DNA of 64,000 nt. It comes from Clostridia bacterium. Its GTDB lineage: Bacteria > Bacillota > Clostridia > Oscillospirales > SIG627. Positions within the stretch are counted from its first letter, which is position 1, and each line of letters starts with the position of its first letter. The notes below the pieces were generated by a model. The model was not told the DNA's origin. It ran no database searches and worked only from the letters and a program-made list of their open reading frames with translations. The DNA lies in assembly GCA_017517325.1 (NCBI GenBank), contig JAFWZW010000004.1:1-64000 (forward strand), read 5' to 3'. The position numbers and the translations under genes are program-made. Of the stretch, positions 1 to 64,000 are shown in pieces.

Positions 1-153
1 ACGGAGCATTTTTATCGTTTGATTGGTTTTAGAATAACCCAATACTGTGGCCGCCTTAGCGAACCGAATGCAGTACAAAAGAAATTCATCCACCACGGCA
101 ACGGCTATGATGGATGAAAGCGTTTTATTCTTTGTGCAAAAGTTTTTGGAGGT

Positions 154-181
154 TTGGAACCTTTTTTCAAAAAGGTTCCAA
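154..181. repeat. 13-bp inverted repeat near the left edge
   Basis: The arms TTGGAACCTTTTT and AAAAAGGTTCCAA enclose a 2-nt loop. A GC-rich stretch follows that contains a second small hairpin (gggcggcagccc). No T-run follows on either strand, so this is not a clean terminator. I see no convincing gene in positions 1-249. Confidence 0.5.
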
Positions 182-249
182 GCGGGACGTAGGGCGGCAG
201 CCCTGCAAGCCCGCGGCGAGAGCGTAGGTCTGATCCTATACAAAAAACA

Positions 250-273
250 AAAATTCCGCCGAAGCGGAATTTT
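250..273 (-). terminator. Intrinsic terminator of the pssA-psd operon
   Basis: A 10-bp stem (AAAATTCCGC / GCGGAATTTT) has a 4-nt loop and, on the minus strand, runs into TTTTTGTTTTTT. It lies just after the psd stop codon at 282. Confidence 0.85.
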
Positions 274-281
274 GGTTGGTA

Positions 282-1136
282 TTAAATGGCCTCGCCGATC
301 TTTTCACCCATCAATACCTTCTTTTCCCAGCCCTTGCGGGAATATTCGAACATTTCTTCGGAAAATCTCACGCTCCCCTTTTCAAAAAGAAGCACGATGG
401 TAGATCCGCCGAATTCAAAGCGGCCCTTTTCCTCCCCACGGGTGAAGCGGTGATTCTGGTGATAATTGACGATGCGCCCCACCAAAAGGGCACCCACCTC
501 CATCTGCACTACGTCACCGAAGTTTTCCGTGTGCAGCAGGGTGTATTCACGGCTGTTGGTCTTGTAAATGGGGTAACGATCCAGAGAAATTGGGTTAACG
601 GTGTGCAAAAAGCCGGGGATGAATACGTTTTCCTCCTTGGTACCGTTGTCAAAATAGCAATAGCGGTGATAATCGGAAACGGTCAGGCGGAAAATGGCGC
701 AAACACCGCCCTGATACTTCTGCTTTAGTTTGTTGTTCTGCAAAAGGGAATCCACCGTGTAGCGGGAATCCTTAATGGAAAAGATGGCGCCCTCTTCAAT
801 GGGATAAACGGAAAGGAGGGAATCGCAAGGGCTGATCAGGCTCTTGGGATCCATAGAAATGGGGCGCATTCCCTCTTTTAAGTTGCGGGTAAAAAAATCG
901 TTAAAGGAGTGGTACTCCCGTTCCTCCGCCTCCGAGAGATCAATGTTATTCTTCCGTGCGAAGCGGGGAATATAGCGGCGACTTACGCGGGAATCTAAAA
1001 CGCGCCCTGCAAAACGCGAAATGCGGGGGCGCACTAAGGTTTTCAGAAGCAACCTGCCGCTTCGGGTGCGGTAAAGGCGGCGCTGGCCCTTCCCTTCTAC
1101 CGGGGGAAAATATCCCCGTTCCTGCTGTGCCTCCAT
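282..1136 (-). CDS. psd: Phosphatidylserine decarboxylase
   Basis: This enzyme decarboxylates phosphatidylserine to phosphatidylethanolamine at the membrane, the last step of the pathway begun by the adjacent pssA. The 284-residue protein carries the family signature near its C-terminus: FGGSTIVLLFEKG holds the GGST/LGST autoproteolysis site that generates the pyruvoyl cofactor on the new Ser. The central block with YHRYCYFDNG and the FIPGFLHTVNP segment is also typical of the family. The length fits soluble or peripheral Psd proteins. It starts 3 nt after the pssA stop codon, so the two genes form an operon, and a terminator follows. The N-terminus is Arg-rich, consistent with membrane association. 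The assignment is confident. Confidence 0.93.
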   Translation of the reverse strand: MEAQQERGYFPPVEGKGQRRLYRTRSGRLLLKTLVRPRISRFAGRVLDSRVSRRYIPRFARKNNIDLSEAEEREYHSFNDFFTRNLKEGMRPISMDPKSLISPCDSLLSVYPIEEGAIFSIKDSRYTVDSLLQNNKLKQKYQGGVCAIFRLTVSDYHRYCYFDNGTKEENVFIPGFLHTVNPISLDRYPIYKTNSREYTLLHTENFGDVVQMEVGALLVGRIVNYHQNHRFTRGEEKGRFEFGGSTIVLLFEKGSVRFSEEMFEYSRKGWEKKVLMGEKIGEAI

Positions 1137-1139
1137 CTT

Positions 1140-1772
1140 TTACGCACCAATGCCCTTGCCGAAAATGAGGAGCAGAGCAAAAATGGCGATCCCGCTGAAC
1201 AGAAGCACCAGCTTCGCCTTGCCGTAGGGCTTCTTCAGCTTCACGGGGCTCACCTCCAGAACCGCCAGAACGCAAAGGCAGATTGCCGCCCAGGTGCCGG
1301 TGGCAAGGGGGAGCAGCCGCCCCAAAAGGAGCAGAGCGGGAAAGAGAATGGCAATGAGCGTAACGGGTACGCCCGTGTAATATTTTCTTTTTTCGTCACG
1401 GTCGCGCATGGTCTCCTGCACGTTGAAGAAGCCTAAGCGGATCACCGAGGAAAGCAGGATCAGCCCTGCGGCCACCTTGGAAAACACCCCTGCGCCCCCA
1501 AGCTTGATGGCCATCAGGGCGGGCAGAGCGCCAAAGGCGACTACGTCACAAAGGGCGTCGATCTGAATGCCGAACATTTTTTCTTCTTCCGATCTGTCAA
1601 CCCGATTGGCAACGGCACCGTCAAACATATCGCAAACGCCGGAAACCATCATACAGATGATGGAGGCAAACAGCCCGTTTTCCGCACCGGAAAACAGATA
1701 GCCCATACCAAGAGTTGCAGAGATCAGGCTCATATAAGTGAGGATCACGGAGGGATTGTAATAACCCAGCAT
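1140..1772 (-). CDS. pssA: CDP-diacylglycerol-serine O-phosphatidyltransferase
   Basis: This is an integral membrane CDP-alcohol phosphatidyltransferase that joins CDP-diacylglycerol and serine to make phosphatidylserine. The family motif is visible: DMFDGAVANR followed by GIQIDALCDVVAFG supplies the spaced Asp residues of DGx2AR-x8-Gx3Dx3D, though the usual AR reads ANR here. Several hydrophobic helices follow. An upstream in-frame ATG would add 19 residues, but AGGAAAGG lies 6-7 nt before the ATG at 1772 (MLGYYNPS), so I use 1772 and 210 residues. It is the first gene of an operon with psd and is driven by a promoter at 1842-1870. Confidence 0.9.
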   Translation of the reverse strand: MLGYYNPSVILTYMSLISATLGMGYLFSGAENGLFASIICMMVSGVCDMFDGAVANRVDRSEEEKMFGIQIDALCDVVAFGALPALMAIKLGGAGVFSKVAAGLILLSSVIRLGFFNVQETMRDRDEKRKYYTGVPVTLIAILFPALLLLGRLLPLATGTWAAICLCVLAVLEVSPVKLKKPYGKAKLVLLFSGIAIFALLLIFGKGIGA

Positions 1773-1841
1773 AAAATTACCTTTCCTATGAATCAATCGT
1801 AATGAACTTGCATATCCTATATTACGCAAGATACCGATTCG

Positions 1842-1870
1842 ATTTTAACACAAAATGAAAAAAGGGTCAA
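1842..1870 (-). promoter_or_regulatory. Promoter of pssA-psd
   Basis: On the minus strand TTGACC, a 17-nt spacer and TAAAAT are read, giving a start point about 65 nt upstream of the chosen pssA ATG. Confidence 0.6.
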
Positions 1871-1940
1871 CGCTTTTTGCCAAATTACCGCCGCATTTGA
1901 AGTGGAAAATCCTCCCTTGCAACTTTTTTTCAAGAAAGGG

Positions 1941-1969
1941 TTGACATTCCCCCTGAAAATTGCTATAAT
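1941..1969 (+). promoter_or_regulatory. Consensus promoter of the tRNA pair
   Basis: A perfect TTGACA, 17-nt spacer and TATAAT end 23 nt before tRNA-Leu. It is the only obvious promoter for both tRNA genes. Confidence 0.9.
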
Positions 1970-1992
1970 GATTTGGTCGGAGACGGAACCAC

Positions 1993-2079
1993 GCCGTTGT
2001 GGCGGAACTGGCAGACGCAAGGGACTTAAAATCCCTCGGTAGCAATACCGTACGGGTTCGATTCCCGTCAACGGCACCA
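1993..2079 (+). tRNA. tRNA-Leu (anticodon TAA)
   Basis: The acceptor arms GCCGTTG and CAACGGC pair, the discriminator is A and CCA is encoded. The anticodon loop is CTTAAAA. A long variable arm (about 1-2 nt either side of CGGTAGCAATACCG) marks a class II tRNA. The T-arm GGGTTCGATTCCC is intact. Confidence 0.95.
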
Positions 2080-2086
2080 CCTATAT

Positions 2087-2170
<84 letters not shown>

Positions 2171-2198
2171 GCAGTCGCTTTAGCGGCTGCTATTTTTT
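2171..2198 (+). terminator. Terminator of the tRNA operon
   Basis: The hairpin GCAGTCGC-TTTA-GCGGCTGC is followed by TATTTTTTT, directly after tRNA-fMet. Confidence 0.85.
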
Positions 2199-2234
2199 TG
2201 TCTGTAGAGAGTTGGATTTTGTGCATACGCTCTC

Positions 2235-2450
2235 GGTTATGAGACCGACGAGCGGAGCTCGTTGGGGCACGTGCCGTCCCGCCCCGAAGGGGATGAAGGG
2301 ACGGTGCGGGCTCCGTAGCGGTCGAAAAAGGCAAGGATCAGCACCGAAAGGTGCCCGCCGTCCTTTTTCGGGAACCGCAAGGCGGTTTTCGGGACTTGTC
2401 CCGAAAAATAACCCGGAGGTCGTGTGGTTCAAGTCCCACCCCCGCAACCA
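2235..2450 (+). ncRNA. Structured tRNA-fMet-linked element, copy A
   Basis: This 216-nt unit has no plausible reading frame but is almost wholly foldable. Hairpins in order: CCGACGAGC/GCTCGTTGG (2245-2265); CCGTCCC/GGGACGG (2274-2304) enclosing CCCC-GAA-GGGG; CGAAAAAGG/CCTTTTTCG (2323-2370) enclosing GCACC-GAAA-GGTGC; AACCGC-AAG-GCGGTT; TTCGGGA-CTTG-TCCCGAA. It ends with the exact 43-nt 3' half of tRNA-fMet (2408-2450). Its first 19 nt match the reverse complement of the tRNA-fMet D/anticodon region with one mismatch. A second copy at 28765 preserves the pairings through different bases. Terminators lie on both sides. I cannot name the family; it may be an RNA or a structured mobile DNA. Confidence 0.6.
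2408..2450 (+). repeat. tRNA-fMet 3' half, second copy
   Basis: The 43 nt are identical to 2121-2163 of tRNA-fMet, from inside the anticodon through CCA. The following sequence differs (CGTAAAAAAG rather than AAAAAAAT). The 5' half of the tRNA is absent, so this copy cannot form a tRNA. Confidence 0.95.
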
Positions 2451-2454
2451 CGTA

Positions 2455-2484
2455 AAAAAGACACCCCAATCGGGTGTCTTTTTT
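2455..2484 (+). terminator. Terminator after element copy A
   Basis: AGACACCC and GGGTGTCT pair around CAATC and are followed by TTTTTT. Confidence 0.8.
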
Positions 2485-2639
2485 CGTGCTCTAAAAATTC
2501 CCCGAATCCCGCTCCAGCTCTGGCACCATGCCACTTAAGGAGCATCCAAAATGAATCAAATCAATGAAGGACTTTTCGCACCTGCGGAAAGCCCTTTCTT
2601 TTTTTCACAAACTTCACAAAACCGACCCTATTGGCATAC

Positions 2640-2660
2640 TTTTGACCCCATTTTGACCCC
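2640..2660 (+). repeat. Left subterminal repeat of the island
   Basis: Two tandem TTTTGACCCC decamers, 11 nt apart, are repeated in the same orientation at 27153-27173, close to the other end of the island. Possible integrase arm-binding sites. The rest of 2485-2790 has no gene I can support; a short minus-strand frame there ends in basic residues and could be a decayed integrase tail. Confidence 0.6.
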
Positions 2661-2772
2661 CACCGCCTGTCAAAAACCACCTCCCATTTTTGTGCAAGGA
2701 ATACAAAAAGCGCTTTAATTGGAGGAAAAAACTCTCTCATCATTCTGCTTTGTCACATTTTACCCCTTTATA

Positions 2773-2801
2773 TAGATTTTTGTAAAATCGTGTGATATAA
2801 T
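2773..2801 (+). promoter_or_regulatory. Extended -10 promoter of the hsd operon
   Basis: TGATATAAT at 2793-2801 is a perfect extended -10. The -35 (TAGATT, 17 nt upstream) is weak. It precedes hsdM by 40 nt. Confidence 0.6.
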
Positions 2802-2841
2802 ACATTTCGTATAGGTGTAAATATCATATTGAGGTGAAAAT

Positions 2842-4578
2842 ATGACTGACATACAACTCAAAAAACTAAAAGATGATCTGTGGCATTCTGCGGATATGCT
2901 TCGCGCGAGTGCGCACCTTGCCGCGAATAAATACGGTCAGCCCATTCTGGGCTTGATCTTCCTTCGTTATGCCGATATTCTGTTCAAGCAGCATAAGGCT
3001 GAGATTGCGGAGGAATATCAGCGCAAGATCGGCACCCGTGCCGAAAAGACCATGAAGCAAGTCTCCATTGAAAAGTGCGGCTTCTATCTGCCGGAGTGCG
3101 CCTACTTTGACTTTATCAATAACGCACCCGATGATGCGGAGAAAGCAACCCTCATAAAGAAGGCAATGGAGGAAATCGAAAAGGAGAACCCCAGTATGGC
3201 CGGTGTTCTTCCCAAAGAGGTTTACGGTCAGCTTGTGCCCGAAGAAGAGCCGGAACTGCTTTCTAAGATTATCCGCGTTTTCAAGGATATTCCCGAAGAT
3301 ATCAGCATTGACCTGTTCGGCGAGATCTACGAATACTTCCTTGGCAACTTTGCCTTGCAGGAAGGTAAGGACGGCGGAACATTCTATACCCCCGCAACCG
3401 TTGTTCGCTATATGGTCGAGGTGTTGAAGCCCGAGATCGGCAACAAGTTGTTCCTTGACCCGGCTTGTGGTTCCGGAGGTATGTTTGTTCAGGCAGCCCG
3501 CTATATGCACAGACACAATGCCACTGCCGAAGATATGATGAAGTTCATGTGCTATGGTGTTGAAAAGGAACCTGACACCGTGAAGCTTGCAAAGATGAAC
3601 CTGCTGCTTAACAATGTGCGCGGTGATGTGCGTGAGGCAAACTCTTTCTATGCGGATCCTCACAATGCAGTTGGCAGATTTGACTACGTCATGGCAAACC
3701 CGCCTTTTAACGTGGACGAGGTTGTTTACGACAAGGTTAAAGACGATCCTCGTTTCAATGAATACGGCATTCCCAAGAACAAGTCCAAGACGGCGAAAAA
3801 GGATTCCGACAAGAAAGAAACCGTACCCAACGCCAACTATCTTTGGATCTCTTATTTTGCCACTGCTCTGAACGAAAAAGGCAGAGCCGGTCTTGTTATG
3901 GCGAACTCCGCATCCGATGCGGGTAACAGCGAATATGACATCCGCAAGAAGATGATCGAAGCAGGCATCATCAAGCAGATGGTGACCCTGCCTTCCAATA
4001 TGTTCTCTTCTGTGACACTCCCTGCGACTTTGTGGTTCTTTGATAATGCCAAGAAGAATACCGATAAGAAAGACGAGATCCTCTTTGTAGATGCACGCAA
4101 TGTCTTTACCCAGGTTGACCGCGCCCACAGAAAATTCAGCGAAGAGCAGATCAAAAACCTTGCCATTATTACCCGCCTTTACGAAGGTGATACCGCCGCT
4201 TTCACTGAACTGGTTGCTGAATACAAGGCAAAACTTGCCAATGCGCCCGAAACATCCGACGATAAGGATGTTATGCCTAAGAGTTATTGGCAAGCCAATA
4301 TTGACTGGCTGCTGGAACGTTTCCCGGATGGCGTTTACCGCGATGTGGTCGGTCTGTGTAAGGCCGCCAAGCTGGACGGCGAGGATGGAATCATAGACCA
4401 GGACTACTCTCTCAATCCCGGTCGCTACGTTGGCGTTGTTATCGAAGATGACGGAATGACTGCAGAGGAGTTCAAAGCAGAAATGCTCTCGCTTAATACT
4501 GAGCTTGCAAAACTAAACGACGAAGCACACAGGTTAGAGGCAAAGATTACAGATAATTTGAAGGGTTTATTTGAATGA
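2842..4578 (+). CDS. hsdM: Type I restriction-modification methyltransferase subunit
   Basis: HsdM is the adenine-N6 methyltransferase subunit of a type I system and works in an M2S or R2M2S complex. The 578-residue protein has the helical HsdM N-terminal domain (about 10-130). The SAM-binding motif I is FLDPACGSGGMF (about 203-214) and the catalytic motif IV is ANPPF (about 283-287), the NPPF form of N6-adenine enzymes. The C-terminal helices (SLNTELAKLNDEAHRLEAKI) are the usual coiled coil that contacts HsdS. AGGTGA precedes the ATG. It is the first gene of a five-gene operon, and its stop overlaps the next start (ATGA). Codon use differs from the flanking chromosome (GAT-GTN pairs are common), in line with transfer. 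Confidence 0.96.
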   Translation: MTDIQLKKLKDDLWHSADMLRASAHLAANKYGQPILGLIFLRYADILFKQHKAEIAEEYQRKIGTRAEKTMKQVSIEKCGFYLPECAYFDFINNAPDDAEKATLIKKAMEEIEKENPSMAGVLPKEVYGQLVPEEEPELLSKIIRVFKDIPEDISIDLFGEIYEYFLGNFALQEGKDGGTFYTPATVVRYMVEVLKPEIGNKLFLDPACGSGGMFVQAARYMHRHNATAEDMMKFMCYGVEKEPDTVKLAKMNLLLNNVRGDVREANSFYADPHNAVGRFDYVMANPPFNVDEVVYDKVKDDPRFNEYGIPKNKSKTAKKDSDKKETVPNANYLWISYFATALNEKGRAGLVMANSASDAGNSEYDIRKKMIEAGIIKQMVTLPSNMFSSVTLPATLWFFDNAKKNTDKKDEILFVDARNVFTQVDRAHRKFSEEQIKNLAIITRLYEGDTAAFTELVAEYKAKLANAPETSDDKDVMPKSYWQANIDWLLERFPDGVYRDVVGLCKAAKLDGEDGIIDQDYSLNPGRYVGVVIEDDGMTAEEFKAEMLSLNTELAKLNDEAHRLEAKITDNLKGLFE

Positions 4579-5294
4579 CGTCAGAAGAACTTTTTGAATC
4601 GGTTGGATTTGTTAAAGAATACTATTCACAAATGGCTGATTTTTATAGGGGCAACTTTGAATCAGAAGAGGATATGATTGCGTTCTTTGTGAAGGTGTTC
4701 AAAAACGACGAGAACGATAAAACCCCTCGGCAAATGATGAATCAGGTTCAACATCTTGTTTCCATTGCAAACGATATGGACAAGATCCGCCCCAGTCGTG
4801 ACCCTCTAAGAATATTCTTTATCAAGACTTGCTTAGAGGCGCTATGTGCGTTATCTGGGATGAATAACAAAAAAGACAAGCTGGCTTTCTATGAAAAATT
4901 CATAGGTTATATGAGTGCTGAAGGAAAGACGTACATTCTTGATAACTTTTCACTAACTGGCTTTGATGATGTGTATATGGGCCATACATACGAAGCAAGT
5001 CATAATTTGACCATTGACGATTTCTTCGAGATAATTAAGGCTGTGCGGGATATTGTAGCTCATGAGGGCAATTATTGGGAAATGCAGTTCTTTGCACAAG
5101 ATGACTCTACTTGGCTTGCAACATTAGAAACCGATCGAAAGATTCTCAAACCTGATAAATATCAGTATCAGGATAAAATGATGCGCACTTACAGTTTCGA
5201 GACGACAATGCAATATGATCAGTTTGTACATTACTTTGTTGAGGCGTGCATTGCATATATTGTTGCCCACATTGACGGAAAGGAGGCAGGATAA
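4575..5294 (+). CDS. HEPN-like protein embedded in the hsd operon
   Basis: This 239-residue, mainly helical protein lies between hsdM and hsdS, overlapping both (ATGA with hsdM, one base with hsdS), so it is translationally coupled to them. I do not recognise a named family. Residues 158-163 read RDIVAH, an Rx4H motif, at the end of a helix and followed by EGNYW. Rx4-6H is the catalytic motif of HEPN ribonucleases, and the preceding segment (FFIKTCLEALCALSG) fits a HEPN helix. HEPN nucleases linked to type I restriction (PrrC, RloC) cut tRNA when restriction is inhibited, so a back-up toxin or sensor is a reasonable inference. It has no ATPase domain of its own. A structural accessory role is the main alternative. 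Confidence 0.55.
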   Translation: MTSEELFESVGFVKEYYSQMADFYRGNFESEEDMIAFFVKVFKNDENDKTPRQMMNQVQHLVSIANDMDKIRPSRDPLRIFFIKTCLEALCALSGMNNKKDKLAFYEKFIGYMSAEGKTYILDNFSLTGFDDVYMGHTYEASHNLTIDDFFEIIKAVRDIVAHEGNYWEMQFFAQDDSTWLATLETDRKILKPDKYQYQDKMMRTYSFETTMQYDQFVHYFVEACIAYIVAHIDGKEAG

Positions 5295-6481
5295 TGGGTG
5301 AATGGAAAGAAACAAGATTTTCGGAAATTGCAACCGTTATTATGGGACAATCGCCTGCATCAGAATTCTACAATAGTGATGGAAAAGGCTTTCCGTTTAT
5401 GCAGGGAAACAGAACTTTTGGAGACCGCTATCCTACAATCGATACTTACACTACTCAAATAACAAAAAAGGCTCCTCAAAACAGCATTTTGATGAGCGTA
5501 AGAGCTCCTGTTGGCGATATAAATATTGCTCCGTTGGAGATGTGCATTGGGCGAGGATTGTGCGCAATAAATGCAAAAGATGGCAACAACGAGTTTGTAA
5601 GATTCTTGTTGAGCTACAATATGCCAAAGTTAAAATTGTCCGAAAATGGCACAACCTTTACGGCGATTAATGGAGATAATATAAAGAACTTAAAGATATT
5701 AGTTCCCGATCTTCCAACCCAAAAGCGGATTGCTGATATTCTTTCTACCTATGACGATTTGATTGAGAATAATAATCGCAGAATTGTGCTTTTGGAAAAG
5801 GCAGCGCAAGAACTATACAAGGAGTGGTTTGTCCGCTTCCGTTTCCCCGGCTATGAAACCGCAAAGTTTGAAAATGGTCTACCCACAGGGTGGGAAATCA
5901 AAAAGATTGGCGATATCGCACGTATTAAATCAGGTTATGCCTTCAAAAGCGAATGGTGGTCAGACGAAGGTGTTCCCGTAATAAAGATCAAAGACATTCA
6001 AAATACTACGATTGATTTTAGCGATTTGTCAAGAGTTTCAGAAGCGCACGCTTTGTTAGCAAAACAGTTTTTTGTTACAGAAGGTGATTTGCTGATTGCA
6101 ATGACGGGAGCGACTATTGGTAAGTTGGCACTTGTTCCTTTTTCTAGCGAAAGACTTGTTGTGAATCAGCGTGTTGGAAAATTCTTTCTTGGTGACAACC
6201 CTGTTTCTACTGTTTCTTTTCTGTATTGCACATTACAGCAGAACTGGATACAAGAACTAATACTAATGATCGCCAGTAGCAACGCTGCACAACCCAACAT
6301 AAGTCCTTTCGACATTGAAAAAATAAAGATTATATATAACAAAGAGATGGTTGATGACTTCAACAAACAAGCATCAAATCTTATTGAGCAAATAATGCTT
6401 TTGCGAAAAAGAAATCAAAACCTATCAAAACAACGAGATTTACTCTTGCCTCGCCTTATCAGTGGTAAATTGGAGGTGTAA
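5294..6481 (+). CDS. hsdS: Type I restriction-modification specificity subunit
   Basis: HsdS selects the bipartite DNA target for modification and restriction. The 395 residues show two target-recognition domains: TRD1 (about 1-145, beginning WKETRFSEIATVIMGQSP) and TRD2 (about 200-345, beginning GWEIKKIGDIARIKSGYAF). A conserved helical spacer separates them (LPTQKRIADILSTYDDLIE, then NNNRRIVLLEKAAQELY), and a matching distal helix ends the protein (LLRKRNQNLSKQRDLLLP). The length is full for the family. The start ATG overlaps the stop of the HEPN-like gene by one base. The recognition sequence cannot be read from the protein. Confidence 0.95.
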   Translation: MGEWKETRFSEIATVIMGQSPASEFYNSDGKGFPFMQGNRTFGDRYPTIDTYTTQITKKAPQNSILMSVRAPVGDINIAPLEMCIGRGLCAINAKDGNNEFVRFLLSYNMPKLKLSENGTTFTAINGDNIKNLKILVPDLPTQKRIADILSTYDDLIENNNRRIVLLEKAAQELYKEWFVRFRFPGYETAKFENGLPTGWEIKKIGDIARIKSGYAFKSEWWSDEGVPVIKIKDIQNTTIDFSDLSRVSEAHALLAKQFFVTEGDLLIAMTGATIGKLALVPFSSERLVVNQRVGKFFLGDNPVSTVSFLYCTLQQNWIQELILMIASSNAAQPNISPFDIEKIKIIYNKEMVDDFNKQASNLIEQIMLLRKRNQNLSKQRDLLLPRLISGKLEV

Positions 6482-6483
6482 AA

Positions 6484-7302
6484 TTGGAAAGAAAAACTCT
6501 TGCCCAAGTTTTAAAAGATGCCAAAATCGATTATAAACGAGAATATAAGCGTTTGTATGAGATGTTTTATGAATCTGAAATAAATCAAGAAAAGAATGTT
6601 CTACGTGATGCTTGTGCTGCGAACTTTTGGAATATGCCCATACGAGGAACTTGCCTTTCGTTAGATGATTTCGATGATTACTATGAAATAAAATTCGAAA
6701 AGGAACCTGAAGGCTTTGATCTCAACTATCTTTTGAATTTTTGCGAATATACATATAATCTCGTAATCTATACAACATTTAGCACTTGGGGATATGGCTT
6801 TCAAACGCCAAGAGATGCTTTTATGATCCAATTAAACAGAGTGGCTGATTTAATCGGATATATGTTTTCAGCATCCGAAAATGGTGTGTTTATACTTGTT
6901 CCCAAAGATCAAACCGCAATTGCCGTGGCAGAAACATTAGATAGAAACTTATCTTACAGGGTTATAGAATACAACCATAATTCTATGAGAGGTAATCTTG
7001 ATAAGAAAAGAAATCTTTTAATTGTTTTGGCGGACAAGCTGGAGGCAAACAGAAAGATACTAAAACAAATCAATTCCAAGATGGAAGATCATTTGTATTT
7101 TCTGCTCAACAATCTAAACATACGACACAATAACACAGAACAAGGTTCAAAAGAATACAGAAAATATGTTGCTGATATGGATAAAGAAACTCTTGAAAAA
7201 TGGTACGATGAAACATATCAGATGTGTTTGCTTGCCTTTCTTGAATTAGATAACTTGGAGAGAAAAGAAAAAGTCGAACAATTAAAGCAAGCACTAAATT
7301 GA
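6484..7302 (+). CDS. Unknown protein of the hsd operon
   Basis: The function is not recognised. The 272-residue protein begins with a TTG codon; GGAGGTG, lying inside the end of hsdS, is 5 nt upstream and no better in-frame start exists. It is soluble and predicted mostly helical, with an acidic mid-region (DDFDDYYEIKFEKEPEG). The C-terminal helical segment is rich in Glu, Lys and Asn and contains LNIRHNN (about 211-217), resembling some HEPN-like helical domains but without the spaced Rx4-6H motif. It sits between hsdS and hsdR in one operon, so it probably modulates restriction or detects its failure. That is inference from position only. Confidence 0.8.
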   Translation: MERKTLAQVLKDAKIDYKREYKRLYEMFYESEINQEKNVLRDACAANFWNMPIRGTCLSLDDFDDYYEIKFEKEPEGFDLNYLLNFCEYTYNLVIYTTFSTWGYGFQTPRDAFMIQLNRVADLIGYMFSASENGVFILVPKDQTAIAVAETLDRNLSYRVIEYNHNSMRGNLDKKRNLLIVLADKLEANRKILKQINSKMEDHLYFLLNNLNIRHNNTEQGSKEYRKYVADMDKETLEKWYDETYQMCLLAFLELDNLERKEKVEQLKQALN

Positions 7303-7318
7303 TTTTAAGGAGAAAGAT

Positions 7319-10300
7319 ATGTCAAGATTTATATACGAAGATGACATAGAAAAAGCGTTACTCGACAAGTTAGCCGCCGAGCCGTTTTGCTATGACGTCA
7401 TCACTTGTGATCCTTCGACATCATCAAAAGAGAATATAAACGACGGCACGGGACGCTCTGCGAAAACAGAGTGCATTTTGCCGCGCGTTCTTGAGGAATC
7501 TCTCTGCCGTATCAACCCCGATATTCCTGTCGAAAAACTGACTTCCGTAATCAAAGACTTGACTGCCGATTTTTCCGACTCCGACCTTGTTTCCAAAAAC
7601 TATGAGCTTTACAGCAAGATCCGCAACTACATAAAGATCCCAGTTCTCAAAAACGGGAAAGAGGATTTTGCCTTCGTAAAGCTGATCGACTTTGACAATC
7701 CCAAAAACAACACCTTTACTGCTGTATCCCAAATGTGGATCAAGGGGCGCTATAACTGGCGCAGACCGGACATTATTGTCTTTGTAAACGGTTTGCCTCT
7801 TGTGTTCATCGAGCTCAAAAACGGCATCGTCAAGGTGGAGGAAGCCTACCGCAAGAATCTGAAAAGCTACATCAAGGACATTCCCAACCTCTTTGCGTTC
7901 AATCAGATTTGTGTGCTTTCCAACGGTTTTGAAACCCGTCTTGGTGCCTTCAATGCCACCTTCGACTATTTCTTTGAGTGGCTGAAACAAAAAGAGGGCG
8001 AGAGAATCGACCGCAAAGCAATCAGCGAAAGTGGCGTTTCTGCCGACTATTTCGTTGACGGCCTCATGCACAAGGAAACCCTGATCGACTATATTGAGAA
8101 CTTCATCTTGTTTGAAAACAAGTCTATCAAGATCATTGCGAAGAACCACCAGTTCCTGGGAGTCAATAATCTGATGGAGTCTGTGAAGAATCGCAAGGAG
8201 CTCAAGGGTAAGTTGGGCGTCTTTTGGCATACCCAGGGCTCCGGCAAGAGCTACTCCATGGTTATGTTTGCCAGGAAAGTGCGCCGCAAGGTAGAGGGCA
8301 ACTTTACCTTTTTGGTGATTACCGACCGTGAGGATCTGGACAATCAGATCTACAAGAATTTTATGCGTACTGAGGTCATCGGCAACAAGGAAGAGTGCCA
8401 ACCGAAAAACGGCACGCAGTTGCGTGAGTTCTTGCAGACGAACAAATCCTTTGTCTTTACGCTGATACATAAATTCCGTTACGATAAGACCAAGAAATAT
8501 CCTGTCCTTACCGAGCGTGACGATATTATCGTAATGGTGGACGAGGCTCACCGTACCCAGTATAAGGATTTGGCTGAGAACATGAGAACGGCATTGCCTA
8601 ATGCAAACTTTATTGCGTTTACGGGTACTCCTTTGCTGGGTTCAAAGCGCCTGACAAATCAGTGGTTTGGTGACTATGTATCGGAATACAACTTTGCACA
8701 GTCTGTAGAGGATGGCTCTACTGTGCCGTTGTTCTACTCTCGACGTGTTCCGGAAGTGGGTCTACAGAACGATTTCCTCGACGATGACGTGGTTGATATT
8801 ATTGAGGACGAAAATCTGAACGAAGCCGAAACCCGCTTGCTTGAAAACTCTTCCTCTCGAATCTTGGAAGTTATCAAGCGTGAGGATCGTCTGGACAAGA
8901 TCGCCCGTGATATCGCCCACCATTTCCCCCGCAGAGGCTTCCTTGGCAAGGGTATGGTGGTATCGGTAGATAAGTTTACCGCTGTCAAAATGTACGATAA
9001 AGTTCAGCACTATTGGGCAGAGGAAAAGAAGGCCTTGGTGGCAGAACGCAACACCGCTAAAACAAAGGAAGAACGCGATCGCATCACCGGTATTATCAAC
9101 TTTATGGATTCGGTGGAAATGGCTGTCATTATTTCCGAGGATGCTGACGAAGAAACCAAATTTACTGCTCAGGGCCTTAGTATTTCTGCACATCGCGCCA
9201 AGATGAACGAAATCAAAGACGGCAGAGATATCGAGGATAGATATAAAGACCCCGACGACCCGCTGAAGCTCGTCTTTGTATGCGCCATGTGGCTGACCGG
9301 CTTTGATGTGAAGAACCTTTCTACCCTGTATTTGGACAAGCCTATGAAAGGTCATACCCTGATGCAGGCGATTGCCCGCGCCAACCGTGTGTATCCCGGT
9401 AAGCCCTGCGGCATCATCGTTGACTACGTCAACGTGTTTAAGTATATGCAGAAGGCCCTCAGCCAGTATGCAACAGGAGATGACGGGCAGGAATTCCCTG
9501 CAAAGGATATCGATAGATTGCTTGAATTGATCGATCAGACGATTGCTGAAACCGACTTGTTCCTGAAGACCTTGTCGGTAGATTTGGATGCTATTATTGC
9601 AGGTGATGACACCTTCGATAAGATGGAAGAACTGCGCAAGGCATATAACATCATCGTGGCTAATGATGACGACAAGGAGAAATTCAAAGTTCTTTCCAAC
9701 ACCTTGATGAACCTTCATGATGCATCAAAGCCTGAAGTATTTGAACTTGGCTGGCATAATGAGAAGTTTGGGCCCATCGCCTATCTGCACGGTTTGCTTT
9801 ACAACCAAATTGATGACGAGAAGATCAAACGCGCACGGCTTAGAATGGGGCAAGTTCTGGATAATAGTATCATTTCTCAGAAAGCCGAAGATAACGATGA
9901 TGGCTACGTTATTCACGGAACAAAGGTTATCGACTTGTCCAAAATTGATGTTGATCAGCTGAAACGTGAAATTAAAGTTGCTCCCTATAAGGCGGTAGAG
10001 ATCGATGACCTTAAGGCGTTTATCGATGAAGCGTTGAAGCAGATGATGGACAAGAACTGTACTCGTGACAAATTCTCCGTTCGATTTAAGAACATCGTTG
10101 ATCGCTACAATGCCGGTGGCTCTGAAAACGAGGACTACTATGAGCAGTTGCTGCAGCTGATCGAAGACCTCAAAAAAGAATCGGAAAGACCGAATTTAAT
10201 GGGTCTCTCCGAGGAAGAACTTGAGATTTTTGATTTGCTTATAAAGGGCAAGAACTTAACCAAATCCGAGGAACAAAAGGTTATTCTTTCGGCTAAGAAT

Positions 10301-10525
10301 CTGTTCAAGAAACTGAACGAGAATAGAAGCAGCCTTTTCGTCGTGGATTGGTATCGAGGCGAGCAACCCAAGGCGAGAGTAAAGAACGCTATCATGGAAA
10401 CGCTTGATGCAGACCTCCCCGACAGCTACGACAAAGAAGTGTTTATTGTTAAAACAGAACTTTTGCTTAATCACTTCATCGATATGGCTGTTCAAGGCTA
10501 TGGCTGGGTTGGAAGCGTGGCATAG
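7319..10525 (+). CDS. hsdR: Type I restriction endonuclease subunit
   Basis: HsdR is the ATP-driven translocase and nuclease of the complex. Across 1,068 residues the N-terminal PD-(D/E)xK nuclease is visible as RRPDIIVFVNGLPLVFIELK (about 148-168). The SF2 motor follows: Walker A TQGSGKSYS (about 303-312), the DEAH box VDEAHRT (about 406), the motif III-like FTGTPL, and motif VI-type residues around LMQAIARANRVYPGK. The C-terminal third is the helical HsdM-contacting domain. AAGGAG lies before the ATG. It is last in the operon and followed by a strong terminator. With intact M, S and R genes the system appears functional. Confidence 0.96.
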   Translation: MSRFIYEDDIEKALLDKLAAEPFCYDVITCDPSTSSKENINDGTGRSAKTECILPRVLEESLCRINPDIPVEKLTSVIKDLTADFSDSDLVSKNYELYSKIRNYIKIPVLKNGKEDFAFVKLIDFDNPKNNTFTAVSQMWIKGRYNWRRPDIIVFVNGLPLVFIELKNGIVKVEEAYRKNLKSYIKDIPNLFAFNQICVLSNGFETRLGAFNATFDYFFEWLKQKEGERIDRKAISESGVSADYFVDGLMHKETLIDYIENFILFENKSIKIIAKNHQFLGVNNLMESVKNRKELKGKLGVFWHTQGSGKSYSMVMFARKVRRKVEGNFTFLVITDREDLDNQIYKNFMRTEVIGNKEECQPKNGTQLREFLQTNKSFVFTLIHKFRYDKTKKYPVLTERDDIIVMVDEAHRTQYKDLAENMRTALPNANFIAFTGTPLLGSKRLTNQWFGDYVSEYNFAQSVEDGSTVPLFYSRRVPEVGLQNDFLDDDVVDIIEDENLNEAETRLLENSSSRILEVIKREDRLDKIARDIAHHFPRRGFLGKGMVVSVDKFTAVKMYDKVQHYWAEEKKALVAERNTAKTKEERDRITGIINFMDSVEMAVIISEDADEETKFTAQGLSISAHRAKMNEIKDGRDIEDRYKDPDDPLKLVFVCAMWLTGFDVKNLSTLYLDKPMKGHTLMQAIARANRVYPGKPCGIIVDYVNVFKYMQKALSQYATGDDGQEFPAKDIDRLLELIDQTIAETDLFLKTLSVDLDAIIAGDDTFDKMEELRKAYNIIVANDDDKEKFKVLSNTLMNLHDASKPEVFELGWHNEKFGPIAYLHGLLYNQIDDEKIKRARLRMGQVLDNSIISQKAEDNDDGYVIHGTKVIDLSKIDVDQLKREIKVAPYKAVEIDDLKAFIDEALKQMMDKNCTRDKFSVRFKNIVDRYNAGGSENEDYYEQLLQLIEDLKKESERPNLMGLSEEELEIFDLLIKGKNLTKSEEQKVILSAKNLFKKLNENRSSLFVVDWYRGEQPKARVKNAIMETLDADLPDSYDKEVFIVKTELLLNHFIDMAVQGYGWVGSVA

Positions 10526-10535
10526 AAAAAAAACA

Positions 10536-10564
10536 AAGAAAGCAGCCGCGAGGCTGCTTTCTTT
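10536..10564. terminator. Bidirectional terminator between hsdR and the integrase
   Basis: The stem AAAGCAGCC-GCGA-GGCTGCTTT, extended by AAAG/CTTT, has A/T runs on both sides. It serves hsdR on the plus strand and overlaps the end of the convergent integrase gene. Confidence 0.8.
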
Positions 10565-11978
10565 ATGCTTTGATATAAACTACGGTTTGGTTTTGGGAAA
10601 GGGTTGGCGGGGAAGCCGGGGTAAGGGGAACCGGAGAGAGGAGCATTTCTTCGGAGAGGCTTTCGCGGATGTGCTCCAGACCGGATGGGAGGTCCGAATG
10701 ACAACAGGACACCTTCGGGATCCCCGGGATCCGAAACTCCAAGAAGCCGTCTGTCTGCATCGTCACCACCACAGGATAGAGTGTTTCCTTGACCGGGTCT
10801 GCGCCACCATAGAGCTCATCCATCAAAGCCATCCCTTGGTGCTTATGTTCGTCCAGCACGTGGGTATAAGTATCCAGGGTAAACGAAACAGAATAGTGCC
10901 CCAGAATCATGGAGAGGGTTTTTGCATCCATTCCTTGCTCCATGGCACGGGAGGCAAAGGTGTGCCGCAAAGCGTGGAAAGTAAAATGTCGCAACCCTGC
11001 CATTTCTAATATTTGATTATAGTAATTCTTGAAGGTGCGTGGCTCCACAAAGCCGCCCGATGGATTGGTCACCAGATATCCGCTGGAAACGTAACTCTTT
11101 CCGGCAGTGAGCTGATCTTGGCGCTGAACCTCTGCCCACCCTTGCAGATCGGCAATGACCCCGGGAAGCAGAGGCACACTGCGGATAGAATTCTGAGATT
11201 TAGGCAGTTGCACCACGATCTCCGTGGTATTCCCTCTCCCCGAAGCAGGCCGTTCCATTTTGTTTAGCCGTGAGAGGGTTCGCCGCACGTGAAGATTCCC
11301 TGCGGCAAAATCCAAGTCCTCCCATCGTAGCCCCAACAGCTCCCCGAGTCGAAGCCCGGTAAACAGAACCAATCGAACAAAAACACCGTAGCGGTGGCCA
11401 TAGCTTGCCCGCATTAAAAGAAGTTGTTCGTCCCGGGTGAGGATCTCGATCTGAGGCTTGTTCCCTCGGGAAAGGTTAATGGCTGCCGCAGGATTAGTCT
11501 GCAGATAGCCTTCGTTCACCGCAAAGCTGAGTGCCTTATGTAAAAATAGGTTGAGATTGACGATGGTCTTGGGAGAAAGGTGCTCTGATTCTGCTTTGTG
11601 GTTATAAAACTGCTGAAGCAAACGAGGCGTGATATCCCGCAAAAGCTGATTCCCCAACACCGGCTTGAAATGCACGCGGATATAGCTTTCGTAGCTTAGG
11701 TAGGTGGATTGCTTCAAGGTATGCTTCATATAAACCTCAAGGCACATATCCAGCCACTCTCCCAAAGTTACCGCTTTGAATTTTTTGGGATACGTATCCC
11801 GCAGGAAAGACAGCTCGTGCAAAAGCCGCACGGCCTCTTCTTTTGTTTCCGCATAGCGGGAAATGCGTTTCGGTTCTCCGGTAGAATAATCGATTCCGAT
11901 GGTGATCCGGACTTCCCATCGCCCGTCCGCCCGCTGGCGGATGTTTCCTTCTTTGTTGGCTCTTTTGTTCGCCATCAT
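10563..11978 (-). CDS. Tyrosine recombinase / integrase
   Basis: This is a site-specific recombinase of the Tn916/phage class, predicted to integrate and excise the island at tRNA-fMet. The N-terminus is an AP2-like arm-binding domain (NIRQRADGRWEVRITIG). A SAM-like core-binding domain follows, then the catalytic domain with Arg (FTGLRLGELLGLRW), HxLRHTF, the LGH box and the Tyr in TLDTYTHV. About 90 residues follow that Tyr, a longer tail than usual, rich in Pro and Ser. The start at 11978 follows AAGGAG by 5 nt; an ATG 3 nt later is equally possible and an upstream GTG overlaps the ribosome site. It lies inside the island, over 8 kb from either att-like repeat, which is unusual for a tRNA-targeting integrase. 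Confidence 0.92.
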   Translation of the reverse strand: MMANKRANKEGNIRQRADGRWEVRITIGIDYSTGEPKRISRYAETKEEAVRLLHELSFLRDTYPKKFKAVTLGEWLDMCLEVYMKHTLKQSTYLSYESYIRVHFKPVLGNQLLRDITPRLLQQFYNHKAESEHLSPKTIVNLNLFLHKALSFAVNEGYLQTNPAAAINLSRGNKPQIEILTRDEQLLLMRASYGHRYGVFVRLVLFTGLRLGELLGLRWEDLDFAAGNLHVRRTLSRLNKMERPASGRGNTTEIVVQLPKSQNSIRSVPLLPGVIADLQGWAEVQRQDQLTAGKSYVSSGYLVTNPSGGFVEPRTFKNYYNQILEMAGLRHFTFHALRHTFASRAMEQGMDAKTLSMILGHYSVSFTLDTYTHVLDEHKHQGMALMDELYGGADPVKETLYPVVVTMQTDGFLEFRIPGIPKVSCCHSDLPSGLEHIRESLSEEMLLSPVPLTPASPPTLSQNQTVVYIKA

Positions 11979-11990
11979 ATTCACTCCTTT

Positions 11991-12059
11991 CGTAAAGCCA
12001 GGGGAACGGCTTCAAAGAGATAATATGCAATCGTGAGATGCCCTTTCCCCGGCTTTACG
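11991..12059. repeat. 15-16-bp inverted repeat upstream of the integrase
   Basis: Positions 11991-12006 (CGTAAAGCCAGGGGAA) and 12045-12059 (TTCCCCGGCTTTACG) are nearly perfect reverse complements separated by 38 nt. They occupy the divergent region between integrase and helicase, so they may form an operator or a leader structure. Confidence 0.55.
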
Positions 12060-12088
12060 GAAGTGTTTCCGTTGTTGTAAATTTGCAC

Positions 12089-12117
12089 TTGACACCTACT
12101 AAAAAAATTTGTATCCT
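12089..12117 (+). promoter_or_regulatory. Promoter of the helicase gene
   Basis: TTGACA, a 17-nt spacer and TATCCT lie 43 nt before the helicase ATG. Confidence 0.6.
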
Positions 12118-12159
12118 TATATTAAATAATAATAAAAAATACGGTGAAAAAGGTGCAAA

Positions 12160-14169
12160 ATGAAATATGTTGAAAATATCGTGAACGATGATTACCTTCA
12201 TTGGAAATTGGGATCGGTGCAAATCATTACTACTCCGACAGGAAGTAGAAAAACCAGTTTTGTTTTGACGAAACTCTTAGAAAATGCATACGAGAAGAAT
12301 AAGTTTTTAGTCTATTTTTGTAACAGAAGAACTTTAAGCAAACAAATCAAAAACCATATTGAAAATGAAATTTTTTTCCCAGGAAAATATAAAAGGAACC
12401 TTTTGATTTGCACGTACCAATATGCTGAAAGTGTAAAAGTTTTCCCGGCTTTTAAGGAACCCGAATCTGAAATCAGAAGGCCAAAGCAGCAAAAGTTCTT
12501 GGAACAGCGCTATGGGTACAATACGGATTTTAGAGTTTGTAAAAAAGATATTCTTTATTATGTTTTTGATGAAGCTCATTACTTCGTTAGCGATTCGTCA
12601 TTTAATAAAAACACATCGTATTGGAAGCGTTCTGACTTTCGGCAAAAAGACTCCATTTCGGTTTTTATCAGTTCAACTCCGCAGCCCCTTTATTTGTATT
12701 TGGGTCTTTCAAAAGAAGTGATGCAAAAAATTTTTATTAAAGCCTCAATACAACGTCAACTGATTAGGAATAAAAAGAACGAGTTGGAAAAACCAAAATC
12801 AACACAGGCTCTTGAGCTGATCGAAAGAATCACTGATAGCCAGCATATACTGGGATTGCCGAGCCGCTCCTTCTTTGATCGAAGGCTATATCCGTCACAG
12901 GTGGCTCCTGATACCATGCTGCCCTTACTGCAGTTTTATACAGAGAAGGAAAAGAGAATAAATTTGTCAAAACTAGATCATCCTCTTTCTTTTGCCATCG
13001 AATGGATGAATTGCGTTCTTGAAAACCAAAAAAGCTCCTCTACTTTTTTTGAGTATAGTGATAATATTTACACAGATGCTCCAAACTATGGCTACATAAA
13101 CGTTCGCTATTTTGAGCAATATGTTGAGCTTAATGGTATAATTAAAGAATCAACAAGAAAATGGTTGATTTTTGTTGATTCAGAAAAGGAAGGGCAAGAA
13201 TTAGACGTCGCTCTAAAGCAACAAGGGGTTGATTCTGTTTTTGTTTCGGCAAAGAGAAAGAATGTTGGTTTTCCCGAAGCAAAAAAAGTGCTTGAAGAAA
13301 TTGCGACCACTCAGAGTTTTTCCGATAAAGTATTGATTTCTACTAGTGTTCTTGACAACGGCGTTTCTCTGAACGCAGAAAAAGATTTTAATTTAGTAAT
13401 TTCTCAAACAGATCGAACAGCATTCATCCAAATGATAGGCCGACTTCGTGTCGCACACAATGCAAGAATTAATCTATACCTTAGAAATTTTTCTGCAAAA
13501 AAGATTAATTCTCTAAGAGCAAAGTATGAAAACTTGTTTTTTTTGATGATGGAATTTTATCTAGCGCAAACGAATAACTTAAATATCGAACAGAGAAATC
13601 GCATTGAGCAGAAACTCTTAAATATAAGGCCATTTGACATCTTGAGGCTGAAAGATAATAAAGATAGCACTATGGGCAGTATTTTTTCAAAGTGTCAAAT
13701 TAATGAAAATTTTCTTATTCATTGTCTTTACTCTCTGGCAAATCTCTATGAATCACTTTATCCCAAAGGGGATCCTGCCTCCCACGTAAAAAACCAATTA
13801 TACTGGATCGGAAAAGAATACTCTCCTGAAAACTGGGTCAACTACGGGGAGAGCAAATTGGCTTTGCAAAATCTGCTTGAAAGGTATCAAAAGAAAAAAC
13901 GTTTGCACAAGGATGAGCAGGATGAATTTTGCAGGAAGGTGATCGAGGTAATTCGCCTATTTCCAAAGCCATTGCTATCTCAATCAATGCGTTCTTTTTG
14001 GAAGAGGCATCTTTCCAAAAAAAACTGCGGAGAAGAACTGTTGCCCGGAAAAGCTTTATTAAATAAATTCTTCGATCAACAAAATCAACCCTATAGAATT
14101 GTTTCAAAGCAGTGGTACAAGGATCGCAAAACCGTTTGGGTTATCAAAAGAAAAGAAGATCAGGACTAG
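12160..14169 (+). CDS. SF2 DEAH-type helicase of a mobile element
   Basis: This is probably a nucleic-acid-dependent ATPase used in replication or transfer of the element. The 669 residues show a P-loop at about 23-33 (TTPTGSRKTSF), in which Arg replaces the second Gly of the usual GxGKT. A DEAH box follows (VFDEAH), then SSTP in the motif III position and the motif VI block FIQMIGRLRVA (about 420-430). The C-terminal 200 residues are helical and basic and match no domain I know. AAAGGTGC precedes the ATG. It lies directly upstream of the MobC-like and relaxase genes, with a terminator between. The altered Walker A is shared by some families with weak ATPase activity, so activity should not be assumed. 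Confidence 0.75.
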   Translation: MKYVENIVNDDYLHWKLGSVQIITTPTGSRKTSFVLTKLLENAYEKNKFLVYFCNRRTLSKQIKNHIENEIFFPGKYKRNLLICTYQYAESVKVFPAFKEPESEIRRPKQQKFLEQRYGYNTDFRVCKKDILYYVFDEAHYFVSDSSFNKNTSYWKRSDFRQKDSISVFISSTPQPLYLYLGLSKEVMQKIFIKASIQRQLIRNKKNELEKPKSTQALELIERITDSQHILGLPSRSFFDRRLYPSQVAPDTMLPLLQFYTEKEKRINLSKLDHPLSFAIEWMNCVLENQKSSSTFFEYSDNIYTDAPNYGYINVRYFEQYVELNGIIKESTRKWLIFVDSEKEGQELDVALKQQGVDSVFVSAKRKNVGFPEAKKVLEEIATTQSFSDKVLISTSVLDNGVSLNAEKDFNLVISQTDRTAFIQMIGRLRVAHNARINLYLRNFSAKKINSLRAKYENLFFLMMEFYLAQTNNLNIEQRNRIEQKLLNIRPFDILRLKDNKDSTMGSIFSKCQINENFLIHCLYSLANLYESLYPKGDPASHVKNQLYWIGKEYSPENWVNYGESKLALQNLLERYQKKKRLHKDEQDEFCRKVIEVIRLFPKPLLSQSMRSFWKRHLSKKNCGEELLPGKALLNKFFDQQNQPYRIVSKQWYKDRKTVWVIKRKEDQD

Positions 14170-14182
14170 TACCTGATCTTCT
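14156..14182 (+). terminator. Terminator at the helicase 3' end
   Basis: A 10-bp stem (GAAGATCAGG / CCTGATCTTC) has the TAG stop codon in its loop and is followed by TTTGTATTTTTTT. Confidence 0.85.
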
Positions 14183-14216
14183 TTGTATTTTTTTACATTA
14201 CTAACAGTGCTGTAAA

Positions 14217-14241
14217 GGAAGTGTCGGACAAAAACGCTTCC
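14217..14241. other. Inverted repeat, possible oriT hairpin
   Basis: GGAAGTG and CGCTTCC pair (one G-T) around TCGGACAAAAA. It lies 160 nt upstream of the MobC-like and relaxase genes, where transfer origins usually sit. No nic consensus is recognised. Confidence 0.3.
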
Positions 14242-14330
14242 TTGCTACCTTTTTCTTTCTCTGTGATATATTTATGTTTTTTGGTTGTTGCTTTGTTTTT
14301 GTTGTTTTTTACTATCATATTGAACCCTAT

Positions 14331-14358
14331 AATAATCTCTCCCGGAGGGGTTATTATT
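14331..14358. repeat. Inverted repeat before the mob genes
   Basis: AATAAT...CTCC-cgga-GGGG...ATTATT forms an imperfect hairpin ending about 40 nt before the mobC-like ATG. It could be an operator or part of oriT. Confidence 0.35.
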
Positions 14359-14399
14359 ATGTTGCATTAGTATTTTTTTAAAACAAGGAGGCACAGAAA

Positions 14400-14654
14400 A
14401 TGGAAAAAAGTAAAAAAATCACGTTTCGCGTATCAAGCGAAGAATATAGAAAAATTCTCGAAAAAGCGGATGAAAAGTATCTTTCCACAAGTCGATATGT
14501 TGCACAGTGCGCTTTGGTGCCCGAAGGGTTAACCAAGGAAATAAAACAAAGAATATTTTGGTCTCTTTGCCAAATTAAGGAGTTGGCGAGCAACTGCACC
14601 AAGGAAGAAAAAATTAAAGAGGAATGTGACGCAATATGGCGGTTTTTGAGATAA
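14400..14654 (+). CDS. MobC-like ribbon-helix-helix mobilization protein
   Basis: This is a relaxosome accessory protein that would bind the transfer origin and help the relaxase load. The 84-residue sequence begins with a basic strand (KKITFRVSSEEYRKI) and continues with a helix-turn-helix pair ending STSRYVAQCAL, the pattern of plasmid MobC and ribbon-helix-helix proteins. The start is set by AAGGAGG 8 nt upstream. The last codons overlap the relaxase gene, indicating coupled translation. The C-terminal helix is rich in Lys and Glu. The family assignment is from pattern only. Confidence 0.75.
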   Translation: MEKSKKITFRVSSEEYRKILEKADEKYLSTSRYVAQCALVPEGLTKEIKQRIFWSLCQIKELASNCTKEEKIKEECDAIWRFLR

Positions 14655-15088
14655 TTTCCAATCCCGTGGACACACAAGAGTCCCTTCAGAATTTATGTCA
14701 ATACATCCTTGATCCGCTTCACGAAAAATCAGATGGAACTTTGATTGGCGGGCAGTATTTGACTCCCACTTCGTCATTTGAAGAAATGCGGGAAGCTCAA
14801 ACGCTTTTTGATAAAGATTCCGGCCGTTTGGCTTATCACTTTATTATTAGTTTTGATCCCGGAGATCCCTTGATGCCGGAGGATGCTTTCACGTTTGCTA
14901 TAGAATTTATTGATTTCTTTTTTAAGGAATATCAAGTGCTTTTTAACGTACATACCAAACAGAGTCACCTTCACGTGCATTTTGCACTAAATCCTGTTTC
15001 TCTGCGAACGGGCAAAAAATTGCACGTTGATTATGAGTTGATCGGACGGTATCGAGATTTCATTCAAAAAAACATTGAGCTTTATTAG
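14636..15088 (+). CDS. Very short MobA/VirD2-type relaxase
   Basis: Relaxases nick oriT and stay covalently attached to the transferred strand. This 150-residue protein contains the family core: AYHFIISFDPGDP (about 63-75) and the metal-binding His cluster QSHLHVHFALNPVS (about 111-124), followed by RTGKKLH. The Tyr expected near the N-terminus is best matched by QYILDP. Typical relaxases exceed 300 residues, so either this is a natural minimal form or the C-terminal part has been lost. The frame stops cleanly 37 nt before the convergent small ORF at 15126. It overlaps mobC by 19 nt and has no ribosome site at a good distance, so it probably depends on coupling. Confidence 0.75.
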   Translation: MAVFEIISNPVDTQESLQNLCQYILDPLHEKSDGTLIGGQYLTPTSSFEEMREAQTLFDKDSGRLAYHFIISFDPGDPLMPEDAFTFAIEFIDFFFKEYQVLFNVHTKQSHLHVHFALNPVSLRTGKKLHVDYELIGRYRDFIQKNIELY

Positions 15089-15125
15089 ACCGAGAGGGGG
15101 AACCTCTCCCCCTCTCTCGCTTCTT

Positions 15126-15233
15126 TTACGGTCGTTTGATACCGCGGCTTACCAAATAAACAGTAGCGCCGATCAAGGCGCCTTCGGCAAACTGTGCCGC
15201 CGCGCCGCTAAGAAGCGCCAGCAAAGCCGTCAT
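15126..15233 (-). CDS. 35-residue hydrophobic small protein
   Basis: This short frame reads MTALLALLSGAAAQ, then a Gly/Ala-rich hydrophobic stretch, and ends RGIKRP. AAGGAGGTGATCCT sits immediately upstream, close to an ideal ribosome site, which is the main reason for calling it. The sequence could span a membrane once and end in a basic cytoplasmic tail. It is the last member of the minus-strand run amidoligase, amidotransferase, recombinase, DUF3846 and the 28-residue ORF. The function is unknown; a small membrane protein or a toxin-like peptide are possible. Confidence 0.5.
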   Translation of the reverse strand: MTALLALLSGAAAQFAEGALIGATVYLVSRGIKRP

Positions 15234-15248
15234 AGGATCACCTCCTTT

Positions 15249-15335
15249 TCAGAAGGTGCAGCCTGCCGTTCTGCCGATCTCGGCAAGACATAGAATTCCC
15301 AGGGTTACGGAGAATCCCAAAAAGACCCACTGCAT
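15249..15335 (-). CDS. 28-residue small hydrophobic ORF
   Basis: The frame encodes MQWVFLGFSVTLGILC, then LAEIGRTAGCTF. It is preceded by AAGGAGGTGATGGT, almost the same near-perfect ribosome site as the next small ORF 16 nt downstream. Hydrophobic residues 1-18 could form a membrane helix. Its stop overlaps the ribosome site of that next ORF, so the two would be translated as a coupled pair. It begins 4 nt after the DUF3846 gene ends. No homologue is recognised. Confidence 0.45.
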   Translation of the reverse strand: MQWVFLGFSVTLGILCLAEIGRTAGCTF

Positions 15336-15339
15336 ACCA

Positions 15340-15678
15340 TCACCTCCTTATGTAGATTTCCGGATATCGGAAGAGCTGGGTGAGTTTTGTAATTGCCTCT
15401 TCCGACAGAGCTTCAAAGCTTTCTTTGTTGGGTGGTGCCGAACACAGAAAGAAGGTTCCGGCGATTATATCATAGACCTCACCATTTTCATCCCGCAGAG
15501 CACGGTTCAGCGGCAATCCCAAAAGCTTGCCTTCTTCATTACAAACAAGGGCAACCGCTTCTTCAAAGGGAAACAAGGCCTGGATATAACCGCCCACTTC
15601 CTTTTGCATCGCTTCAAGAGAAGGGTCGATCTCTTTTACTTTCGGCTCCTTCATCGGTTCAATCAGTAATACCTTCAT
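15340..15678 (-). CDS. DUF3846 domain protein
   Basis: This 112-residue protein matches the DUF3846 pattern common in clostridial conjugative elements: a short MKVLLIEP start, SLEAMQKEVGGYIQALFPF, the core VALVCNEEGKLLGLPLNRA, and YDIIAGTFFLC. The biochemical role is unknown; the family usually lies beside DNA-processing or amidoligase genes in mobile elements, as here. It overlaps the 3' end of the serine recombinase by 20 nt. AAAGGT precedes the ATG. The C-terminal quarter (ALSEEAITKLTQLFRYPEI) is helical. It is probably cytoplasmic. Confidence 0.82.
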   Translation of the reverse strand: MKVLLIEPMKEPKVKEIDPSLEAMQKEVGGYIQALFPFEEAVALVCNEEGKLLGLPLNRALRDENGEVYDIIAGTFFLCSAPPNKESFEALSEEAITKLTQLFRYPEIYIRR

Positions 15679-16222
15679 AGTTTTTTACCTTTCGATAGAA
15701 CGTACTGGGTTTCATATGAAGCCGTTTCATGGCTTCTGTGGCAGTGATTTCGCCCTTTTGCCACAAATTCACCGTTTGCTTTAGTTTCGGGTGATCAATG
15801 GGCTTGCGCCCTTTGTACACCCCTTTTTCTTTTGCAACGGCAATTCCTTCCCGTTGGCGCTGGAGAATGTATTCCCGTTCCAGCTCCGCCACGGCTCCGA
15901 ATACCGTCAACATAAATTTCCCGGTGGGCGTGGTGGTATCGATGGCTTCTTTCTTGGAAATGAATTCCACCTTTTTTGCCGTCAGCTCCTCAACCAATTC
16001 CAACAGGTCTTTGGTATTGCGAGCGAATCGGCTGATGGATTCTACTATGACCACATCTCCGTCCCGCACGTAATTCATCATCCGTTTCAGTTCCGGGCGA
16101 TCGGTGTTCTTTCCACTCATCCGATCCACGTAAACCTGCTCTACGCCCAGCTCCCGCATCAATACCTCTTGCCTTGCTATATTCTGATCCACGGTGCTGA
16201 TACGGATATATCCGATCTTCAT
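15659..16222 (-). CDS. Serine recombinase (resolvase/invertase family)
   Basis: This is a small site-specific recombinase that would resolve or invert DNA between short sites. In 187 residues it has the catalytic Ser9 in GYIRISTVDQN, the conserved VIVESISRFARNTKDLLELV Arg block (about 58-77), the long E helix (GAVAELEREYILQRQREGI), and a C-terminal helix-turn-helix (EITATEAMKRLHMKPSTFYR). The length matches Hin/Tn3-type enzymes. AAAGGAGGAAT lies before the ATG. It overlaps the DUF3846 gene and lies 110 nt downstream of the amidotransferase gene. No invertible segment is evident nearby, so a resolution role is likelier. Confidence 0.92.
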   Translation of the reverse strand: MKIGYIRISTVDQNIARQEVLMRELGVEQVYVDRMSGKNTDRPELKRMMNYVRDGDVVIVESISRFARNTKDLLELVEELTAKKVEFISKKEAIDTTTPTGKFMLTVFGAVAELEREYILQRQREGIAVAKEKGVYKGRKPIDHPKLKQTVNLWQKGEITATEAMKRLHMKPSTFYRKVKNYEGITD

Positions 16223-16332
16223 ATTCCTCCTTTCTCAATAGGGTCCCGATTCCTTTTGGCATATTCCAAAATAGGGAAAAGGACTCTAATGACACATTTT
16301 TCCACTGACCCGTTAGGGTGTACCCCAATGGG

Positions 16333-17262
16333 TCATATCACACCGCAATAAAGAAGATCTTCAATGTCATCGGTGGTGTAACCGTTGGCGAGAAGCGTAT
16401 CCACGTCTTCATCGGTAAAGCCGTAAAAATTGGCGTGGCGCTTCAGATGCGCGATGTATTCCTGCTGATACTCCTGACGTTTTTCAGGTCCCGTTAAGGA
16501 AAGATAGCGAATGGGGCGATAACTGTAGTAGCTACCGAAGAAGGAAGGCTCAAATCGGGAATAGCTTCGGTTTCCTTTGGCATCGATCTTTAATAGATCG
16601 CCTTCCCTCAGAACCACCTGTTCCGGGTCGCCAAAACAGTATTGCATTTTTTGAATGGCGTCCTTCAAAATTTCCTCAGTAGAGGCATAAAGATAGAAGC
16701 CAAGCTTTGGATAGTGATAAATACACATTGGATTGTCGCCCTTGATAAAATAAAGGTTGTTCCATTGATCCAAAACGGTCATGGTGAAGCTCCCCATCAA
16801 TTTTTCAGCCATAGCCTTCAGGCTTTCAAAACCGAGAGCATTTTCCTTTTCGATCAGCTGCACCGCAACGTAGCTGTCGGTTTCAATATGGGTATGGGGC
16901 AAATGCTCGGACTTTCGAAGGTTGGTATCGTTATACAGCACACCGTTGTGGGCCAAGGCAAATCCCTCTCGACTGGTTTTGCCGTAGAAGGGATGGTTGT
17001 TATAGTTGAACTTTTCATCCCCTTGGGTGGTAAGTCTGGTATGACCCATCACCGTGGTTGCACTTTTGGGAATCTCAAAGCGCATGCGGTGAGCCGCCAC
17101 AGGTCGCTTGTAGATACTCAGCTTGTTTCCGTGGTTATAAGCGATGCCGGTGGCATCGTCACCTCGCACCTCGCAGGCACGCGAAAGGATGGTCAAAACA
17201 CCGATCCTTTGTTTTTGGGTAAAATGTCTTTTGTAATCAATCACGCCGTACAGACAACACAT
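16333..17262 (-). CDS. Class II glutamine amidotransferase domain protein
   Basis: This is an Ntn-hydrolase of the glutamine amidotransferase class II type, which would release ammonia from glutamine or hydrolyse a related amide bond. The protein begins MCCLYGVI, giving a Cys nucleophile at position 2 after Met removal. It has GHTRLTTQGDEKF...NNHPF (about 74-93) and FALAHNGVLYN (about 101-111), the conserved strands of the GATase II pocket. It lacks a synthetase domain and at 309 residues is a stand-alone form. Its ATG overlaps the amidoligase stop by one base. Such pairs are known from comparative genomics to be linked with peptide ligation and its reversal, so it likely works with the amidoligase. 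Confidence 0.85.
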   Translation of the reverse strand: MCCLYGVIDYKRHFTQKQRIGVLTILSRACEVRGDDATGIAYNHGNKLSIYKRPVAAHRMRFEIPKSATTVMGHTRLTTQGDEKFNYNNHPFYGKTSREGFALAHNGVLYNDTNLRKSEHLPHTHIETDSYVAVQLIEKENALGFESLKAMAEKLMGSFTMTVLDQWNNLYFIKGDNPMCIYHYPKLGFYLYASTEEILKDAIQKMQYCFGDPEQVVLREGDLLKIDAKGNRSYSRFEPSFFGSYYSYRPIRYLSLTGPEKRQEYQQEYIAHLKRHANFYGFTDEDVDTLLANGYTTDDIEDLLYCGVI

Positions 17263-18359
17263 TACAGTTCCTCCTCCGTTTCAACAGGTTCATTGATGTA
17301 AATTCTTCTTTCTTTCAGATAGCGGATCAGCTCCGGTTCGCGACAGCCCGATACAAAGGTGGTCCAGGACATGGAGCGGATCTCTTCGTCGGACAAAGAA
17401 AAAGCCACGTCGCAGATTCTGTTTACCATCTGCAACGTGGCAATGACCGTATTCCATTTTAAGCTACCGCGAAACATACGAAACTCGACGGTATTGCGGT
17501 TTTCCAGATTCACGCAAGAGTATCGGCCGTTTCTGCCGCCGCCCTTGGCGTGATCCAAAATATCCTGTGGACTTTCCCGATAGCCGTAGCGCGCCGCCCA
17601 TCGCTCCAGCTGACGAGGTGTTCGTCGGGAAAACTTTAATAGCTCCTCCCAGTGCTTTTCCACAAAGAACAGGATCCTTGCGATGGTGCCTTCCTGCCAC
17701 ACCACATCGTCCCCCAGGGAGCTTCGGTTTACGTGGACGTGAAGCCCGCAAGTGTTTGCCTGATGGGAAAGGTAGCCCATCTTGCGGAGCTTTTCCAGTA
17801 CCTCTTCCCACGGCATCCCGGAAGAATGGTAATCCAAGGTCATGGGATGGGTCACCACCTCAAAGCCGTCATCCAAGGATCCATCGTGCTTGCAGTAAAT
17901 ATGCTCTGCCTCCTGATTGGCAATACGGATCACCTCCGCGGCACTGCCGTCATATTCGCCCCCTTCATCTACTTCCAGCTCCACGCCGAAATACCGATCG
18001 GCTTCCCCGTAGAAGATCGGCTCCGGCTTGTAGTAGTAATCGCGGATACACAGGCTTTCGAATTCTCTTCGGTAACACACCTGACAGTAAGGCTCGCCAC
18101 CGTCATACATCGCATCCTCCCGGCACACCACGTTGCCGCAACAAATGCAGGTCACGTACCCACTTTCGAAGCAGCCTTCGCAGAGAGGGAGCTGATCGCT
18201 TCCGCTATTGTCTGTCCGCCAGATCCGCTTTCCGCAGTGAATACATACCACAGAAATCTCTCGGATACAGTCGGGGCAATACCTTTCATCCTCGAACCAA
18301 ATCAGCTCTGCTTCCGGATGCACCGCCCCACATCGGGCACATTTTCTTTCTTCTTTCAT
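17262..18359 (-). CDS. Amidoligase-family protein with zinc-ribbon N-terminus
   Basis: This is a predicted carboxylate-amine ligase of the Amidoligase_2 (glutamine-synthetase-like) family, forming amide bonds with ATP. About 110 N-terminal residues carry six CxxC pairs (CARCG, CPDC, CIHCG, CEGC, CICCG, CQVC), a tandem zinc-binding module. The ligase domain follows with YFGVELEVD (about 123-131), DGSLDDGFEVVTHPM, CGLHVHVN and ENRNTVEFRMFRGSL, the expected Glu/His/Arg motifs. An upstream in-frame ATG would add 17 residues, but GGAGG lies 5 nt before the ATG at 18359, and the longer form would run through a terminator hairpin. It is coupled to the amidotransferase gene. The substrate is unknown; protein or peptide tagging is the published hypothesis for the family. 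Confidence 0.85.
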   Translation of the reverse strand: MKEERKCARCGAVHPEAELIWFEDERYCPDCIREISVVCIHCGKRIWRTDNSGSDQLPLCEGCFESGYVTCICCGNVVCREDAMYDGGEPYCQVCYRREFESLCIRDYYYKPEPIFYGEADRYFGVELEVDEGGEYDGSAAEVIRIANQEAEHIYCKHDGSLDDGFEVVTHPMTLDYHSSGMPWEEVLEKLRKMGYLSHQANTCGLHVHVNRSSLGDDVVWQEGTIARILFFVEKHWEELLKFSRRTPRQLERWAARYGYRESPQDILDHAKGGGRNGRYSCVNLENRNTVEFRMFRGSLKWNTVIATLQMVNRICDVAFSLSDEEIRSMSWTTFVSGCREPELIRYLKERRIYINEPVETEEEL

Positions 18360-18382
18360 TCTTTCCTCCATCAATAAAATTT

Positions 18383-18404
18383 GCCCGAAGCTTTCACTTC
18401 GGGC
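18383..18404 (-). terminator. Terminator between the DUF3800 and amidoligase genes
   Basis: GCCCGAAG and CTTCGGGC pair around a 6-nt loop; the minus strand continues AAATTTTATT. It can end DUF3800 transcription or attenuate read-through into the amidoligase operon. Confidence 0.7.
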
Positions 18405-18458
18405 TTTCATGGAAATAATATATGGTTGAAGGAAAAGGCTTTGGCGGAGGTTGCTCTT

Positions 18459-19145
18459 TCACTTCTTTGTAAATCTTTTTTTCTGCATCGGCTTTAAGTA
18501 ATTCTTCTTCATATCTCGTAAAGAGCCGAAAAAAGCTTCTTCGGTTTTTGAAAGAATATGATGATCTCCTTTTAATGAGAGTAATTCCAACGTGCAAATT
18601 AAATCTGCTGATTGAAACAATCGGTAATTTGCCGGAATTACCTTGCGCATCTCAGTTTGCGGCAGCAGTACTGAAAAGACTGTAGCCAGTAATTTTCCGA
18701 GTTCAACTTGGCCATTGTCATAATAAAGAACGATTCTGTCATATGGGGAAAAGAACGAATAGTTTTCACGTATAAAAAGCGAAAGCTGTTTTGATAATGC
18801 AACGGTTAAGCCCAGGTTTTCAGAAAGATTTCGTTTTTCTACAGAAAAGGTAACATAAGAAACGTTGGTTTGCTTTGTAAAAGTTAAAATTTTGTTGAGG
18901 TACCGTCTTCTTTCCGCAATGGATAAATTTTGATAATCTTCTTCCCGTCTTATAATAGGACCGGCGTGAAAACAATGATTTGCGGGAGCGTTTAAATGAG
19001 ATAGCTCCCTTTCCAAATGTTCAATTTGTGTAGCAATTGAAGCATCTTGATCGTGAAAAACCAAAGTGAACAAATAAAACGGCGAATGGCTTTGAAACGG
19101 ACCAAAATCACCCGATTCATCCACAAAAATACTTAATTCTTTCAT
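18459..19145 (-). CDS. DUF3800 domain protein
   Basis: The family adopts an RNase H-like fold and is often found in mobile and defence loci; its reaction is not established. Three landmarks are visible in the 228 residues: the N-terminal IFVDESGDFG (about 6-15), the mid-protein VLYYDNGQ (about 141-148), and the C-terminal FQSADLICTLELL, which supply the conserved acidic residues expected of a metal-dependent nuclease. The start follows AGGA by 9 nt. A promoter and a terminator-bearing leader lie upstream. It is divergent from the reverse transcriptase gene. Nuclease activity is inferred from the fold only. Confidence 0.8.
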   Translation of the reverse strand: MKELSIFVDESGDFGPFQSHSPFYLFTLVFHDQDASIATQIEHLERELSHLNAPANHCFHAGPIIRREEDYQNLSIAERRRYLNKILTFTKQTNVSYVTFSVEKRNLSENLGLTVALSKQLSLFIRENYSFFSPYDRIVLYYDNGQVELGKLLATVFSVLLPQTEMRKVIPANYRLFQSADLICTLELLSLKGDHHILSKTEEAFFGSLRDMKKNYLKPMQKKRFTKK

Positions 19146-19159
19146 TTTCTACAATCCTG

Positions 19160-19236
19160 TTATATAAAAAGTGGCGGGGAACATCCCCGCCGTAGGTGGA
19201 CCCGGGTCATAAAGACCAGCCCGTTTTCCTGTAGGT
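19160..19236 (-). ncRNA. Candidate small RNA or attenuated leader
   Basis: On the minus strand a good promoter (19237-19265) starts a segment of about 70 nt containing GGTC-TTTAT-GACC. It ends at the hairpin GGCGGGG-ATGTT-CCCCGCC (19173-19191) followed by ACTTTTTATA, a textbook intrinsic terminator. The DUF3800 start codon is 27 nt beyond the hairpin base. The transcript is either a free small RNA or a leader that must be read through. Confidence 0.55.
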
Positions 19237-19265
19237 ATTATACCATAGATCATAACAAAATACAA
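19237..19265 (-). promoter_or_regulatory. Promoter for the small RNA / DUF3800 gene
   Basis: TTGTAT, a 17-nt spacer and TATAAT on the minus strand. The -10 lies in the palindrome GGTATAATACC. Confidence 0.7.
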
Positions 19266-19511
19266 TACCTAGAGCAAAATTTTTTGCTCAATGATATTAT
19301 ACGCAAAATAAAAGCTTTTAGTGATGCCAAAAATAATGTGTTTGTTAGGTAGTGCCAATAATTAAAACTTAGCATAAAAGCCTTTGTCTTAAAACGAAGT
19401 CTTTTTTGCTCAAAAAGCACTAAGAAAACGTTTAACTGTATAATTTTATCCAACCTTCAAAGAAAAATACTGTTTGCAACGAACTGAACTCCTTTTTATG
19501 CTTGTTTATAA
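19266..19511. other. AT-rich intergenic stretch upstream of the reverse transcriptase
   Basis: About 245 nt hold no convincing frame. There is a GAGCAAA/TTTGCTC hairpin at 19272-19289, and GCATAAAA (19371-19378) could pair with TTTTATGC about 120 nt downstream. Template RNAs of some defence reverse transcriptases lie in this position, so this is a place to look for one. Confidence 0.3.
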
Positions 19512-19540
19512 TTGTGTTTTTTTTAGATTTGAGATATAAT
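19512..19540 (+). promoter_or_regulatory. Promoter of the reverse transcriptase gene
   Basis: TTGTGT, a 17-nt spacer and TATAAT, giving a leader of about 50 nt. Confidence 0.65.
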
Positions 19541-19596
19541 CAAAATATCGACATATTTAACCAATTAATCAATAATGAGGAATAAGAGGTATATGA

Positions 19597-21312
19597 ATGT
19601 TTAAGGTTAAAAACTTATTAAGAAACGAGTATTTTCCAACAGAACTTCCTCCATGCTTCAACACTGATGACTTAGCAAATTTTGCTGAAGAAGTTATAAG
19701 ACTCGCGAACACTAATGAACAAAAATATTCAATTGCTTTGAAATATAGTGGTTATAAATCCGAATCCTCCAGGAGAACCTTTTCAATCCCCAATCCGTAT
19801 CATTATTGTAGAGCGGTAGATATAATAGTACAAAATGAAGAAGACCTTTTGAATGTTTTTAGAAAAAGTTTGTTTTCTTTAACTGCGCCGATTCCTCAGA
19901 ATCCGACAGACAGTCAAGCATATTCCAAAAGATCAAAAAACATTGCTGATACAAAATTCGAAATAGAAAAACTCTATCAAAATAGAAGATACGAAATAAG
20001 ATTAGACATTAGCACTTTTTTTGACAGTATTTATACTCATAGCATTCCGTGGGCTATTCATGGAAAAGAAACTGCAAAAAGGGAAAGAAGCAACGCTTCT
20101 TTGCTGGGGAATAAATTAGATAAAAGTATCAGAGCGATGAATTATGATCAAACTAACGGGATTTTAGTAGGAAACGCTGTTTCAAGAATTATTTCCGAAA
20201 TAATCCTTTGTACTGTTGATCATCAAATTAGGAAAAAGTTCAAAGATATTGACTGTTGCCGGTTTGTTGATGATTATTATATTTATCCTAATGATATTTC
20301 CCAAATTCAAGAAATTATTTCATTTATAAGAGTTTGTTTGTCACAATACGAATTAAACTTAAATGAAAACAAAATCCAAATCAATGAAAGTCCATTTTTG
20401 TATGGAAAACCTTGGATTGAGGAAGTGAAACAATATATCCATCTTCAGCCGGAAATATTTTTATCAAAATTAATTATGGAATATAACAAACATAAGGATC
20501 TTTCCATCATTAAATATGGCTTAAGGATTATTTCCCAGTGCGGTTATTCTCAAAAAGAGTGGCCAGCTATGCAATCAAGACTTATTAATCTTTGGGTTCG
20601 TTTTCCTTCTCTATCAGATCGCATATTGCCTACGCTATGGCAGAACAAAGATAAAATAGGAAAAACTGTACTAAAAAAAGCCATTTATACTATCATAGAT
20701 GAAACCATATTGTTAAACAGGGAACAAGAATTAGTATGGGCAATTTGGTATGCAAAGGTATTTAACGTTACATTATCAAAGGAATATATAATTAAGACAC
20801 TAAATTCTTCCAATGAACTTGCAATAATAATTATCCTTGATCTTATCTATAAATGGGGAAAGGAGACTGTAAGAGAAATAAAATCAAAATTGAACGTTTT
20901 GCGAACTTATTTAGTGGGAGAAGATACAGATGAAAGAGGGAATACAAACAAACTCTTATGGACTTCCCATTGGTTGTTGTCGTACGAAGCAACCAAAAAT
21001 GGTTGGCTTAATATTGACGGACATACCTTTGATTATGCTAACCATAATAGTTTTTTTAGCGAATTGATAGGAAAAGATATAAAGTTTTATGATTTGGAAT
21101 TTAGTTACGAGGAAAAAAGAGCAGAAGGAAATAAGTTTGAGTTTGCAACTCGTTCTGAACTTTATAGGGCATTAACGAAATTGAAAAAAGCTCTTGAAAA
21201 TGAGAGGTCTTCAGTGAGGGCTGAAGAATTGCTAACTGAAGAAGAAAAAGAAAACCTATATTTTGAATTCTTAGAAGCGTTACATAGAGAAGAGAGAGGA
21301 TACGTTGGTTAA
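19597..21312 (+). CDS. Abi/UG-type reverse transcriptase, probable phage defence
   Basis: This is a non-retron, non-intron reverse transcriptase of the group that includes AbiA, AbiK, AbiP2 and the DRT systems. In 571 residues, motif A is RLDISTFFDSIYTHSIPWAI (Asp137), followed by HGKETAK, a hallmark of this group. GILVGNAVSRIISEIIL (188-204) precedes the catalytic FVDDYYIY (Asp225, Asp226). From about 270 to 480 there is a helical-repeat region (HEAT-like), as in AbiK-type proteins, then a charged C-terminal domain. No maturase or endonuclease domain is present. AGAGG sits 7 nt before the ATG; an ATG 5 nt upstream leads to a stop after three codons. I cannot assign a DRT subtype. It is monocistronic and ended by a strong terminator. 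Confidence 0.85.
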   Translation: MFKVKNLLRNEYFPTELPPCFNTDDLANFAEEVIRLANTNEQKYSIALKYSGYKSESSRRTFSIPNPYHYCRAVDIIVQNEEDLLNVFRKSLFSLTAPIPQNPTDSQAYSKRSKNIADTKFEIEKLYQNRRYEIRLDISTFFDSIYTHSIPWAIHGKETAKRERSNASLLGNKLDKSIRAMNYDQTNGILVGNAVSRIISEIILCTVDHQIRKKFKDIDCCRFVDDYYIYPNDISQIQEIISFIRVCLSQYELNLNENKIQINESPFLYGKPWIEEVKQYIHLQPEIFLSKLIMEYNKHKDLSIIKYGLRIISQCGYSQKEWPAMQSRLINLWVRFPSLSDRILPTLWQNKDKIGKTVLKKAIYTIIDETILLNREQELVWAIWYAKVFNVTLSKEYIIKTLNSSNELAIIIILDLIYKWGKETVREIKSKLNVLRTYLVGEDTDERGNTNKLLWTSHWLLSYEATKNGWLNIDGHTFDYANHNSFFSELIGKDIKFYDLEFSYEEKRAEGNKFEFATRSELYRALTKLKKALENERSSVRAEELLTEEEKENLYFEFLEALHREERGYVG

Positions 21313-21410
21313 TTGGAAATTGAAAACTTTAACATCTAAATATAAAGAAGTGTTCTGACAGATTTAATGTTATTCCGATAATGTAGTGAATAGGCGTATA
21401 AGAATACACA

Positions 21411-21436
21411 AAGCCCGAGGCAATCGCCTCGGGCTT
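21411..21436. terminator. Bidirectional terminator after the reverse transcriptase
   Basis: GCCCGAGGC-AATC-GCCTCGGGC is flanked by AAA and TTTT, so it can end both the plus-strand reverse transcriptase and the convergent XRE gene. Confidence 0.85.
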
Positions 21437-21453
21437 TTGTTTTCGGTGTTTTA

Positions 21454-21690
21454 TTATTCTTCCTCAAACATTAAAAACTTGTGAGGAGGAACGTCCAGCA
21501 CGGCAGCAATGTCGAAAAGGGTGTCTAGGGAAATGGCTTTGCTGATGTTGGGTGCTTCCACGTGGCCGATGAATGCCGGAGTGCGATCAATGGCTTCGGC
21601 GAGCTGTTCTTGGGTCAAGCCCTTCAGTTTGCGATAATATGCTATTTTCAGTCCCAACTGCAGGTATTTGGATTCATAGATCGGCTTCAC
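21454..21690 (-). CDS. XRE-family transcriptional regulator
   Basis: This 78-residue DNA-binding protein has a single Cro/C1-type helix-turn-helix: GLKIAYYRKLKGLTQEQLAE, then AIDRTPAFIGHVEAP (about 13-48). The C-terminal part (LDTLFDIAAVLDVPPHKFL) completes the five-helix fold, so the protein is full length with no sensing domain. AAGAGGTGAAG lies before the ATG. It is divergent from the small membrane protein at 21827, and the region between holds a strong promoter and two palindromes it may bind. Repression of that promoter is the obvious inference. Confidence 0.88.
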   Translation of the reverse strand: MKPIYESKYLQLGLKIAYYRKLKGLTQEQLAEAIDRTPAFIGHVEAPNISKAISLDTLFDIAAVLDVPPHKFLMFEEE

Positions 21691-21741
21691 GGCTTCACCT
21701 CTTTCATTCTTTGTTATTATTTTAACAAAATTAGTTTTTTC

Positions 21742-21806
21742 TTGACAGGAACTGCAAAATATAGTATTATATCTAACAGATATAAAAATGTATCTAAAAA
21801 TACATT
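21742..21806 (+). promoter_or_regulatory. Strong promoter with two operator-like palindromes
   Basis: TTGACA, 17 nt, TATTAT (21742-21770). ATATCT-AAC-AGATAT (21769-21783) overlaps the -10 and start point, and AATGTAT-CTAAAA-ATACATT lies at 21787-21806. Both fit repressor sites for the adjacent XRE protein. Confidence 0.6.
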
Positions 21807-21826
21807 TTAAAAGAGGTGATAAGAAC

Positions 21827-21979
21827 GTGAAGGGAAAGAAGAAATGGATTCTGTGGCTGGTTCTGCTGATCTTGGTGATTTGTATGGTAATTTATGGGAT
21901 TACAAATTATGATGAGCTATCGGAAATAACCGGTGGAAAAGCAGATGCTTTGATCCGGGTTTCGAACTTTTTTATGTAA
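21827..21979 (+). CDS. 50-residue single-span membrane protein
   Basis: The likely start is GTG at 21827, 5-8 nt after AGAGGTGA; an upstream ATG lies within an operator-like palindrome and is unlikely to be used. The protein has a basic N-terminus (KGKKKW), one transmembrane helix (ILWLVLLILVICMVIYGI) and a short polar tail with acidic residues. It is driven by the strong promoter next to the XRE regulator. The function is unknown; the organisation (repressor plus tiny membrane protein) resembles small regulated membrane modules on mobile DNA. Confidence 0.6.
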   Translation: MKGKKKWILWLVLLILVICMVIYGITNYDELSEITGGKADALIRVSNFFM

Positions 21980-21997
21980 AAACAGGAGATATTTTTT

Positions 21998-22762
21998 ATG
22001 AAGTGTCCGAATTGCGGATCAGAACGGATCCAATATAGCACGCATACCAAAGGTGGTGGATTTTCGTTTTTTGATTCTTGCTGCGGATTTTTGATTTTTG
22101 GCCCTTTGGGTCTGCTTTGCGGTTCTTGCGGCTCGGGGGTAACTACCGATGAATTTTGGATCTGTCAGGATTGCGGTAAAAAATTTGATACCAAAGAAGC
22201 AAAAAAAGCACAGGATGCATACAACCAGCTTCAGACTCAAAAAGAGAATGAAAGACTGCAGTATCTTGAAAATAAGAAGCTAGAATCTGAAGCCATCGCT
22301 CAATATGGCAGTATAGATGAAATTGACATACGGTATCGCCAAGAAAAAAGAATATTTGAAGAAAAAAAGAGATGCTACGATATCGCTCGTGAAACTTACA
22401 TTGAATCCTGTGATGAGCAGAGCAAGAAAAAGATACTGACCGTTGATAACGTGTCGGATAAAATTGCAAATATCATATTAATCCCGGCAATTGCCACGAT
22501 TGTACTGTTGTTTATATTTATGCCTTTGGCTATTGTGACCGGGATCGCAAGTATTATCTTATTTATAACAATGGTAATTCTTTCTTTAAAAAAAGATAAA
22601 TACCAATTAGAGTTGGAAGAGAAGTTTTTGCAAAATGATCCGGAGGCAAAAATCTTGAAAAGCCAAATGGATGCTGCCGAGAAAAGTTTTTCTTATTGGA
22701 ATGAATTGAAACAAAAGATCGATGCCTGCAGAAGATACGAAGAACAAAATCCGCCGACATAA
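21998..22762 (+). CDS. Zinc-ribbon and coiled-coil membrane protein
   Basis: The function is unknown. The 254-residue protein begins with a zinc ribbon (MKCPNCGSERI ... WICQDCGKKFD), interrupted by a Gly/Phe/Cys-rich hydrophobic loop (about 20-45). A long charged coiled coil follows (about 65-140). Two adjacent membrane helices come next (IILIPAIATIVLLFIFMPLA and IASIILFITMVILSL, about 160-200), then a second helical segment. CAGGAGATA lies upstream of the ATG. It is in the same transcription unit as the 50-residue membrane protein, 18 nt downstream. Its end overlaps the DUF2085 gene. Confidence 0.75.
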   Translation: MKCPNCGSERIQYSTHTKGGGFSFFDSCCGFLIFGPLGLLCGSCGSGVTTDEFWICQDCGKKFDTKEAKKAQDAYNQLQTQKENERLQYLENKKLESEAIAQYGSIDEIDIRYRQEKRIFEEKKRCYDIARETYIESCDEQSKKKILTVDNVSDKIANIILIPAIATIVLLFIFMPLAIVTGIASIILFITMVILSLKKDKYQLELEEKFLQNDPEAKILKSQMDAAEKSFSYWNELKQKIDACRRYEEQNPPT

Positions 22763-23129
22763 TGTATTGCGGAGACTCTATTGCCGATTTGTCATTTGGG
22801 GCCATAGAGCCGGTTGCCACCAGCGAGCCGATCGTAGTTTCTTTTATAAGGGGTATCAATTTCCCGTATGTGCCAGGTGTACCGGGGTTTTGATCGGATA
22901 TATCATCGCTTTACCTCTCTATTTTTGGTTCTCTTTTGACATAAAGCAATGTCTGTTTTGTTGTATGATCATGTTTTTGGATTGGTTCATCCAATTTGAA
23001 AAGATCAAAGAGTCAACCAATATCCGCCGACTGATTACCGGAATCTTAGGTGGGGCTGGCGTATTCGGAATCCAAATCCTAGTGATTGAGCATCTTGTGG
23101 TGGCGATCAAAAACGCTCTGTCATTTTGA
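22722..23129 (+). CDS. DUF2085 membrane protein
   Basis: This small integral membrane protein of unknown role has the family signature CHQRADRSFFYKGYQFPVC, then ARCTGVLIGY (about 32-60), whose Cys/His residues suggest metal binding. Two or three hydrophobic helices follow (IIALPLYFWF, CCMIMFLDWF, GVFGIQILVIEHLVVAI). The annotated ATG overlaps the upstream gene by 41 nt and lacks a clear ribosome site, so the start is uncertain; a TTG 15 codons later is another candidate. The 135-residue length is normal for the family. Confidence 0.75.
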   Translation: MPAEDTKNKIRRHNVLRRLYCRFVIWGHRAGCHQRADRSFFYKGYQFPVCARCTGVLIGYIIALPLYFWFSFDIKQCLFCCMIMFLDWFIQFEKIKESTNIRRLITGILGGAGVFGIQILVIEHLVVAIKNALSF

Positions 23130-23286
23130 TTCAAATTTGACAGAGTGGAAACGACGGAGAGGGACCTCTATGGATAAAGCAGACAATATCCCTCTATGCA
23201 TAAATCAATAATCCCAAAAATTTCGGATAATTTTTTGTGCTATCCGAGATTTCATAAAAAACACATTACAAAAGGAGAAATAAGAA

Positions 23287-23670
23287 ATGGGACTTTTTGA
23301 CAAAATCAGTGATATGGCAATCGGCGGCTTGACAAAGAAAGAAACGATCCGTCTTCCCTATGAGGAGATTGCAAAGATCGTCACGGAAGAATTTATCAAG
23401 GGGGCAGATGATGCCGGACTGAAAAAGGTACTGAAAACGGCGAAGGGCGGATTTTTGATCGATAAGGAAATGAAATCCCAAAATGAGCGCTATGATTTTC
23501 ACGTAGGTTCAAGACCCCATGGCTTGGTCTGGCTTGCCAGTAAGCCTGTTTGGGTATTTGACCGTGAAGAGAATAAGTTTTATCAGCTTGACAAAGATCT
23601 GAAATGGAAAAAGTTTTATAAAGCGATTGAAACTGCCGTAAAAATGGAAAAGATCAACCGTGCAAGGTGA
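23287..23670 (+). CDS. Hypothetical protein
   Basis: I do not recognise this 127-residue protein. It is soluble with a helical first half (KKETIRLPYEEIAKIVTEEF) and a strand-rich second half (RYDFHVGSRPHGLVWLASKP, VWVFDREENKFYQLD), ending in a basic helix. AAAGGAG lies 7 nt upstream. A hairpin TCGGATA/TATCCGA at about 23223-23243 precedes it. It lies 6 nt before the DUF5067 lipoprotein gene, so the two are probably co-transcribed. No catalytic motif is visible. Confidence 0.75.
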   Translation: MGLFDKISDMAIGGLTKKETIRLPYEEIAKIVTEEFIKGADDAGLKKVLKTAKGGFLIDKEMKSQNERYDFHVGSRPHGLVWLASKPVWVFDREENKFYQLDKDLKWKKFYKAIETAVKMEKINRAR

Positions 23671-23676
23671 AAGAAA

Positions 23677-24144
23677 ATGAAGAGAGTCTTTGTTTTATTT
23701 CTTGCTTTTGCAATCTTATTTTTGTCTTCTTGTTCCGTCGTTGATGAAGTGAATCAAGCTTTGGAAGATGCGAACAAGATCGAGCGCGATGAAAACAGAA
23801 AAGGCAACATTGGAGATTTTTACTTAGAAATTGTGGATTATGGGATTGACGTAGATGAGTACAACACTCCTGTTATTGCACTACAAATCTTATTTGAAAA
23901 CAGATCTGACGATACGGCAAACTTTGACTGGGTAGCGGATGTTGACGTTTTCCAGAACGGGATTGCCTTAGACTTTGTTACTTCAGATGAAAATCGAACA
24001 ACAAGCATTCAATCCGGCGCATCCATTAAGGTAATTATGGTTTATCAATTAAGAGATACAAGCGACGTGGACGTAGAAATCACTGACTGCATGGGACAAT
24101 ACGAAGGAAAAGTCAAACAAACGATTAAGATAAGTGAAGAGTAA
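23677..24144 (+). CDS. DUF5067-type lipoprotein
   Basis: This is a secreted, lipid-anchored protein. The N-terminus is a lipoprotein signal (basic MKR, hydrophobic core, lipobox LSSC with Cys19). The mature part matches the DUF5067/immunoglobulin-like pattern: a conserved ...GDFYLEIVDYGIDVDEY, a central VIALQILFENRSDDTANFDW and the end segment IQSGASIKVIMVYQLRDTSD, consistent with a beta-sandwich. The role is unknown; such proteins are often linked to stress or immunity functions in Firmicutes elements. It ends an operon with the 127-residue gene and is followed by a strong terminator. Confidence 0.8.
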   Translation: MKRVFVLFLAFAILFLSSCSVVDEVNQALEDANKIERDENRKGNIGDFYLEIVDYGIDVDEYNTPVIALQILFENRSDDTANFDWVADVDVFQNGIALDFVTSDENRTTSIQSGASIKVIMVYQLRDTSDVDVEITDCMGQYEGKVKQTIKISEE

Positions 24145-24185
24145 AATAAGAGTCGACAACGTTTGAAAAGTTGTCGGCTCTTATT
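24145..24185 (+). terminator. Strong terminator after the lipoprotein gene
   Basis: AAGAGTCGACAAC and GTTGTCGGCTCTT pair around GTTTGAAAA and are followed by ATTTT. Confidence 0.85.
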
Positions 24186-24216
24186 TTGCATTAGGAAAAA
24201 AGAACTTGTTCAATTT

Positions 24217-24261
24217 TTAGCATGATTCTTTGTTGAAAAATGCTAATTGTTGTGCTATGAT
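24217..24261 (+). promoter_or_regulatory. Promoter of the ATPase/TOPRIM pair with inverted repeat
   Basis: TTGAAA (24233-24238), 17 nt, TATGAT (24256-24261). TTAGCAT and ATGCTAA (24217-24223 and 24240-24246) bracket the -35, a possible operator. Confidence 0.55.
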
Positions 24262-24294
24262 AAAAATGTAAAAACTTAAAAGGGAGTTTTAATT

Positions 24295-25788
24295 ATGAAC
24301 AGCATCAGAATAAAAAATATTCGTTCCATCAAAGATAGTGATACCATTGAATTAAGGCCTATTACAGTGGCCATTGGTAAGAACAGTTGTGGAAAAAGCA
24401 CATTTATAAGAACGCTTCCTTTGCTAAAACAAACCATTGAAAAAGATGTTGCAGAATCTTTGCTATGGTATGGAGATTATGTGGATTTTGGAAATTACTC
24501 TACAATAAAACCTTATTTTCACAGCGAAGAAAATCCTTGTATAGAATTAACAACAAAAACTTTTTTATCAACAAATTATTTTTCTTCAAGCCAAGAAGTA
24601 GATGTGCATTTAAAAATGGTTCTTTCTGAAAAATACATAAAACAGTTTTCAATCCATTATTATGACCAAGAAGTAATTGTCAGTTTAAAAGAAAACCAAA
24701 AAATAGAGAGCATTGTAATTAATGGTCAGCACATGAGACTTTCAACAAATGACTACATTTGGCTTAGAAATAGCAAGGAGCTTATTCCTGTTATCGCACC
24801 ACAAAAAAACATAGAAAGAGCATTTTGGTTTTTTGCTCCTAGATTTGAAGAAGGTGTTGATAATATTGTCACCCAATTTAGAAATATTTGTAGCTCCAAA
24901 GCAAAAGAGGATACCATAAAATCATTTGCCAACCAATTAGTCTGTTTTACCTCAAAAAGCAATTTGAGAGAAAAATTAATCTCAACGCAGAAATTTCCAA
25001 CAGTGGCAAAGTTTTTTAAAAACTGCGATACCAAAGATCTTTGCTTTTTGTCAATAAATAATAATATGGTATTAGCTTTACTACCATCTCTAATTGGGTT
25101 TATTAATGGCACTCTGAAGGAAGAGGGTAATTCCATGCATTACCTAAAGCCTATTAGAGCGAATGCCAATAGATATTATAGAATTCAAGGGATTAGTACA
25201 AAGGAACTGGATTCCGATGGCAGCAACTTGCCAATGATTCTATATAATATGGATGCAACGCAACGTTTTGAATTTGAACAATGGACACAGGAGAAATTTG
25301 GTATTGAATTTTCTGTTTCAACTGATTCCGGTCATATTTCTTTGGTGGCAAAAAGTAATGGTGTATCAATCAATTTAGCAGACACTGGATATGGCTATTC
25401 ACAAATCCTTCCGGTCATTTTGCAATTGTTTCTTTTAACTAAAAATAATATTCAAAATAACCGCGGATCTTCTTTTATATTTATAATTGAGCAACCCGAA
25501 CTACATCTGCATCCAGCATTTCAAGCAAAAATAATTGATGCATTTGCCGGTATAGTTTCAACAGCAAAAGAAAGTGGCATAGACATTAAAATCATTTTTG
25601 AAACACATAGCGAAACCATGGTTAACCGCTTGGGATATTTAATATACAAAAACAGATTGCAAAAAGAATTGGTTAATGTGTTAATCTTCGATAAAGAAGA
25701 TGGAATTACGAATGTTAAGTCCAGAAGCTTTAATGAAAAGGGCTTAATTGATGGATGGCCAACAGGGTTCTTTTCTGTTGAGGATTGA
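24295..25788 (+). CDS. ABC/AAA-type ATPase of a two-gene defence-like system
   Basis: This is an ATPase of the RecF/OLD/AAA_15 type. In 497 residues the Walker A is GKNSCGKST (28-36). An ABC-like signature region follows (DTGYGYSQILPVI). Walker B is IFIIEQPELHLHPAFQ (about 398-412), and the switch His lies in FETHSETMVNRLG. The insert containing YLKPIRANANRYYRIQG (about 280-296) is typical of the defence-linked branch that includes PARIS AriA. It has no nuclease domain, which the next gene appears to supply. AGGGAG lies upstream of the ATG. It sits near the island's right end, alone with its partner and a small gene. Assignment to PARIS itself is not certain. Confidence 0.8.
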   Translation: MNSIRIKNIRSIKDSDTIELRPITVAIGKNSCGKSTFIRTLPLLKQTIEKDVAESLLWYGDYVDFGNYSTIKPYFHSEENPCIELTTKTFLSTNYFSSSQEVDVHLKMVLSEKYIKQFSIHYYDQEVIVSLKENQKIESIVINGQHMRLSTNDYIWLRNSKELIPVIAPQKNIERAFWFFAPRFEEGVDNIVTQFRNICSSKAKEDTIKSFANQLVCFTSKSNLREKLISTQKFPTVAKFFKNCDTKDLCFLSINNNMVLALLPSLIGFINGTLKEEGNSMHYLKPIRANANRYYRIQGISTKELDSDGSNLPMILYNMDATQRFEFEQWTQEKFGIEFSVSTDSGHISLVAKSNGVSINLADTGYGYSQILPVILQLFLLTKNNIQNNRGSSFIFIIEQPELHLHPAFQAKIIDAFAGIVSTAKESGIDIKIIFETHSETMVNRLGYLIYKNRLQKELVNVLIFDKEDGITNVKSRSFNEKGLIDGWPTGFFSVED

Positions 25789-25793
25789 GTGGT

Positions 25794-26906
25794 ATGTGGA
25801 TTGAATTAAGAGATGATTTAATAGATGCATTCGATACCAATACTAAATCGACCGATAGAATTGCGAGAAGTATTAATGCTTTGTTTACATCCATGTATGA
25901 TCAATACCACATAGTATATGCTAATCAAGATTTATTAGAAAAGTTGCGTTCGATGCCTTTTGTTCATCAAGATAACCAAGTATTAATTACATGGATTTTA
26001 AACAAATATATTAGTGTTTATGAATGTCACGATGCCGTAAAGAAAAAAATAATAGTTGTTCCCGATGGTGTTCAAGAAACAAATACAAATAATATTTATT
26101 ATATAGCCATTTCAGAACTCCAAAAGATAAGACAGTCAATGCTTCTCACCGAGAATAAAACTGACTATGATTTATTCAATCTCATCTTTTCTTTTCTAAA
26201 ACCTTTTGGAAAAAACTATGTAATATCATTAGAAAATAATCCCTTCTATGGTGGAAACGTTTCAGCTTCGGTTCAAATTGTTGAAAGCAGCAGTAGATTT
26301 GCTTTGTGTATAGTGGACAGTGATAAGGATTATGAAACTTCTTGCCAAGGGAACACTTGCAATTCAGCTGTACGATCTATTGACCGAGCAAAAGAACATA
26401 ACTGTGTTATCGATTTGCATATTCTTGGGGTTAGAGAAAAAGAAAACCTTATTCCTTTGATCTTTTATTCCACTACAAGTTCAGAAAAAGAAGTATTCTA
26501 TAATTGTGTGCGAAAGTTCGAAGAAAACGTTGGATTTATGAAGTTTGTTGATTATAAAGGCATAAAACAGAAAAAAATCAATTCTGCAAACACAGAATGG
26601 AGTTCACTTTATATGCCTTTTGTAGAAGAGTGCAAAAAGAGTGGTATTTTTTTAGAACAAGAGGATGAAAAAGAACTTTGCGTAAAAGGTATAAATGATC
26701 ATCAACTTGAGATGGCAACACAGGCTTACTTTGAAGATAGTTATGTTCAATTAACCAAAAAGCAAAAAGATGATGTTTTGATGATAAAAACAGACATAAA
26801 ATTACACATACCACGCTATATAATGGAAGAGTGGAATAGCATTAGTGCGGAAATGTTTGATTATGGATGTTCTTTATCAGACCAATTTATGCGCACTCTT
26901 GTATAA
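25794..26906 (+). CDS. TOPRIM/DUF4435-like partner of the ATPase
   Basis: This 370-residue protein follows the ATPase stop by 5 nt. I choose ATG 25794 because GAGG lies about 10 nt upstream; a TTG at 25785 would have no spacing from that site. The central region resembles a TOPRIM or DUF4435 nuclease: YVISLENNPFYGG (about 142-154), then RFALCIVDSDKDYE (about 168-181) with the DxD pair, and later LGVREKENLIPL. Known ATPase-TOPRIM pairs (PARIS AriA/AriB, Gabija-like, OLD) release or activate the nuclease when a phage trigger is sensed. The N-terminal 130 residues match nothing I recognise. The catalytic motif is weaker than in true OLD proteins. Confidence 0.65.
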   Translation: MWIELRDDLIDAFDTNTKSTDRIARSINALFTSMYDQYHIVYANQDLLEKLRSMPFVHQDNQVLITWILNKYISVYECHDAVKKKIIVVPDGVQETNTNNIYYIAISELQKIRQSMLLTENKTDYDLFNLIFSFLKPFGKNYVISLENNPFYGGNVSASVQIVESSSRFALCIVDSDKDYETSCQGNTCNSAVRSIDRAKEHNCVIDLHILGVREKENLIPLIFYSTTSSEKEVFYNCVRKFEENVGFMKFVDYKGIKQKKINSANTEWSSLYMPFVEECKKSGIFLEQEDEKELCVKGINDHQLEMATQAYFEDSYVQLTKKQKDDVLMIKTDIKLHIPRYIMEEWNSISAEMFDYGCSLSDQFMRTLV

Positions 26907-26931
26907 ACAACAGTTGTGAGAGGTGTGCGAA

Positions 26932-27117
26932 GTGTCAGCAATCTATAATCCTTTAATTGGCGGAAAAGTATTAAAAGTCGAAGATGATTATAGCGTGCAA
27001 CCGGCAATGTTTGTTTTGGGAAAAGACAAAAATACATATATGATTACTATTTCTAATAGCCAGAGGTTTGTTTTTGTAAGGGTTGATCAAAATATGAAAG
27101 TCCAAAATAATGACTGA
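26932..27117 (+). CDS. 61-residue small protein downstream of the ATPase/TOPRIM pair
   Basis: The likely start is GTG 26932, 8 nt after GAGAGG; another GTG at 26923 overlaps the ribosome site. The protein (SAIYNPLIGGKVLKVEDDY ... YMITISNSQRFVFVRVD) looks like a small beta-rich domain with no membrane span. It begins 25 nt after the TOPRIM-like gene, so it is probably co-transcribed with it. No family is recognised. An inhibitor or accessory of the defence pair is a possibility raised only by position. Confidence 0.5.
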   Translation: MSAIYNPLIGGKVLKVEDDYSVQPAMFVLGKDKNTYMITISNSQRFVFVRVDQNMKVQNND

Positions 27118-27152
27118 AAATACAAAATTCTTATATACAACCTTACAACCTT

Positions 27153-27173
27153 TTTTGACCCCATTTTGACCCC
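27153..27173 (+). repeat. Right subterminal repeat of the island
   Basis: Same two tandem TTTTGACCCC decamers, same orientation, as at 2640-2660; 125 nt before the right att-like repeat. The rest of 27118-27297 holds no gene I can support. Confidence 0.6.
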
Positions 27174-27297
27174 AACGTGAGAGGGGCAAATTGGGTAGGC
27201 TGAGGAAAAGTGGCAAAAAAGGGTGAAAAAGTGGCTCTGAAGTGGGCAAATTAGGCACGTTTAGAACGCTTTTTTAAGGAAATATCGGGAGGCCGCC

Positions 27298-27350
27298 CTC
27301 ATAACCCGGAGGTCGTGTGGTTCAAGTCCCACCCCCGCAACCAAAAAAAT
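27298..27350 (+). repeat. Right 53-nt direct repeat (attachment-like)
   Basis: Identical to 2118-2170, containing the tRNA-fMet 3' half (27301-27343) plus AAAAAAAT. The sequence before it (ATATCGGGAGGCCGCC) is unrelated to the tRNA, so it is a fragment left by integration rather than a gene. Confidence 0.88.
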
Positions 27351-27379
27351 TCCTCGGAGTATTCCGAGGATATTTTTTT
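27351..27379 (+). terminator. Terminator after the right repeat
   Basis: TCCTCGGA-GTA-TTCCGAGGA is followed by TATTTTTTT. A near-identical hairpin follows the tRNA half at 28942. Confidence 0.8.
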
Positions 27380-27380
27380 A

Positions 27381-27480
27381 CCTCTTCTCTCTTCACTTTT
27401 CACTCTTCACTTTTCACTAAATCCGTCCGAGAAGATTTTTGGAGGTAATAAGTAATAGTGAATAGTGAATAGTGAAAAGG
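27381..27480. repeat. TTCACT-type inverted repeat, copy 1
   Basis: The left arm consists of TTCACTTTTCACTC-like units and the right arm of AGTGAATAGTGAA-like units, so it folds into one long hairpin around a short core (AAATCCGTCCGAGAAG, then TTTTTGGAGG). Related copies lie at 28507 and 29021. It looks like a MITE or an intergenic repeat. Confidence 0.65.
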
Positions 27481-27491
27481 TGTCTGATGTA

Positions 27492-27520
27492 GCTTTTTGC
27501 CTTGGCAAAAAGCATTTTTT
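27492..27520 (+). terminator. Hairpin terminator before the PHP gene
   Basis: GCTTTTTGCC-TT-GGCAAAAAGC is followed by ATTTTTTG. Confidence 0.7.
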
Positions 27521-27531
27521 GTTATATAAAA

Positions 27532-27560
27532 TTGAAAAGTAATAGGTGTTATGATATAAT
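27532..27560 (+). promoter_or_regulatory. Promoter of the PHP gene
   Basis: TTGAAA, a 17-nt spacer and TATAAT, 32 nt before the ATG. Confidence 0.7.
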
Positions 27561-27592
27561 TGATATAGCAAAGTGAAAGGTGATAAGCAACA

Positions 27593-28432
27593 ATGATTAT
27601 TAATTCGGATTGGCACATACATAGCGAGTATTCGTATGATGCGTCTAACTCGCTTGAGCATATAGCGGAAGCGGCTATAGCTCAAGGGCTTTCTCGTATC
27701 GGCATCACAGATCATTTAAATTTTAATGATGAAAAATTCAAAGGGGATATCTATGCCTCAGCAAATGCTGTTCATAACACACAAAAAACATATTCCAATA
27801 TAGTGCTTGGAGTTGAACTTACGCCGATTGAACGTCCCGAATTCGATTATATAGCAACGTGCGGAAAAAGAGAGGGCTACATACCGCCATTTCAAAGCAC
27901 CCCATATGAGCTTGAGCTGGGAATGACCAAATCTCAACTTATGGCCCTTGGAATTCGCTACGCCATCGGAGCGGCACATTGGCGATTGGACGTTCCGTAT
28001 GCAAAATCACTGCAACCCGACTTGAACGCTAGCATCAAGGATTGGTACAGACAGCAACTGTGGCTTGCCAATGACGATCGCGTGACGATTCTCGGACACC
28101 CGTGGTATCACGGGAAGGGGATTTGGTATGAAGATTTTTCTGTTATTCCACGTTCCATGAATGATGATCTTGCGGTAGCGTTAAAGGAAAACAAAAAATA
28201 CGTTGAATGCAATTCACAATTCTTCGTTTCGCCAAAGACAAGCGAAAAATTCCGAAATCAATACGCAGAATTTTTAAGAGAACTGTTCGAAATGAATATT
28301 CCGATCACTTACGGTTCGGACTCACACAGCAATTACGGAGATTCCCGTGCTGAAGTGGAGCGGTATCTGCGTTCCGCAGGATTCGTTGAGGGCGACATAT
28401 CCGAGCTTTCAGAGAACGATCTTTGGAGTTAA
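27593..28432 (+). CDS. PHP-domain phosphoesterase (histidinol-phosphatase-like)
   Basis: This is a metal-dependent phosphoesterase of the PHP superfamily, a TIM-like barrel with three metal ions. All landmark motifs are present in the 279 residues: DWHIHSEYSYD (6-16), GITDHLNF (about 38-45), GVELTP (about 73-78), GAAHWR (about 121-126), LGHPWYH, and GSDSHSNYG near the C-terminus. The substrate cannot be read; histidinol phosphate and small nucleotides are both known for the family. AAAGGTGA precedes the ATG. It is flanked by two tRNA-fMet half repeats (27298 and 28942), so it forms its own small cassette. No his genes are nearby. Confidence 0.85.
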   Translation: MIINSDWHIHSEYSYDASNSLEHIAEAAIAQGLSRIGITDHLNFNDEKFKGDIYASANAVHNTQKTYSNIVLGVELTPIERPEFDYIATCGKREGYIPPFQSTPYELELGMTKSQLMALGIRYAIGAAHWRLDVPYAKSLQPDLNASIKDWYRQQLWLANDDRVTILGHPWYHGKGIWYEDFSVIPRSMNDDLAVALKENKKYVECNSQFFVSPKTSEKFRNQYAEFLRELFEMNIPITYGSDSHSNYGDSRAEVERYLRSAGFVEGDISELSENDLWS

Positions 28433-28469
28433 GCTTTCACCACGGCATCTATTTTCTCAAGATAACACA

Positions 28470-28508
28470 AAAACCTTCTCGGACGAAGTTCGGGAAGGTT
28501 TTACTTTT
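28470..28508 (+). terminator. Terminator of the PHP gene
   Basis: AAACCTTC and GAAGGTTT pair around an internally paired loop and are followed by TACTTTTTT. Confidence 0.8.
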
Positions 28509-28590
28509 TTCACTGTTCACTCTTCACTTTTCACTAAATCCGTGCGAGAAGATATTTGGAGGTAATAGGTAATAGTGAATAGTGAAGAAG
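28507..28590. repeat. TTCACT-type inverted repeat, copy 2
   Basis: Same arms and core as the copy at 27381 (core AAATCCGTGCGAGAAG, then ATATTTGGAGG). Confidence 0.65.
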
Positions 28591-28596
28591 TTGTTT

Positions 28597-28618
28597 TGCA
28601 AGGTTTACCTTGCTTTTT
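28597..28618 (+). terminator. Small terminator hairpin
   Basis: GCAAGG-TTTA-CCTTGC followed by TTTTTT. Confidence 0.7.
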
Positions 28619-28638
28619 TAAGTTATACAAGATATAAT
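28610..28638 (+). promoter_or_regulatory. Orphan promoter upstream of element copy B
   Basis: TTGCTT, a 17-nt spacer and TATAAT, with no reading frame downstream. Confidence 0.5.
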
Positions 28639-28644
28639 AGGTTA

Positions 28645-28733
28645 TCAAGTTTTTTCACCCCAAAGAGTATGATATCTTTTTCGGTGCAACTTGCCAAAAA
28701 GAAAAGTCGCACAAGGTGCGGCTTTTCTTTTTG
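28645..28733 (+). ncRNA. Candidate small RNA
   Basis: The segment between the orphan promoter and the terminator AAAAGTCGCAC-AAG-GTGCGGCTTTT (plus CTTTTT, 28700-28733) is about 90 nt and noncoding. It ends about 30 nt before element copy B. Evidence is limited to the promoter and terminator. Confidence 0.4.
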
Positions 28734-28764
28734 CTTATGGTGTGATCTGTACCCTGCGATTTTT

Positions 28765-28984
28765 GGCTATGAGACCGACGAGCGTGGCTCGTTGGGGCAG
28801 AAGCACCGCCGCCGCAGAGCGGATGAAGGCGGTGTTTCGGCTCCGCAGCGGTCGAAAAAGGCAAGGAACAGCACCGAAAGGTGCCCGCCGCCTTTTTTCG
28901 GGTAACCGCAAGGTGGTTTTCCAAGGCTTTGCCTTGGAAAAATAACCCGGAGGTCGTGTGGTAGGGGTTCCACCCCCGCAACCA
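28765..28984 (+). ncRNA. Structured tRNA-fMet-linked element, copy B
   Basis: This is a homologue of 2235-2450. The same hairpins occur in the same order, but paired bases differ together: CACCGCC/GGCGGTG replaces CCGTCCC/GGGACGG; CCGC-AGA-GCGG replaces CCCC-GAA-GGGG; TTCCAAGGC-TTT-GCCTTGGAA replaces TTCGGGA-CTTG-TCCCGAA. CGAAAAAGG/CC(T)TTTTTCG and GCACC-GAAA-GGTGC are kept. It ends in a tRNA-fMet 3' half whose T-loop has changed (28942-28984). The anti-tRNA segment at its 5' end has two mismatches. Paired changes argue for selection on folding. Confidence 0.6.
28942..28984 (+). repeat. tRNA-fMet 3' half, diverged copy
   Basis: 43 nt match the tRNA except in the T-arm, where TTCAAGTCCC has become TAGGGGTTCC. 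CCA is kept. Confidence 0.85.
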
Positions 28985-28989
28985 AAAAA

Positions 28990-29019
28990 TTCCTCGGAAT
29001 ATTCCGAGGATATTTTTTT
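28990..29019 (+). terminator. Terminator after element copy B
   Basis: The perfect palindrome TCCTCGGAATATTCCGAGGA is followed by TATTTTTTT. Confidence 0.8.
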
Positions 29020-29020
29020 A

Positions 29021-29115
29021 CCTCTTCACTTTTCACTCTTCACTTTTCACTCTTCACTAATCTCTGCAAGGGAATTTTTTTGGAGGTGAAAAGTCATAGT
29101 GAATAGTGAAAAAGT
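29021..29115. repeat. TTCACT-type inverted repeat, copy 3
   Basis: CTTCACTTTTCACTCTTCAC-type left arm and AGTGAATAGTGAA right arm. As at 27381, it follows a tRNA half plus terminator, so the whole unit (half, terminator, inverted repeat) is duplicated around the PHP gene. Confidence 0.65.
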
Positions 29116-29120
29116 ATTCT

Positions 29121-29180
29121 GCAAGGCTTTGCCTTGGAAAAATAATCCCGGAGGTCGTTGTGGTAGGGGTTCCACCCCGG
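29121..29180 (+). repeat. Degenerate tail of the element with a tRNA-half remnant
   Basis: CAAGGCTTTGCCTTGGAAAA, then ATAATCCCGGAGGTCG, repeats the last hairpin and start of the tRNA half of copy B, with insertions and a lost 3' end. Confidence 0.6.
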
Positions 29181-29190
29181 AGGCCATGAA

Positions 29191-29226
29191 AAAACCTTGA
29201 AAACATTGCGTTTTCAAGGTTTTTCT
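29191..29226 (+). terminator. Terminator at the end of the tRNA-half array
   Basis: AAAACCTTGAAAAC-ATTGC-GTTTTCAAGGTTTT followed by CTTTTT. Confidence 0.8.
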
Positions 29227-29250
29227 TTTTCTGTTACTTGGGTAGTACAA

Positions 29251-29276
29251 AAAGGAGCAGCATTTGCTGCTCCTTT
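29251..29276 (-). terminator. Terminator of the surface-protein operon
   Basis: AAAGGAGCAGC-AAAT-GCTGCTCCTTT, followed by TTG on the minus strand, 50 nt after the small acidic gene. Confidence 0.75.
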
Positions 29277-29327
29277 GTGTATTAAGTTGTTTTCATGGGA
29301 GAAAACGAGAGCTTCCTAAAATTACTC

Positions 29328-29531
29328 CTATGATTCAAAGATTCTGATCGAGGAAGAATCCTCTCCTGCAAGGGTTTTGGATTGGTTGCTTGAGAAAGAA
29401 TCTTCTTCTCCCCAAAAGCCACCGAAACCGCCATTGCTTATTGTCATAACATCTTCGGTTTCAAAGGAAATCATTTGGATCGCAGGGCTCTCGTAAGAGG
29501 CTCTTTTTTTATTTTTGTTTTCGATATTCAT
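29328..29531 (-). CDS. Small acidic protein paired with the giant surface protein
   Basis: The 67-residue protein starts 11 nt after the stop codon of the 1,898-residue gene, with AGAGGTGA as ribosome site, so the two are co-transcribed. The sequence KRASYESPAIQMISFETEDV, then MTISNGG, continues into a Gly/Phe/Trp patch (FGGFWGEEDSF) and a Ser-rich acidic tail. It has no signal peptide and no Cys. The YESPAI...ETEDV pattern resembles small conserved leader-like proteins of gut Clostridia whose function I do not know. A precursor peptide or a chaperone-like partner for export are guesses. Confidence 0.65.
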   Translation of the reverse strand: MNIENKNKKRASYESPAIQMISFETEDVMTISNGGFGGFWGEEDSFSSNQSKTLAGEDSSSIRIFES

Positions 29532-29542
29532 AATTTCACCTC

Positions 29543-32500
29543 TTACAGCATTTGTTCATAAGTTGCAGCGGACTTTCCGTAGCAAAATGCAGCGCGGGCG
29601 AGTTTTGCCATAGGAGTGAGCTCATCGCTTGCATCGTGGTTATTCTGTTTGGAGAAAATGTAGGCATTGACTCCGTATTGATCCATTTGTTGAAGCACTG
29701 TTTCGGTTTTGTTGCCGCCGTCATCGGTAATGGAATTGAGCGTAACAGTAAAGTGATGACCGAAATGACTTACGGGAATGGGATCGGACAAGATACCGTA
29801 GAGAGAATCTTCGGCCGAAAGCACTTCAAAGTCGGAAAGGGTATACTCACGGGTTACGCCGGTAACAGTATCGGTAATCTTTACAGAGAAATCAGAATCG
29901 GTACAGTCGGGAGCCGTGAATTTAAAGTAAAGCTGAATCTCGTTGGCAAACCAAACGTTTGCTCCAACCAGCTCTGTTCCGGCTTTTGTGGTTGCGCCAA
30001 GCTTTTTATCCCACAAATCGGCTTCCAGCTCAACAAAGGTACTTTGACCGGTGATTCCTTCATTTACCAAAGAATCGGTTTTGTAATTTCTGTAAAGCTG
30101 GGACATAGCGCCGTATTCCAAAAGGTCGGCTACCATAGTCTTAGCGGCGGCGTATTTTTCCTGAGAAATACCAAGCTCTTCCGCAGAAGATGCAAAGAGC
30201 ATATCGCAGTATGCACGAACGGAATAATCATTCAGTTCATCTAAAACCACGTCGTCAAAAATCAGTTCTGCACAAATGGTATCACCCATGCACTGAGGAG
30301 AAAGGCCTTCAAAACAATACAGCCAAAAACCGTTTCTGTCAGAAAGCTCGCCCTCTACCTCCGTCACCTGGCCGTTCATCGTAAAGCGCATTTTCGCACC
30401 TTGGTGAGCAGCTGCCAAATTTACGTAGAAATTGGCGTTGATGCTGGAATTAAGCTCGAAGCTTAATTCCTCAATGAAGGAGTCTGCTTCGTCGACCGTT
30501 CTTTCTGCGCCGCAATCGTTACAAGCGGTGTCACGATCGTCGTCATATACGTGGGCAGAGGCGTTGGGGTCTGCCGCGTCACAGTGTGCACACTTTCGGG
30601 TATGTGTTTCACTCGTGATGACCCATTCGCCGGTAAAGCTATGGTCAAGGGGCTTCAGAACCCAAGAATCCTTCACGATCTCGCGGGTGCAAGCGGAATC
30701 ACTGAAGAATTTGCCGCACTCATTACAGGTCCAGTACGCGGTGTTACCCTCGGAGGTGCAGGATGCATCCTTCGCGGCCGTTTCCGTTGCCGCGTGGCGA
30801 TGGGCCTTGGTGCAGATCACGATCTTGTCAACCTTTGCATTCAAACCGTACGTCCTGGGTGCAGCAGTGGTGCCGTTACCCATATACTGAACGCTCATGT
30901 TGGCAAAATCCATCTTGTTGCCTTCGGACTCGTGATAGTCACCGTTCACCGCCGTTAACAAACGGGTGCAGTTCAGATCACCGATCTTTTTGCCGTCAAG
31001 CCAGTAGCTGTAGACGCCACCGGTGCATTCCAGGCGGTAAGTGTGGTAATCTGCGATGTTGAACCCTTTGGGAAGGGCTGCCGCAAAATCTTCATCGGAT
31101 ATCGTAAAGATCCAATATTTCTCCGTACCGTCAAGATTTGGCTTGTACATCATCGCTACATTGCCGTTTTGCAAAAGCAGTATACTGCGATTATAATAAC
31201 GCTTCGCCACAGCGAGCAGGGTTTGAGGGCTGCCGGTGGCTATATGCTCCATGGAGTATTCGATGTGCCAATCATTGCTTTCGCTGAGCGTAAGAGGTGC
31301 GGACATTTCCAGACAAACTTTATTTGTCGTCATAATGCCATCCGATACTTCCGCAGTACCACCGTCGCAAGCGGTACCACTGAAATTTGTCGTTACGGGT
31401 GTCAGCGTAATGGTGCCATCGGTGGAGGTTGTGGTGCCATCGTCGAAGGTCCAGACAGTAAAATTCTCTTCCTCGGAACCACAATGGCGGCAGACGCCGT
31501 CTTCAAACTGATGCTCCAGCGCGGGGAGCACGGTTGCGGGTTCCAGCTCTGCATTGCACACAGAGCAGAAAACGCCTCCGGTGCGTCCCTTCTTGCCACA
31601 GGCTGCAAGGATCTCCTCGCCGGGAATTTCATCACCGTGGCCGGTGGGCTGGAGGACCCATGAGTTTCTCTGAATCTCATTATTTCCGTCCGCATCTGCA
31701 TAATAGGTGCTGCAGGCGGCACAAGACCAATAAGCGGTATTGCCGGTAGCCGTACAGGTAGGATCGGTTGCAGGAACGGCAACCAAGGAATGACCTGTGG
31801 ATTTTACGACCCAGGAATCCTTCTCAATTACGTTTTCAGCATCGGAATCGCTGAAGTATCTGCCACATCCCTCACAAGACCAGTATGCGATGTTGCCGTC
31901 TTCCTTGCAGGTTACATCCTTTGCGTCGGTTGCAACCAAAATATGCTCGTGGGGGAGGGTGCTGATGACGATCTTGTCGATCTTTGCATTCAAACCGTAT
32001 AAGACAGGATTACTATTGCTGTTGCCGTTGCCCATATACTGAACGGTCATATCGGCAATATTCAGCTTGTTACCTTCGTGTACCGTATCCTCGAAACGGG
32101 TGCAGCTGAGATCACCGATCTTTTTGCCGTCAAGATAATAGCTGTAGACGCCGTCATTGCACTCCAGACGGTAAGTATGGTAATCCGTCAGCTTGAAATC
32201 CGCAGGCATATTTGCAGCAAAATCTTCATCGGAAACCGAGAATTGCCAATATTGCTCGTTCCCGTCAATTTTTGTTTTGCGCAGGATCACCAGATTGCCG
32301 GTTGGCAGAAGTACAATGCTTGGCTCCAAAAAGCGCTTCGTCACAGAGAGCAAGGTTTGATGTATGTCGCCGGCGTTACTTTCCATGGCGTATTCGATGT
32401 ACCAACCCTTGCTTTCGTTGAGGGAAATCGCCTTGGAAAGCTCCAGAGCAACTCTCTTTGCATTCATAACGCCATCGGATACGTCCGCAGTACCGTTGGT

Positions 32501-35239
32501 GAAAGCATTGCCGTTGTAAGTTGTCGTTGTGGGGGTGAGAGTAACGCCGCTGTCCGCGGAGGTTCTGGTTCCGTCTTCAAAGGTCCAGGTAAAGGCGCCC
32601 TGTTTCTCTTGGCCGCACTCCTTGCAGACGCCGTTTTCGAATTCATGGTTGCCGCCGGTGCCGGATGCATTATCCCAAATTGCATAGAGCGTAACGGAAT
32701 CGTTGGAGTTTACGGTATAAACGTCGCCGGCTTTGTAGGTGGTACCGGTGCCGCCGGGGTTATCACACCAATAGAGGAACTTCGCGCAGTAATCGCCCAC
32801 TTGAGGTTCGGGCAGGCAGATCTCATCGCCTTGCCAGATGGCAATGGGCTCAATTGCCGGTACTGCAGAAAGAACAACCTTCAGGTTCAGCTTTTCTGCA
32901 CCGGCATAAACTGCCAGCTTCTTGACCTTCGCCAACAGCCCCTGGCTGTAGTGCGTAGCGTTTGAACCCGTGCCCCAATATTCCATGGTCATGGAATTAA
33001 AGTTTTTGCCGTTATAATCAGGCTGTTTTGAGGTGTAATGCTTGTCGCTTGTTCCGCGGCTACTGCTTTGCTCGGAAAGGGCAAGGTCACCCACCTTTTC
33101 CCCGTCCAGCCAATAGCTGATGATACCGTTATAGCAACGAAGCTCGTATTTGTGCTCTTGGGTAACGTCAAAATCGGAATTTAACTTACTTTTTGCAAAA
33201 TCCTCGTCGGACACCTTAAAATAGGTATAGTTGTTGGACACAGCAGTGCCGTCATCAGCGGTAAAGGCTGCTTTGATGATGAGCATCAGATCGCCGCTGC
33301 TATTAATATACATATATTTTGCTGTCGACATAGCGGCGCCGGTTGCCAGGAACGTGCGGATGGACTCAGTGGAGTTTTTTGCTGCTGCAACCAGCTCAAC
33401 AGACCAGGCTTTGGAGGTATCAAGGGTAATGGCTTTGGACATCTGTAAGGTAGAATTACCGGAGGTTAAATCCAGAACCCCATCTTTCAGACAGTCCTGA
33501 AGGTCCATGTCGGATACTGCGCTTGCGTGGAGGGATAAGGTATTGTCTGTGGTGGTTCCCTCAGTATTGGTCAAACTCTGGTTACCAAAGTCCCAAACAT
33601 ACCATTCATATTCTTCTATGATCGGCTCTGTGATGGTAATATTCACCGTTTTCAGGACGGTGCCTTCCGTATCCATAACCGTCAGAACCCCGGTGCCTTC
33701 TTGCTTGCCGCGAACGAAACCGTTTTCATAATAGGCGGCGTCACCGGTCACCTCATAGGTCAGTTTTGCTGTGGAAGGAACGGTTTCCGGAACGATCACG
33801 TAGCTTTTGTTCAGAGGAACTTCAATGGATTCGGGAACCTCGCTGACGCCGTCTTCCTGCAGGAGCCTTACCGATTGCAGGGCGTTGTTGCCGGTCCAGT
33901 AATCATACATACTGTTGGCGATCTCAATGCCCTGAACGTTGTAGCCCAGCTGGGTGTAGTGGGTACCGTCCGCGAATATTTCACCTTGCACCATCGTGGG
34001 ATTGGTGTGCGTGGTTCCGTTTTCCAGCTTGCCATAGAGGTTCTCAATGGGATTTGCTTCAAAATAAGCCTTCACGTCCGCATCGGTGGTCCAATTACGA
34101 CCAACCGTGGACGCCATAATAACGCCCTCATTCTCATAGGCGGACATCGCGTAGTTAATGACTTTACCGGTATACGTTTCGCCGCCATGGTTATAGAAAG
34201 CCAGGGGTTCGGGGAACAGGTTACCCATATCATTCATGGAGGATACCACCCAAATTGGCACCAAGCCAATGCAGTCCACCGTATCTTTTTTGCTGTCTCC
34301 GTCAAAATCGTACAAAGCCAACTCTTCGCGGAAGCCGTTCCACATGGAATTGAACGCCTTCACGTAGTCGTTCTCGGGCCAGGTCTGGTCACCGTTTGCA
34401 GTGGTATAGTTTACAACGCCCATGCGATTCACGTTGTAGTGACCTGCCTGATACTCGTTGTAGAGGATCTCCATGGCGGCCTTACACAGCTCAACTGCGT
34501 GGCGGTAGTTATAGCCGCCCTCTTGCCAGGTCTGCAGAGAGGTGCTTCCCTTTGCGGCATTCAGGACCCACACCTTTTCCCCGGAGCGCTTATGATACTG
34601 GTATCCCAGGGCACCGTCCAGGGCGCGGACGCCGTTGCCGGCTTCCGTCAGTGCATCGATTCTGAGAGGCTTTGTGGCAGAGCCGTAGCCGATGCCCAAG
34701 CCGGTTACGTCTTTCGCCTGCACTGTTTCGGTATCAGGATCACCTTCACACAGAATAAAGTTGTACTTGGGGCCCTCGTAGGTGCTGTACACCTGCCCGT
34801 CCTCACATACGACGGACTCCTCGGCGTTGCCCTTCGAACCTGCCGCCTGGCTGTGGCCGGTAACAAGAAGCAAAGAGATCGTTGCAGGTTCGACCGTAAT
34901 TTCGTAGGAAACTGCATTGTCTCCGGTACCCCAGGTGACCTGAGCCGTACCAACGCCAACCGCGATGAGCTTGCCGTCGACGTAAACGACCACGTCATCG
35001 TCCGCCGCGTTGGAGCTGACCTTTTTGGAGGTGATCAACCGGGTTTTAATGGTAGGTGCTCCGGTCATTCCCAGCTCGCTGACCTCCAAACGGTCATCGT
35101 ATTTCATAACCAGAGCGGTTTCTTCCTCATTACTATGCTCTGCTGCCTGATCTATCTCAGCGGCAAGCAGCTGCATAGGCAACATTGAAAAAACCATTAT
35201 GACTGCCAGAACAAATGCCAAAAACTTTCTAAGTGCCAT
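29543..35239 (-). CDS. Giant secreted SASA-esterase / LamG-repeat protein
   Basis: This is an exported multidomain protein probably acting on acetylated glycans outside the cell. The 1,898 residues begin with a signal peptide (basic LRK, hydrophobic stretch, cut near LLAAE). An Ig-like strand region precedes a SASA/sialate-O-acetylesterase-type domain (about 118-460), with LLLVTGHSQAAGSKG as the nucleophile Ser block. Three LamG/concanavalin-like modules lie at about 545-780, 870-1090 and 1275-1500, one InlB/Listeria-Bacteroides repeat near 810-850, and Cys-containing GNTAYWSC...C-type repeats separate the later modules. The last 300 residues form a unique domain. I see no LPXTG, SLH or choline-binding anchor, so it may be released or held by another means. 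Host-like codon use. Confidence 0.8.
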   Translation of the reverse strand: MALRKFLAFVLAVIMVFSMLPMQLLAAEIDQAAEHSNEEETALVMKYDDRLEVSELGMTGAPTIKTRLITSKKVSSNAADDDVVVYVDGKLIAVGVGTAQVTWGTGDNAVSYEITVEPATISLLLVTGHSQAAGSKGNAEESVVCEDGQVYSTYEGPKYNFILCEGDPDTETVQAKDVTGLGIGYGSATKPLRIDALTEAGNGVRALDGALGYQYHKRSGEKVWVLNAAKGSTSLQTWQEGGYNYRHAVELCKAAMEILYNEYQAGHYNVNRMGVVNYTTANGDQTWPENDYVKAFNSMWNGFREELALYDFDGDSKKDTVDCIGLVPIWVVSSMNDMGNLFPEPLAFYNHGGETYTGKVINYAMSAYENEGVIMASTVGRNWTTDADVKAYFEANPIENLYGKLENGTTHTNPTMVQGEIFADGTHYTQLGYNVQGIEIANSMYDYWTGNNALQSVRLLQEDGVSEVPESIEVPLNKSYVIVPETVPSTAKLTYEVTGDAAYYENGFVRGKQEGTGVLTVMDTEGTVLKTVNITITEPIIEEYEWYVWDFGNQSLTNTEGTTTDNTLSLHASAVSDMDLQDCLKDGVLDLTSGNSTLQMSKAITLDTSKAWSVELVAAAKNSTESIRTFLATGAAMSTAKYMYINSSGDLMLIIKAAFTADDGTAVSNNYTYFKVSDEDFAKSKLNSDFDVTQEHKYELRCYNGIISYWLDGEKVGDLALSEQSSSRGTSDKHYTSKQPDYNGKNFNSMTMEYWGTGSNATHYSQGLLAKVKKLAVYAGAEKLNLKVVLSAVPAIEPIAIWQGDEICLPEPQVGDYCAKFLYWCDNPGGTGTTYKAGDVYTVNSNDSVTLYAIWDNASGTGGNHEFENGVCKECGQEKQGAFTWTFEDGTRTSADSGVTLTPTTTTYNGNAFTNGTADVSDGVMNAKRVALELSKAISLNESKGWYIEYAMESNAGDIHQTLLSVTKRFLEPSIVLLPTGNLVILRKTKIDGNEQYWQFSVSDEDFAANMPADFKLTDYHTYRLECNDGVYSYYLDGKKIGDLSCTRFEDTVHEGNKLNIADMTVQYMGNGNSNSNPVLYGLNAKIDKIVISTLPHEHILVATDAKDVTCKEDGNIAYWSCEGCGRYFSDSDAENVIEKDSWVVKSTGHSLVAVPATDPTCTATGNTAYWSCAACSTYYADADGNNEIQRNSWVLQPTGHGDEIPGEEILAACGKKGRTGGVFCSVCNAELEPATVLPALEHQFEDGVCRHCGSEEENFTVWTFDDGTTTSTDGTITLTPVTTNFSGTACDGGTAEVSDGIMTTNKVCLEMSAPLTLSESNDWHIEYSMEHIATGSPQTLLAVAKRYYNRSILLLQNGNVAMMYKPNLDGTEKYWIFTISDEDFAAALPKGFNIADYHTYRLECTGGVYSYWLDGKKIGDLNCTRLLTAVNGDYHESEGNKMDFANMSVQYMGNGTTAAPRTYGLNAKVDKIVICTKAHRHAATETAAKDASCTSEGNTAYWTCNECGKFFSDSACTREIVKDSWVLKPLDHSFTGEWVITSETHTRKCAHCDAADPNASAHVYDDDRDTACNDCGAERTVDEADSFIEELSFELNSSINANFYVNLAAAHQGAKMRFTMNGQVTEVEGELSDRNGFWLYCFEGLSPQCMGDTICAELIFDDVVLDELNDYSVRAYCDMLFASSAEELGISQEKYAAAKTMVADLLEYGAMSQLYRNYKTDSLVNEGITGQSTFVELEADLWDKKLGATTKAGTELVGANVWFANEIQLYFKFTAPDCTDSDFSVKITDTVTGVTREYTLSDFEVLSAEDSLYGILSDPIPVSHFGHHFTVTLNSITDDGGNKTETVLQQMDQYGVNAYIFSKQNNHDASDELTPMAKLARAAFCYGKSAATYEQML

Positions 35240-35345
35240 TTTTGCTCCTCCTAACGTAAAATATTAAAGTCTATCTACTATTTTAATACGTACGCAACAA
35301 ATTGTCAATAGAAAGAAACGTAAGGCCTTTGCATACGCCGAGGTA

Positions 35346-35374
35346 TTTACTTTCGGGGTTTGTTTTGCTATAAT
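35346..35374 (+). promoter_or_regulatory. Promoter of the 35.4-kb mini-transcript
   Basis: TTTACT, a 17-nt spacer and TATAAT, 20 nt upstream of a tiny ORF. Confidence 0.5.
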
Positions 35375-35394
35375 AGAAAAAAGGCGGTGATGAT

Positions 35395-35460
35395 ATGCGG
35401 TTTTGCGACCAAGAGAAAAAGAAAGCGATCACAGTAGGAAGTGATCTTTTAGTATTATAG
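35395..35460 (+). CDS. Possible 21-residue peptide or small RNA
   Basis: AAGGCGGTGATGAT precedes an ATG opening a 21-codon frame (MRFCDQEKKKAITVGSD...). A hairpin GATCAC/GTGATC followed by TTTT lies inside the frame's 3' half. The promoter, ribosome site and terminator-like hairpin together suggest a real short transcript, but the coding potential is weak. It is divergent from the giant surface-protein gene. Confidence 0.3.
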   Translation: MRFCDQEKKKAITVGSDLLVL

Positions 35461-35504
35461 CATATTTTTTGTAATTTTTTTGGAACGATGATGTGCGCTG
35501 TGAG

Positions 35505-35534
35505 AAACGGTTATATAAGGTTATATAACCGTTT
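35505..35534. repeat. Perfect 14-bp inverted repeat
   Basis: AAACGGTTATATAA and TTATATAACCGTTT are separated by GG. This AT-rich palindrome may be an operator or a cruciform. It is isolated from any promoter I can see. Confidence 0.55.
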
Positions 35535-35554
35535 GGTGATGATGGCGGAAGAAA

Positions 35555-35810
35555 AACATCCTCGGGAATTAGGAAAATGTTCGTTAAGAACATTTCCCTA
35601 AAGTTTTATTCGCCTTACGGCGAGTTCTATTGCTTCGCAGTGGTATTCGGCTTAATGCCGAGTGTTATTTGCTTCGCAAGTTTTGGTAGCGAATAAAAAG
35701 ATCACTAAAACCGTAGGTTTTAATATCACTCCGACAAAGTCGGAATATCACTTTACAGAAAAAAGAAAGAGAAAGCTCTCTCGTTTGAGTCTTCTCTTTC
35801 TCTGTTGTTA
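35555..35810. repeat. Array of short hairpins
   Basis: Consecutive small stems occur: GGAAAATGTTC-GTTAA-GAACATTTCC, CGCC-TTA-CGGCG, TGC-TTC-GCA, CGGC-TTAAT-GCCG, AAAACC-GTA-GGTTTT, TCCGAC-AAAG-TCGGA, separated partly by ATATCACT. An imperfect AAAGAGAAAG/CTTTCTCT stem ends it. No gene is visible in 35461-35955. The style matches intergenic repeat mosaics of gut Firmicutes. Confidence 0.5.
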
Positions 35811-35955
35811 GTGGGTTTGGGCTACTGCCCAAGTGCATTTGTACATACAAATGCGATGCTGGTTCTCACCCGATATGTTATTCTATGCTAAAATAAAAAC
35901 TTCGCTAACGACATTACGCATTTTTCCGAGGATGTTTTTTGCGGGAAGGGGGGGC

Positions 35956-38900
35956 TTATTCGTCGGGATGAAGGGCTTTTAATTTGGCGCCCTGACAAAG
36001 GGAAAGCGCCGACTGCCCTGAAAGGAGGGCTTGCGTGCCGGTCTTATCCACTTCCCAAAGCTTTAAAAATGCATGGAATTGATCTGTCATATCTTCCCAG
36101 CTTTGTGCTACCAGATCGACGCCACACATAAGCATACGTTTGGAATCGTTAAAAAGCATCGAATACTTGTTTTGCTTGTTCCACCAATCTACGTATTCCT
36201 GCACGCTTTCAACGTTTTCCTTTTGGTAGGCCGTGGGGACGTATGCACAATAAACCTGAATTTGAAGGCGGGAGGCGCGATCGTATTTTATATGCACCTG
36301 CTCCGCTCCTGACGGTTCTTCCTCTTTGGGATAAAATACGACGCGATAACAATCGCCTTCTGCTTTGACGTCACGCAAGAAATAGGCGTCGCCTGCGGAT
36401 AAGAGACGCTCCATTTTCTTTCTTACCGCGGCTTCGTCCTCCTCCTCCGAAGCTTGCCCGTCCTTTGATGCGATCCATTCAAGCTTCGACAAGGTAGGCA
36501 TAAATTCCTTGAAGTTATTGCTTCTTACAATGGCGGAAAGCTCGGAAAGCTTGGGCTTCCAGATGGCCCCATCCGCCTTATTGTGAAGGTATATGATCTG
36601 ATTTAACAAGGAAATGGCAAGGTCCCGCTCATTGCCTACGGATCTGAAATACGTTTCTTCCACGTCAAAGCAACGAAGGATCTCCTTTTGCTCCGCATCC
36701 GTTTCGCTTTTGATCAGTACAGAAGCTAAATTTCCCGCGATGGAAGCGGCCATGCCCTCTTCCTTACAAAGGGTAGCCTCCCGCAGACCTTTTCTTAAAA
36801 GTTCGATGGCTTGGTCCAGATCACCAAATTCGCGATATGCAGTGGCCATATTCATCATTTCGATCAAAAGATCGCGCTTTTTTTCTGCCTTTTCATAAGC
36901 CTTGATGGAGATCGAATGATAATATAGGGTCTTTTCTTTGTCCTTTCTTCTGCGGAAAACCAAGGCGAGATTCCCCGCTATGGGCGCCGCGTTCAGATTC
37001 TCAAAATGCTCAAGAAAGGCGATGCATTTTTCGTAGAATTCAATTTTTTCCACTGACTCCGGGCTAAGATAGTCTCTCGTAATGACCGCGTGATTCTGAT
37101 CGAAATTCTCCTTCATGACCGAGCAGAAATCGTAAACGACCGTTTCTTTGCGGGCTTCGGGCACCTCGTTTACGATCTCGATCAATTCTTCAGCGGTGCA
37201 GGCGCAAACGATCTGACGGGAAACGTCACCGAGGCAGCTGACCACGAGGCTTTCAAATCGGGAAAGATGCGTAAGCAAACGGCGGATCAGCCGGTAGAGA
37301 TCTTGCAATTTGGTCTGGCTTGAAGGGCGAGAGGGATCGGCCGTAACGCACCCTTTTCCCAGCCGTTTCCAAAGATCAACGATTCCGTTTATGGATTCGT
37401 TTTCGGCGTATTTGAGAATTTTTTCACAAAGCACTTCGTCTGCCACGGTGCCTTGATCGAATTGCAAAATGACGGAATGCTCTATGCAGTCGAAATACCG
37501 CTTTTCGTTGCCTGCCTTTTGATACAGCGACGCCGCATCCAATAAATATTCCGTGGACGCCGCCTTGTTTGATGACTGAAGCATTTGTGCCAGATCAAAA
37601 TACAGCTCCGCTTCCCGCAGAATATTCCCTTCGCTTTTGGCAACGACGGCATCTTCCTTTATTTTGTCAAGCTTTACGCGGTCAACGGTATGCGCATCGA
37701 CTTGCTGAACGAAAAATTTAAGCCCGTCGGGAATTGCGGAAAACCGTTCCTTCCAATGATTCTCCAGCCCCTTTGCCTGAGAGATATATTTATGTCGCAA
37801 TAAAAATTCCACCGTTTTCTGCAAGGCATCCATTACGGAAGCGTAATCGCGCCTGCTCCACAAAAGCTCCATTTGCTCTTTGCGCAATTCAATGATCTTG
37901 ATAAAGTTTTCCGAAGCCGTATAGAGGCGGATCAATGCGCTGTAGGCGTTTAACAGCGGGGATTCCAGCCCAAGGGCTTTTGCGTGGGCGGCGGCAGTTG
38001 ATAAATAACTCTCCGCTTTATCATACAGCTTTAATTCGCTTGCATAATGCCCCATATTGCCAAGCAGGGAGGTGCACACTCTTTTTAATGAAGGATCGTC
38101 TGCGATTTGGCTGTAAAAGGCTTCGGCGGCGGTCAGTGCCTCCTGTCGGTTGCCGCCGAGATACAGGGCGTTGCATCGGTTCATTGTAACAAAACCGATT
38201 TCATACGGATCGGAAAGCTTTTTCCAGTATGAGATGAGCTTGTCAAAAATCGCGATGGATTCATCGTAACGAGCCATACGGTAATGACACATTCCCATAG
38301 TATTCAGCGCGGCCAAATATTCCCGCAGACTCCCTTCAGCCAATGAAATGCGGGCAACCTTTTGGTGGATCAGCATCGCTTCTTCATACTGACCTCTTCG
38401 GAATAAAACGTTGCCTCTCATGCTGAGCGCTCTGAGCATTTCCTTGGGAAAGCCTGCCTTGATTGCCGTTAAATAATAATCGCTTGTGGTTTTGATGCCC
38501 TCGTCAACAAGATTCAATTGCTCTTCCGCATCCGCTTTGAAAAACAGGAGTTGACACAGATCCCCATCGTTAAAGCGGTCCTTCTCTACCAGCTGCTCGG
38601 TTACATATCGATGCAGCCCTCTGAAATCTCTTGCGGCCTTCATTTCGTACAGCTTGTTGTAAACGGGAAAGAATGCATCGCTGATCATTTGGGCGGTATA
38701 TTCGGCTGAATCCGAAGAGAGGTTTTGATCCTCCCCTACGATCCTATAAAGCTCATCCAAGCGGGTTTGAAAGCCCAGCTCCTTCAGCAGCGCACCCAGC
38801 TTCAGCGCAAGGCGCTTATCATCTTCCGTGCCCTGCCACCGGCTTTCGATCAAACGAAGCAAGGACTCGGATATATCCTGATCGGAATGCAAAAAGAGCT

Positions 38901-40896
38901 TTACCCACGCAGACTGAACGCAATACCAATCCAAGCGGGAAAGGGAATCAAGCACCCCGTCGCCCTCCAAGGTGCAAAGGAGCTTATTCCAATCATTTGC
39001 ATTTTGATAATGGAACAGACACTCTTTTGCCAACGCGGTATGCTCTCTCACGCTTTGCAGGGAGAGCGTTTTGTTATCTGCCTTCAGCTTTTCAAGGAAA
39101 TGGTCTCCCAGCAGCGAATGGACCTCTCGGCGCTCCTGCTCCGAGAGCAAACGATCTACGAATTTTTTTAATTCTTCATTGCGAATATTCCAGTAGTCAC
39201 CCTTGATCATATCAAACTGTTCAAAGAAGCGGCACATCTGTGACCACTGGATCGTAGTACAGGGAGCTGTTTTTTGAGAAAGGAGGAAGCACTCTCTTTC
39301 GGATAAGGAAAGGTTGCAGCCGCGCACCAAGCCCAAAACCGTGCGTACGGTTTGTCTTTCTTCGGCAGAATATTCTTCTATCAGGTATTCATACACGTAT
39401 TGATAAATATCGTTTGCGTCACAAGCCTTGGCGATGACTTCGATCAAACGATCCAAATTATCAAACCTTCCGTAGTTTATCAAAAACAGAACTGCAAAAC
39501 GCAATTGCCCGGGGTATCCGGTTACCACGGAGGAAACCAGCTTTTCAAATTGAGCGGCTGAAAGATTTTTGCCGTAAGCGTGCAGATATTCGCGGATCAA
39601 CTGCTTTGCTTTTTCCTTTTCGAACAGGGGCATTTCTTTCACGTTCCAGCCCAAAAGGCTTGCAGTCTTGACCATTTCATCATCGTTTGTGGTACAGATG
39701 ATGCTGAGTTTGTCGGGCAGAGCGGTTGGGAGCCAGGATAAGAGCTTGCTCTTTTCATCGTCAAGGAGGTTTAAGTCGCCTATCACAACGGTGACCTCTT
39801 CTTTTAATTTCAGCCCCCTGATCCATTTTACAAATGAAGTTCGGAAGCGTTCCCGTTCGGAATCCGTCACGAAATAAAAGTCGGAATTCAGCCCTTTTTT
39901 GGGGGAGCCGTCTGCATTTTGCGCGGCATCCGTCAGCTGAAACGTTGACGAGGAGCCCCGGGCTTGATCCGGAGATCCTACGGTCCCGTCGCGCTCGTTC
40001 AGGCTATTGACGATCTCCCTTGCGATGATCGGCCAATAGGAATAGGAATCGTCTGCCCCGCAATTGATCAGGATCTTGTGACCGTTCAGAGGCTGCCAGG
40101 CAGTTAAAAGTGTGGTTTTTCCCCGCGCACCGTCGCCGTAGATCAAAAGCGGCTTTCTGCTTCCTGACAGATAGGAATGAAGGAAGCTCGTTTTTTCTTC
40201 ACTTTCAATATAGCTTCTTAAAATTTCGCTGTTATACCATTTTCGTCTGACCCCTGTGGTATCCTCGGTTTTGGGGAAATTGGCATCGAGCCAACGCAAG
40301 AGATCGCTCATTACCAGCTCCCCGAAGGCTTCAATGCTGTCGTAATCGGTAGAGGAAACGCTTTCATCCTCCGCAATGCGGGTCTTTAATTCGTTTAATC
40401 GGGCCGCCCCTGCGGAATCCTCCGGCGGTAAGCTTCCGTACAGCTCCTTTGATAACGCATCCGACCGAAAATAAAAGGCGCTGTTGGTGGTTTGGGCATT
40501 CTTGCCGTGGTCAAGCACGGCGTAGAGCATTTCAAGCTCGGTTATGCTGCTGCCCTCTTTTCCCCGAAGCCAAGGAATGGATCTGGAAATATGCTCCGGA
40601 ACGGTCTCCAAAATACTGCCGTAGCGATTTCCGATGATGCCGATAAAGTACGGGCGGCATTTATCGATTTCGCTTAAGCAAATGGGCAATACCTTTCCGT
40701 CAACCTGCTCTTCCCGCGTTATGCCCCATCTGAGATCCACGCTGAAAAAGGATACGCCTCGGTCAGAACAGATCCTGCTTATTTTCGGAGCGATCACTTC
40801 GTTGAAATAGCTTCTTTCCTGATCCATATCCGCAAAGGTTGAGGAGAGAAACACTCGGATCACGGGCGGGGGATTAAATGAAACGCTGCTTGACAT
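35956..40896 (-). CDS. DUF4062-STAND NTPase-TPR protein
   Basis: This is a very large signalling NTPase. An N-terminal DUF4062 domain is seen as VIRVFLSSTFADMDQERSYF (about 12-31), with VDLRWGIT and IGIIGNRYG. The NACHT/STAND module follows, with Walker A LIYGDGARGKTTLL (about 246-259) and a Walker B-like TVVIGDLNLLDDE. A winged-helix-like region follows, then roughly 900 residues of tetratricopeptide-type helices (for example FRRGQYEEAMLIHQKVARIS; MCHYRMARYDESIAIFDKLI). The last 150 residues form a distinct domain. The ATG at 40896 follows AAGGAG by 6 nt; the upstream frame adds 14 residues without a ribosome site. Bacterial STAND proteins with TPR sensors often act in phage defence; a regulatory role is equally possible. 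It lies 75 nt downstream of an AraC gene on the same strand. Confidence 0.8.
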   Translation of the reverse strand: MSSSVSFNPPPVIRVFLSSTFADMDQERSYFNEVIAPKISRICSDRGVSFFSVDLRWGITREEQVDGKVLPICLSEIDKCRPYFIGIIGNRYGSILETVPEHISRSIPWLRGKEGSSITELEMLYAVLDHGKNAQTTNSAFYFRSDALSKELYGSLPPEDSAGAARLNELKTRIAEDESVSSTDYDSIEAFGELVMSDLLRWLDANFPKTEDTTGVRRKWYNSEILRSYIESEEKTSFLHSYLSGSRKPLLIYGDGARGKTTLLTAWQPLNGHKILINCGADDSYSYWPIIAREIVNSLNERDGTVGSPDQARGSSSTFQLTDAAQNADGSPKKGLNSDFYFVTDSERERFRTSFVKWIRGLKLKEEVTVVIGDLNLLDDEKSKLLSWLPTALPDKLSIICTTNDDEMVKTASLLGWNVKEMPLFEKEKAKQLIREYLHAYGKNLSAAQFEKLVSSVVTGYPGQLRFAVLFLINYGRFDNLDRLIEVIAKACDANDIYQYVYEYLIEEYSAEERQTVRTVLGLVRGCNLSLSERECFLLSQKTAPCTTIQWSQMCRFFEQFDMIKGDYWNIRNEELKKFVDRLLSEQERREVHSLLGDHFLEKLKADNKTLSLQSVREHTALAKECLFHYQNANDWNKLLCTLEGDGVLDSLSRLDWYCVQSAWVKLFLHSDQDISESLLRLIESRWQGTEDDKRLALKLGALLKELGFQTRLDELYRIVGEDQNLSSDSAEYTAQMISDAFFPVYNKLYEMKAARDFRGLHRYVTEQLVEKDRFNDGDLCQLLFFKADAEEQLNLVDEGIKTTSDYYLTAIKAGFPKEMLRALSMRGNVLFRRGQYEEAMLIHQKVARISLAEGSLREYLAALNTMGMCHYRMARYDESIAIFDKLISYWKKLSDPYEIGFVTMNRCNALYLGGNRQEALTAAEAFYSQIADDPSLKRVCTSLLGNMGHYASELKLYDKAESYLSTAAAHAKALGLESPLLNAYSALIRLYTASENFIKIIELRKEQMELLWSRRDYASVMDALQKTVEFLLRHKYISQAKGLENHWKERFSAIPDGLKFFVQQVDAHTVDRVKLDKIKEDAVVAKSEGNILREAELYFDLAQMLQSSNKAASTEYLLDAASLYQKAGNEKRYFDCIEHSVILQFDQGTVADEVLCEKILKYAENESINGIVDLWKRLGKGCVTADPSRPSSQTKLQDLYRLIRRLLTHLSRFESLVVSCLGDVSRQIVCACTAEELIEIVNEVPEARKETVVYDFCSVMKENFDQNHAVITRDYLSPESVEKIEFYEKCIAFLEHFENLNAAPIAGNLALVFRRRKDKEKTLYYHSISIKAYEKAEKKRDLLIEMMNMATAYREFGDLDQAIELLRKGLREATLCKEEGMAASIAGNLASVLIKSETDAEQKEILRCFDVEETYFRSVGNERDLAISLLNQIIYLHNKADGAIWKPKLSELSAIVRSNNFKEFMPTLSKLEWIASKDGQASEEEDEAAVRKKMERLLSAGDAYFLRDVKAEGDCYRVVFYPKEEEPSGAEQVHIKYDRASRLQIQVYCAYVPTAYQKENVESVQEYVDWWNKQNKYSMLFNDSKRMLMCGVDLVAQSWEDMTDQFHAFLKLWEVDKTGTQALLSGQSALSLCQGAKLKALHPDE

Positions 40897-40971
40897 TTTT
40901 AAGCTCCTTGTTGATTTTTTTCGGCAGGCAGTCTGCATTCGTTCAACTGCCGTATTTTGTAAGGGGTGACT

Positions 40972-41766
40972 TTACTGCTCGTATTTTCCGTAGGATTCCC
41001 GCAGGTAGCTTCGGGGCGTTTGCCCCATTCTTCGCTTGAAAACGAAGCTGAAGTAGCTTTGGGAGGAAAAGCCGCATTCGTAGGCGATCCCCGTCAGGGA
41101 GGCGTCGGTGGTCTGCAAAAGATGAATGGCTTTTTTGATCCGCTGTTCTTCGATATAGCTATGGAGGGTCTTGCCCGTGGCAGCCTTGAATACGTTGTGA
41201 AAATAAACGGGGCTTAAGGATACCGCACGTGCCACGGTCTCAAGGGAGAGATCCTCCGTGAGATGCTCACGGATATAGCGGATGCCTTCTTCGGCGGCTG
41301 AATCACGGCGGGCGGTGCGGCCGAGGGACCCGGCGGAGGAATCCTTGATGACCGTATAGATCAATTCAAGGAGCAGGCTCTGCACCAGGATCTCTTCCGT
41401 GGGAGAGGGAAAGCTGACGTGCTTGATCAGGCGAGCGAAGAGGCGCTCGTAGGTCTCGCGGCGCTCTGTGGGAATGTAATTTTCCGTTTGAAGCAGGGTG
41501 TCACGCAGGGGACCCTCGGGCAGGGTCATATGCACGTAGTAGCATTTAAAGGGGAATTTCGTGTGCCGAAGCTGGCCGGGCTTTACGGAAATGATCATAT
41601 TGGGGTGGATGGGCGTGGTGTTGGAATCGATATAAGAGGTGCCGCCCCCCTCTATGGGAAGCTCCAATTCAAACTTGGTGGTCCTTCGGTTTTGGCTGAT
41701 CGCAAGGCTTTTTGCGGCGATGCGGGAATCGTAGATGCCCGCAGTTACAAGGGTCGGTAGCTTCAT
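40972..41766 (-). CDS. AraC-family regulator
   Basis: This transcription factor has an N-terminal sugar-sensing cupin-like half (TKFELELPIEGGGTSYIDS...) and a C-terminal double helix-turn-helix: DLSLETVARAVSLSPVYFHNVF and SLTGIAYECGFSSQSYFSFVF, ending GQTPRSYLRE. GGGG lies 6 nt before the ATG at 41766; an upstream TTG adds four residues. It is divergent from the GH16 gene, whose promoter region (41767-41875) contains direct AGTAAGA repeats it may bind, and upstream of the STAND gene. Activation of the GH16 gene in response to a released sugar is the simplest reading. Confidence 0.9.
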   Translation of the reverse strand: MKLPTLVTAGIYDSRIAAKSLAISQNRRTTKFELELPIEGGGTSYIDSNTTPIHPNMIISVKPGQLRHTKFPFKCYYVHMTLPEGPLRDTLLQTENYIPTERRETYERLFARLIKHVSFPSPTEEILVQSLLLELIYTVIKDSSAGSLGRTARRDSAAEEGIRYIREHLTEDLSLETVARAVSLSPVYFHNVFKAATGKTLHSYIEEQRIKKAIHLLQTTDASLTGIAYECGFSSQSYFSFVFKRRMGQTPRSYLRESYGKYEQ

Positions 41767-41810
41767 AATATACCCCAAAAAGTAAGATTTCTAATAAATA
41801 AAGTAAAATA

Positions 41811-41838
41811 TTGATATGAATAGAGTAAGAAATATAAT
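41811..41838 (+). promoter_or_regulatory. Promoter of the GH16 gene
   Basis: TTGATA, a 16-nt spacer and TATAAT. AGTAAGA occurs at 41781 and 41825 on either side, as spaced direct repeats suited to an AraC dimer. Confidence 0.65.
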
Positions 41839-41875
41839 ACAATGAATTTTAGAGATTGTCAATCGGAGGAGTTTT

Positions 41876-42760
41876 ATGAAAAAGTTTGAAGTGAAAGATC
41901 ACGCACCCAGTTTTTTGCCTGAGGACAGTGAATGGACTCTTGCCTGGGCAGACGAATTTGACGGCACCGAGCTTGACCGCAGTAAATGGGGCTTTCGCCT
42001 GAACTACTGGGGTAAGAAGTTTGAGGCTTATACCGATCAGGGCATCGTGGTAAAGGATGGCTGTGTGGAGCTGCATCGCACCGAGGTGGACGGAAGATAC
42101 GTTTCTCCCCAGTTGCAGACCGGCTCCAATTCCTTTGACTTTTTGCTGGAAAAGAGAGAAAACCCCTGGGGGCAGGATGGAATCTGGCCTTTGGGTGAAC
42201 TGGAGCCTCCCAAATTCGCTCACCGCTACGGCTACTTTGAGTGCCGCTGCAAATTTCAGAGGGACCCCGAGACCATGTGGTCTGCTTTCTGGACCCAGTC
42301 TCCCTCCATCGGCGCCCGTTTTGAGCCCGAATGGTGCGGCATCGAAAATGACATTATGGAATATTTCCACGTGGGCAGAGCCCACACCACCAATCTGCTG
42401 GGTGGCTACGGCAAACAGTTCCACCGCTGCGGCAAGGTGAAGTACGACCTGGAGGAGACCGAGGGCGGCTGGCACTATTTCGGTATGGACTGGCGTGAGG
42501 ACGGCTACACCTTCTATTGCGACGGCAAGGAAGTGATGAGTCTCAACGACCACGTTTCCCACGTGCCCCAGTTCATTCTTCTGACCACGGAGGTTCAGGG
42601 CTACCGCTCCGGCCTCAACGGCAACGCAGACGGCAAGTGGAAGCTTCTGGGCGGTAAGGACATCATCGTGGATGAGCCCCCCTTCCGCATCAAAGGCGAA
42701 TTTGAAGACGACGCCTTCATCGTAGACTTCGTCAGAGTCTTTGACCGCGTGAAGAAATAA
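41876..42760 (+). CDS. Glycoside hydrolase family 16 enzyme
   Basis: This is a retaining endo-glycosidase of the beta-jelly-roll GH16 family, which cuts beta-1,3/1,4-glucans or galactans. The 294 residues start with LAWADEFDGTELDRSKWG (about 23-40), the usual first strand. The catalytic motif ExDxxE reads GIENDIMEYF (about 154-163), giving nucleophile and acid/base Glu residues. YGYFECRCKF and HYFGMDWREDGYTFYCDGK are further family strands. There is no signal peptide, so it acts in the cytoplasm or is not secreted by the Sec route, which is unusual for GH16. GGAGGAG lies before the ATG. It is monocistronic with a strong terminator. The substrate class cannot be fixed from the sequence. Confidence 0.92.
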   Translation: MKKFEVKDHAPSFLPEDSEWTLAWADEFDGTELDRSKWGFRLNYWGKKFEAYTDQGIVVKDGCVELHRTEVDGRYVSPQLQTGSNSFDFLLEKRENPWGQDGIWPLGELEPPKFAHRYGYFECRCKFQRDPETMWSAFWTQSPSIGARFEPEWCGIENDIMEYFHVGRAHTTNLLGGYGKQFHRCGKVKYDLEETEGGWHYFGMDWREDGYTFYCDGKEVMSLNDHVSHVPQFILLTTEVQGYRSGLNGNADGKWKLLGGKDIIVDEPPFRIKGEFEDDAFIVDFVRVFDRVKK

Positions 42761-42770
42761 AAACGATACA

Positions 42771-42805
42771 AAAAGGACTATGACGGTTTTCGTCATAGTC
42801 CTTTT
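42771..42805 (+). terminator. Terminator of the GH16 gene
   Basis: AAAAGGACTATGACG-GTTTT-CGTCATAGTCCTTTT followed by TATCC. Confidence 0.9.
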
Positions 42806-42820
42806 TATCCGGGATAAAAA

Positions 42821-42847
42821 AACAGCGGGCGATTTTCGTCCGCTGTT
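42821..42847 (-). terminator. Terminator of the SGNH lipoprotein gene
   Basis: On the minus strand AACAGCGG...CCGCTGTT is followed by TTTTTTTATCC. Confidence 0.85.
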
Positions 42848-42861
42848 TTGCTTGGTGGGTG

Positions 42862-43767
42862 TTACTGTAAGTAATCTTCTGCCATGGCGGAGAGGATGCA
42901 TTCGGCCATGACTTCCATTCCCTTATAGTTGGGGTGGAGCACTTCGTCGCACATATGCTCCGCAAGGTTTCGCCAGGTGATGCCCGTGCCGTTGTAAAGA
43001 TCTACTAAGGTTGCCTGATACTTTTGGGCGATCTCGGCAATGACCGCGTTGGTCTTTACCACTTCCTTGGGGCGAAAGCCGGGGTTATTCATACCGCTGG
43101 AATAAACCAGATCGCAGAGGTATACCTCTGCTTCGGGGTAGGCTTCCTTCATACCGCCGATCATCTTATCGTAGGCGGCTTTAAACGCTTCGGGGGTTAT
43201 GCCCTTTCTAAAATCGTTGATACCAAGATACACCACGATCACGTCGGGCTTTACGCCTTGGTTGTTGTGCAGTTCTTTGGCACGGGCAACGCCACGGTTG
43301 GTCACACGGTCCCCGGACCAGGAATTGTTCACCAGAAGTTCCATGCCCGTTGCGTTGGCTACCTGCATCCACCAGGTTTTATTTACGTCGGTAAAGCCTC
43401 TTTTGTCACCCGTGTAATAAACCTTGTTGCCCCCGATGGTGGCGTTGTAGGCGGTGTTGTTGGAATAGCCCTCGAAGGTGGAAATACTGTCACCGATGAA
43501 GGAGACTTTCTTTCCTTTCAAAACTTCCGCAAGCTTTGCGTTTCTGGCAAGTTTTTCCTCTTCATTCAGGCGCAGAGCGGTAGGGGTCACCTCTTCCGTA
43601 GCCGGCAAGGTCTCCGGCTGGGTCTTGACCTCTTCCGTTTTCGTTTCCACCGTTTGCACCGTCACGGGAGCCTCTTTGGTTTCGGTGGGGCCGAGAACGC
43701 TTTCCCCGGCACAGCCGCCAAGAAGAAGGGAGAGCAAAAGGATCCAGGATAATAATTTCGCTTTCAT
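42862..43767 (-). CDS. SGNH/GDSL-type esterase lipoprotein
   Basis: This is a surface-anchored serine esterase, probably deacetylating sugars or peptidoglycan. A lipoprotein signal (KLLSWILLLSLLLGGC, Cys about 19) is followed by a Thr/Glu-rich linker to about residue 70. The SGNH fold follows: VSFIGDSISTF (block I), NNSWSGDR (block II Gly region), VYLGINDFR (block III Asn), and a C-terminal CDEVLHPN (block V Asp-His). Two adjacent ATG codons are present; AAGGAGG lies 5 nt before the second, so I use 43767 and 301 residues. It is monocistronic. Enzyme specificity is not visible. Confidence 0.88.
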   Translation of the reverse strand: MKAKLLSWILLLSLLLGGCAGESVLGPTETKEAPVTVQTVETKTEEVKTQPETLPATEEVTPTALRLNEEEKLARNAKLAEVLKGKKVSFIGDSISTFEGYSNNTAYNATIGGNKVYYTGDKRGFTDVNKTWWMQVANATGMELLVNNSWSGDRVTNRGVARAKELHNNQGVKPDVIVVYLGINDFRKGITPEAFKAAYDKMIGGMKEAYPEAEVYLCDLVYSSGMNNPGFRPKEVVKTNAVIAEIAQKYQATLVDLYNGTGITWRNLAEHMCDEVLHPNYKGMEVMAECILSAMAEDYLQ

Positions 43768-43910
43768 CATAGCCTCCTTAAAAAGATAGGATCTGCTTTA
43801 TTGTATCACACTTTTATGAACAATCAAACAATAAAGAGAATAAAACCTGTAAAACGATTGAAATGCCCGCGGCTTCTGCGGTATCTTTGAAATTTCCAAA
43901 CGAGTGCTTT

Positions 43911-44102
43911 TTACTCTAATCCCAAAAGATAATCTACGGAAACCCCGTGAAATTTTGCAAGGGCGATGAGCACCTGACTGGGAACGTCAAGCACGCCGTT
44001 TTCATATCGGGAATAGGTGGATTGGGAAAGATTTAACAAATTTGCCATCTGCGTTTGTGAAAGATCTTTATCTTCCCGCAGATCGCGGATTCTTTGATAC
44101 AT
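43911..44102 (-). CDS. Small XRE-family regulator
   Basis: This 63-residue protein consists almost entirely of a helix-turn-helix domain: IRDLREDKDLSQTQMANLLN, then LSQSTYSRYENGVLDVP, ending KFHGVSVDYLLGL. It is divergent from the AbrB-like gene, and the intervening 88 nt carries two 16-nt direct repeats that are good candidates for its binding site. Such minimal XRE proteins usually act as dimers that repress their own promoter. GTGATGAAATATG gives only a weak ribosome site, suggesting low expression. Confidence 0.88.
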   Translation of the reverse strand: MYQRIRDLREDKDLSQTQMANLLNLSQSTYSRYENGVLDVPSQVLIALAKFHGVSVDYLLGLE

Positions 44103-44129
44103 ATTTCATCACCGAGACCATCTTAACTC

Positions 44130-44170
44130 ATGCGAAAATTGCATATTTGCAATTATGCGAAAATTGCATA
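44130..44170. promoter_or_regulatory. Twin operator-like repeats
   Basis: ATGCGAAAATTGCATA occurs at 44130-44145 and again at 44155-44170, 25 nt apart, between the XRE and AbrB-like genes. Confidence 0.6.
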
Positions 44171-44190
44171 AAATGTGGACGGAGGCAGGT

Positions 44191-44424
44191 ATGAAAACAA
44201 AAATTGATTCCGCGGGGCGGATCGGGATCCCCAAAAAGATTCGTTTGCTGTTGCACTGGGAGGCGGGTACTCATCTTGATATTTCTATCAATGCAGATAC
44301 GGGAGAAATGATCTTAAGAAAAACGGAGAAAAGCTGTATTTGCTGTGGTACGAAAAAGAATTTGTTCCATTTGAAGGATGAGGTATACCTCTGTTCCTCT
44401 TGTGCCGAAGAAAAACAAAAATAA
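44191..44424 (+). CDS. AbrB/SpoVT-like regulator with zinc-binding tail
   Basis: This is a swapped-hairpin transition-state regulator. The start at 44191 is supported by GGAGG 5 nt upstream; 12 extra upstream codons overlap the operator repeats and are rejected. The 77 residues read MKTKIDSAGRIGIPKKIRLL, the AbrB N-terminal beta-hairpin domain, then DTGEMILRK. The C-terminal half carries CICCGTKKN...VYLCSSC, two CxxC pairs likely to bind zinc. AbrB proteins with such tails are less common than the plain form. It is followed by a perfect terminator. The targets are unknown. Confidence 0.85.
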   Translation: MKTKIDSAGRIGIPKKIRLLLHWEAGTHLDISINADTGEMILRKTEKSCICCGTKKNLFHLKDEVYLCSSCAEEKQK

Positions 44425-44467
44425 AACGGGACGCAAAAAAGTACAGATCCAAAAATAAAAAACAGAA

Positions 44468-44508
44468 GGGATTCTTTGGAGATTTCTCTCCAAAGAATCC
44501 CGTTTTGA
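44468..44508 (+). terminator. Perfect 15-bp-arm terminator
   Basis: GGGATTCTTTGGAGA-TTTC-TCTCCAAAGAATCCC followed by GTTTTGATT. Confidence 0.9.
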
Positions 44509-44605
44509 TTTCCTTGGTCATTCTCTTTTCAGGTGCACGTAGCGGATACCGCTCACGCAAAAATAAGCGTAGCATAGGGGGAGAAGAGTGAAGAGTGAAG
44601 AGTTT

Positions 44606-45562
44606 TTATGGGATGACAAGACAAAGGGGAGAGGGAACGGGGACGGTGCTTATGAGCTCTTGGGTTTCAAGGGAGATCAGGGAGACGGAGTGGGAGGCTT
44701 CGTTTGCTGCAATGAGAAGATCCCCACAGATGAGAAAATCCCGTGGGCTCGCGCCGTAGGTGGAAAGGTTTTTTTGGAGCGAAAGCGTTCCGTTGGAAAA
44801 ATGCAGAAGGGAAACGGAATCGTGCCCGCGGTTGGAAACGAAGAGCCGATCCCCCATGCAGCGGATGGCCGCGGCGGTGCTTTCACCGTGAAAGGAGGGG
44901 GGGAGGGCGGAGACCGTAGATAAAAGGGTGAGCGCTCCCTTTTCGTACTGCAAAAGGGAAACGGTGGAGGTCAGCTCGTTGGCGCAGAATAGGTGCTTGC
45001 CGTCTTCGTGAAAGGCCAGGTGCCTTGGACCCGCGCCCTTGGGGAGGGAGACCTTCCCTTGGAGGATCAGATCTGCATCGTAAAGGAGGATCTCATCGGT
45101 GCCCAGATCCGTTACGGCAAGGTACGCCCCATCGGGTGTGAAGGAGACGAAATGGGGGTGGGGGGCGCTCTGCCGCCCTTGGTTTACGCTTCTGCCACGG
45201 TGGGTCACGGTTTTTCCGGGTATTTTGATAACGCTTCCCGAGGTGTAATTGACTGCCCAGACCGTTTCGTTTTTCACCGTCAGGTGGCAGGCAACCTGAC
45301 CCTTGGTGGAGCGAATGGCGGCGGGGGGCAGAAGCTGACCGTCTGCGGTGATATCACAAAGTGCAAGACCGCTTTCCTCCGAGCCCTCAAAGGGAGCCCG
45401 CAGAAGAACGTAAAGACGATTTTCCGAAAGGGTCATATACATAGGGCGATCCATAGGGGTAAAGCCCAGCTGCTTCGGCATTTTTCCCTCTTCGATCCCA
45501 TAGCGGTAAACGCCGCCCTCCTTTTTGCAGGAGGCAATGAAAAGCTCAAAGGGAGGGGTCAA
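44606..45562 (-). CDS. Lactonase-family beta-propeller protein
   Basis: This resembles 6-phosphogluconolactonase of the seven-bladed propeller type (YbhE/Pgl), which hydrolyses sugar lactones. Across 318 residues the blade repeats are seen as HFVSFTPDGAYLAVTDLGTD, RHLAFHEDGKHLFCANELTS, CMGDRLFVSNRGHDSVSLLH and CGDLLIAANEASHSVSLISL; the Arg/His residues of the active site are plausible but not proven. It is cytoplasmic. Its start overlaps the SDR stop (ATGA), so it is translated with that gene and may hydrolyse the lactone that the dehydrogenase makes. A sugar-acid route is a reasonable inference. Confidence 0.8.
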   Translation of the reverse strand: MTPPFELFIASCKKEGGVYRYGIEEGKMPKQLGFTPMDRPMYMTLSENRLYVLLRAPFEGSEESGLALCDITADGQLLPPAAIRSTKGQVACHLTVKNETVWAVNYTSGSVIKIPGKTVTHRGRSVNQGRQSAPHPHFVSFTPDGAYLAVTDLGTDEILLYDADLILQGKVSLPKGAGPRHLAFHEDGKHLFCANELTSTVSLLQYEKGALTLLSTVSALPPSFHGESTAAAIRCMGDRLFVSNRGHDSVSLLHFSNGTLSLQKNLSTYGASPRDFLICGDLLIAANEASHSVSLISLETQELISTVPVPSPLCLVIP

Positions 45563-46290
45563 AGCTTCATACCCCCGTCAATATAAAGATCTTCACCCGT
45601 CATATAGCGCCCTGCCTCGGAGCAAAGGAGGAGAAAGGCCCCTGCGCAGTCTGCGGCATCGCCCGCAAAGCCTGTGGGAATCCCCTCCATTACCTTGGCG
45701 GCGTAGGCGGGATCGGAAAGGGCTTCGTCGTTTCGGGGAGTCAGGATCACTCCGGGTGCCACGTTGTTCACGGTAACACCGAAGGGAGCAAACTGCTTGG
45801 CAAGGTTTCTTGCCATATTCTCCTGGGCGGATTTCATAGCGGCGTAGATCAGCATATCCTTATGGGGCTTTTTCTGCTGAACGCTGCCCACGGTGATGAT
45901 CCGTCCCCATTTTTGCTTCAGCATATAGGGGGCGTAGGCTTGGATCAGTTTCAGGGAGGCCGTAAAATCTACGGTGATCTGCCGTTGTGCATCCTCTTCG
46001 GTGATCTGATCCCAAGGGGCGCGGCACTGTATGGAGGCGTTGAGGATGAGAATGTCTACGTCACCCGTTTGCTCATAGAGCCTTTGGGCACAGTCGTCCC
46101 CGGCAAGATCCGCCACTGCAAGGCGGGCGCCTTTGATGCTTGCCGCTGCTCTCTTTGCTTTTTCTTCACGGGCGCCGTGAATATAGACCGTAGCCCCAGC
46201 TTCGTTCAGAGCCTTTGCTACCGCAAGACCGATGCCCTGAGAGCTGCCCGTGATCAGGGCCTTCTTTCCCGTCAGATCCGTTTTCATCAT
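45559..46290 (-). CDS. Short-chain dehydrogenase/reductase
   Basis: This is a classical SDR oxidoreductase. In 243 residues: the cofactor motif TGSSQGIG (about 14-21), ILNASI in place of NNAG (about 82-87), Ser in VGSVQQKKP, and the catalytic pair YAAMK (about 148-152). After the P-G motif (APGVILTPRN) it ends with YIDGGMKL. Residues after strand 2 (HGAREEK) suggest NADP preference, weakly. It sits between the SGNH gene (stop overlaps its ATG) and the lactonase-like gene (ATGA overlap). A sugar or uronate dehydrogenase feeding the lactonase is likely. The start is one of two adjacent ATGs. Confidence 0.9.
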   Translation of the reverse strand: MMKTDLTGKKALITGSSQGIGLAVAKALNEAGATVYIHGAREEKAKRAAASIKGARLAVADLAGDDCAQRLYEQTGDVDILILNASIQCRAPWDQITEEDAQRQITVDFTASLKLIQAYAPYMLKQKWGRIITVGSVQQKKPHKDMLIYAAMKSAQENMARNLAKQFAPFGVTVNNVAPGVILTPRNDEALSDPAYAAKVMEGIPTGFAGDAADCAGAFLLLCSEAGRYMTGEDLYIDGGMKL

Positions 46291-46925
46291 AAGCCTACGA
46301 TGTCCTCCTTTTCTGCAAAGAGCACGTCGTAATCAAGGGCTTTTCCCTTGATCTGCAGGGCATCCTCCAGACAGCGGAGAACCTGATCCGTAATGACGCG
46401 GGTGCCCTCCTTGGTATAGTAATGGGTCTGGTCGGAATGATAGCGCATATGATCCTGCTCCAAAAGGGCGTAAAGATCGTTAACGGTGCCGCCCCTTGCC
46501 AGCACCACCTCACTTGCGGCTTCGTTATAAAGCTCGGTATCGCGGTTGGTGCGCTTGTAGTGATAGGTCTTGAAAAATTCCTCGTTGCAGGGGGTGGAGG
46601 TGGCAAAGATCATTTTTGCCTTGGGAAAGAGGATTTCGATCATATCGCAAATGCGCCCCACGTTTTCACGATAGGTAGCAAGGCTTACCAGATTCTTTCC
46701 GTCGGGCAGGATCATATCGTCCCAAAGCCCTGCGTTCCAGTGGACCAGATCCACGTCATCCCCGCAGCCCATCTCTATTTTCCAGTCGTAAAGGTGTCTT
46801 AAGATCTGGGTGGTAAAACGGTTGTTCTTTTTGGAGTAATATACCTCTGCTACCCCTTCCAGGGCCATTTTTACGTACTTATCGTAGCCAGCACGGATGG
46901 AATCACCGATCAAAACGATTTTCAT
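46287..46925 (-). CDS. Cytoplasmic SGNH-type esterase
   Basis: This 212-residue hydrolase is without a signal peptide. The SGNH blocks are MKIVLIGDSIRAGYDKY (Ser9), WNAGLWDD (block II/III region), IFATSTPCNEE, and the C-terminal HYYTKEGTR (His) with D about three residues before it (SDQTHYY). It would cleave acyl or acetyl groups from sugar substrates after uptake. It is the first gene of the run with SDR and lactonase, starting 30 nt after the GH38-like gene. GGAGAAAACAA gives the ribosome site. It probably belongs to one operon with the GH38-like gene upstream. Confidence 0.82.
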   Translation of the reverse strand: MKIVLIGDSIRAGYDKYVKMALEGVAEVYYSKKNNRFTTQILRHLYDWKIEMGCGDDVDLVHWNAGLWDDMILPDGKNLVSLATYRENVGRICDMIEILFPKAKMIFATSTPCNEEFFKTYHYKRTNRDTELYNEAASEVVLARGGTVNDLYALLEQDHMRYHSDQTHYYTKEGTRVITDQVLRCLEDALQIKGKALDYDVLFAEKEDIVGL

Positions 46926-46955
46926 TTGTTTTCTCCTTTAAAAATAGTATGTTTT

Positions 46956-49900
46956 TCATTCTTCGCCTTGGTGCAATTCTCTTGTGAAGGCGGAAAATTC
47001 TTTACTCACAGGCCCGCAGACTCCGTCACGGTTCACGGCGCAGACACGGTAAAAATATTGGGTGTGATCCTTCAGGCCCGTATCCTCGTATCGACCCACC
47101 ACGAAATCCTCGGGGGGGACGGTGCAAAGGAAGGTATCCTCCTTGGGCTCAAAGCCCGCCTTTTCGCTTCGGTAAAGCCTGTAGTGAGAGAAGCTCTCTT
47201 CTTTGCTTGCGCCCCAGAGGAGATAGAGCTGACCTCTGTTTTCCCCTGCGGCGGCGCAGGGCTCCGTGATCAGCCCCGTATAGACCGAGCCGATGGGGAG
47301 AGGTGCGGTGCTTGTAAAAGTGGGAAGACGCTCCTTCCGTTCACGGATGCGGATCTTCTCCTTCCCTAAACGATAGGTGAAAAAGGGACCCTTTGGATCC
47401 TGTTCGGCAGGTCTTTCATCTACCGTATTCACTTCGGCGTTAAGGGAGGGATCAAACTGCACGGTGCCACCGTTCCCGTAAAACCTTGCAATGACGCCCT
47501 CACCGTCATCCGCACGCTTCAGGCAAAGGAAGCGAAGGCTTGTTTCAAAGGGGAGAAAGCAGTGGTGATCCGAGGGAAGGGTGCCCGCCTGCGGGGGAAT
47601 GGAGATCTGCTTTAAGGGGTCAAGGTAGCATTCTGCCTTTTGGGCGATCTCTGCACTGCGGTGATCCCCCTTGTAAGAGGTGATGGCAAAGCGGAAGGTA
47701 AGGTGTAGATGACTGCCCCCCGCCACCTGCTTCTGCAACCAATCGTTGGCGCAGTAGACGTAGATATGGGAGCGCTCCCCCGCATCACCGAAATCGGTCT
47801 TATCCGGGTGAATGCGGTCAAATTCCACCACGTGGGTATCCTTCATCATCAGGGCGACGCCGAAATCGTCGTTTTCCGCACAGCACCATTCACAGCAGGC
47901 CATATAAACGTCCGTTCCGTGCCCCGTTATATCCTTTGCGTATTCCGCAACGGCTCCGTTCAGGTGACAGAGGCGGCGGCTGTTTTCCACAAGAAAAGGG
48001 AAGGCGTAATACAAATACCGATCGTAGCGCTTGTTTCCCGCCAGGTCCTTGGCGGGGGAGATGCGGTTTTCTACGTCAATGCGCTTTTCGTGGGAAAGAA
48101 GGGTCACCCTTTGGGTGACGGTGCCGCCTATTTCGGGAAACTCCGTGCGTGCCTCCACCGTGATCCTTCCGCCCTTGCGGCAAACGGTAAAGCCTGCCTT
48201 TTGGAGGGAGGAAAAGCTTTGGTGGTTATCCTTGGTATAAAGGATCCGGTTGGCTGCCGCTTCGGCAGGGTCCACCAGCTCCTGCTCCAGTTCTTTATCG
48301 TAAAGGGAACGGATGGCGCCGTTTTCTCCAAAGGTGATTCGATAAAATTCGTTCTCCACCGTGGGGGGCGCATCGAGGATCACACGCTCTGCGGTGACGG
48401 GCTGAAGCCGGCTCTTGGGTACGGCTCGGTATCCGAAGGGAGGCACCGTTACGGAAAGGGTGCCGTCGCCTTCCTCGGTGAGGATCTCTTCCTTGCGGGT
48501 AAGACCCGTGGAATTGAAGAGCAAAAGGCTCTCTTCCTTTGCTTCTATGCGGGCGGCGATGGCCTCCAGCGCGCTTTGCTCCTCGCGCTCTGCGGTGGTG
48601 CGGGCTTTTGTGATCCAATCTCGGTGCTGCATCCAGGTCTCGTACACGCTTCTGCCCTTGTAGCCGCTGGTGCCGTAGGAATGCTCGTCGTTAAAGAGGA
48701 GGTGATCCCACGCACGTCTGAAATCGGTGGCGGGATAGGAATAGGCTTCATCCGTCAAGGCCGCCGCGGCGCTCCATTTTTCCGCACGGGGCAGGGCACG
48801 GTCTGCTTCGAATTTTTCTGACATCAATTCGGGAACGGAAAGGGGGTGCTGGTACCAGCCGCCGGTAATATCCCCCCGAAGCGTAGGGATCCGATCCCCA
48901 AAGCGCTCCCGCAAAAGGCAAAAAGGCTCGTCGGGATTTCCCAAGGTGCGAACGCGGGGGTACTTCCACTTTGCGTTCCAGCTTTTGATCTGATCCAGTA
49001 CGTAGGTATCGGGCTCCTGATCGTCCCAATAGGAGGAGGTCAGCCAGATATCAAAGGGGAATTTCTCCTCTAAAAGGGCAAGGCTCTGCCACATTTTATC
49101 CTCAAGCTCGGCAAGGATGATGCCCTGATTCTTTGTGGGGAAGGGCCTTCTGGTATGGGCGGAAAAGAAGCCGAAGCCGTCTGCATAGTGGGAACAGCAC
49201 CAGACAGTCAGCTTTTTCCCCTCGGGGCTCTCCCAGTTAAAGACCATAGGGAGGTGGGATTCCAGACGCACGTCGATCCGTGCGCCGCCACCCCCTGAGG
49301 CGGTATTCCAGATATAGCGGGGCTTTGTAAGATCCGCCTTCCACACCGTGGAGCGAAGGGGATTCCAATGGTTGGGGGAAAAGATCAGATTGCGGTAGCC
49401 CGCATCGGAAAAGGGGGCGATCATAGACCAGGGGAGACCGTTGTTATCGATCATGGAAAGGGTCTCGCTTTCCACGCCGTACCCTTCCTTCAGCCGCCGC
49501 TTTTCATAGGTGCTTCGGCACAGCTCCTCCGGCCCGAAGGTTTGAATATGGTTTCCCGCCACCCCCGCGCAAACACCGATCTTGCCCGTTTTTACGTAAT
49601 CCCTTGCAAGCCGTTCTGCCGCTTTTTGTCCCCGTTCCCGGCTGTAATTATTCCAGAACCAGGTGCCCTCTGCGGTGTAGCGGTAACGGTCGAGGGGGTC
49701 ATTTTCCTCCGTAGCGTCACAAAGGGCGGCGGCCTGATCTAAGAACAGAGCGGAATTTTTCCGCTGGATATACTGGGAATTGTGCAGACCGATATCGGTA
49801 TGGGAGGAGATCATCACGTAAAGAGTCCATTCTCTGGGTGTTTGCCAAAGGGAATCGGTTTGGATCAGAACGGAGCCCTTTTGATCCCAAAGGCACCATC

Positions 49901-50123
49901 GAGCCTCGAAGGCTTCTTCCTGAACGGGGAGCATTACGAAGGTCTCTCCCTTGCCGCCACTGAAGGAGGTGGGGCACCTCTCCACCACGGTTTGCTCACC
50001 CTTTTTGACGGATAAGAATAAATGCGCCGTGGCACTGCACTCATATTGCAATACGATCCTCTGCAGACCCTCTTTTGAAACCAAAGAGGTAGGGATCACC
50101 TTCAGTCTTGAAACGGATATCAT
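46956..50123 (-). CDS. GH38-like alpha-mannosidase with fibronectin-type C-terminus
   Basis: This is a large cytoplasmic glycosidase related to family 38 alpha-mannosidases. The catalytic beta/alpha domain begins SSHTDIGLHNSQYIQRK (about 106-122), the His-Asp metal-site motif in a variant form (DIGLH rather than DIGW). DNNGLPWSMIAPFSDAGYRN and TSSYWDDQEPD follow, then the middle-domain segment AWDHLLFNDEHSYGTSGYKG (about 463-482). A long beta-sandwich follows and residues about 960-1050 look like a fibronectin III domain (YRLYRSEKAGFEPKED). There is no signal peptide. AAAGGGGC lies before the ATG. It heads the minus-strand operon GH38, SGNH, SDR, lactonase and is divergent from an AraC gene. 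The substrate may not be mannose. Confidence 0.82.
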   Translation of the reverse strand: MISVSRLKVIPTSLVSKEGLQRIVLQYECSATAHLFLSVKKGEQTVVERCPTSFSGGKGETFVMLPVQEEAFEARWCLWDQKGSVLIQTDSLWQTPREWTLYVMISSHTDIGLHNSQYIQRKNSALFLDQAAALCDATEENDPLDRYRYTAEGTWFWNNYSRERGQKAAERLARDYVKTGKIGVCAGVAGNHIQTFGPEELCRSTYEKRRLKEGYGVESETLSMIDNNGLPWSMIAPFSDAGYRNLIFSPNHWNPLRSTVWKADLTKPRYIWNTASGGGGARIDVRLESHLPMVFNWESPEGKKLTVWCCSHYADGFGFFSAHTRRPFPTKNQGIILAELEDKMWQSLALLEEKFPFDIWLTSSYWDDQEPDTYVLDQIKSWNAKWKYPRVRTLGNPDEPFCLLRERFGDRIPTLRGDITGGWYQHPLSVPELMSEKFEADRALPRAEKWSAAAALTDEAYSYPATDFRRAWDHLLFNDEHSYGTSGYKGRSVYETWMQHRDWITKARTTAEREEQSALEAIAARIEAKEESLLLFNSTGLTRKEEILTEEGDGTLSVTVPPFGYRAVPKSRLQPVTAERVILDAPPTVENEFYRITFGENGAIRSLYDKELEQELVDPAEAAANRILYTKDNHQSFSSLQKAGFTVCRKGGRITVEARTEFPEIGGTVTQRVTLLSHEKRIDVENRISPAKDLAGNKRYDRYLYYAFPFLVENSRRLCHLNGAVAEYAKDITGHGTDVYMACCEWCCAENDDFGVALMMKDTHVVEFDRIHPDKTDFGDAGERSHIYVYCANDWLQKQVAGGSHLHLTFRFAITSYKGDHRSAEIAQKAECYLDPLKQISIPPQAGTLPSDHHCFLPFETSLRFLCLKRADDGEGVIARFYGNGGTVQFDPSLNAEVNTVDERPAEQDPKGPFFTYRLGKEKIRIRERKERLPTFTSTAPLPIGSVYTGLITEPCAAAGENRGQLYLLWGASKEESFSHYRLYRSEKAGFEPKEDTFLCTVPPEDFVVGRYEDTGLKDHTQYFYRVCAVNRDGVCGPVSKEFSAFTRELHQGEE

Positions 50124-50213
50124 TACTTTCGCCCCTTTCTTTCCCTATATTTTATAACGGAAGGTAGATTTCGTAAAGCCATAATCTGACAGAAAAAGTT
50201 TAATTTTTAACAC

Positions 50214-50242
50214 TTGCAAAAGAGAAGAGCTTTTGCTATAAT
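50214..50242 (+). promoter_or_regulatory. Promoter of the second AraC gene
   Basis: TTGCAA, a 17-nt spacer and TATAAT, 27 nt before the ATG. Confidence 0.75.
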
Positions 50243-50268
50243 GAGAAAAAAGATAAGGATTTGAACGA

Positions 50269-51075
50269 ATGGTACCGCAGTTTTCTATCGTTGACGTAAT
50301 TCGGTTTCATAGAACTGATTTCAGCTTCAAAACGGAAAATAAAGCTTGTTGGGTGCTTACCTGCCGCGTGGAGGGGGAAAGTTTGTTTTCTTACAACAAA
50401 ACGGAGCAGCGCGTAAAAAGGGGCGACGTTTTGTTCATTCCCTACGGCGCCAGCTATTCCCAATCCTGCAAGGAAGAGACGCTGGTCTGCTTTCACCTGA
50501 ACGTGTGGGGAAAACTCCCCTCTGAGATCGTGCTGTTTGAGCCCAAGGAGCGAGAGCGGATCTGTGAGCTGTTTTTAAAGGCGGCCAGAGTGTGGAAGCA
50601 CAAAAAAGAGAATTATGAGCTTCTCTGTACCTCCGTTCTTTACGAGATCCTTTCCTTGATCCCCCTTTGCAGCGAGGAGACCGCAGGGCAGGGAGACGTT
50701 TTAAAGCCTGCCCTCACCTTTCTGGAAACCCACCTGTTCGATGGGGATCTTTCCCTGAAAAGCGTTTGCAGTCAGGGGCACGTAAGCCGCACTCACTTCA
50801 ATAAGCTCTTTTTTGAGCGCTTTCACCTGACCCCCACTGCCTACGTGAATCAGCGGCGCATCCGCAGGGCCGAGCAGCTTTTGGTCAGCGGCACTTGCTC
50901 CAACGAGGAGATCGCCGCCCTTTGCGGCTTTCGGGACGTGAAATATTTTTACGTGGTGTTTAAAAAGATCACGGGGGTCACCACCAAGGAATACAAAAAA
51001 GAATTTGAAAAGCAAAGAAAGGGAAGCTTTGCTTCCCACGGGGAGAATGAAACCGAAAAAATAAAGGATGCGTAG
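50269..51075 (+). CDS. AraC-family regulator
   Basis: This 268-residue regulator is divergent from the GH38-like operon. The N-terminal half is a cupin-like sensor (FSYNKTEQRVKRGDVLFIPYG region). The C-terminal half holds the two helix-turn-helix units, GDLSLKSVCSQGHVSRTHFN and NEEIAALCGFRDVKYFYVVF, followed by GVTTKEYKKEF. AAGGA precedes the ATG at about 9 nt. It likely switches the divergent operon on when an oligosaccharide appears. A terminator ends the gene at 51095. Confidence 0.9.
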   Translation: MVPQFSIVDVIRFHRTDFSFKTENKACWVLTCRVEGESLFSYNKTEQRVKRGDVLFIPYGASYSQSCKEETLVCFHLNVWGKLPSEIVLFEPKERERICELFLKAARVWKHKKENYELLCTSVLYEILSLIPLCSEETAGQGDVLKPALTFLETHLFDGDLSLKSVCSQGHVSRTHFNKLFFERFHLTPTAYVNQRRIRRAEQLLVSGTCSNEEIAALCGFRDVKYFYVVFKKITGVTTKEYKKEFEKQRKGSFASHGENETEKIKDA

Positions 51076-51095
51076 AAAATTTCTACGCATCCTTT
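51063..51095 (+). terminator. Terminator of the second AraC gene
   Basis: AAAGGATGCGTAGAAA and TTTCTACGCATCCTTT pair and end in TT. Confidence 0.85.
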
Positions 51096-51122
51096 TGCTA
51101 TCTTTTTTCAAAACTGCGGTTT

Positions 51123-51524
51123 TTATCTTACATAGTAAGGATTCGGCTTGAACAACAATGAGAAAAAGTCGAAAAATACGCCGATCCCAAACAAGCCGAC
51201 AGTAAGAAGGTATAGGATTCCCATTCCGCCTTTTCCTTCGTAAAACTTGTGAGCGCCGAAATATCCAAGAAAAATACAAAGCGCCAAGGCGACCCACTTG
51301 TTTTTGGGACGGCCGCCCATTCCACCGTTGATATTGGTGTTAACGTTGGAATTGGTGTTTGCGTTGTTGATTACAATGTTGGGAGAAGCGGCACTGCTAC
51401 TGTGCATTTCCTCTACTTGCCGCCCGCAAGCGGTACAAAGCACCGCATCTTCCGGAATCTTTGCGCCGCAATGCTTGCAAAATTTTGTTTTTTCAACCGT
51501 TTGAGTTGCATTTTGTGTATCCAT
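51123..51524 (-). CDS. TM2-domain protein with zinc ribbon
   Basis: This small membrane protein of unknown role has 133 residues: an N-terminal zinc ribbon (FCKHCGAKIP...VLCTACGRQVE), an Asn-rich linker (INNANTNSNVNTNINGG), and a TM2 domain with the usual WVALALCIFLGYFGAHKFYE motif and a second helix (GILYLLTVGLFGIGVFFDFF). TM2 proteins often act in envelope stress, and several are fused to ribbons in Clostridia. AAGGAGGAAG lies before the ATG. It is divergent from an XRE gene with an inverted repeat between. Confidence 0.88.
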   Translation of the reverse strand: MDTQNATQTVEKTKFCKHCGAKIPEDAVLCTACGRQVEEMHSSSAASPNIVINNANTNSNVNTNINGGMGGRPKNKWVALALCIFLGYFGAHKFYEGKGGMGILYLLTVGLFGIGVFFDFFSLLFKPNPYYVR

Positions 51525-51557
51525 TGTTCTTCCTCCTTAAATTGTTGGGGACATTTT

Positions 51558-51591
51558 AACACATAAGTATTCATTTGTCAACATATGTGTT
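51558..51591. promoter_or_regulatory. Operator-like inverted repeat
   Basis: AACACATA and TATGTGTT (51558-51565, 51584-51591) are symmetric arms 18 nt apart between the TM2 and XRE genes. Confidence 0.5.
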
Positions 51592-51637
51592 CAATATTGA
51601 AGAAGAATCAACATAGAATATACAAGAGGTGAAGCAA

Positions 51638-51877
51638 ATGTATGTTCCAATGCTTGATTCGGTAATCGTAGGAAAAGCAATTGCCTTTTTCAGAAAAGAA
51701 AAAGGTATTTCTCAAGAGACGCTCAGCGGCTTGGCTGACATTGGAAGAAGCCACTTAAGCGCAATAGAACGGGGCGAACGGAAGCCAACTTTGGAGACCC
51801 TTTATAGGATATGTCTTGCTCTGGATATCAAAATGAGCACGGTCATCCAAAAGATCGAAGAAGAATTGAACGCGTAA
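51638..51877 (+). CDS. XRE-family regulator
   Basis: This 79-residue Cro/C1-type regulator starts at ATG 51638, 5 nt after GAGGTGA; an upstream GTG overlaps the ribosome site. The helix-turn-helix is AIAFFRKEKGISQETLSGLA, then DIGRSHLSAIERGERKP (about 13-50). The rest completes a compact domain (LETLYRICLALDIKMSTVI). It has no sensing domain. It is divergent from the TM2 gene and probably represses it and itself through the 51558-51591 palindrome. Confidence 0.88.
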   Translation: MYVPMLDSVIVGKAIAFFRKEKGISQETLSGLADIGRSHLSAIERGERKPTLETLYRICLALDIKMSTVIQKIEEELNA

Positions 51878-51936
51878 TAACACAGCTCTGCAGTCTCCGA
51901 GGTCTTTTCATCCCTGTGCTTTTTTCATTTGGTTGG

Positions 51937-51958
51937 CGGGGCAAGCCCGTTTTTTGTC
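51937..51958 (+). terminator. Terminator of the XRE gene
   Basis: GCGGGG-CAA-GCCCGT-type hairpin followed by TTTTTG. Confidence 0.6.
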
Positions 51959-51964
51959 AAAAGG

Positions 51965-51993
51965 TTCATTTTTGTTTTGATCTGTGTTATACT
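51965..51993 (+). promoter_or_regulatory. Promoter of the SGNH-kduI group
   Basis: TTCATT, a 17-nt spacer and TATACT, 45 nt before the SGNH ATG. Confidence 0.5.
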
Positions 51994-52038
51994 GCTGTTG
52001 AAAAATCGTGCTTCGAAGATCTAAATGGAGGAAATACA

Positions 52039-53139
52039 ATGGATTATTTCAAGACTTACGTTTCCAACACCACGGCGGGAAGCGGCAATCAGTTTTTCTT
52101 TCATAACGAGGCGGAAGGCTCCACTCGAAGCCGCACCTTCTATCGGGCAGAGTGCGGCGGCGAATACCCCTATTCCTTTTTGTTTTCCAACACCATTGAC
52201 AGCACCTTCAGAGACGGCTCCGTGAGCCGAAAGAATCTGGTGATGGATCCGTGGTGCATTGAGGAAATGCGGGTCGGTGTTACCCCTTTCTGCGAGGGAG
52301 CCTCCTTTCGGGAGCCCGCGGAAATGAAGCCGGTCTTGTTTGACGGCCAAGGAAAAAAAGAGGTGGAGCCCGGAGCGCTCTTTCATACGGATCCCGTTAC
52401 CCTGAAGGCAAAGCAGGGGGAATATATCTGCGTTGAGATCGTATTTTCGGGAAAGAGGATCCCCTATCATAAGGAGAGCAAGATCCCTTCCTTCGTTTTG
52501 ACCGAAGCGGGGTGGACCCCTTCGAAGGAGCACCCCTTCGTTTCCATGGTGGGGATCCGCAGAACGCCCAAAATGAAGATCGGCTTTTTGGGGGATTCCA
52601 TTACGCAGGGAATTGGCCCGCCCACCAATTCCTACGCCCATTGGAACGCAGTCTTGGCGGATCTTTTGGGGAAAGACTTTGCCTATTGGAATCTGGGCAT
52701 CGGCTCTGCTCGCGGGGACGATGCCGCCAGCGACGGAATATGGCTTTACAAAGCCAAGCAAAACCACGTGGTTTTCGTTTGCTTTGGCATTAACGATATC
52801 CTGCAGGGCTTCAGCGCGGAGGAAGTGAAGAAGAATTTGCAGACCATTGTGGATCTTCTGTCGGAAGCGGGCGTTCGGGTCATCGTGCAGACGGCTCCTC
52901 CCTTTGACTTTGCGGATGAAAAGCGGGCAAGGTGGGAAGAGATCAACCGCTTTATTATGAAGGAATTGAAGGGCGCAGAATTGGTATTTGACTGCGCCAA
53001 GCTTTTGGCGAAAAGTGAAGATGAGCCCCATCTTCAAGCATACGGCAAGCACCCCAACGCCGAAGGCTGCCGCCTATGGGGCGAAGCGCTTTTTCGCACG
53101 GTGAAGCCGATCCTGTTGGGGGATGACCTTGTGTTATGA
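52039..53139 (+). CDS. Two-domain SGNH hydrolase
   Basis: This cytoplasmic esterase has an N-terminal beta-rich domain and a C-terminal SGNH domain. I set the start at ATG 52039 after GGAGG (7 nt); the open frame runs 76 codons further upstream with no ribosome site and crosses the promoter. In 366 residues the SGNH domain begins at about 178: MKIGFLGDSITQGIG, then LGIGSARG, VFVCFGINDIL, and a C-terminal YGKHPNAEG (Asp replaced by Lys before His in the usual DxxH). The N-terminal domain resembles those of carbohydrate esterases. It is followed by kduI, whose promoter starts inside the 3' end of this gene. Confidence 0.85.
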   Translation: MDYFKTYVSNTTAGSGNQFFFHNEAEGSTRSRTFYRAECGGEYPYSFLFSNTIDSTFRDGSVSRKNLVMDPWCIEEMRVGVTPFCEGASFREPAEMKPVLFDGQGKKEVEPGALFHTDPVTLKAKQGEYICVEIVFSGKRIPYHKESKIPSFVLTEAGWTPSKEHPFVSMVGIRRTPKMKIGFLGDSITQGIGPPTNSYAHWNAVLADLLGKDFAYWNLGIGSARGDDAASDGIWLYKAKQNHVVFVCFGINDILQGFSAEEVKKNLQTIVDLLSEAGVRVIVQTAPPFDFADEKRARWEEINRFIMKELKGAELVFDCAKLLAKSEDEPHLQAYGKHPNAEGCRLWGEALFRTVKPILLGDDLVL

Positions 53140-53157
53140 TGGGATTTTGTATATAAT
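53129..53157 (+). promoter_or_regulatory. Promoter of kduI inside the SGNH gene end
   Basis: TTGTGT, a 17-nt spacer and TATAAT. A GGGGG-CAGA-CCCCC hairpin (53158-53171) then lies at the 5' end of the message. Confidence 0.6.
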
Positions 53158-53196
53158 GGGGGCAGACCCCCAAAAGAAAAAGTAAGGAGAAGCAAT

Positions 53197-54039
53197 ATGG
53201 ACATTCGTTATTCTTGCAATCAGCGTGATTTTAAGCGTTATACCACGCAGGAAACTCGGGATGAATTTTTGATCACGGGGCTTTATCAGCCGGATCAGGT
53301 GGTCAGCGTTTACAGCCACGTGGACCGTATGGTGACTCTGGGCTGTATGCCTGTTCACGAGGCGGTATCCATTGAAAAGGGCCTTGACGTATGGGCAAAT
53401 TTCGGCACCGCATACTTTTTGGAGCGCCGCGAGATCGGTATTTTCAATTTGGGCGGAGCGGGGAAGGTGACTGCCGACGGGGAAGTGTTCCCCATGGGCT
53501 ACAAGGACTGCCTGTATATCACCCAAGGCACGAAAGAGGTGACCTTTGAAAGCGACGACGGGGCAGACCCCGCCCGATTCTATATGGTCAGCGCTCCCGC
53601 TCACTGCCGCTACGAAACCAAGCTGATCACCATTCAGGATGCCGCCAAGAGACCCGTTGGTACCTTGGAAGATTGCAACAAGCGGGTGATCAATCAGTTT
53701 ATCCATCCCAGCGTTCTGCAGACCTGCCAGCTGACGATGGGGCTGACCGTGCTGGAGCCGGGCAGTAACTGGAATACCATGCCCAGTCACACCCACGAGC
53801 GCCGTATGGAGATCTATACCTATTTTGAGATTCCTGAGAATCAGGTGGTATTTCATATGATGGGTGAGCCCACGGAGACCCGCCATATCGTAATGCAGAA
53901 TTTTGATGCGGTGATCAGCCCCTCTTGGAGCATTCATTCGGGGGTCGGTACAAGCAACTACACCTTTATCTGGGCGATGGGCGGCGAAAATCAGGCCTTT
54001 GACGATATGGATCATATCCCCACCCCCCAATTGAGATAA
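53197..54039 (+). CDS. kduI: 5-keto-4-deoxyuronate isomerase
   Basis: KduI converts 4-deoxy-L-threo-5-hexosulose uronate (from unsaturated uronates) to 3-deoxy-D-glycero-2,5-hexodiulosonate in pectin and glycosaminoglycan breakdown. The 280 residues show the family body: MDIRYSCNQRDFKRYTTQET, then RDEFLITGLYQPDQV, YFLERREIGIFNLGG, and the zinc-binding cupin block SHTHERRMEIYTYFEIPE, ending with SPSWSIHSGVGTSNYTFIWA. The length is typical. AAGGAG lies 6-7 nt upstream. It is the clearest metabolic marker in the locus and implies that uronate-bearing glycans are degraded. KduD, the next step, could be the SDR at 55801. Confidence 0.95.
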   Translation: MDIRYSCNQRDFKRYTTQETRDEFLITGLYQPDQVVSVYSHVDRMVTLGCMPVHEAVSIEKGLDVWANFGTAYFLERREIGIFNLGGAGKVTADGEVFPMGYKDCLYITQGTKEVTFESDDGADPARFYMVSAPAHCRYETKLITIQDAAKRPVGTLEDCNKRVINQFIHPSVLQTCQLTMGLTVLEPGSNWNTMPSHTHERRMEIYTYFEIPENQVVFHMMGEPTETRHIVMQNFDAVISPSWSIHSGVGTSNYTFIWAMGGENQAFDDMDHIPTPQLR

Positions 54040-54050
54040 GGAGATTTTCA

Positions 54051-54848
54051 ATGACTGATTTTTCCATTGAGATCCTGAGCGCAGAGGGGGAAGTGAAGGC
54101 AAGGGATGCCGCCGCGGGCTACGCAGGTATTCTTTATAAAGAGGAATATCAGCCGGGGGATCGGATCGTGATCACCCCTTCGGCTCCCTGCCACGCACGG
54201 ATCCAGACGGATGAGGTGATCGGCTCTTCCTTGTTGTATCTGACGGGGCCCTTTACTTACGTTATCCCCTTTGGGGTAACGCGGAAAAATATTTCCCCCT
54301 TGGCTTTCACGGGAATGAAGCATTATCTTTACGTAAAGGAAGCCGACCCTTCCGAGATCAGGCAGTATCGGAATCTTGCGCTGAACGTTTGCGATCAGCA
54401 CACGGCGGAAAATGCTTTCCCCCACGCCTCCGCCAACGTGGAGACCCGTGGCGAGGCGGTGTTTTTTGCCTGCAACGCCATTGACGGAGTTCTTGAAAAC
54501 CGAAGCCACGGCGCTTGGCCCTACCAGTCCTGGGGTATCAACCGTGACCCCGACGCCGTTTTCACTTTGGATTTCGGCCGTGAGGTAGAGGTGGATCGGG
54601 TTGTAATTTACATCCGTGCCGATTTCCCCCACGATAACTGGTGGATCCGAGGCACCCTTTGGTTTTCCGACGGCTCCAAGCTGGTATTCCCCCTGAAAAA
54701 GGACCGCTTCGGTCAGGAATTGACCTTTGAGAAAAAGCGGATCCGTTGGCTTAAATTGGGCGAGCTGATCAAGGCAGACGACCCCTCTCCCTTCCCCGCC
54801 CTGACCCAGCTGGAGGTCTACGGCACCGAAGGGGAGCTATCCGAATAA
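54051..54848 (+). CDS. Discoidin/F5-8-type carbohydrate-binding-like protein
   Basis: This 265-residue cytoplasmic protein starts 12 nt after kduI. The first 100 residues form an unrecognised beta-rich domain. From about residue 110 a galactose-binding-like beta-sandwich is suggested: RNLALNVCDQ...AFPHASANVETR...CNAIDGVLENRSHGAWPYQSW and later FGREVEVDRVVIYIRAD, the pattern of F5/8-type domains. It has no catalytic motif that I see. Coupling to kduI suggests a role in uronate-containing substrates, perhaps binding or an uncharacterised lyase-like activity. It is followed by a terminator. Confidence 0.7.
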   Translation: MTDFSIEILSAEGEVKARDAAAGYAGILYKEEYQPGDRIVITPSAPCHARIQTDEVIGSSLLYLTGPFTYVIPFGVTRKNISPLAFTGMKHYLYVKEADPSEIRQYRNLALNVCDQHTAENAFPHASANVETRGEAVFFACNAIDGVLENRSHGAWPYQSWGINRDPDAVFTLDFGREVEVDRVVIYIRADFPHDNWWIRGTLWFSDGSKLVFPLKKDRFGQELTFEKKRIRWLKLGELIKADDPSPFPALTQLEVYGTEGELSE

Positions 54849-54851
54849 AAC

Positions 54852-54883
54852 AAAAAGCGATGAGCAGAAAGTTCATCGCTTTT
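54852..54883. terminator. Shared terminator
   Basis: AAAGCGATGA-GCAGAAAGT-TCATCGCTTTT ends both the discoidin-like gene and the convergent AraC gene. Confidence 0.8.
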
Positions 54884-55631
54884 ATCTATTTTGTGATAGG
54901 GTGGGTGGATAACCGAAATAGCGCTTGAAGGCACGGCTGAACTGGTAAATATCCGAATAGCCAACGGATAGGGCGATCTCCTTTACGGGGCGCTGCTCCT
55001 GAAGCATTTCGCAGGCCTTTTTCATCCGCATTTCCGTAAGAAGCTGAAAGGGTGTTTTTTCGTATAGCTCCTTCATCACCTTACGCAGGTAAACGGCGCT
55101 GACGTTGCAGAAGGCGGCTACCTCGTGGATCTGCAGATCCGCCCTGCCGCATTCGCTTTGCATATGGGAAAAGGCTTTTTCCCCAAGGCGCTCCTTTTCG
55201 CTCCTTGGTTTTTCGCTTTTGAAAAGGAGAAAGGCAAGCTGATACAGGCGGGACAGGAGATAATAGTGGGCGCTTTCCGTTTTTTCATAGGCTTTTTGAG
55301 AGAACTCCTCGTAAAAGCTCAAGGCCCATTTTTCATTGATGCTCCCAAGGGCACAGGGGCGGGCGGCGGTATCGGAGATAAAAAAGTTGACGGAGATGCT
55401 CTCGGCACTTTCAAGGCATTCGTTGGTATAGGCGGTGCCTTGAGGAATAAAGACGCCGCGGCCAGAATCGGTTATGACGGTCTCATCCCCAAAGGTAAAG
55501 CGAAGCCGCCCCTTCAGCGTAATGATAAAGCAGCTGGCATAGCGAGAATGAAAGGATAAGAGGCGCCCCTTTTGATCCTTCACGTAAGATATATTTTTAA
55601 ATTTTTCAATTCGGATCGGATTCCGATTCAT
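54882..55631 (-). CDS. AraC-family regulator
   Basis: This 249-residue regulator starts at 55631 (NRNPIRI), because GGGGTG lies 6 nt upstream; 18 upstream nt are excluded. The N-terminal cupin-like domain (RLRFTFGDETVITDSGRGVF, then IPQGTAY) precedes helix-turn-helix units DLQIHEVAAFCNVSAVYLRK and VKEIALSVGYSDIYQFSRAF, ending RYFGYPPTL. It is divergent from the SDR at 55801, and a TGTTTCGAAACA palindrome lies between. It probably controls that SDR, and perhaps the kduI group. Confidence 0.9.
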   Translation of the reverse strand: MNRNPIRIEKFKNISYVKDQKGRLLSFHSRYASCFIITLKGRLRFTFGDETVITDSGRGVFIPQGTAYTNECLESAESISVNFFISDTAARPCALGSINEKWALSFYEEFSQKAYEKTESAHYYLLSRLYQLAFLLFKSEKPRSEKERLGEKAFSHMQSECGRADLQIHEVAAFCNVSAVYLRKVMKELYEKTPFQLLTEMRMKKACEMLQEQRPVKEIALSVGYSDIYQFSRAFKRYFGYPPTLSQNR

Positions 55632-55712
55632 TTTCATCACCCCTGCCATTGTAGCATTCTATTTCGTATTAATCAAGTGAATGCGGGCAATATACTTAAA
55701 AATCAGAGAAAT

Positions 55713-55724
55713 TGTTTCGAAACA
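55713..55724. promoter_or_regulatory. Palindromic operator candidate
   Basis: TGTTTCGAAACA is a perfect 12-bp palindrome, 26 nt upstream of the SDR promoter -35. Confidence 0.5.
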
Positions 55725-55749
55725 GCTAAACAATATACCGTTATAGGCA

Positions 55750-55778
55750 TTGATGAAAAAAACGTTCGGTGCTATGCT
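55750..55778 (+). promoter_or_regulatory. Promoter of the 55.8-kb SDR
   Basis: TTGATG, a 17-nt spacer and TATGCT. It overlaps an upstream in-frame ATG, which rules out that ATG as the start codon. Confidence 0.6.
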
Positions 55779-55800
55779 AAAGAAAAAAGGGGGAAGAAAA

Positions 55801-56538
55801 ATGAATTTTAAAGGAAAAGTAGCAATGGTAACGGGTGCTTCCGTGGGCATCGGCAGAGCAACGGCGCTTTGCTTTGCAGAAAAGGGAGCCGATCTGGTTT
55901 TGGTGGATATCAATGCGCAGGCACTGTTTGCCGTTTGCGAGGAAGCAAAAAAATTCGGTGTCAAGGCTCTTGCCTTTGAGTGCGACGTGACGGATGAAGA
56001 AAAGGTCAACGAAGTGGTGGCAAAGGCCAACGAGGAGCTGGGCAAGATCGATATTCTGGTGAACAACGCCGCTCTGTGGCGCGACCGTTCCCGCTTTGAG
56101 GAATCCTCCACCCAGCTGTGGAAGCGTTATTTTGACGTAAACGTAATCGGCTTGTACCTTTGCACCAGAGCGGTGATCGGCGGTATGCTGGAAAGAGCGT
56201 ACGGCAGAATCATCAACGTTGCCTCCGTGGCAGGCGTCTACGGCAATGCAAAAATGGTGCACTATTCCGCAACCAAGGGTGCGGTGATCGCCATGACCAC
56301 GGCGCTGGCAAAGGAAGTGACCGATCGCGGCGTTCTGGTGAACTGCGTTTCTCCCGGAAGCGTCAGCCCCTCCAACGAAGAGGATATGGATTACTCCAAG
56401 CCCAGTGAGCTGAGCTTTATGGGACGCACGGGTACCGACCGAGAAAATGCAAACCTGATCTTGTTTTTGGCAAGCGACGACGCAAGCTACATTGCAGGCC
56501 AGAACATTCAGATCGACGGCTGTCGCAAAAAAATGTAA
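55801..56538 (+). CDS. Short-chain dehydrogenase (KduD-like candidate)
   Basis: This classical SDR has 245 residues, start ATG 55801 after AAAGGGGGAA. Motifs: TGASVGIG (about 12-19), the acidic end of strand 2 VLVDIN (NAD preference), NNAALW (about 88), INVASVAGVYG with the catalytic Ser, YSATK (about 155-159) and SPGSVSPSN. It ends QIDGCRKKM. It resembles sugar dehydrogenases such as 2-dehydro-3-deoxy-gluconate 5-dehydrogenase (KduD), which follows KduI in the pathway, but SDR specificity cannot be read from the sequence. It is monocistronic with its own AraC neighbour. Confidence 0.88.
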   Translation: MNFKGKVAMVTGASVGIGRATALCFAEKGADLVLVDINAQALFAVCEEAKKFGVKALAFECDVTDEEKVNEVVAKANEELGKIDILVNNAALWRDRSRFEESSTQLWKRYFDVNVIGLYLCTRAVIGGMLERAYGRIINVASVAGVYGNAKMVHYSATKGAVIAMTTALAKEVTDRGVLVNCVSPGSVSPSNEEDMDYSKPSELSFMGRTGTDRENANLILFLASDDASYIAGQNIQIDGCRKKM

Positions 56539-56541
56539 CGA

Positions 56542-56571
56542 AAAAAAGCGGAGTTTTTACTCCGCTTTTTT
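56542..56571. terminator. Terminator between SDR and M20 genes
   Basis: AAAAAGCGGAGT-TTTT-ACTCCGCTTTTT, usable on both strands. Confidence 0.85.
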
Positions 56572-56586
56572 ATATGTGGGGGTGAG

Positions 56587-57894
56587 TTATTTTAACAGAT
56601 CGTATACCATACCGCAGAAGACCTTGACGGCGCGGGGCAGGTAGCTTTCATCGAAGTTGTATCTTCGGTTGTGGGCAATGCCCTGCAGAGGGGTACGCAC
56701 GCGGATAAAGCAGGCCTGACCGCCCTTTTCCTGCACGCGGTTCATCATATAGGAAACGTCCTCACTGCCCTTCAGCACCATCATCAGGTTGGAGGAGACC
56801 TTCATCCCCAATTTTTCGGCGCACACTCTGGCCACCCGCTTTGCAAGGGCATCGTCGCTGGTCATGGATTCGGCGGCGCCCATCAGCTTGATTTCCATGG
56901 TACAGCCGTGCATTTCGGCGGCGTTCTTCAGAACGCGCAGGGCGTATTCGCTGACGTATTCGTTGATCTCGGTGGTATCGCCACGCACCTCCAGCTCCAT
57001 AAAGGCTTCGTCTGCAATGACGTTGCGCCCGCTTCCTGCAATGAGCTTGCCCACGTTGATGCGGGTGGCACCGCCGGAGTGACGGGGAATGGCGTAAAGA
57101 TTGGTAACGGCGCAGGCGGCGGCAAGGAGCGCGTTCTTACCTGCCTGAGGATTTCCGCCTGCGTGGGCGGCAACGCCGTGGAAGGTAACATCATACTTAT
57201 AGGAAGCAAGAGAGCCGTAGGAGCCGGGGGTCAGATCGCTCCCCTCTTCGTTTTCGCCGGTCACGTGAGAGCCAAGCATAAAGTCTACGTCGTCAAGATG
57301 GCCGTTTTCCACGATGGCCTTGGCACCGCGGAGCCCTTCTTCAGCGGGCTGGAAGATGAGCTTCACCGTACCGTGAAGCTGATCGCGGATGTCCATCAAA
57401 ACCTTGGCAACACCCAGACCCGAAACGGCGTGACCGTCGTGCCCGCAGGCGTGCATAGCACCGCGGTTGATGGAGGCAAAGCCCTCTTTATGGGGAATAT
57501 GATCCGCATCCTCCGATTCGAAAACGCCCAGAGCGTCAATATCGAAGCGCATCGCCACTGTGGGGCCTTCACCGCAACGGAGAATGCCGATAACACCGGT
57601 CATACCTCCGCGGGTGGCTTCGATAAATTCAGGGTCGGCCCCTTGTGCCACGGCACGCTGATAGGCCGCTTCCAGTACCTCTTCGGAGGGGAGACCCATA
57701 CGGGCATCTCGCTTGCAGACGGCATCCCCCACCAGAACCTCGTACCCCAGCTCCGTCAGCTTTCTTGCAATGATGGAGGAGGTGCGCATTTCCAGCCAGC
57801 CGGGCTCTGCGTGCTTGTGCAGGTCACGGCGCAGTGTGGTCATTGCCGGTGCAAGGGCATCGGCCTTTTCTATAATTTTCTGATAAATTTCCAT
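56587..57894 (-). CDS. M20-family amidohydrolase (AbgA-like)
   Basis: This is a zinc-dependent aminoacylase/carboxypeptidase of the M20D type, resembling the p-aminobenzoyl-glutamate hydrolase subunit. In 435 residues: RRDLHKHAEPGWLEMRT (about 22-38), AMRFDIDALGV (about 113), MHACGHDGHAVSGLG (about 149-163), and FQPAEEGLRGAKA (about 184), supplying the metal-binding Cys/His/Glu residues. The dimerisation domain is around residues 230-340. The ATG at 57894 is preferred to two GTG codons just upstream. Its promoter is at 57937-57965. Substrate: probably an N-acylated amino acid or peptide. Confidence 0.9.
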   Translation of the reverse strand: MEIYQKIIEKADALAPAMTTLRRDLHKHAEPGWLEMRTSSIIARKLTELGYEVLVGDAVCKRDARMGLPSEEVLEAAYQRAVAQGADPEFIEATRGGMTGVIGILRCGEGPTVAMRFDIDALGVFESEDADHIPHKEGFASINRGAMHACGHDGHAVSGLGVAKVLMDIRDQLHGTVKLIFQPAEEGLRGAKAIVENGHLDDVDFMLGSHVTGENEEGSDLTPGSYGSLASYKYDVTFHGVAAHAGGNPQAGKNALLAAACAVTNLYAIPRHSGGATRINVGKLIAGSGRNVIADEAFMELEVRGDTTEINEYVSEYALRVLKNAAEMHGCTMEIKLMGAAESMTSDDALAKRVARVCAEKLGMKVSSNLMMVLKGSEDVSYMMNRVQEKGGQACFIRVRTPLQGIAHNRRYNFDESYLPRAVKVFCGMVYDLLK

Positions 57895-57936
57895 TTGATT
57901 CACCACTCTCTTTGATTTTGAATTGGTTACGGGTTC

Positions 57937-57965
57937 ATTGTATCAAAAGACGTGGGAAAATGCAA
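57937..57965 (-). promoter_or_regulatory. Promoter of the M20 gene
   Basis: TTGCAT, a 17-nt spacer and TACAAT on the minus strand. Confidence 0.7.
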
Positions 57966-58083
57966 TGCATTGACGGTAATTTTCGGAAAAAACGGCGGCA
58001 AAGGTTGAAAGTCGGTGGGAGAAGTAGTACAATGGAGGCAGTGCTTTGAATGGGCTGAAGGAATCGGAAAAGGAGGTGTCTTT

Positions 58084-58425
58084 TTGTCACCCTCATACTA
58101 TATACCTATTTTACTGTTATTTTTGATCTTGTTTGTGATGCACCGCAATCAAAGAATTGCGGCAAGAAACGTTATGAAAAAAAGAAAAACGAAGGAGAAC
58201 GAAGAAATGATCGAGCTTGCAAAGCGTTTTATCGGAAAAGAATGCCTTGTGTATGCCTTTGACAACAACCACCAGTACACGGGTGTGATCCGCGAGGTGG
58301 AGGGCGGAGCCCTGCTTCTGGATAAGGAGGGGCAGTTGGAGGCCATCAATTTGGATTACGTCATCCGCATCCGCGAATACCCAAGGAATAAAAACGGCAA
58401 GAAAAAATCCGTGATCCTGGATTGA
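58084..58425 (+). CDS. Membrane-anchored small beta-barrel (LSm-like) protein
   Basis: This 113-residue protein starts with TTG at 58084, 7 nt after GGAGG; the open frame continues upstream without a ribosome site. An N-terminal membrane helix (YYIPILLLFLILFVMHRN) is followed by a basic linker (KKRKTKENEE) and a compact strand-rich domain, RFIGKECLVYAFDNNHQYTG, then VIREVEGGALLLDKEGQLEA, reminiscent of Sm-like/DUF6897 small barrels. The C-terminus is Lys-rich. The family match is tentative. It may bind RNA or protein at the membrane. It is transcribed toward the MATE gene but separated by a promoter and terminator. Confidence 0.65.
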   Translation: MSPSYYIPILLLFLILFVMHRNQRIAARNVMKKRKTKENEEMIELAKRFIGKECLVYAFDNNHQYTGVIREVEGGALLLDKEGQLEAINLDYVIRIREYPRNKNGKKKSVILD

Positions 58426-58429
58426 CCCA

Positions 58430-58458
58430 TTGCATTTTTCGCGCCTTGGTGGTATTAT
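58430..58458 (+). promoter_or_regulatory. Promoter of the MATE gene
   Basis: TTGCAT, a 17-nt spacer and TATTAT, giving a start near 58465. Confidence 0.6.
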
Positions 58459-58465
58459 GACTGTG

Positions 58466-58515
58466 CCCGGCAGGATCGGAAGGCGTTGCCTTTTTGATGT
58501 GGCCGGGTGTTTTTT
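58466..58515 (+). terminator. Attenuator-like hairpin in the MATE leader
   Basis: CCCGGC...GCCGGG encloses ATC/GAT and AAGGC-GTT-GCCTT, then TGTTTTTT. It starts at the predicted transcription start and ends 26 nt before the MATE start codon, so it would stop transcripts unless refolded. No named riboswitch is recognised. Confidence 0.55.
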
Positions 58516-58540
58516 GCAATGAAAGAAAGGAACCTTACCC

Positions 58541-59878
58541 TTGAGAATTCAGCTTTCCGATCACTTTACCTATAAAAAACTGATCCGCTTTACCCTGCCC
58601 ACCATTGCCATGATGATCGTATCTTCCGTGTACGGCGTGGTGGACGGGTTCTTCGTTTCCAATTTTGCAGGGAAGACCCCCTTTGCCGCCATCAACCTCA
58701 TTATGCCCTATATTATGATCTTTTCCACCGTGGGCTTTATTTTCGGCACGGGCGGCTCTGCCATTGTGGCAAAGACCTTGGGAGAGGGAAAAAAGGAGGA
58801 AGCCAACCGCTATTTTTCTCTGTTCGTTTACGTCACGTTCTTTTTGGGAGTGGTCTTCGGCATCGTGGGAATGGCTCTGGTGAGACCCGTTGCCGTTCTT
58901 TTGGGGGCAGAGGGAAAGCTTCTGGAGGATGCGGTCTTATACACCCGTTTGGTTTTGGCGGTCCTGCCTTTTAATACCTTGATGTTTTTGTTCCAGGCAT
59001 TCTTTTCCACCGCGGAAAAGCCACAGTTGGGGCTGGTGACCACCATTTCCTCGGGGGTGATGAATATCCTGCTGGATGCCACCCTGGTGCTCTTTCTCCC
59101 TCAGGAATATAAATTGGCAGGTGCCGCCGTTGCCACGGCTATGAGCCAGGTGGTGGGCGGCGTGATCCCCCTTGTATATTTCTTTAGAAAAAACGAGAGC
59201 CTTCTTCGCATCGGAAAGACGAAATTCGACGGCAGGATCGTCCTGCGCGCGGCTGCCAACGGCTCCTCTGAATTTATGACCAACGTTTCCATGAGCGTGG
59301 TGGGAATGCTCTATAACGTTCAGCTGATGGCCTACGGCGGCGAAAACGGCGTGGCGGCTTACGGGGTGATGATGTACGTCAGTATGATCTTCTCCGCTCT
59401 GTTTATCGGTTATTCCATTGGGGTGGCACCCATCTTCAGCTTTCACGACGGCGCCGAAAACTATGAGGAACTAAAGGGGCTTTTGAAACGGAGCGTGGTC
59501 ATCATCGGCGCCTTTTCCCTTGGTATGGTGGTGGCAGGAGAGATCCTTGCCGTACCTCTTGCAAAACTTTTCGTGGGGTATGACGAGGCCTTGATGGAAA
59601 TGACCGTTTCCGGCTTTCGGATCTTTGCCATCTCCTTCCTCTTTATGGGTTACGCCATTTTCGGCTCGGGCTTTTTCACCGCTCTGAATGACGGGATCAC
59701 CTCTGCCGTCATCTCCTTTTTAAGGACTCTGGTGTTTCAGGTTGCGGCCGTTTTGCTTTTGCCGAGCCTCATAGGGATCCACGGGATCTGGTATTCCATT
59801 ATCGTGGCGGAAGGAATGGCCATGGTACTCAGCGCCTTCTTCGTTTATATCAAACGGAATCAACATTATTATCTGTAA
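58541..59878 (+). CDS. MATE-family multidrug efflux transporter
   Basis: This is an integral membrane antiporter exporting drugs or metabolites, coupled to Na+ or H+. The 445 residues hold twelve hydrophobic segments in two homologous halves; landmarks include PTIAMMIVSSVYGVVDGFFV (TM1) and GFIFGTGGSAIVAKTLGEGK. The start is TTG at 58541, 8 nt after AAAGGAA; no ATG fits as well. A promoter and a long hairpin in the leader suggest control by attenuation. A terminator follows immediately. Substrates are unknown. Confidence 0.92.
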   Translation: MRIQLSDHFTYKKLIRFTLPTIAMMIVSSVYGVVDGFFVSNFAGKTPFAAINLIMPYIMIFSTVGFIFGTGGSAIVAKTLGEGKKEEANRYFSLFVYVTFFLGVVFGIVGMALVRPVAVLLGAEGKLLEDAVLYTRLVLAVLPFNTLMFLFQAFFSTAEKPQLGLVTTISSGVMNILLDATLVLFLPQEYKLAGAAVATAMSQVVGGVIPLVYFFRKNESLLRIGKTKFDGRIVLRAAANGSSEFMTNVSMSVVGMLYNVQLMAYGGENGVAAYGVMMYVSMIFSALFIGYSIGVAPIFSFHDGAENYEELKGLLKRSVVIIGAFSLGMVVAGEILAVPLAKLFVGYDEALMEMTVSGFRIFAISFLFMGYAIFGSGFFTALNDGITSAVISFLRTLVFQVAAVLLLPSLIGIHGIWYSIIVAEGMAMVLSAFFVYIKRNQHYYL

Positions 59879-59906
59879 AAAGACAGTCGTCGACTGTCTT
59901 TTTTTA
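59877..59906 (+). terminator. Terminator of the MATE gene
   Basis: AAAGACAGTCG and CGACTGTCTTT form the stem, followed by TTTT. Confidence 0.85.
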
Positions 59907-60024
59907 GGTAATGCCCTTGGGGATTCTTGATCCCGAATAAAGAGCAGGGAAAGGCCGTTTGTTTTGTAATTGTGATCGCTTTTTGGAAAAATGTGATATC
60001 TTTTGAAAAAAACAAAAAGTTTCC

Positions 60025-60053
60025 TTTTCATTTTGATTTTTCAATGCTATAAT
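60025..60053 (+). promoter_or_regulatory. Promoter of the SorE-like gene
   Basis: TATAAT at 60048-60053 is strong. The -35 (TTTTCA, 17 nt upstream) is weak. Confidence 0.45.
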
Positions 60054-60086
60054 CAGCACAAGAAAAAAACAAAAAAAGGAGTACTT

Positions 60087-61340
60087 ATGAAAACAACGGC
60101 ACTTCGCTTATACGGTGTGGATGACATTCGCCTGGAGGAATTTGAACTGCCCGAGATCGGGGAGGATGAAGTCATCATTCACGTGGTCAGCGATTCTGTC
60201 TGTGCATCTACCTACAAAGCCATCAAGCAAGGCGCCGCCCACAAGCGCGTTCCCGAGGATATTGCGGACAATCCCGTGATCATCGGTCACGAGCTTTGCG
60301 GCGAGATCGTGGAGGTGGGAAGCAAATTAAAGGAAGAGTGGCAGGTGGGTCAAAAGGTAGTGGTTCAGCCTGCGCTGAAGCTGCCCTCCGGTCACGACCC
60401 CGGGTATTCCTATCCTTACATCGGCGGCAACACCCGCTACGCGGTGGTGCCCAAGGTAGTTTTGGAGCGTGGGTGTCTCCTTCCCTATAACGGAGATAAC
60501 TTCTTCGCAGGCTCTCTGGCAGAGGCGCTGGGCTGCTGCATCCGCGGCTTCAAGGGGCTTTATCACACGGATTATACCGATTATTCCCGTACCGATGGAG
60601 CCAAAAAAGGCGGCAGGATCGCCATTTTAGGAGGTGCAGGGCCTATGGGCATCGGTTGTGTGGAGCTGGCCGTGGGCTGGGCAGGGGTCAGCCGAGTGGT
60701 GGTGACGGATCTCAACGGAGACCGTCTGGATTTTGCCGCCGGGATGTGTCCCCCCGAAAAGGCAAAGGAAAAGGGCGTGGATCTCCGCTACGTGAATACC
60801 TCCGGAATGGAGGACCCCGCAAAGGAGCTGATCGCTCTTTCCGAGGGCGGCTTTGACGACGTATTCGTAATGGTGCCCGTTCCCGCACTGTTTACCATGG
60901 CGGAAGAGATCTGCCGCGAGGACGGCTGTATCAATTTCTTTGCAGGCCCGCCCGTGCACAATATGCCCGGCAGTCTGAACCTTTACCGAGTGCATTACGA
61001 CGGCATCCACGTGGTGGGTACCGCAGGAAGCATTCCCGTTGATATGACCGACGTTCTCCGCCTGATGGAGGAAAAGAGGATCAACCCCGGTGCGCTGGTC
61101 TCCCACATCTTGGGGCTGGGTGCAGCAAAAGAGACGCTCTTTGCCATGGAAAAGCCAAGCGGCGCCAAAAAGGTGTGCTACAACGATCTGGATCTGCCCC
61201 TTGTGGCCATTGCCGACCTTGAGGAGCTTGGAAAGACGGAGCCTCTTTACAAGGCGCTTGCCGAGATCGTAAAGAGAAACGGCGGCGTATGGTGCACCGA
61301 GGCGGAAGAATACCTCTTTGCCAACGCACCCAGACTTTGA
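60087..61340 (+). CDS. Zinc-type dehydrogenase, L-sorbose-1-phosphate reductase-like
   Basis: This medium-chain (MDR) alcohol dehydrogenase resembles SorE, which reduces sorbose 1-phosphate to glucitol 6-phosphate. The start at 60087 follows AAGGAG; 28 upstream codons lack a ribosome site. Landmarks in 417 residues: MKTTALRLYGVDDIRLEEF, SVCASTYKAIKQG (Cys zinc ligand, about 33-45), IIGHELCGEIVEVG (about 66-79), HDPGYSYPYIGG, and the cofactor motif ILGGAGPMGIG (about 178-188). The sugar may differ from sorbose. It is monocistronic with a shared terminator downstream. A 3'-end remnant of a paralogue lies at 62372. Confidence 0.82.
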   Translation: MKTTALRLYGVDDIRLEEFELPEIGEDEVIIHVVSDSVCASTYKAIKQGAAHKRVPEDIADNPVIIGHELCGEIVEVGSKLKEEWQVGQKVVVQPALKLPSGHDPGYSYPYIGGNTRYAVVPKVVLERGCLLPYNGDNFFAGSLAEALGCCIRGFKGLYHTDYTDYSRTDGAKKGGRIAILGGAGPMGIGCVELAVGWAGVSRVVVTDLNGDRLDFAAGMCPPEKAKEKGVDLRYVNTSGMEDPAKELIALSEGGFDDVFVMVPVPALFTMAEEICREDGCINFFAGPPVHNMPGSLNLYRVHYDGIHVVGTAGSIPVDMTDVLRLMEEKRINPGALVSHILGLGAAKETLFAMEKPSGAKKVCYNDLDLPLVAIADLEELGKTEPLYKALAEIVKRNGGVWCTEAEEYLFANAPRL

Positions 61341-61385
61341 CGGTGCGTATCCAAAATAGGGCTTTTTGTGTTTTTTGCAAAAGAA

Positions 61386-61420
61386 ATGCACCTCCGAAGA
61401 CAGTTCTTCGGGGGTGCATA
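61386..61420. terminator. Terminator shared by the SorE-like and AraC genes
   Basis: TGCACCTCCGAAGA-CAGT-TCTTCGGGGGTGCA followed by TATTTTT; on the minus strand also rich in T. Confidence 0.85.
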
Positions 61421-61423
61421 TTT

Positions 61424-62230
61424 TTACGGTACCAAAAAGGTGCGGCGGTATTCCGTTGGAGTAAGCCCCGTTCGCTTTTTAAACTGGCGGGAGAAGTAGT
61501 TGGCGTCCTGAAAGCCCGTCATCCGCCCGATCCTTCCAATGGAATAAACACCCTGAACCAAAAGAGGTTTTGCTTGCTCCACCCTTCGGTCAATGAGATA
61601 GTCGATAATGGATTTTCCCGTTTGCGCCTTGAAGAGGTTGTCGCAATACGCGGGGGAGAAAAAGCAATGCTCCGCCACGTCCGCAAGGGTGATCTTTTCC
61701 GACAGGTGCTGATACAGATATTGCTGAATGGTCAGCACCAGCGGGTGCACGCGGGTCTGCCGCAATTCATCCTCCAAGGAAAGAAGGATCAGGAGGATCA
61801 GACCTTCGATCATTTCGTGGCTGTTTTCACGGTGCTCCAGAGCGAGGACGTTGTCCAAAGCGGCAAGAAAGGTGCGGATCTGGGGGGTGACGCCGCCGCG
61901 GATCACGGGGGGAAAATCAAAATTCCGTTTCAAATGGAAATTAAAGCTGACGTAATCGGAGACGCACCGACCCTGGCTTCGGCGGCGCATCGAGCCTTGC
62001 TTCAGAAACAAAACGTCACCGGGGGCCAGGGGAAAGCTTTCGTTTTCGTTGCCGTACTCCATATTGCCGGAAAGCAAGAGGGTCAGCTCCGTATAGCGCA
62101 TCTTTTTTAATTGCATGCTTTTGTTGACGCTGCCGCGCCGATGCGCGGCATAGATCAGGGAAACGGCTTTCTCTTCCATACGGTCGGATTCCCCTGGATT
62201 TGTGATTAAAAGAGGGGAAGTGTTATTCAT
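61424..62230 (-). CDS. AraC-family regulator
   Basis: This regulator has up to 268 residues. The N-terminal half is a sensor with GNMEYGNENESFPLAPGDVL, then FLKQGSM. The C-terminal double helix-turn-helix is KITLADVAEHCFFSPAYCDN and YSIGRIGRMTGFQDANYFSR, ending GLTPTEYRRTF. The first ATG at 62230 has a poor ribosome site; ATG 62182 (EEKAVSL) with AGGGGA upstream is an alternative. It is divergent from the isomerase pair at 62479 and likely controls it. The region between also holds the SorE remnant. Confidence 0.9.
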   Translation of the reverse strand: MNNTSPLLITNPGESDRMEEKAVSLIYAAHRRGSVNKSMQLKKMRYTELTLLLSGNMEYGNENESFPLAPGDVLFLKQGSMRRRSQGRCVSDYVSFNFHLKRNFDFPPVIRGGVTPQIRTFLAALDNVLALEHRENSHEMIEGLILLILLSLEDELRQTRVHPLVLTIQQYLYQHLSEKITLADVAEHCFFSPAYCDNLFKAQTGKSIIDYLIDRRVEQAKPLLVQGVYSIGRIGRMTGFQDANYFSRQFKKRTGLTPTEYRRTFLVP

Positions 62231-62297
62231 ATTAAGATTGTGCTAATCATTTGGTAAAATTCCAAAGATTATCCCTTTCTTTTTGCTAATAAAATGC

Positions 62298-62303
62298 TAT
62301 AAT
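62298..62303 (+). promoter_or_regulatory. Possible promoter of the isomerase pair
   Basis: TATAAT with a weak -35 (TTTCTT, 16 nt upstream). A message from here would have a leader of about 170 nt that includes the SorE remnant. Confidence 0.35.
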
Positions 62304-62371
62304 TATAATAACCCATAAAGGGAAAATGTCAAGGATTTTTTTCTTTGCCATCTTTCTTACGGAAAATCGTA

Positions 62372-62428
62372 AAGGCGCTTTATGGTTTCGTAAAGAGAAA
62401 CGGCGGCGTGCGGTGCACCGAGGCGTAA
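62372..62428 (+). pseudogene. 3'-end remnant of a SorE-like gene
   Basis: Frame KALYGFVKRNGGVRCTEA then TAA closely matches the C-terminal part of the intact protein (KALAEIVKRNGGVWCTEA). Twenty-two bases (CGTAAAGAGAAACGGCGGCG and the following GT-type bases) are shared without change with about 61268-61289. The rest of the gene is missing, so it is a decayed or partly duplicated copy in the leader of the isomerase genes. Confidence 0.7.
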
Positions 62429-62478
62429 GGATCCCTCCTTGCCGGCGCCCCCTACTATAATGGATCGGAGGGTCAATC

Positions 62479-63333
62479 ATGATCAGACTTTCAGCATTTG
62501 CCGACGAAGCGGCAAAGGAAGTGGTTGGGCAGATCGCCGCATTGAAGCGAAACAACATTCCCTTTATCGAGCTTCGCGGTCTTGACGGTGTGAATATCGG
62601 CAAAATTACCTTGGAGCAGGCAAAGGAATACGCCGCTCTCTTTGAAAAAGAAGGGATCCGCGTTTGGTCCATCGGCTCGCCCGTCGGTAAAATCGATATC
62701 ACCGATGATTTTGAGAAAGAATTGAAATCCCTTCGCCACATCTGCCGCCTGGCAAAGATCTTCGGCACGGATCGCATCCGTATGTTCAGCTTCTTCGAGG
62801 CCTATGAAAAAGAAGAGACCGTGATGAAGTATCTGCAGGAAATGGTGGATATCGCAAAGGAAGAAGGCTGTGAGCTTTACCACGAAAACGAAAAGCTGAT
62901 CTTCGGTGATACTCTGGAACGGGTGGAGAAGATCATGGAGAAGGTCAAGGGCCTGAAATTTATTTACGACCCCGCAAACTACATTGAAGCGGGGGAAGAT
63001 GCGGAAACGACGCTCTCTGCCCTTCACGGCCGCACCCATTATTTCCACATTAAGGATATTTTGGCCGATACCCGCCAGATCGTGCCCGCAGGAGAAGGGG
63101 ATGGCAAGATCGAGGAATTGATCGCAAGGATCGATCCCAAGACTGACGTGACCCTGACTCTGGAGCCCCACCTGAAGCTCTTTGACGGCTACAGCGGCTT
63201 TGATAAGGCGGAGCTGAAAAACAAATATGAATTTGCCACCGAGACAGAATCCTTCGATTTTGCCGTTAACGCTTTGAAGGGAATTCTGGCACGTGTGGGC
63301 TATCAAGAAACCGAAGGAGGATGGACAAAATGA
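62479..63333 (+). CDS. Sugar phosphate isomerase/epimerase (xylose isomerase-like TIM barrel)
   Basis: This is a metal-dependent isomerase or epimerase of the AP-endonuclease-2/xylose isomerase superfamily. In 284 residues the barrel elements are IRLSAFADEAAKEVVGQIAA, FIELRGLDGVNI, RVWSIGSPVGKI, ELYHENEKLIFGDT (Glu metal ligand, about 135-148), FIYDPANYIEAG and THYFHIKDI (about 190-198), with LTLEPH near the end. GGAGGG lies before the ATG. The stop overlaps the next ATG (ATGA), so the two related genes are translationally coupled. The substrate is unknown; a 3-keto or uronate-derived sugar is possible. Confidence 0.87.
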   Translation: MIRLSAFADEAAKEVVGQIAALKRNNIPFIELRGLDGVNIGKITLEQAKEYAALFEKEGIRVWSIGSPVGKIDITDDFEKELKSLRHICRLAKIFGTDRIRMFSFFEAYEKEETVMKYLQEMVDIAKEEGCELYHENEKLIFGDTLERVEKIMEKVKGLKFIYDPANYIEAGEDAETTLSALHGRTHYFHIKDILADTRQIVPAGEGDGKIEELIARIDPKTDVTLTLEPHLKLFDGYSGFDKAELKNKYEFATETESFDFAVNALKGILARVGYQETEGGWTK

Positions 63334-64000
63334 AAGCAGGACTTAATCTTTATTCCCTGCGCAAGCTGATCAAAACGGAGGAAATGTTTCTGGAAACCGC
63401 TATGGCACTGAAGGAAATGGGCTATTCTTATCTTCAGTATTCCGGTGCGGAATTTGACCCTGAACGGATCCGCCGCGTTTCGGAGGCTTCGGGCCTTCCC
63501 GTGGTTCTGACCCACGTGCCTTACGAGAGGATCATCAACGATACGGAAAAGCTGATGGAGGAGCACGCCGTTTTCGGCTGTAAGAACATCGGTCTGGGCT
63601 CGATCCCCTTTAACCTGATTACGGAATGGGATACTTGCGTGGCTGCACTGAAGGATATGAACCGCGCAGCCGAAACCATGGAAAAGAACGGTTTCCGCTT
63701 TTTCTATCACAACCACCATAAGGAATTTATGAAGGTGGATGGAAAAACCTATTTTGAACGCATGATGGATGATGCCCCCGCCATCAACTTTACTTTGGAT
63801 ACCTACTGGGTGCAGAACGGCGGCTACGATCTGATGAAGCTGATCCCCCGCCTGAAGGGCAGAATCGCTTGCGTTCACTTAAAGGATTACAACGTGGGTG
63901 TGAACCCCAAGGATCCTACCAGCGATAAGCCCATCCCCCTCATTTCCCCCGTGGGCGACGGTAATATGGATTTCGTTGCCATTACGGAAAAAATGAAAGA
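63330..64000 (+). CDS. Second sugar phosphate isomerase/epimerase, cut by the window edge
   Basis: This is a paralogue of the preceding gene, open at the right edge, with 223 codons visible. The ATG overlaps the upstream TGA, and AAGGAGG lies 9 nt before it. Recognisable elements: MKAGLNLYSLRKLIKTEE, VVLTHVPYERI, FFYHNHHKEFM (metal-site His), INFTLDTYWVQNGGYD and IACVHLKDYN. Xylose isomerase-like fold. The C-terminus and any downstream operon members lie outside the window. Confidence 0.85.
   Translation, partial: MKAGLNLYSLRKLIKTEEMFLETAMALKEMGYSYLQYSGAEFDPERIRRVSEASGLPVVLTHVPYERIINDTEKLMEEHAVFGCKNIGLGSIPFNLITEWDTCVAALKDMNRAAETMEKNGFRFFYHNHHKEFMKVDGKTYFERMMDDAPAINFTLDTYWVQNGGYDLMKLIPRLKGRIACVHLKDYNVGVNPKDPTSDKPIPLISPVGDGNMDFVAITEKMK

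Follow-up and report, generated by a model that had tools for sequence, protein, structure and literature searches.

Palindromic repeats are known from inside the genes of Rickettsia (the Rickettsia palindromic elements). The attC sites of integrons, whose R boxes read GTTRRRY/RYYYAAC, are recombined as folded single strands, a process in which structure matters. In PMC8266576 and PMC3733652, the REP/REPIN elements with their RAYT (TnpA-REP) are described as dispersed, non-autonomous palindromic DNA, often intergenic, for which mobilisation in trans is proposed; the REPs span 20-40 bp and bear GTAG/CGTC tags. The double-hairpin elements of mitochondria (Paquin et al. 2000, cited in PMC4478555), yeast GC-rich mobile clusters (PMC4478555) and sponge RHEs (PMC2800124) consist of one or two tandem hairpins, palindromic and dispersed, with no protein of their own and an unproved mechanism. 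PMC3293823 reports an archaeal tRNA gene disrupted by a 1.8-kb recombinase-coding element. Lastly, the main text of PMC8040213 reports an automated screen of human microbiomes which yielded 3161 candidate structured RNAs, 250 of them called palindromic.

The DNA analysed here (the window) is a stretch of 64,000 nucleotides from a Clostridia bacterium (contig JAFWZW010000004.1). The initial annotation described in it a structured element in two copies, at 2235-2450 and 28765-28984, and proposed ‘an undescribed RNA or a structured mobile DNA’. Both copies are present and share 82% identity over the 220-base query (Table 1). We consider that they probably belong to a non-autonomous mobile family of twin-hairpin DNA of gut Clostridia, with a core of ~119 nt.

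Table 1. Coordinates of the two copies, their tRNA-derived flanks and related features in the window.
Feature	Position	Strand	Basis
Intact tRNA-fMet (CAT), target gene of copy 1	2086..2162	+	ARAGORN; Rfam RF00005
Copy 1, reverse-complement of tRNA-fMet anticodon arm	2235..2253	+	21/24 aligned positions over 2230-2253
Copy 1, sense copy of anticodon-arm 5′ strand, GCTCGTTGGGG	2257..2267	+	sequence comparison
Copy 1, core element	2263..2386	+	R1 match over its full length, 81.7 bits
Copy 1, hairpin 1 with ATGAA bulge and variable stem	2264..2314	+	fold, R1
Copy 1, hairpin 2, GCGGTCGAAAAA ... TTTTTCGGGAACCGC per family model	2318..2378	+	closing stem absent from single-sequence fold
Copy 1, variable right-hand hairpin, preceding tRNA half	2386..2407	+	sequence
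Copy 1, tRNA-fMet 3′ half (target flank)	2408..2450	+	identical to 2121-2163
Copy 1, terminator-like hairpin and T run	2454..2484	+	sequence
Additional tRNA-fMet 3′ half, CTCATAACCCGG...CCA	27298..27343	+	sequence comparison, aligned part 27301-27343
Copy 2, reverse-complement of tRNA-fMet anticodon arm	28765..28783	+	17/19 positions
Copy 2, sense copy of anticodon-arm 5′ strand; hairpin with inverted arm	28787..28797	+	predicted fold
Copy 2, core element	28793..28917	+	R1 match end to end, 72.5 bits
Copy 2, hairpin 1	28794..28844	+	fold, R1
Copy 2, hairpin 2	28848..28909	+	fold, R1
Copy 2, variable right-hand hairpin	28917..28941	+	sequence
Copy 2, tRNA-fMet 3′ half (target flank)	28942..28984	+	88% identical to tRNA half
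Copy 2, terminator-like hairpin, near-match to that at 27344-27379	28985..29019	+	sequence
Partial third copy, right-hand hairpin part and degenerate tRNA-fMet 3′ half	29122..29178	+	96% over query 158-212

The stem exchanges noted at the outset are borne out. Pairing is kept between the copies while the letters change in one stem (CCGTCCC/GGGACGG versus CACCGCC/GGCGGTG), in another (CCCC-GAA-GGGG versus CCGC-AGA-GCGG) and in the variable right-hand hairpin. Hairpin 1 is identical at 33 of 51 positions and hairpin 2 at 58 of 62. Each copy closes with a 43-nt tRNA-fMet 3′ half followed by a terminator-like hairpin, and each starts with a feature which had been overlooked: the anticodon arm of tRNA-fMet in reverse-complement, after which the 5′ strand of that arm is repeated in sense orientation. 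In copy 1 this sense strand can pair with the inverted arm preceding it, as predicted for copy 2. The additional tRNA-fMet 3′ half between the copies looks like the right attachment scar of an island located there.

Both regions are predicted to fold with high stability: 2220-2480 (copy 1) at -125 kcal/mol (z -6.0) and 28755-29022 (copy 2) at -128 kcal/mol (z -7.5), values equalled by none of 200 shuffles in either case. The minus strand of copy 1 also gives a stable fold (z -4.6), the behaviour expected of palindromic DNA. The single-sequence fold of copy 2 is the family consensus, whereas in that of copy 1 a local AACCGC/GCGGTT hairpin replaces the closing stem of hairpin 2 and the inverted anticodon arm pairs with upstream sequence. 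The covariance model R1, whose 61 training rows include copy 1 and part of copy 2, matches the two copies with E-values of 1e-17 and 2e-15, respectively.

Related genomes were searched with this covariance model. The core of two adjacent hairpins was found in 51 of 147, the window’s genome included, and covariation exceeded that of slid controls. Single genomes hold several R1 matches (5 in G000, 8 in G001 and 10 in G085). In the public genomes of the genome_contigs collection the core occurs in at least 120 stretches, and among the 80 matches listed all are of Clostridia type. Across the phylum it was detected in 3 of 299 sampled genomes: that of the window, one of the same order and one of another class (G352), which holds 10 weak, divergent copies, three of them inspected by eye. 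Two matches come from the viral_contigs collection, and in one locus (L179) the core is carried within a viral gene. One family core compared with a phage collection and window copy 2 compared with a plasmid collection were without match. A pattern for hairpin 1 matched 39 times in 14 of 20 genomes (reversed pattern: 0), and by hand comparison all 39 matches fall inside R1 matches. That hairpin 1 is always accompanied by hairpin 2 was considered and rejected: one of the 39 (G024:C14) lacks hairpin 2. A further match is interrupted by a contig end (G085:C115), and second copies are truncated in L031 and L034. The two hairpins are thus separable in some cases, a point against the mobile-DNA reading. 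The family is apparently undescribed so far, as no account of it was recognised in the literature searched, a body which excluded subscription journals, preprints and the candidate tables of PMC8040213.

The surroundings of the core are enriched in tRNA genes. Intact ones reach 0.876/kb within 300 bp of a core and 0.037/kb at 300-3000 bp, a 24-fold difference, and 58 of the 60 near genes lie on the strand of the core (2 opposite), compared with 8 and 8 for the far ones. A near tRNA gene accompanies 46 of 123 cores. The window’s genome has three other copies, each with an intact tRNA gene at a distance of no more than 85 bp: one is upstream of tRNA-Ser(CGA), and two flank tRNA-Trp, upstream and downstream. 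The initial annotation had the element fused to a tRNA-fMet half. This fusion does not belong to the element, since elsewhere in the family the tRNA parts derive from Pro, Leu, Ser, Trp or Thr tRNAs or are lacking; the tRNA-fMet half is a target flank.

Another reading sees no separate element at all, but an intron-like or attachment-site relic of tRNA-fMet which integrative islands have left. In its favour are the position of junctions within the anticodon loop, the presence of an island between the copies and the extra tRNA 3′ halves. This reading is highly improbable, and largely refuted by the copies of the same core in non-tRNA contexts. Moreover, of 132 core occurrences with enough flank (some being one copy in two loci), removal of the core joins a bona fide tRNA in L097 only. 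In L066 and L143 the tRNA score is due to an adjacent intact gene, and the calls in L061, L118, L127 and L161 are stray. A tRNA intron was therefore rejected.

Away from tRNA genes, the core splits a REP-like hairpin repeat, GCTCCCC...GGGGA|GCTGTC, which was found in 9 filled and 11 empty copies with a search pattern able to see one orientation only. The empty sites are other copies of this landing repeat, as distinct from the corresponding locus of a closely related strain; L133 contains a filled and an empty repeat together, with near-identical right flanks. No clear target duplication is seen at GGGGA|GCTGTC sites, and the motif differs at tRNA sites (GGG, GGTAG). Repeats flank the core in 63 loci, and in 12 of these the repeat on the left ends at the same point ahead of the core. 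Of 10 copies compared in G085, nine match a common reference at 112-118 of 118 positions (one of them with 2 bases missing, 113/118, and one cut short, 78/79), and CTCCCTC precedes eight of them. For six of the 10, a contig ends no more than 75 bp away, as expected of repeats which break assemblies. The family thus shows what is looked for in double-hairpin or MITE-like elements, namely dispersed near-identical copies without a gene of their own, together with empty landing sites.

Pairing is conserved throughout the family. Paired cells make up 96.7% of the family alignment against 80.8% in shuffles, and the covariation score is 0.363 against at most 0.052 when slid. Alignment A3, whose rows are R1, BLAST and hairpin-1 pattern matches and not those of the exact pattern of the genome_contigs search, gives 94.4% against 73.5% and 0.478 against at most 0.092. 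On trees, 157 and 117 two-sided pair changes were counted, against 12-20 and 10-16 in slid controls. The initial annotation attributed the paired substitutions to selection on folding; pairing is indeed kept far beyond two copies, by selection or by another process. It had also named two grounds for abandoning its reading, a lack of covariation beyond relatedness and descent from a decayed known gene or intron. Both were tested and neither was found, with the reservation that processes acting on the DNA itself may maintain the stems.

Such covariation would also arise from RNA folding if the core were a functional structured RNA, be it a mobile or tRNA-operon-borne non-coding RNA or a ribozyme. 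The sense-strand position beside tRNA genes fits this reading, and so do two features which look RNA-like and speak against a DNA interpretation: hairpin 2 has loops of the GNRA type, and one covarying pair is non-canonical (G·A with A·C). However, the intermediates of pair change point the other way: G·T (G·U) pairs are not clearly above A·C in family stems (36:23, and 14:11 in a second count), whereas the ratio is 131:3 in the SRP RNA of related genomes. Single-step events behave likewise (20:13 and 11:11 in the family, 28:2 in SRP RNA). In the tRNAs of the same loci, with roughly set stem registers, the ratio is 81:22 and the contrast smaller (p 0.04). As G·T barely exceeds A·C, the stems look maintained as DNA palindromes rather than as RNA. 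One-sided steps are also few, 21 and 11 on the trees described above, while SRP RNA shows 34 beside 85 two-sided steps. Furthermore, cores away from tRNA genes are indifferent to the main coding direction of their locus (28 with, 31 against). In the window and nine loci, cmscan found only tRNA, 5S rRNA and DUF3800-XI at the gathering cut-off and no family on any core, and a scan at a loose cut-off around copy 1 returned sub-threshold matches only; a known non-coding RNA was rejected on these grounds. A functional RNA thus appears rather unlikely. Of the two original proposals, the undescribed RNA is disfavoured and mobile DNA is the better description.

Candidate movers were sought among the 147 genomes, with overlaps tallied by hand. 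Y1_Tnp occurs in 44 genomes, 15 of them with the element (15.3 expected), RVT_1 in 41 (17 against 14.2) and IS110 transposase in 21 (2 against 7.3). None co-occurs with the family, and all three were rejected as movers. Among the neighbour genes of the core, no protein family recurs at a consistent position, and neither an autonomous version nor a common neighbour gene was found. No mobilising enzyme was found among these families or neighbours, which speaks against the mobile reading.

These results bear on two further readings. The two imperfect hairpins, the conservation of shape over sequence, the G-rich motif at the left junction and the lack of clear target duplication would suit an IS200/IS605- or REP/RAYT-type derivative, in which left and right ends are fused and a Y1 HUH transposase moves them by way of their single-stranded hairpins. 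Such an origin is unlikely given the lack of Y1_Tnp enrichment; Y1_Tnp also went undetected in G000 (81% complete), G001 and G085, which are incomplete genomes. The loci inspected showed no larger element in which a gene separates the two hairpins. In addition, outside tRNA genes the copies have no preferred strand relative to local GC skew (31:28), which leaves lagging-strand entry, as in IS200/IS605, without support; a lagging-strand bias was rejected outside tRNA genes. Alternatively, the family could have spread by reverse transcription of a tRNA-operon transcript, as a bacterial SINE-like element. Both the sense-strand bias at tRNA genes and the inclusion of tRNA parts and of sequence just upstream of the tRNA in the duplicated segments are in line with this, but the insertions in non-tRNA repeats, the DNA-like pairing and the distribution of RVT_1, not enriched and found in none of the six other genus members searched, each with R1 matches, make it quite improbable.

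For a mobile twin-hairpin DNA, we propose the following route. The moving form of the core would be a folded DNA strand or a cruciform. An enzyme supplied in trans would recognise its shape and not its sequence, and entry would take place immediately 3′ of a G-rich motif, 3-5 nt long. Where the target is a tRNA gene, insertions would persist only if an intact tRNA remained, which would leave the core joined to a duplicated tRNA part: the 5′ part when upstream of the gene, the 3′ half when downstream, as in the window. Simultaneous change in the two arms of a stem is probably due to the recopying of one arm from the other in replication or, alternatively, to the recognition of exact palindromes only. 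It is conceivable, though doubtful, that this amounts to a new transposition system, in which a protein-less DNA is recognised by its two-hairpin shape, hairpin-forming targets (tRNA genes, REP-like repeats) are used, the enzyme belongs to no known transposase class, stems are renewed arm from arm and tandem arrays of tRNA halves are made.

With this family, an order of gut Clostridia would gain a widespread mobile element. The family also shows a route, taken repeatedly, by which bacterial tRNA genes become split and duplicated. Covariation of base pairs usually serves as proof that an RNA is functional; here it seemingly stems from DNA palindromes, and families of this kind could mislead automated RNA discovery. 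The enzyme moving the twin-hairpin core offers a concrete target for search.

How does the core relate to the described systems? It resembles the Rickettsia palindromic elements in being palindromic, a likeness of description and not of sequence, with Rickettsia in a different phylum. Compared with integron attC sites, no cassettes or integrase were seen here by eye. The screen of PMC8040213 could have caught such repeats. Relative to REP/RAYT, the core is likewise palindromic, dispersed, non-autonomous and often intergenic, with mobilisation in trans proposed; it is however well above the 20-40 bp of a REP at about 119 nt, is built of two different hairpins, shows no Y1/RAYT co-occurrence and is strongly associated with tRNA genes. 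With the mitochondrial double-hairpin elements, GC clusters and RHEs it shares its tandem palindromic hairpins, its dispersal and the lack of a protein; these elements are organellar, with no known homology to the core, which is bacterial, larger and concentrated at tRNA genes. As in the archaeal case of PMC3293823, a piece of tRNA remains next to a tRNA gene after insertion, but the core achieves this with 119 non-coding nucleotides.

Both structured copies reported in the initial annotation are present as described, and they share one layout. The anticodon arm of tRNA-fMet comes first, inverted, and the 5′ strand of this arm follows in sense orientation; next come hairpins 1 and 2 and a variable hairpin, and finally the 3′ half of tRNA-fMet and a hairpin resembling a terminator. 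Both copies, and the minus strand of copy 1 as well, fold far better than shuffled sequence. Folded as a single sequence, copy 1 differs from the family consensus in two places, the inverted arm and the stem that closes hairpin 2. Hairpin 1 is the more diverged (33 of 51 positions are identical between the copies, and 58 of 62 in hairpin 2).

Coordinates of the element copies, tRNA features and island genes in the window
Feature	Position	Remarks
Intact tRNA-Leu(TAA)	1993-2079	
Intact tRNA-fMet	2086-2162	
Copy 1	2235-2450	3′ of the tRNA-fMet terminator
HsdM, HsdS, HsdR	2842-10525	Type I restriction-modification; directly after copy 1
Relaxase and resolvase genes	14636-16222	Short relaxase (150 aa); resolvase of 187 aa
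DUF3800 gene	18459-19223 (-)	Adjoins the reverse transcriptase; Rfam DUF3800-XI RNA (RF02975) just upstream
Reverse transcriptase	19597-21312	571 aa; best match DRT6/DRT4 anti-phage families (E 9e-121); inside a defence island
AAA_15 ATPase, then 373-aa protein	24295-26906	ATPase resembles NsnB/AriA-type defence proteins
Additional tRNA-fMet 3′ half	27301-27343	
Copy 2	28765-28984	26.5 kb from copy 1
Additional tRNA-fMet 3′ half	29122-29178	

The copies belong to a dispersed family. BLAST finds relatives in other genomes, and an exact hairpin-2 pattern matches at least 120 stretches of public genomes; among the 80 matches listed, all are Clostridia-type assemblies. Two viral contigs carry the core. 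The covariance model R1 (61 aligned copies, 119 positions) recovers both window copies and finds five copies in the window's own genome. With at most 24 candidates scored per genome, it matches at least once in 51 of 147 related genomes (the window's included). Among 299 genomes drawn across the phylum, at up to 12 candidates each, it matches three: the window's, a second from the same order, and a third, with ten weak, divergent copies, from another class. Since candidates were limited and the filters strict, these genome counts are lower bounds. Three divergent relatives in another class examined by eye (L218, L220 and L222 of genome G352) have CCCCTCC/GGAGGGG at their borders, and in them the internal-loop motifs seem to be preserved with different stems.

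Hairpins 1 and 2 usually, not always, occur together. A hairpin-1 pattern gives 39 matches in 14 of 20 genomes, all inside R1 matches, and its reversed form gives none in the same 20; one match (G024:C14) lacks hairpin 2, and a contig end truncates another. At two loci (L031, L034) a full copy is followed by a truncated second copy. Genome G085 has nine near-identical copies among ten; eight of these nine follow the same CTCCCTC repeat, and six of the ten are no further than 75 bp from a contig end.

The pairing is conserved through sequence change. In 112 copies, standard pairs fill 96.7% of paired cells, compared with 80.8% after shuffling. Two-sided changes occur in 20 of 25 pairs, and covariation scores 0.363, whereas slid partners reach no more than 0.052. 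A second set (A3), of 66 matches, 61 of them distinct, that came from R1, BLAST and the hairpin-1 pattern, behaves similarly. On trees, pair-keeping changes of both sides at once number 157 for 106 copies (12-20 for slid partners) and 117 for 59 copies (10-16). Fitting to R1 biases the alignments towards its structure, and the exact pattern behind the first set holds part of hairpin 2 constant; the slid-partner controls and the second set limit these concerns. By mutual information in the first alignment, helix pairs rank top, joined by junction pair 53-115 and non-canonical pair 73-92.

A helix under RNA selection tolerates G·U but not A·C. In the element stems, G·T and A·C occur about equally often: 36 versus 23 on alignment A2 (no departure from 1:1, p 0.12) and 14 versus 11 on A3. 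The SRP RNAs of related genomes (29 sequences) give 131 versus 3. Counted as tree events, the ratios are 20:13 and 11:11 for the element and 28:2 for SRP RNA. The tRNAs of the same loci, whose stem registers are rough, give a smaller contrast (81:22). Because of this near equality, unlike SRP RNA, the stems seem to be kept as exact palindromes, which points to DNA. A less likely rival is an RNA in which arm-copying or gene conversion renews the hairpins. Of the two proposals in the initial annotation, structured mobile DNA is thus the better and an undescribed RNA the weaker.

Cores are concentrated beside tRNA genes. An intact tRNA gene lies within 300 bp of 46 of 123 cores at pattern loci. 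tRNAs are 24 times as dense within this distance as in the outer stretches, and the core's strand is shared by 58 of 60 near tRNAs and 8 of 16 far ones. Two layouts recur. In the upstream one, a stretch that precedes the tRNA, together with the tRNA 5′ part, stands before the core and is repeated after it, where the tRNA is intact. Among 130 loci examined, 63 have repeats or inverted repeats between the flanks, and in 12 of these the left-hand repeat breaks off at -53 or -54. The downstream layout, exemplified by the window, runs intact tRNA, terminator, inverted arm, core and 3′ half. Both surround one tRNA-Pro at locus L066 and tRNA-Trp in the window's genome. In the latter (L272), a tRNA-Met lies 33 bp before the core upstream of tRNA-Trp (the two features at 1091-1167 and 945-1058). 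At L097 (1-450), the core splits a tRNA-Thr(CGT) in the D arm, both halves being present. By eye, L032 (G089:C74) shows the tRNA-fMet shell of inverted arm and 3′ half around another insert rich in hairpins, which would fit exchangeable contents.

Outside tRNA genes, the core interrupts a REP-like hairpin repeat (nine filled, 11 empty copies). This landing site is itself another dispersed repeat, GCTCCCC...GGGGAGCTGTC-hairpin-GACTGAGGGG (L084, L103, L133 and others). One viral contig (L179) has a core within an open reading frame, and two assemblies (L086, L092) have one in frames homologous to it; there the core adds in-frame codons.

The region between the window copies is an island carrying defence and mobility genes. 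Its relaxase and resolvase genes suggest that it is mobilisable, and the tRNA-fMet 3′ half preceding copy 2 (here taken as 27298-27343) looks, we infer, like its attachment scar. Pfam scanning of 20 ORFs found no integrase, and the 373-aa protein has no Pfam or PADLOC match.

No neighbour gene common to the cores was found. By hand count over the 147 relatives, genomes with the element show no excess of Y1 transposases (overlap 15, 15.3 expected), reverse transcriptases (17, 14.2 expected) or IS110 transposases (2, 7.3 expected). The element would be folded DNA moved in trans; any further mechanism would have to be inferred. Because it failed the decisive membership tests made for named bacterial families (for IS200/IS605 site choice the evidence is mixed), we file it as a variant of the palindromic-repeat kind, apart from those families. 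It works like the palindromic repeats of the REP/MITE type and like the mitochondrial double-hairpin elements.
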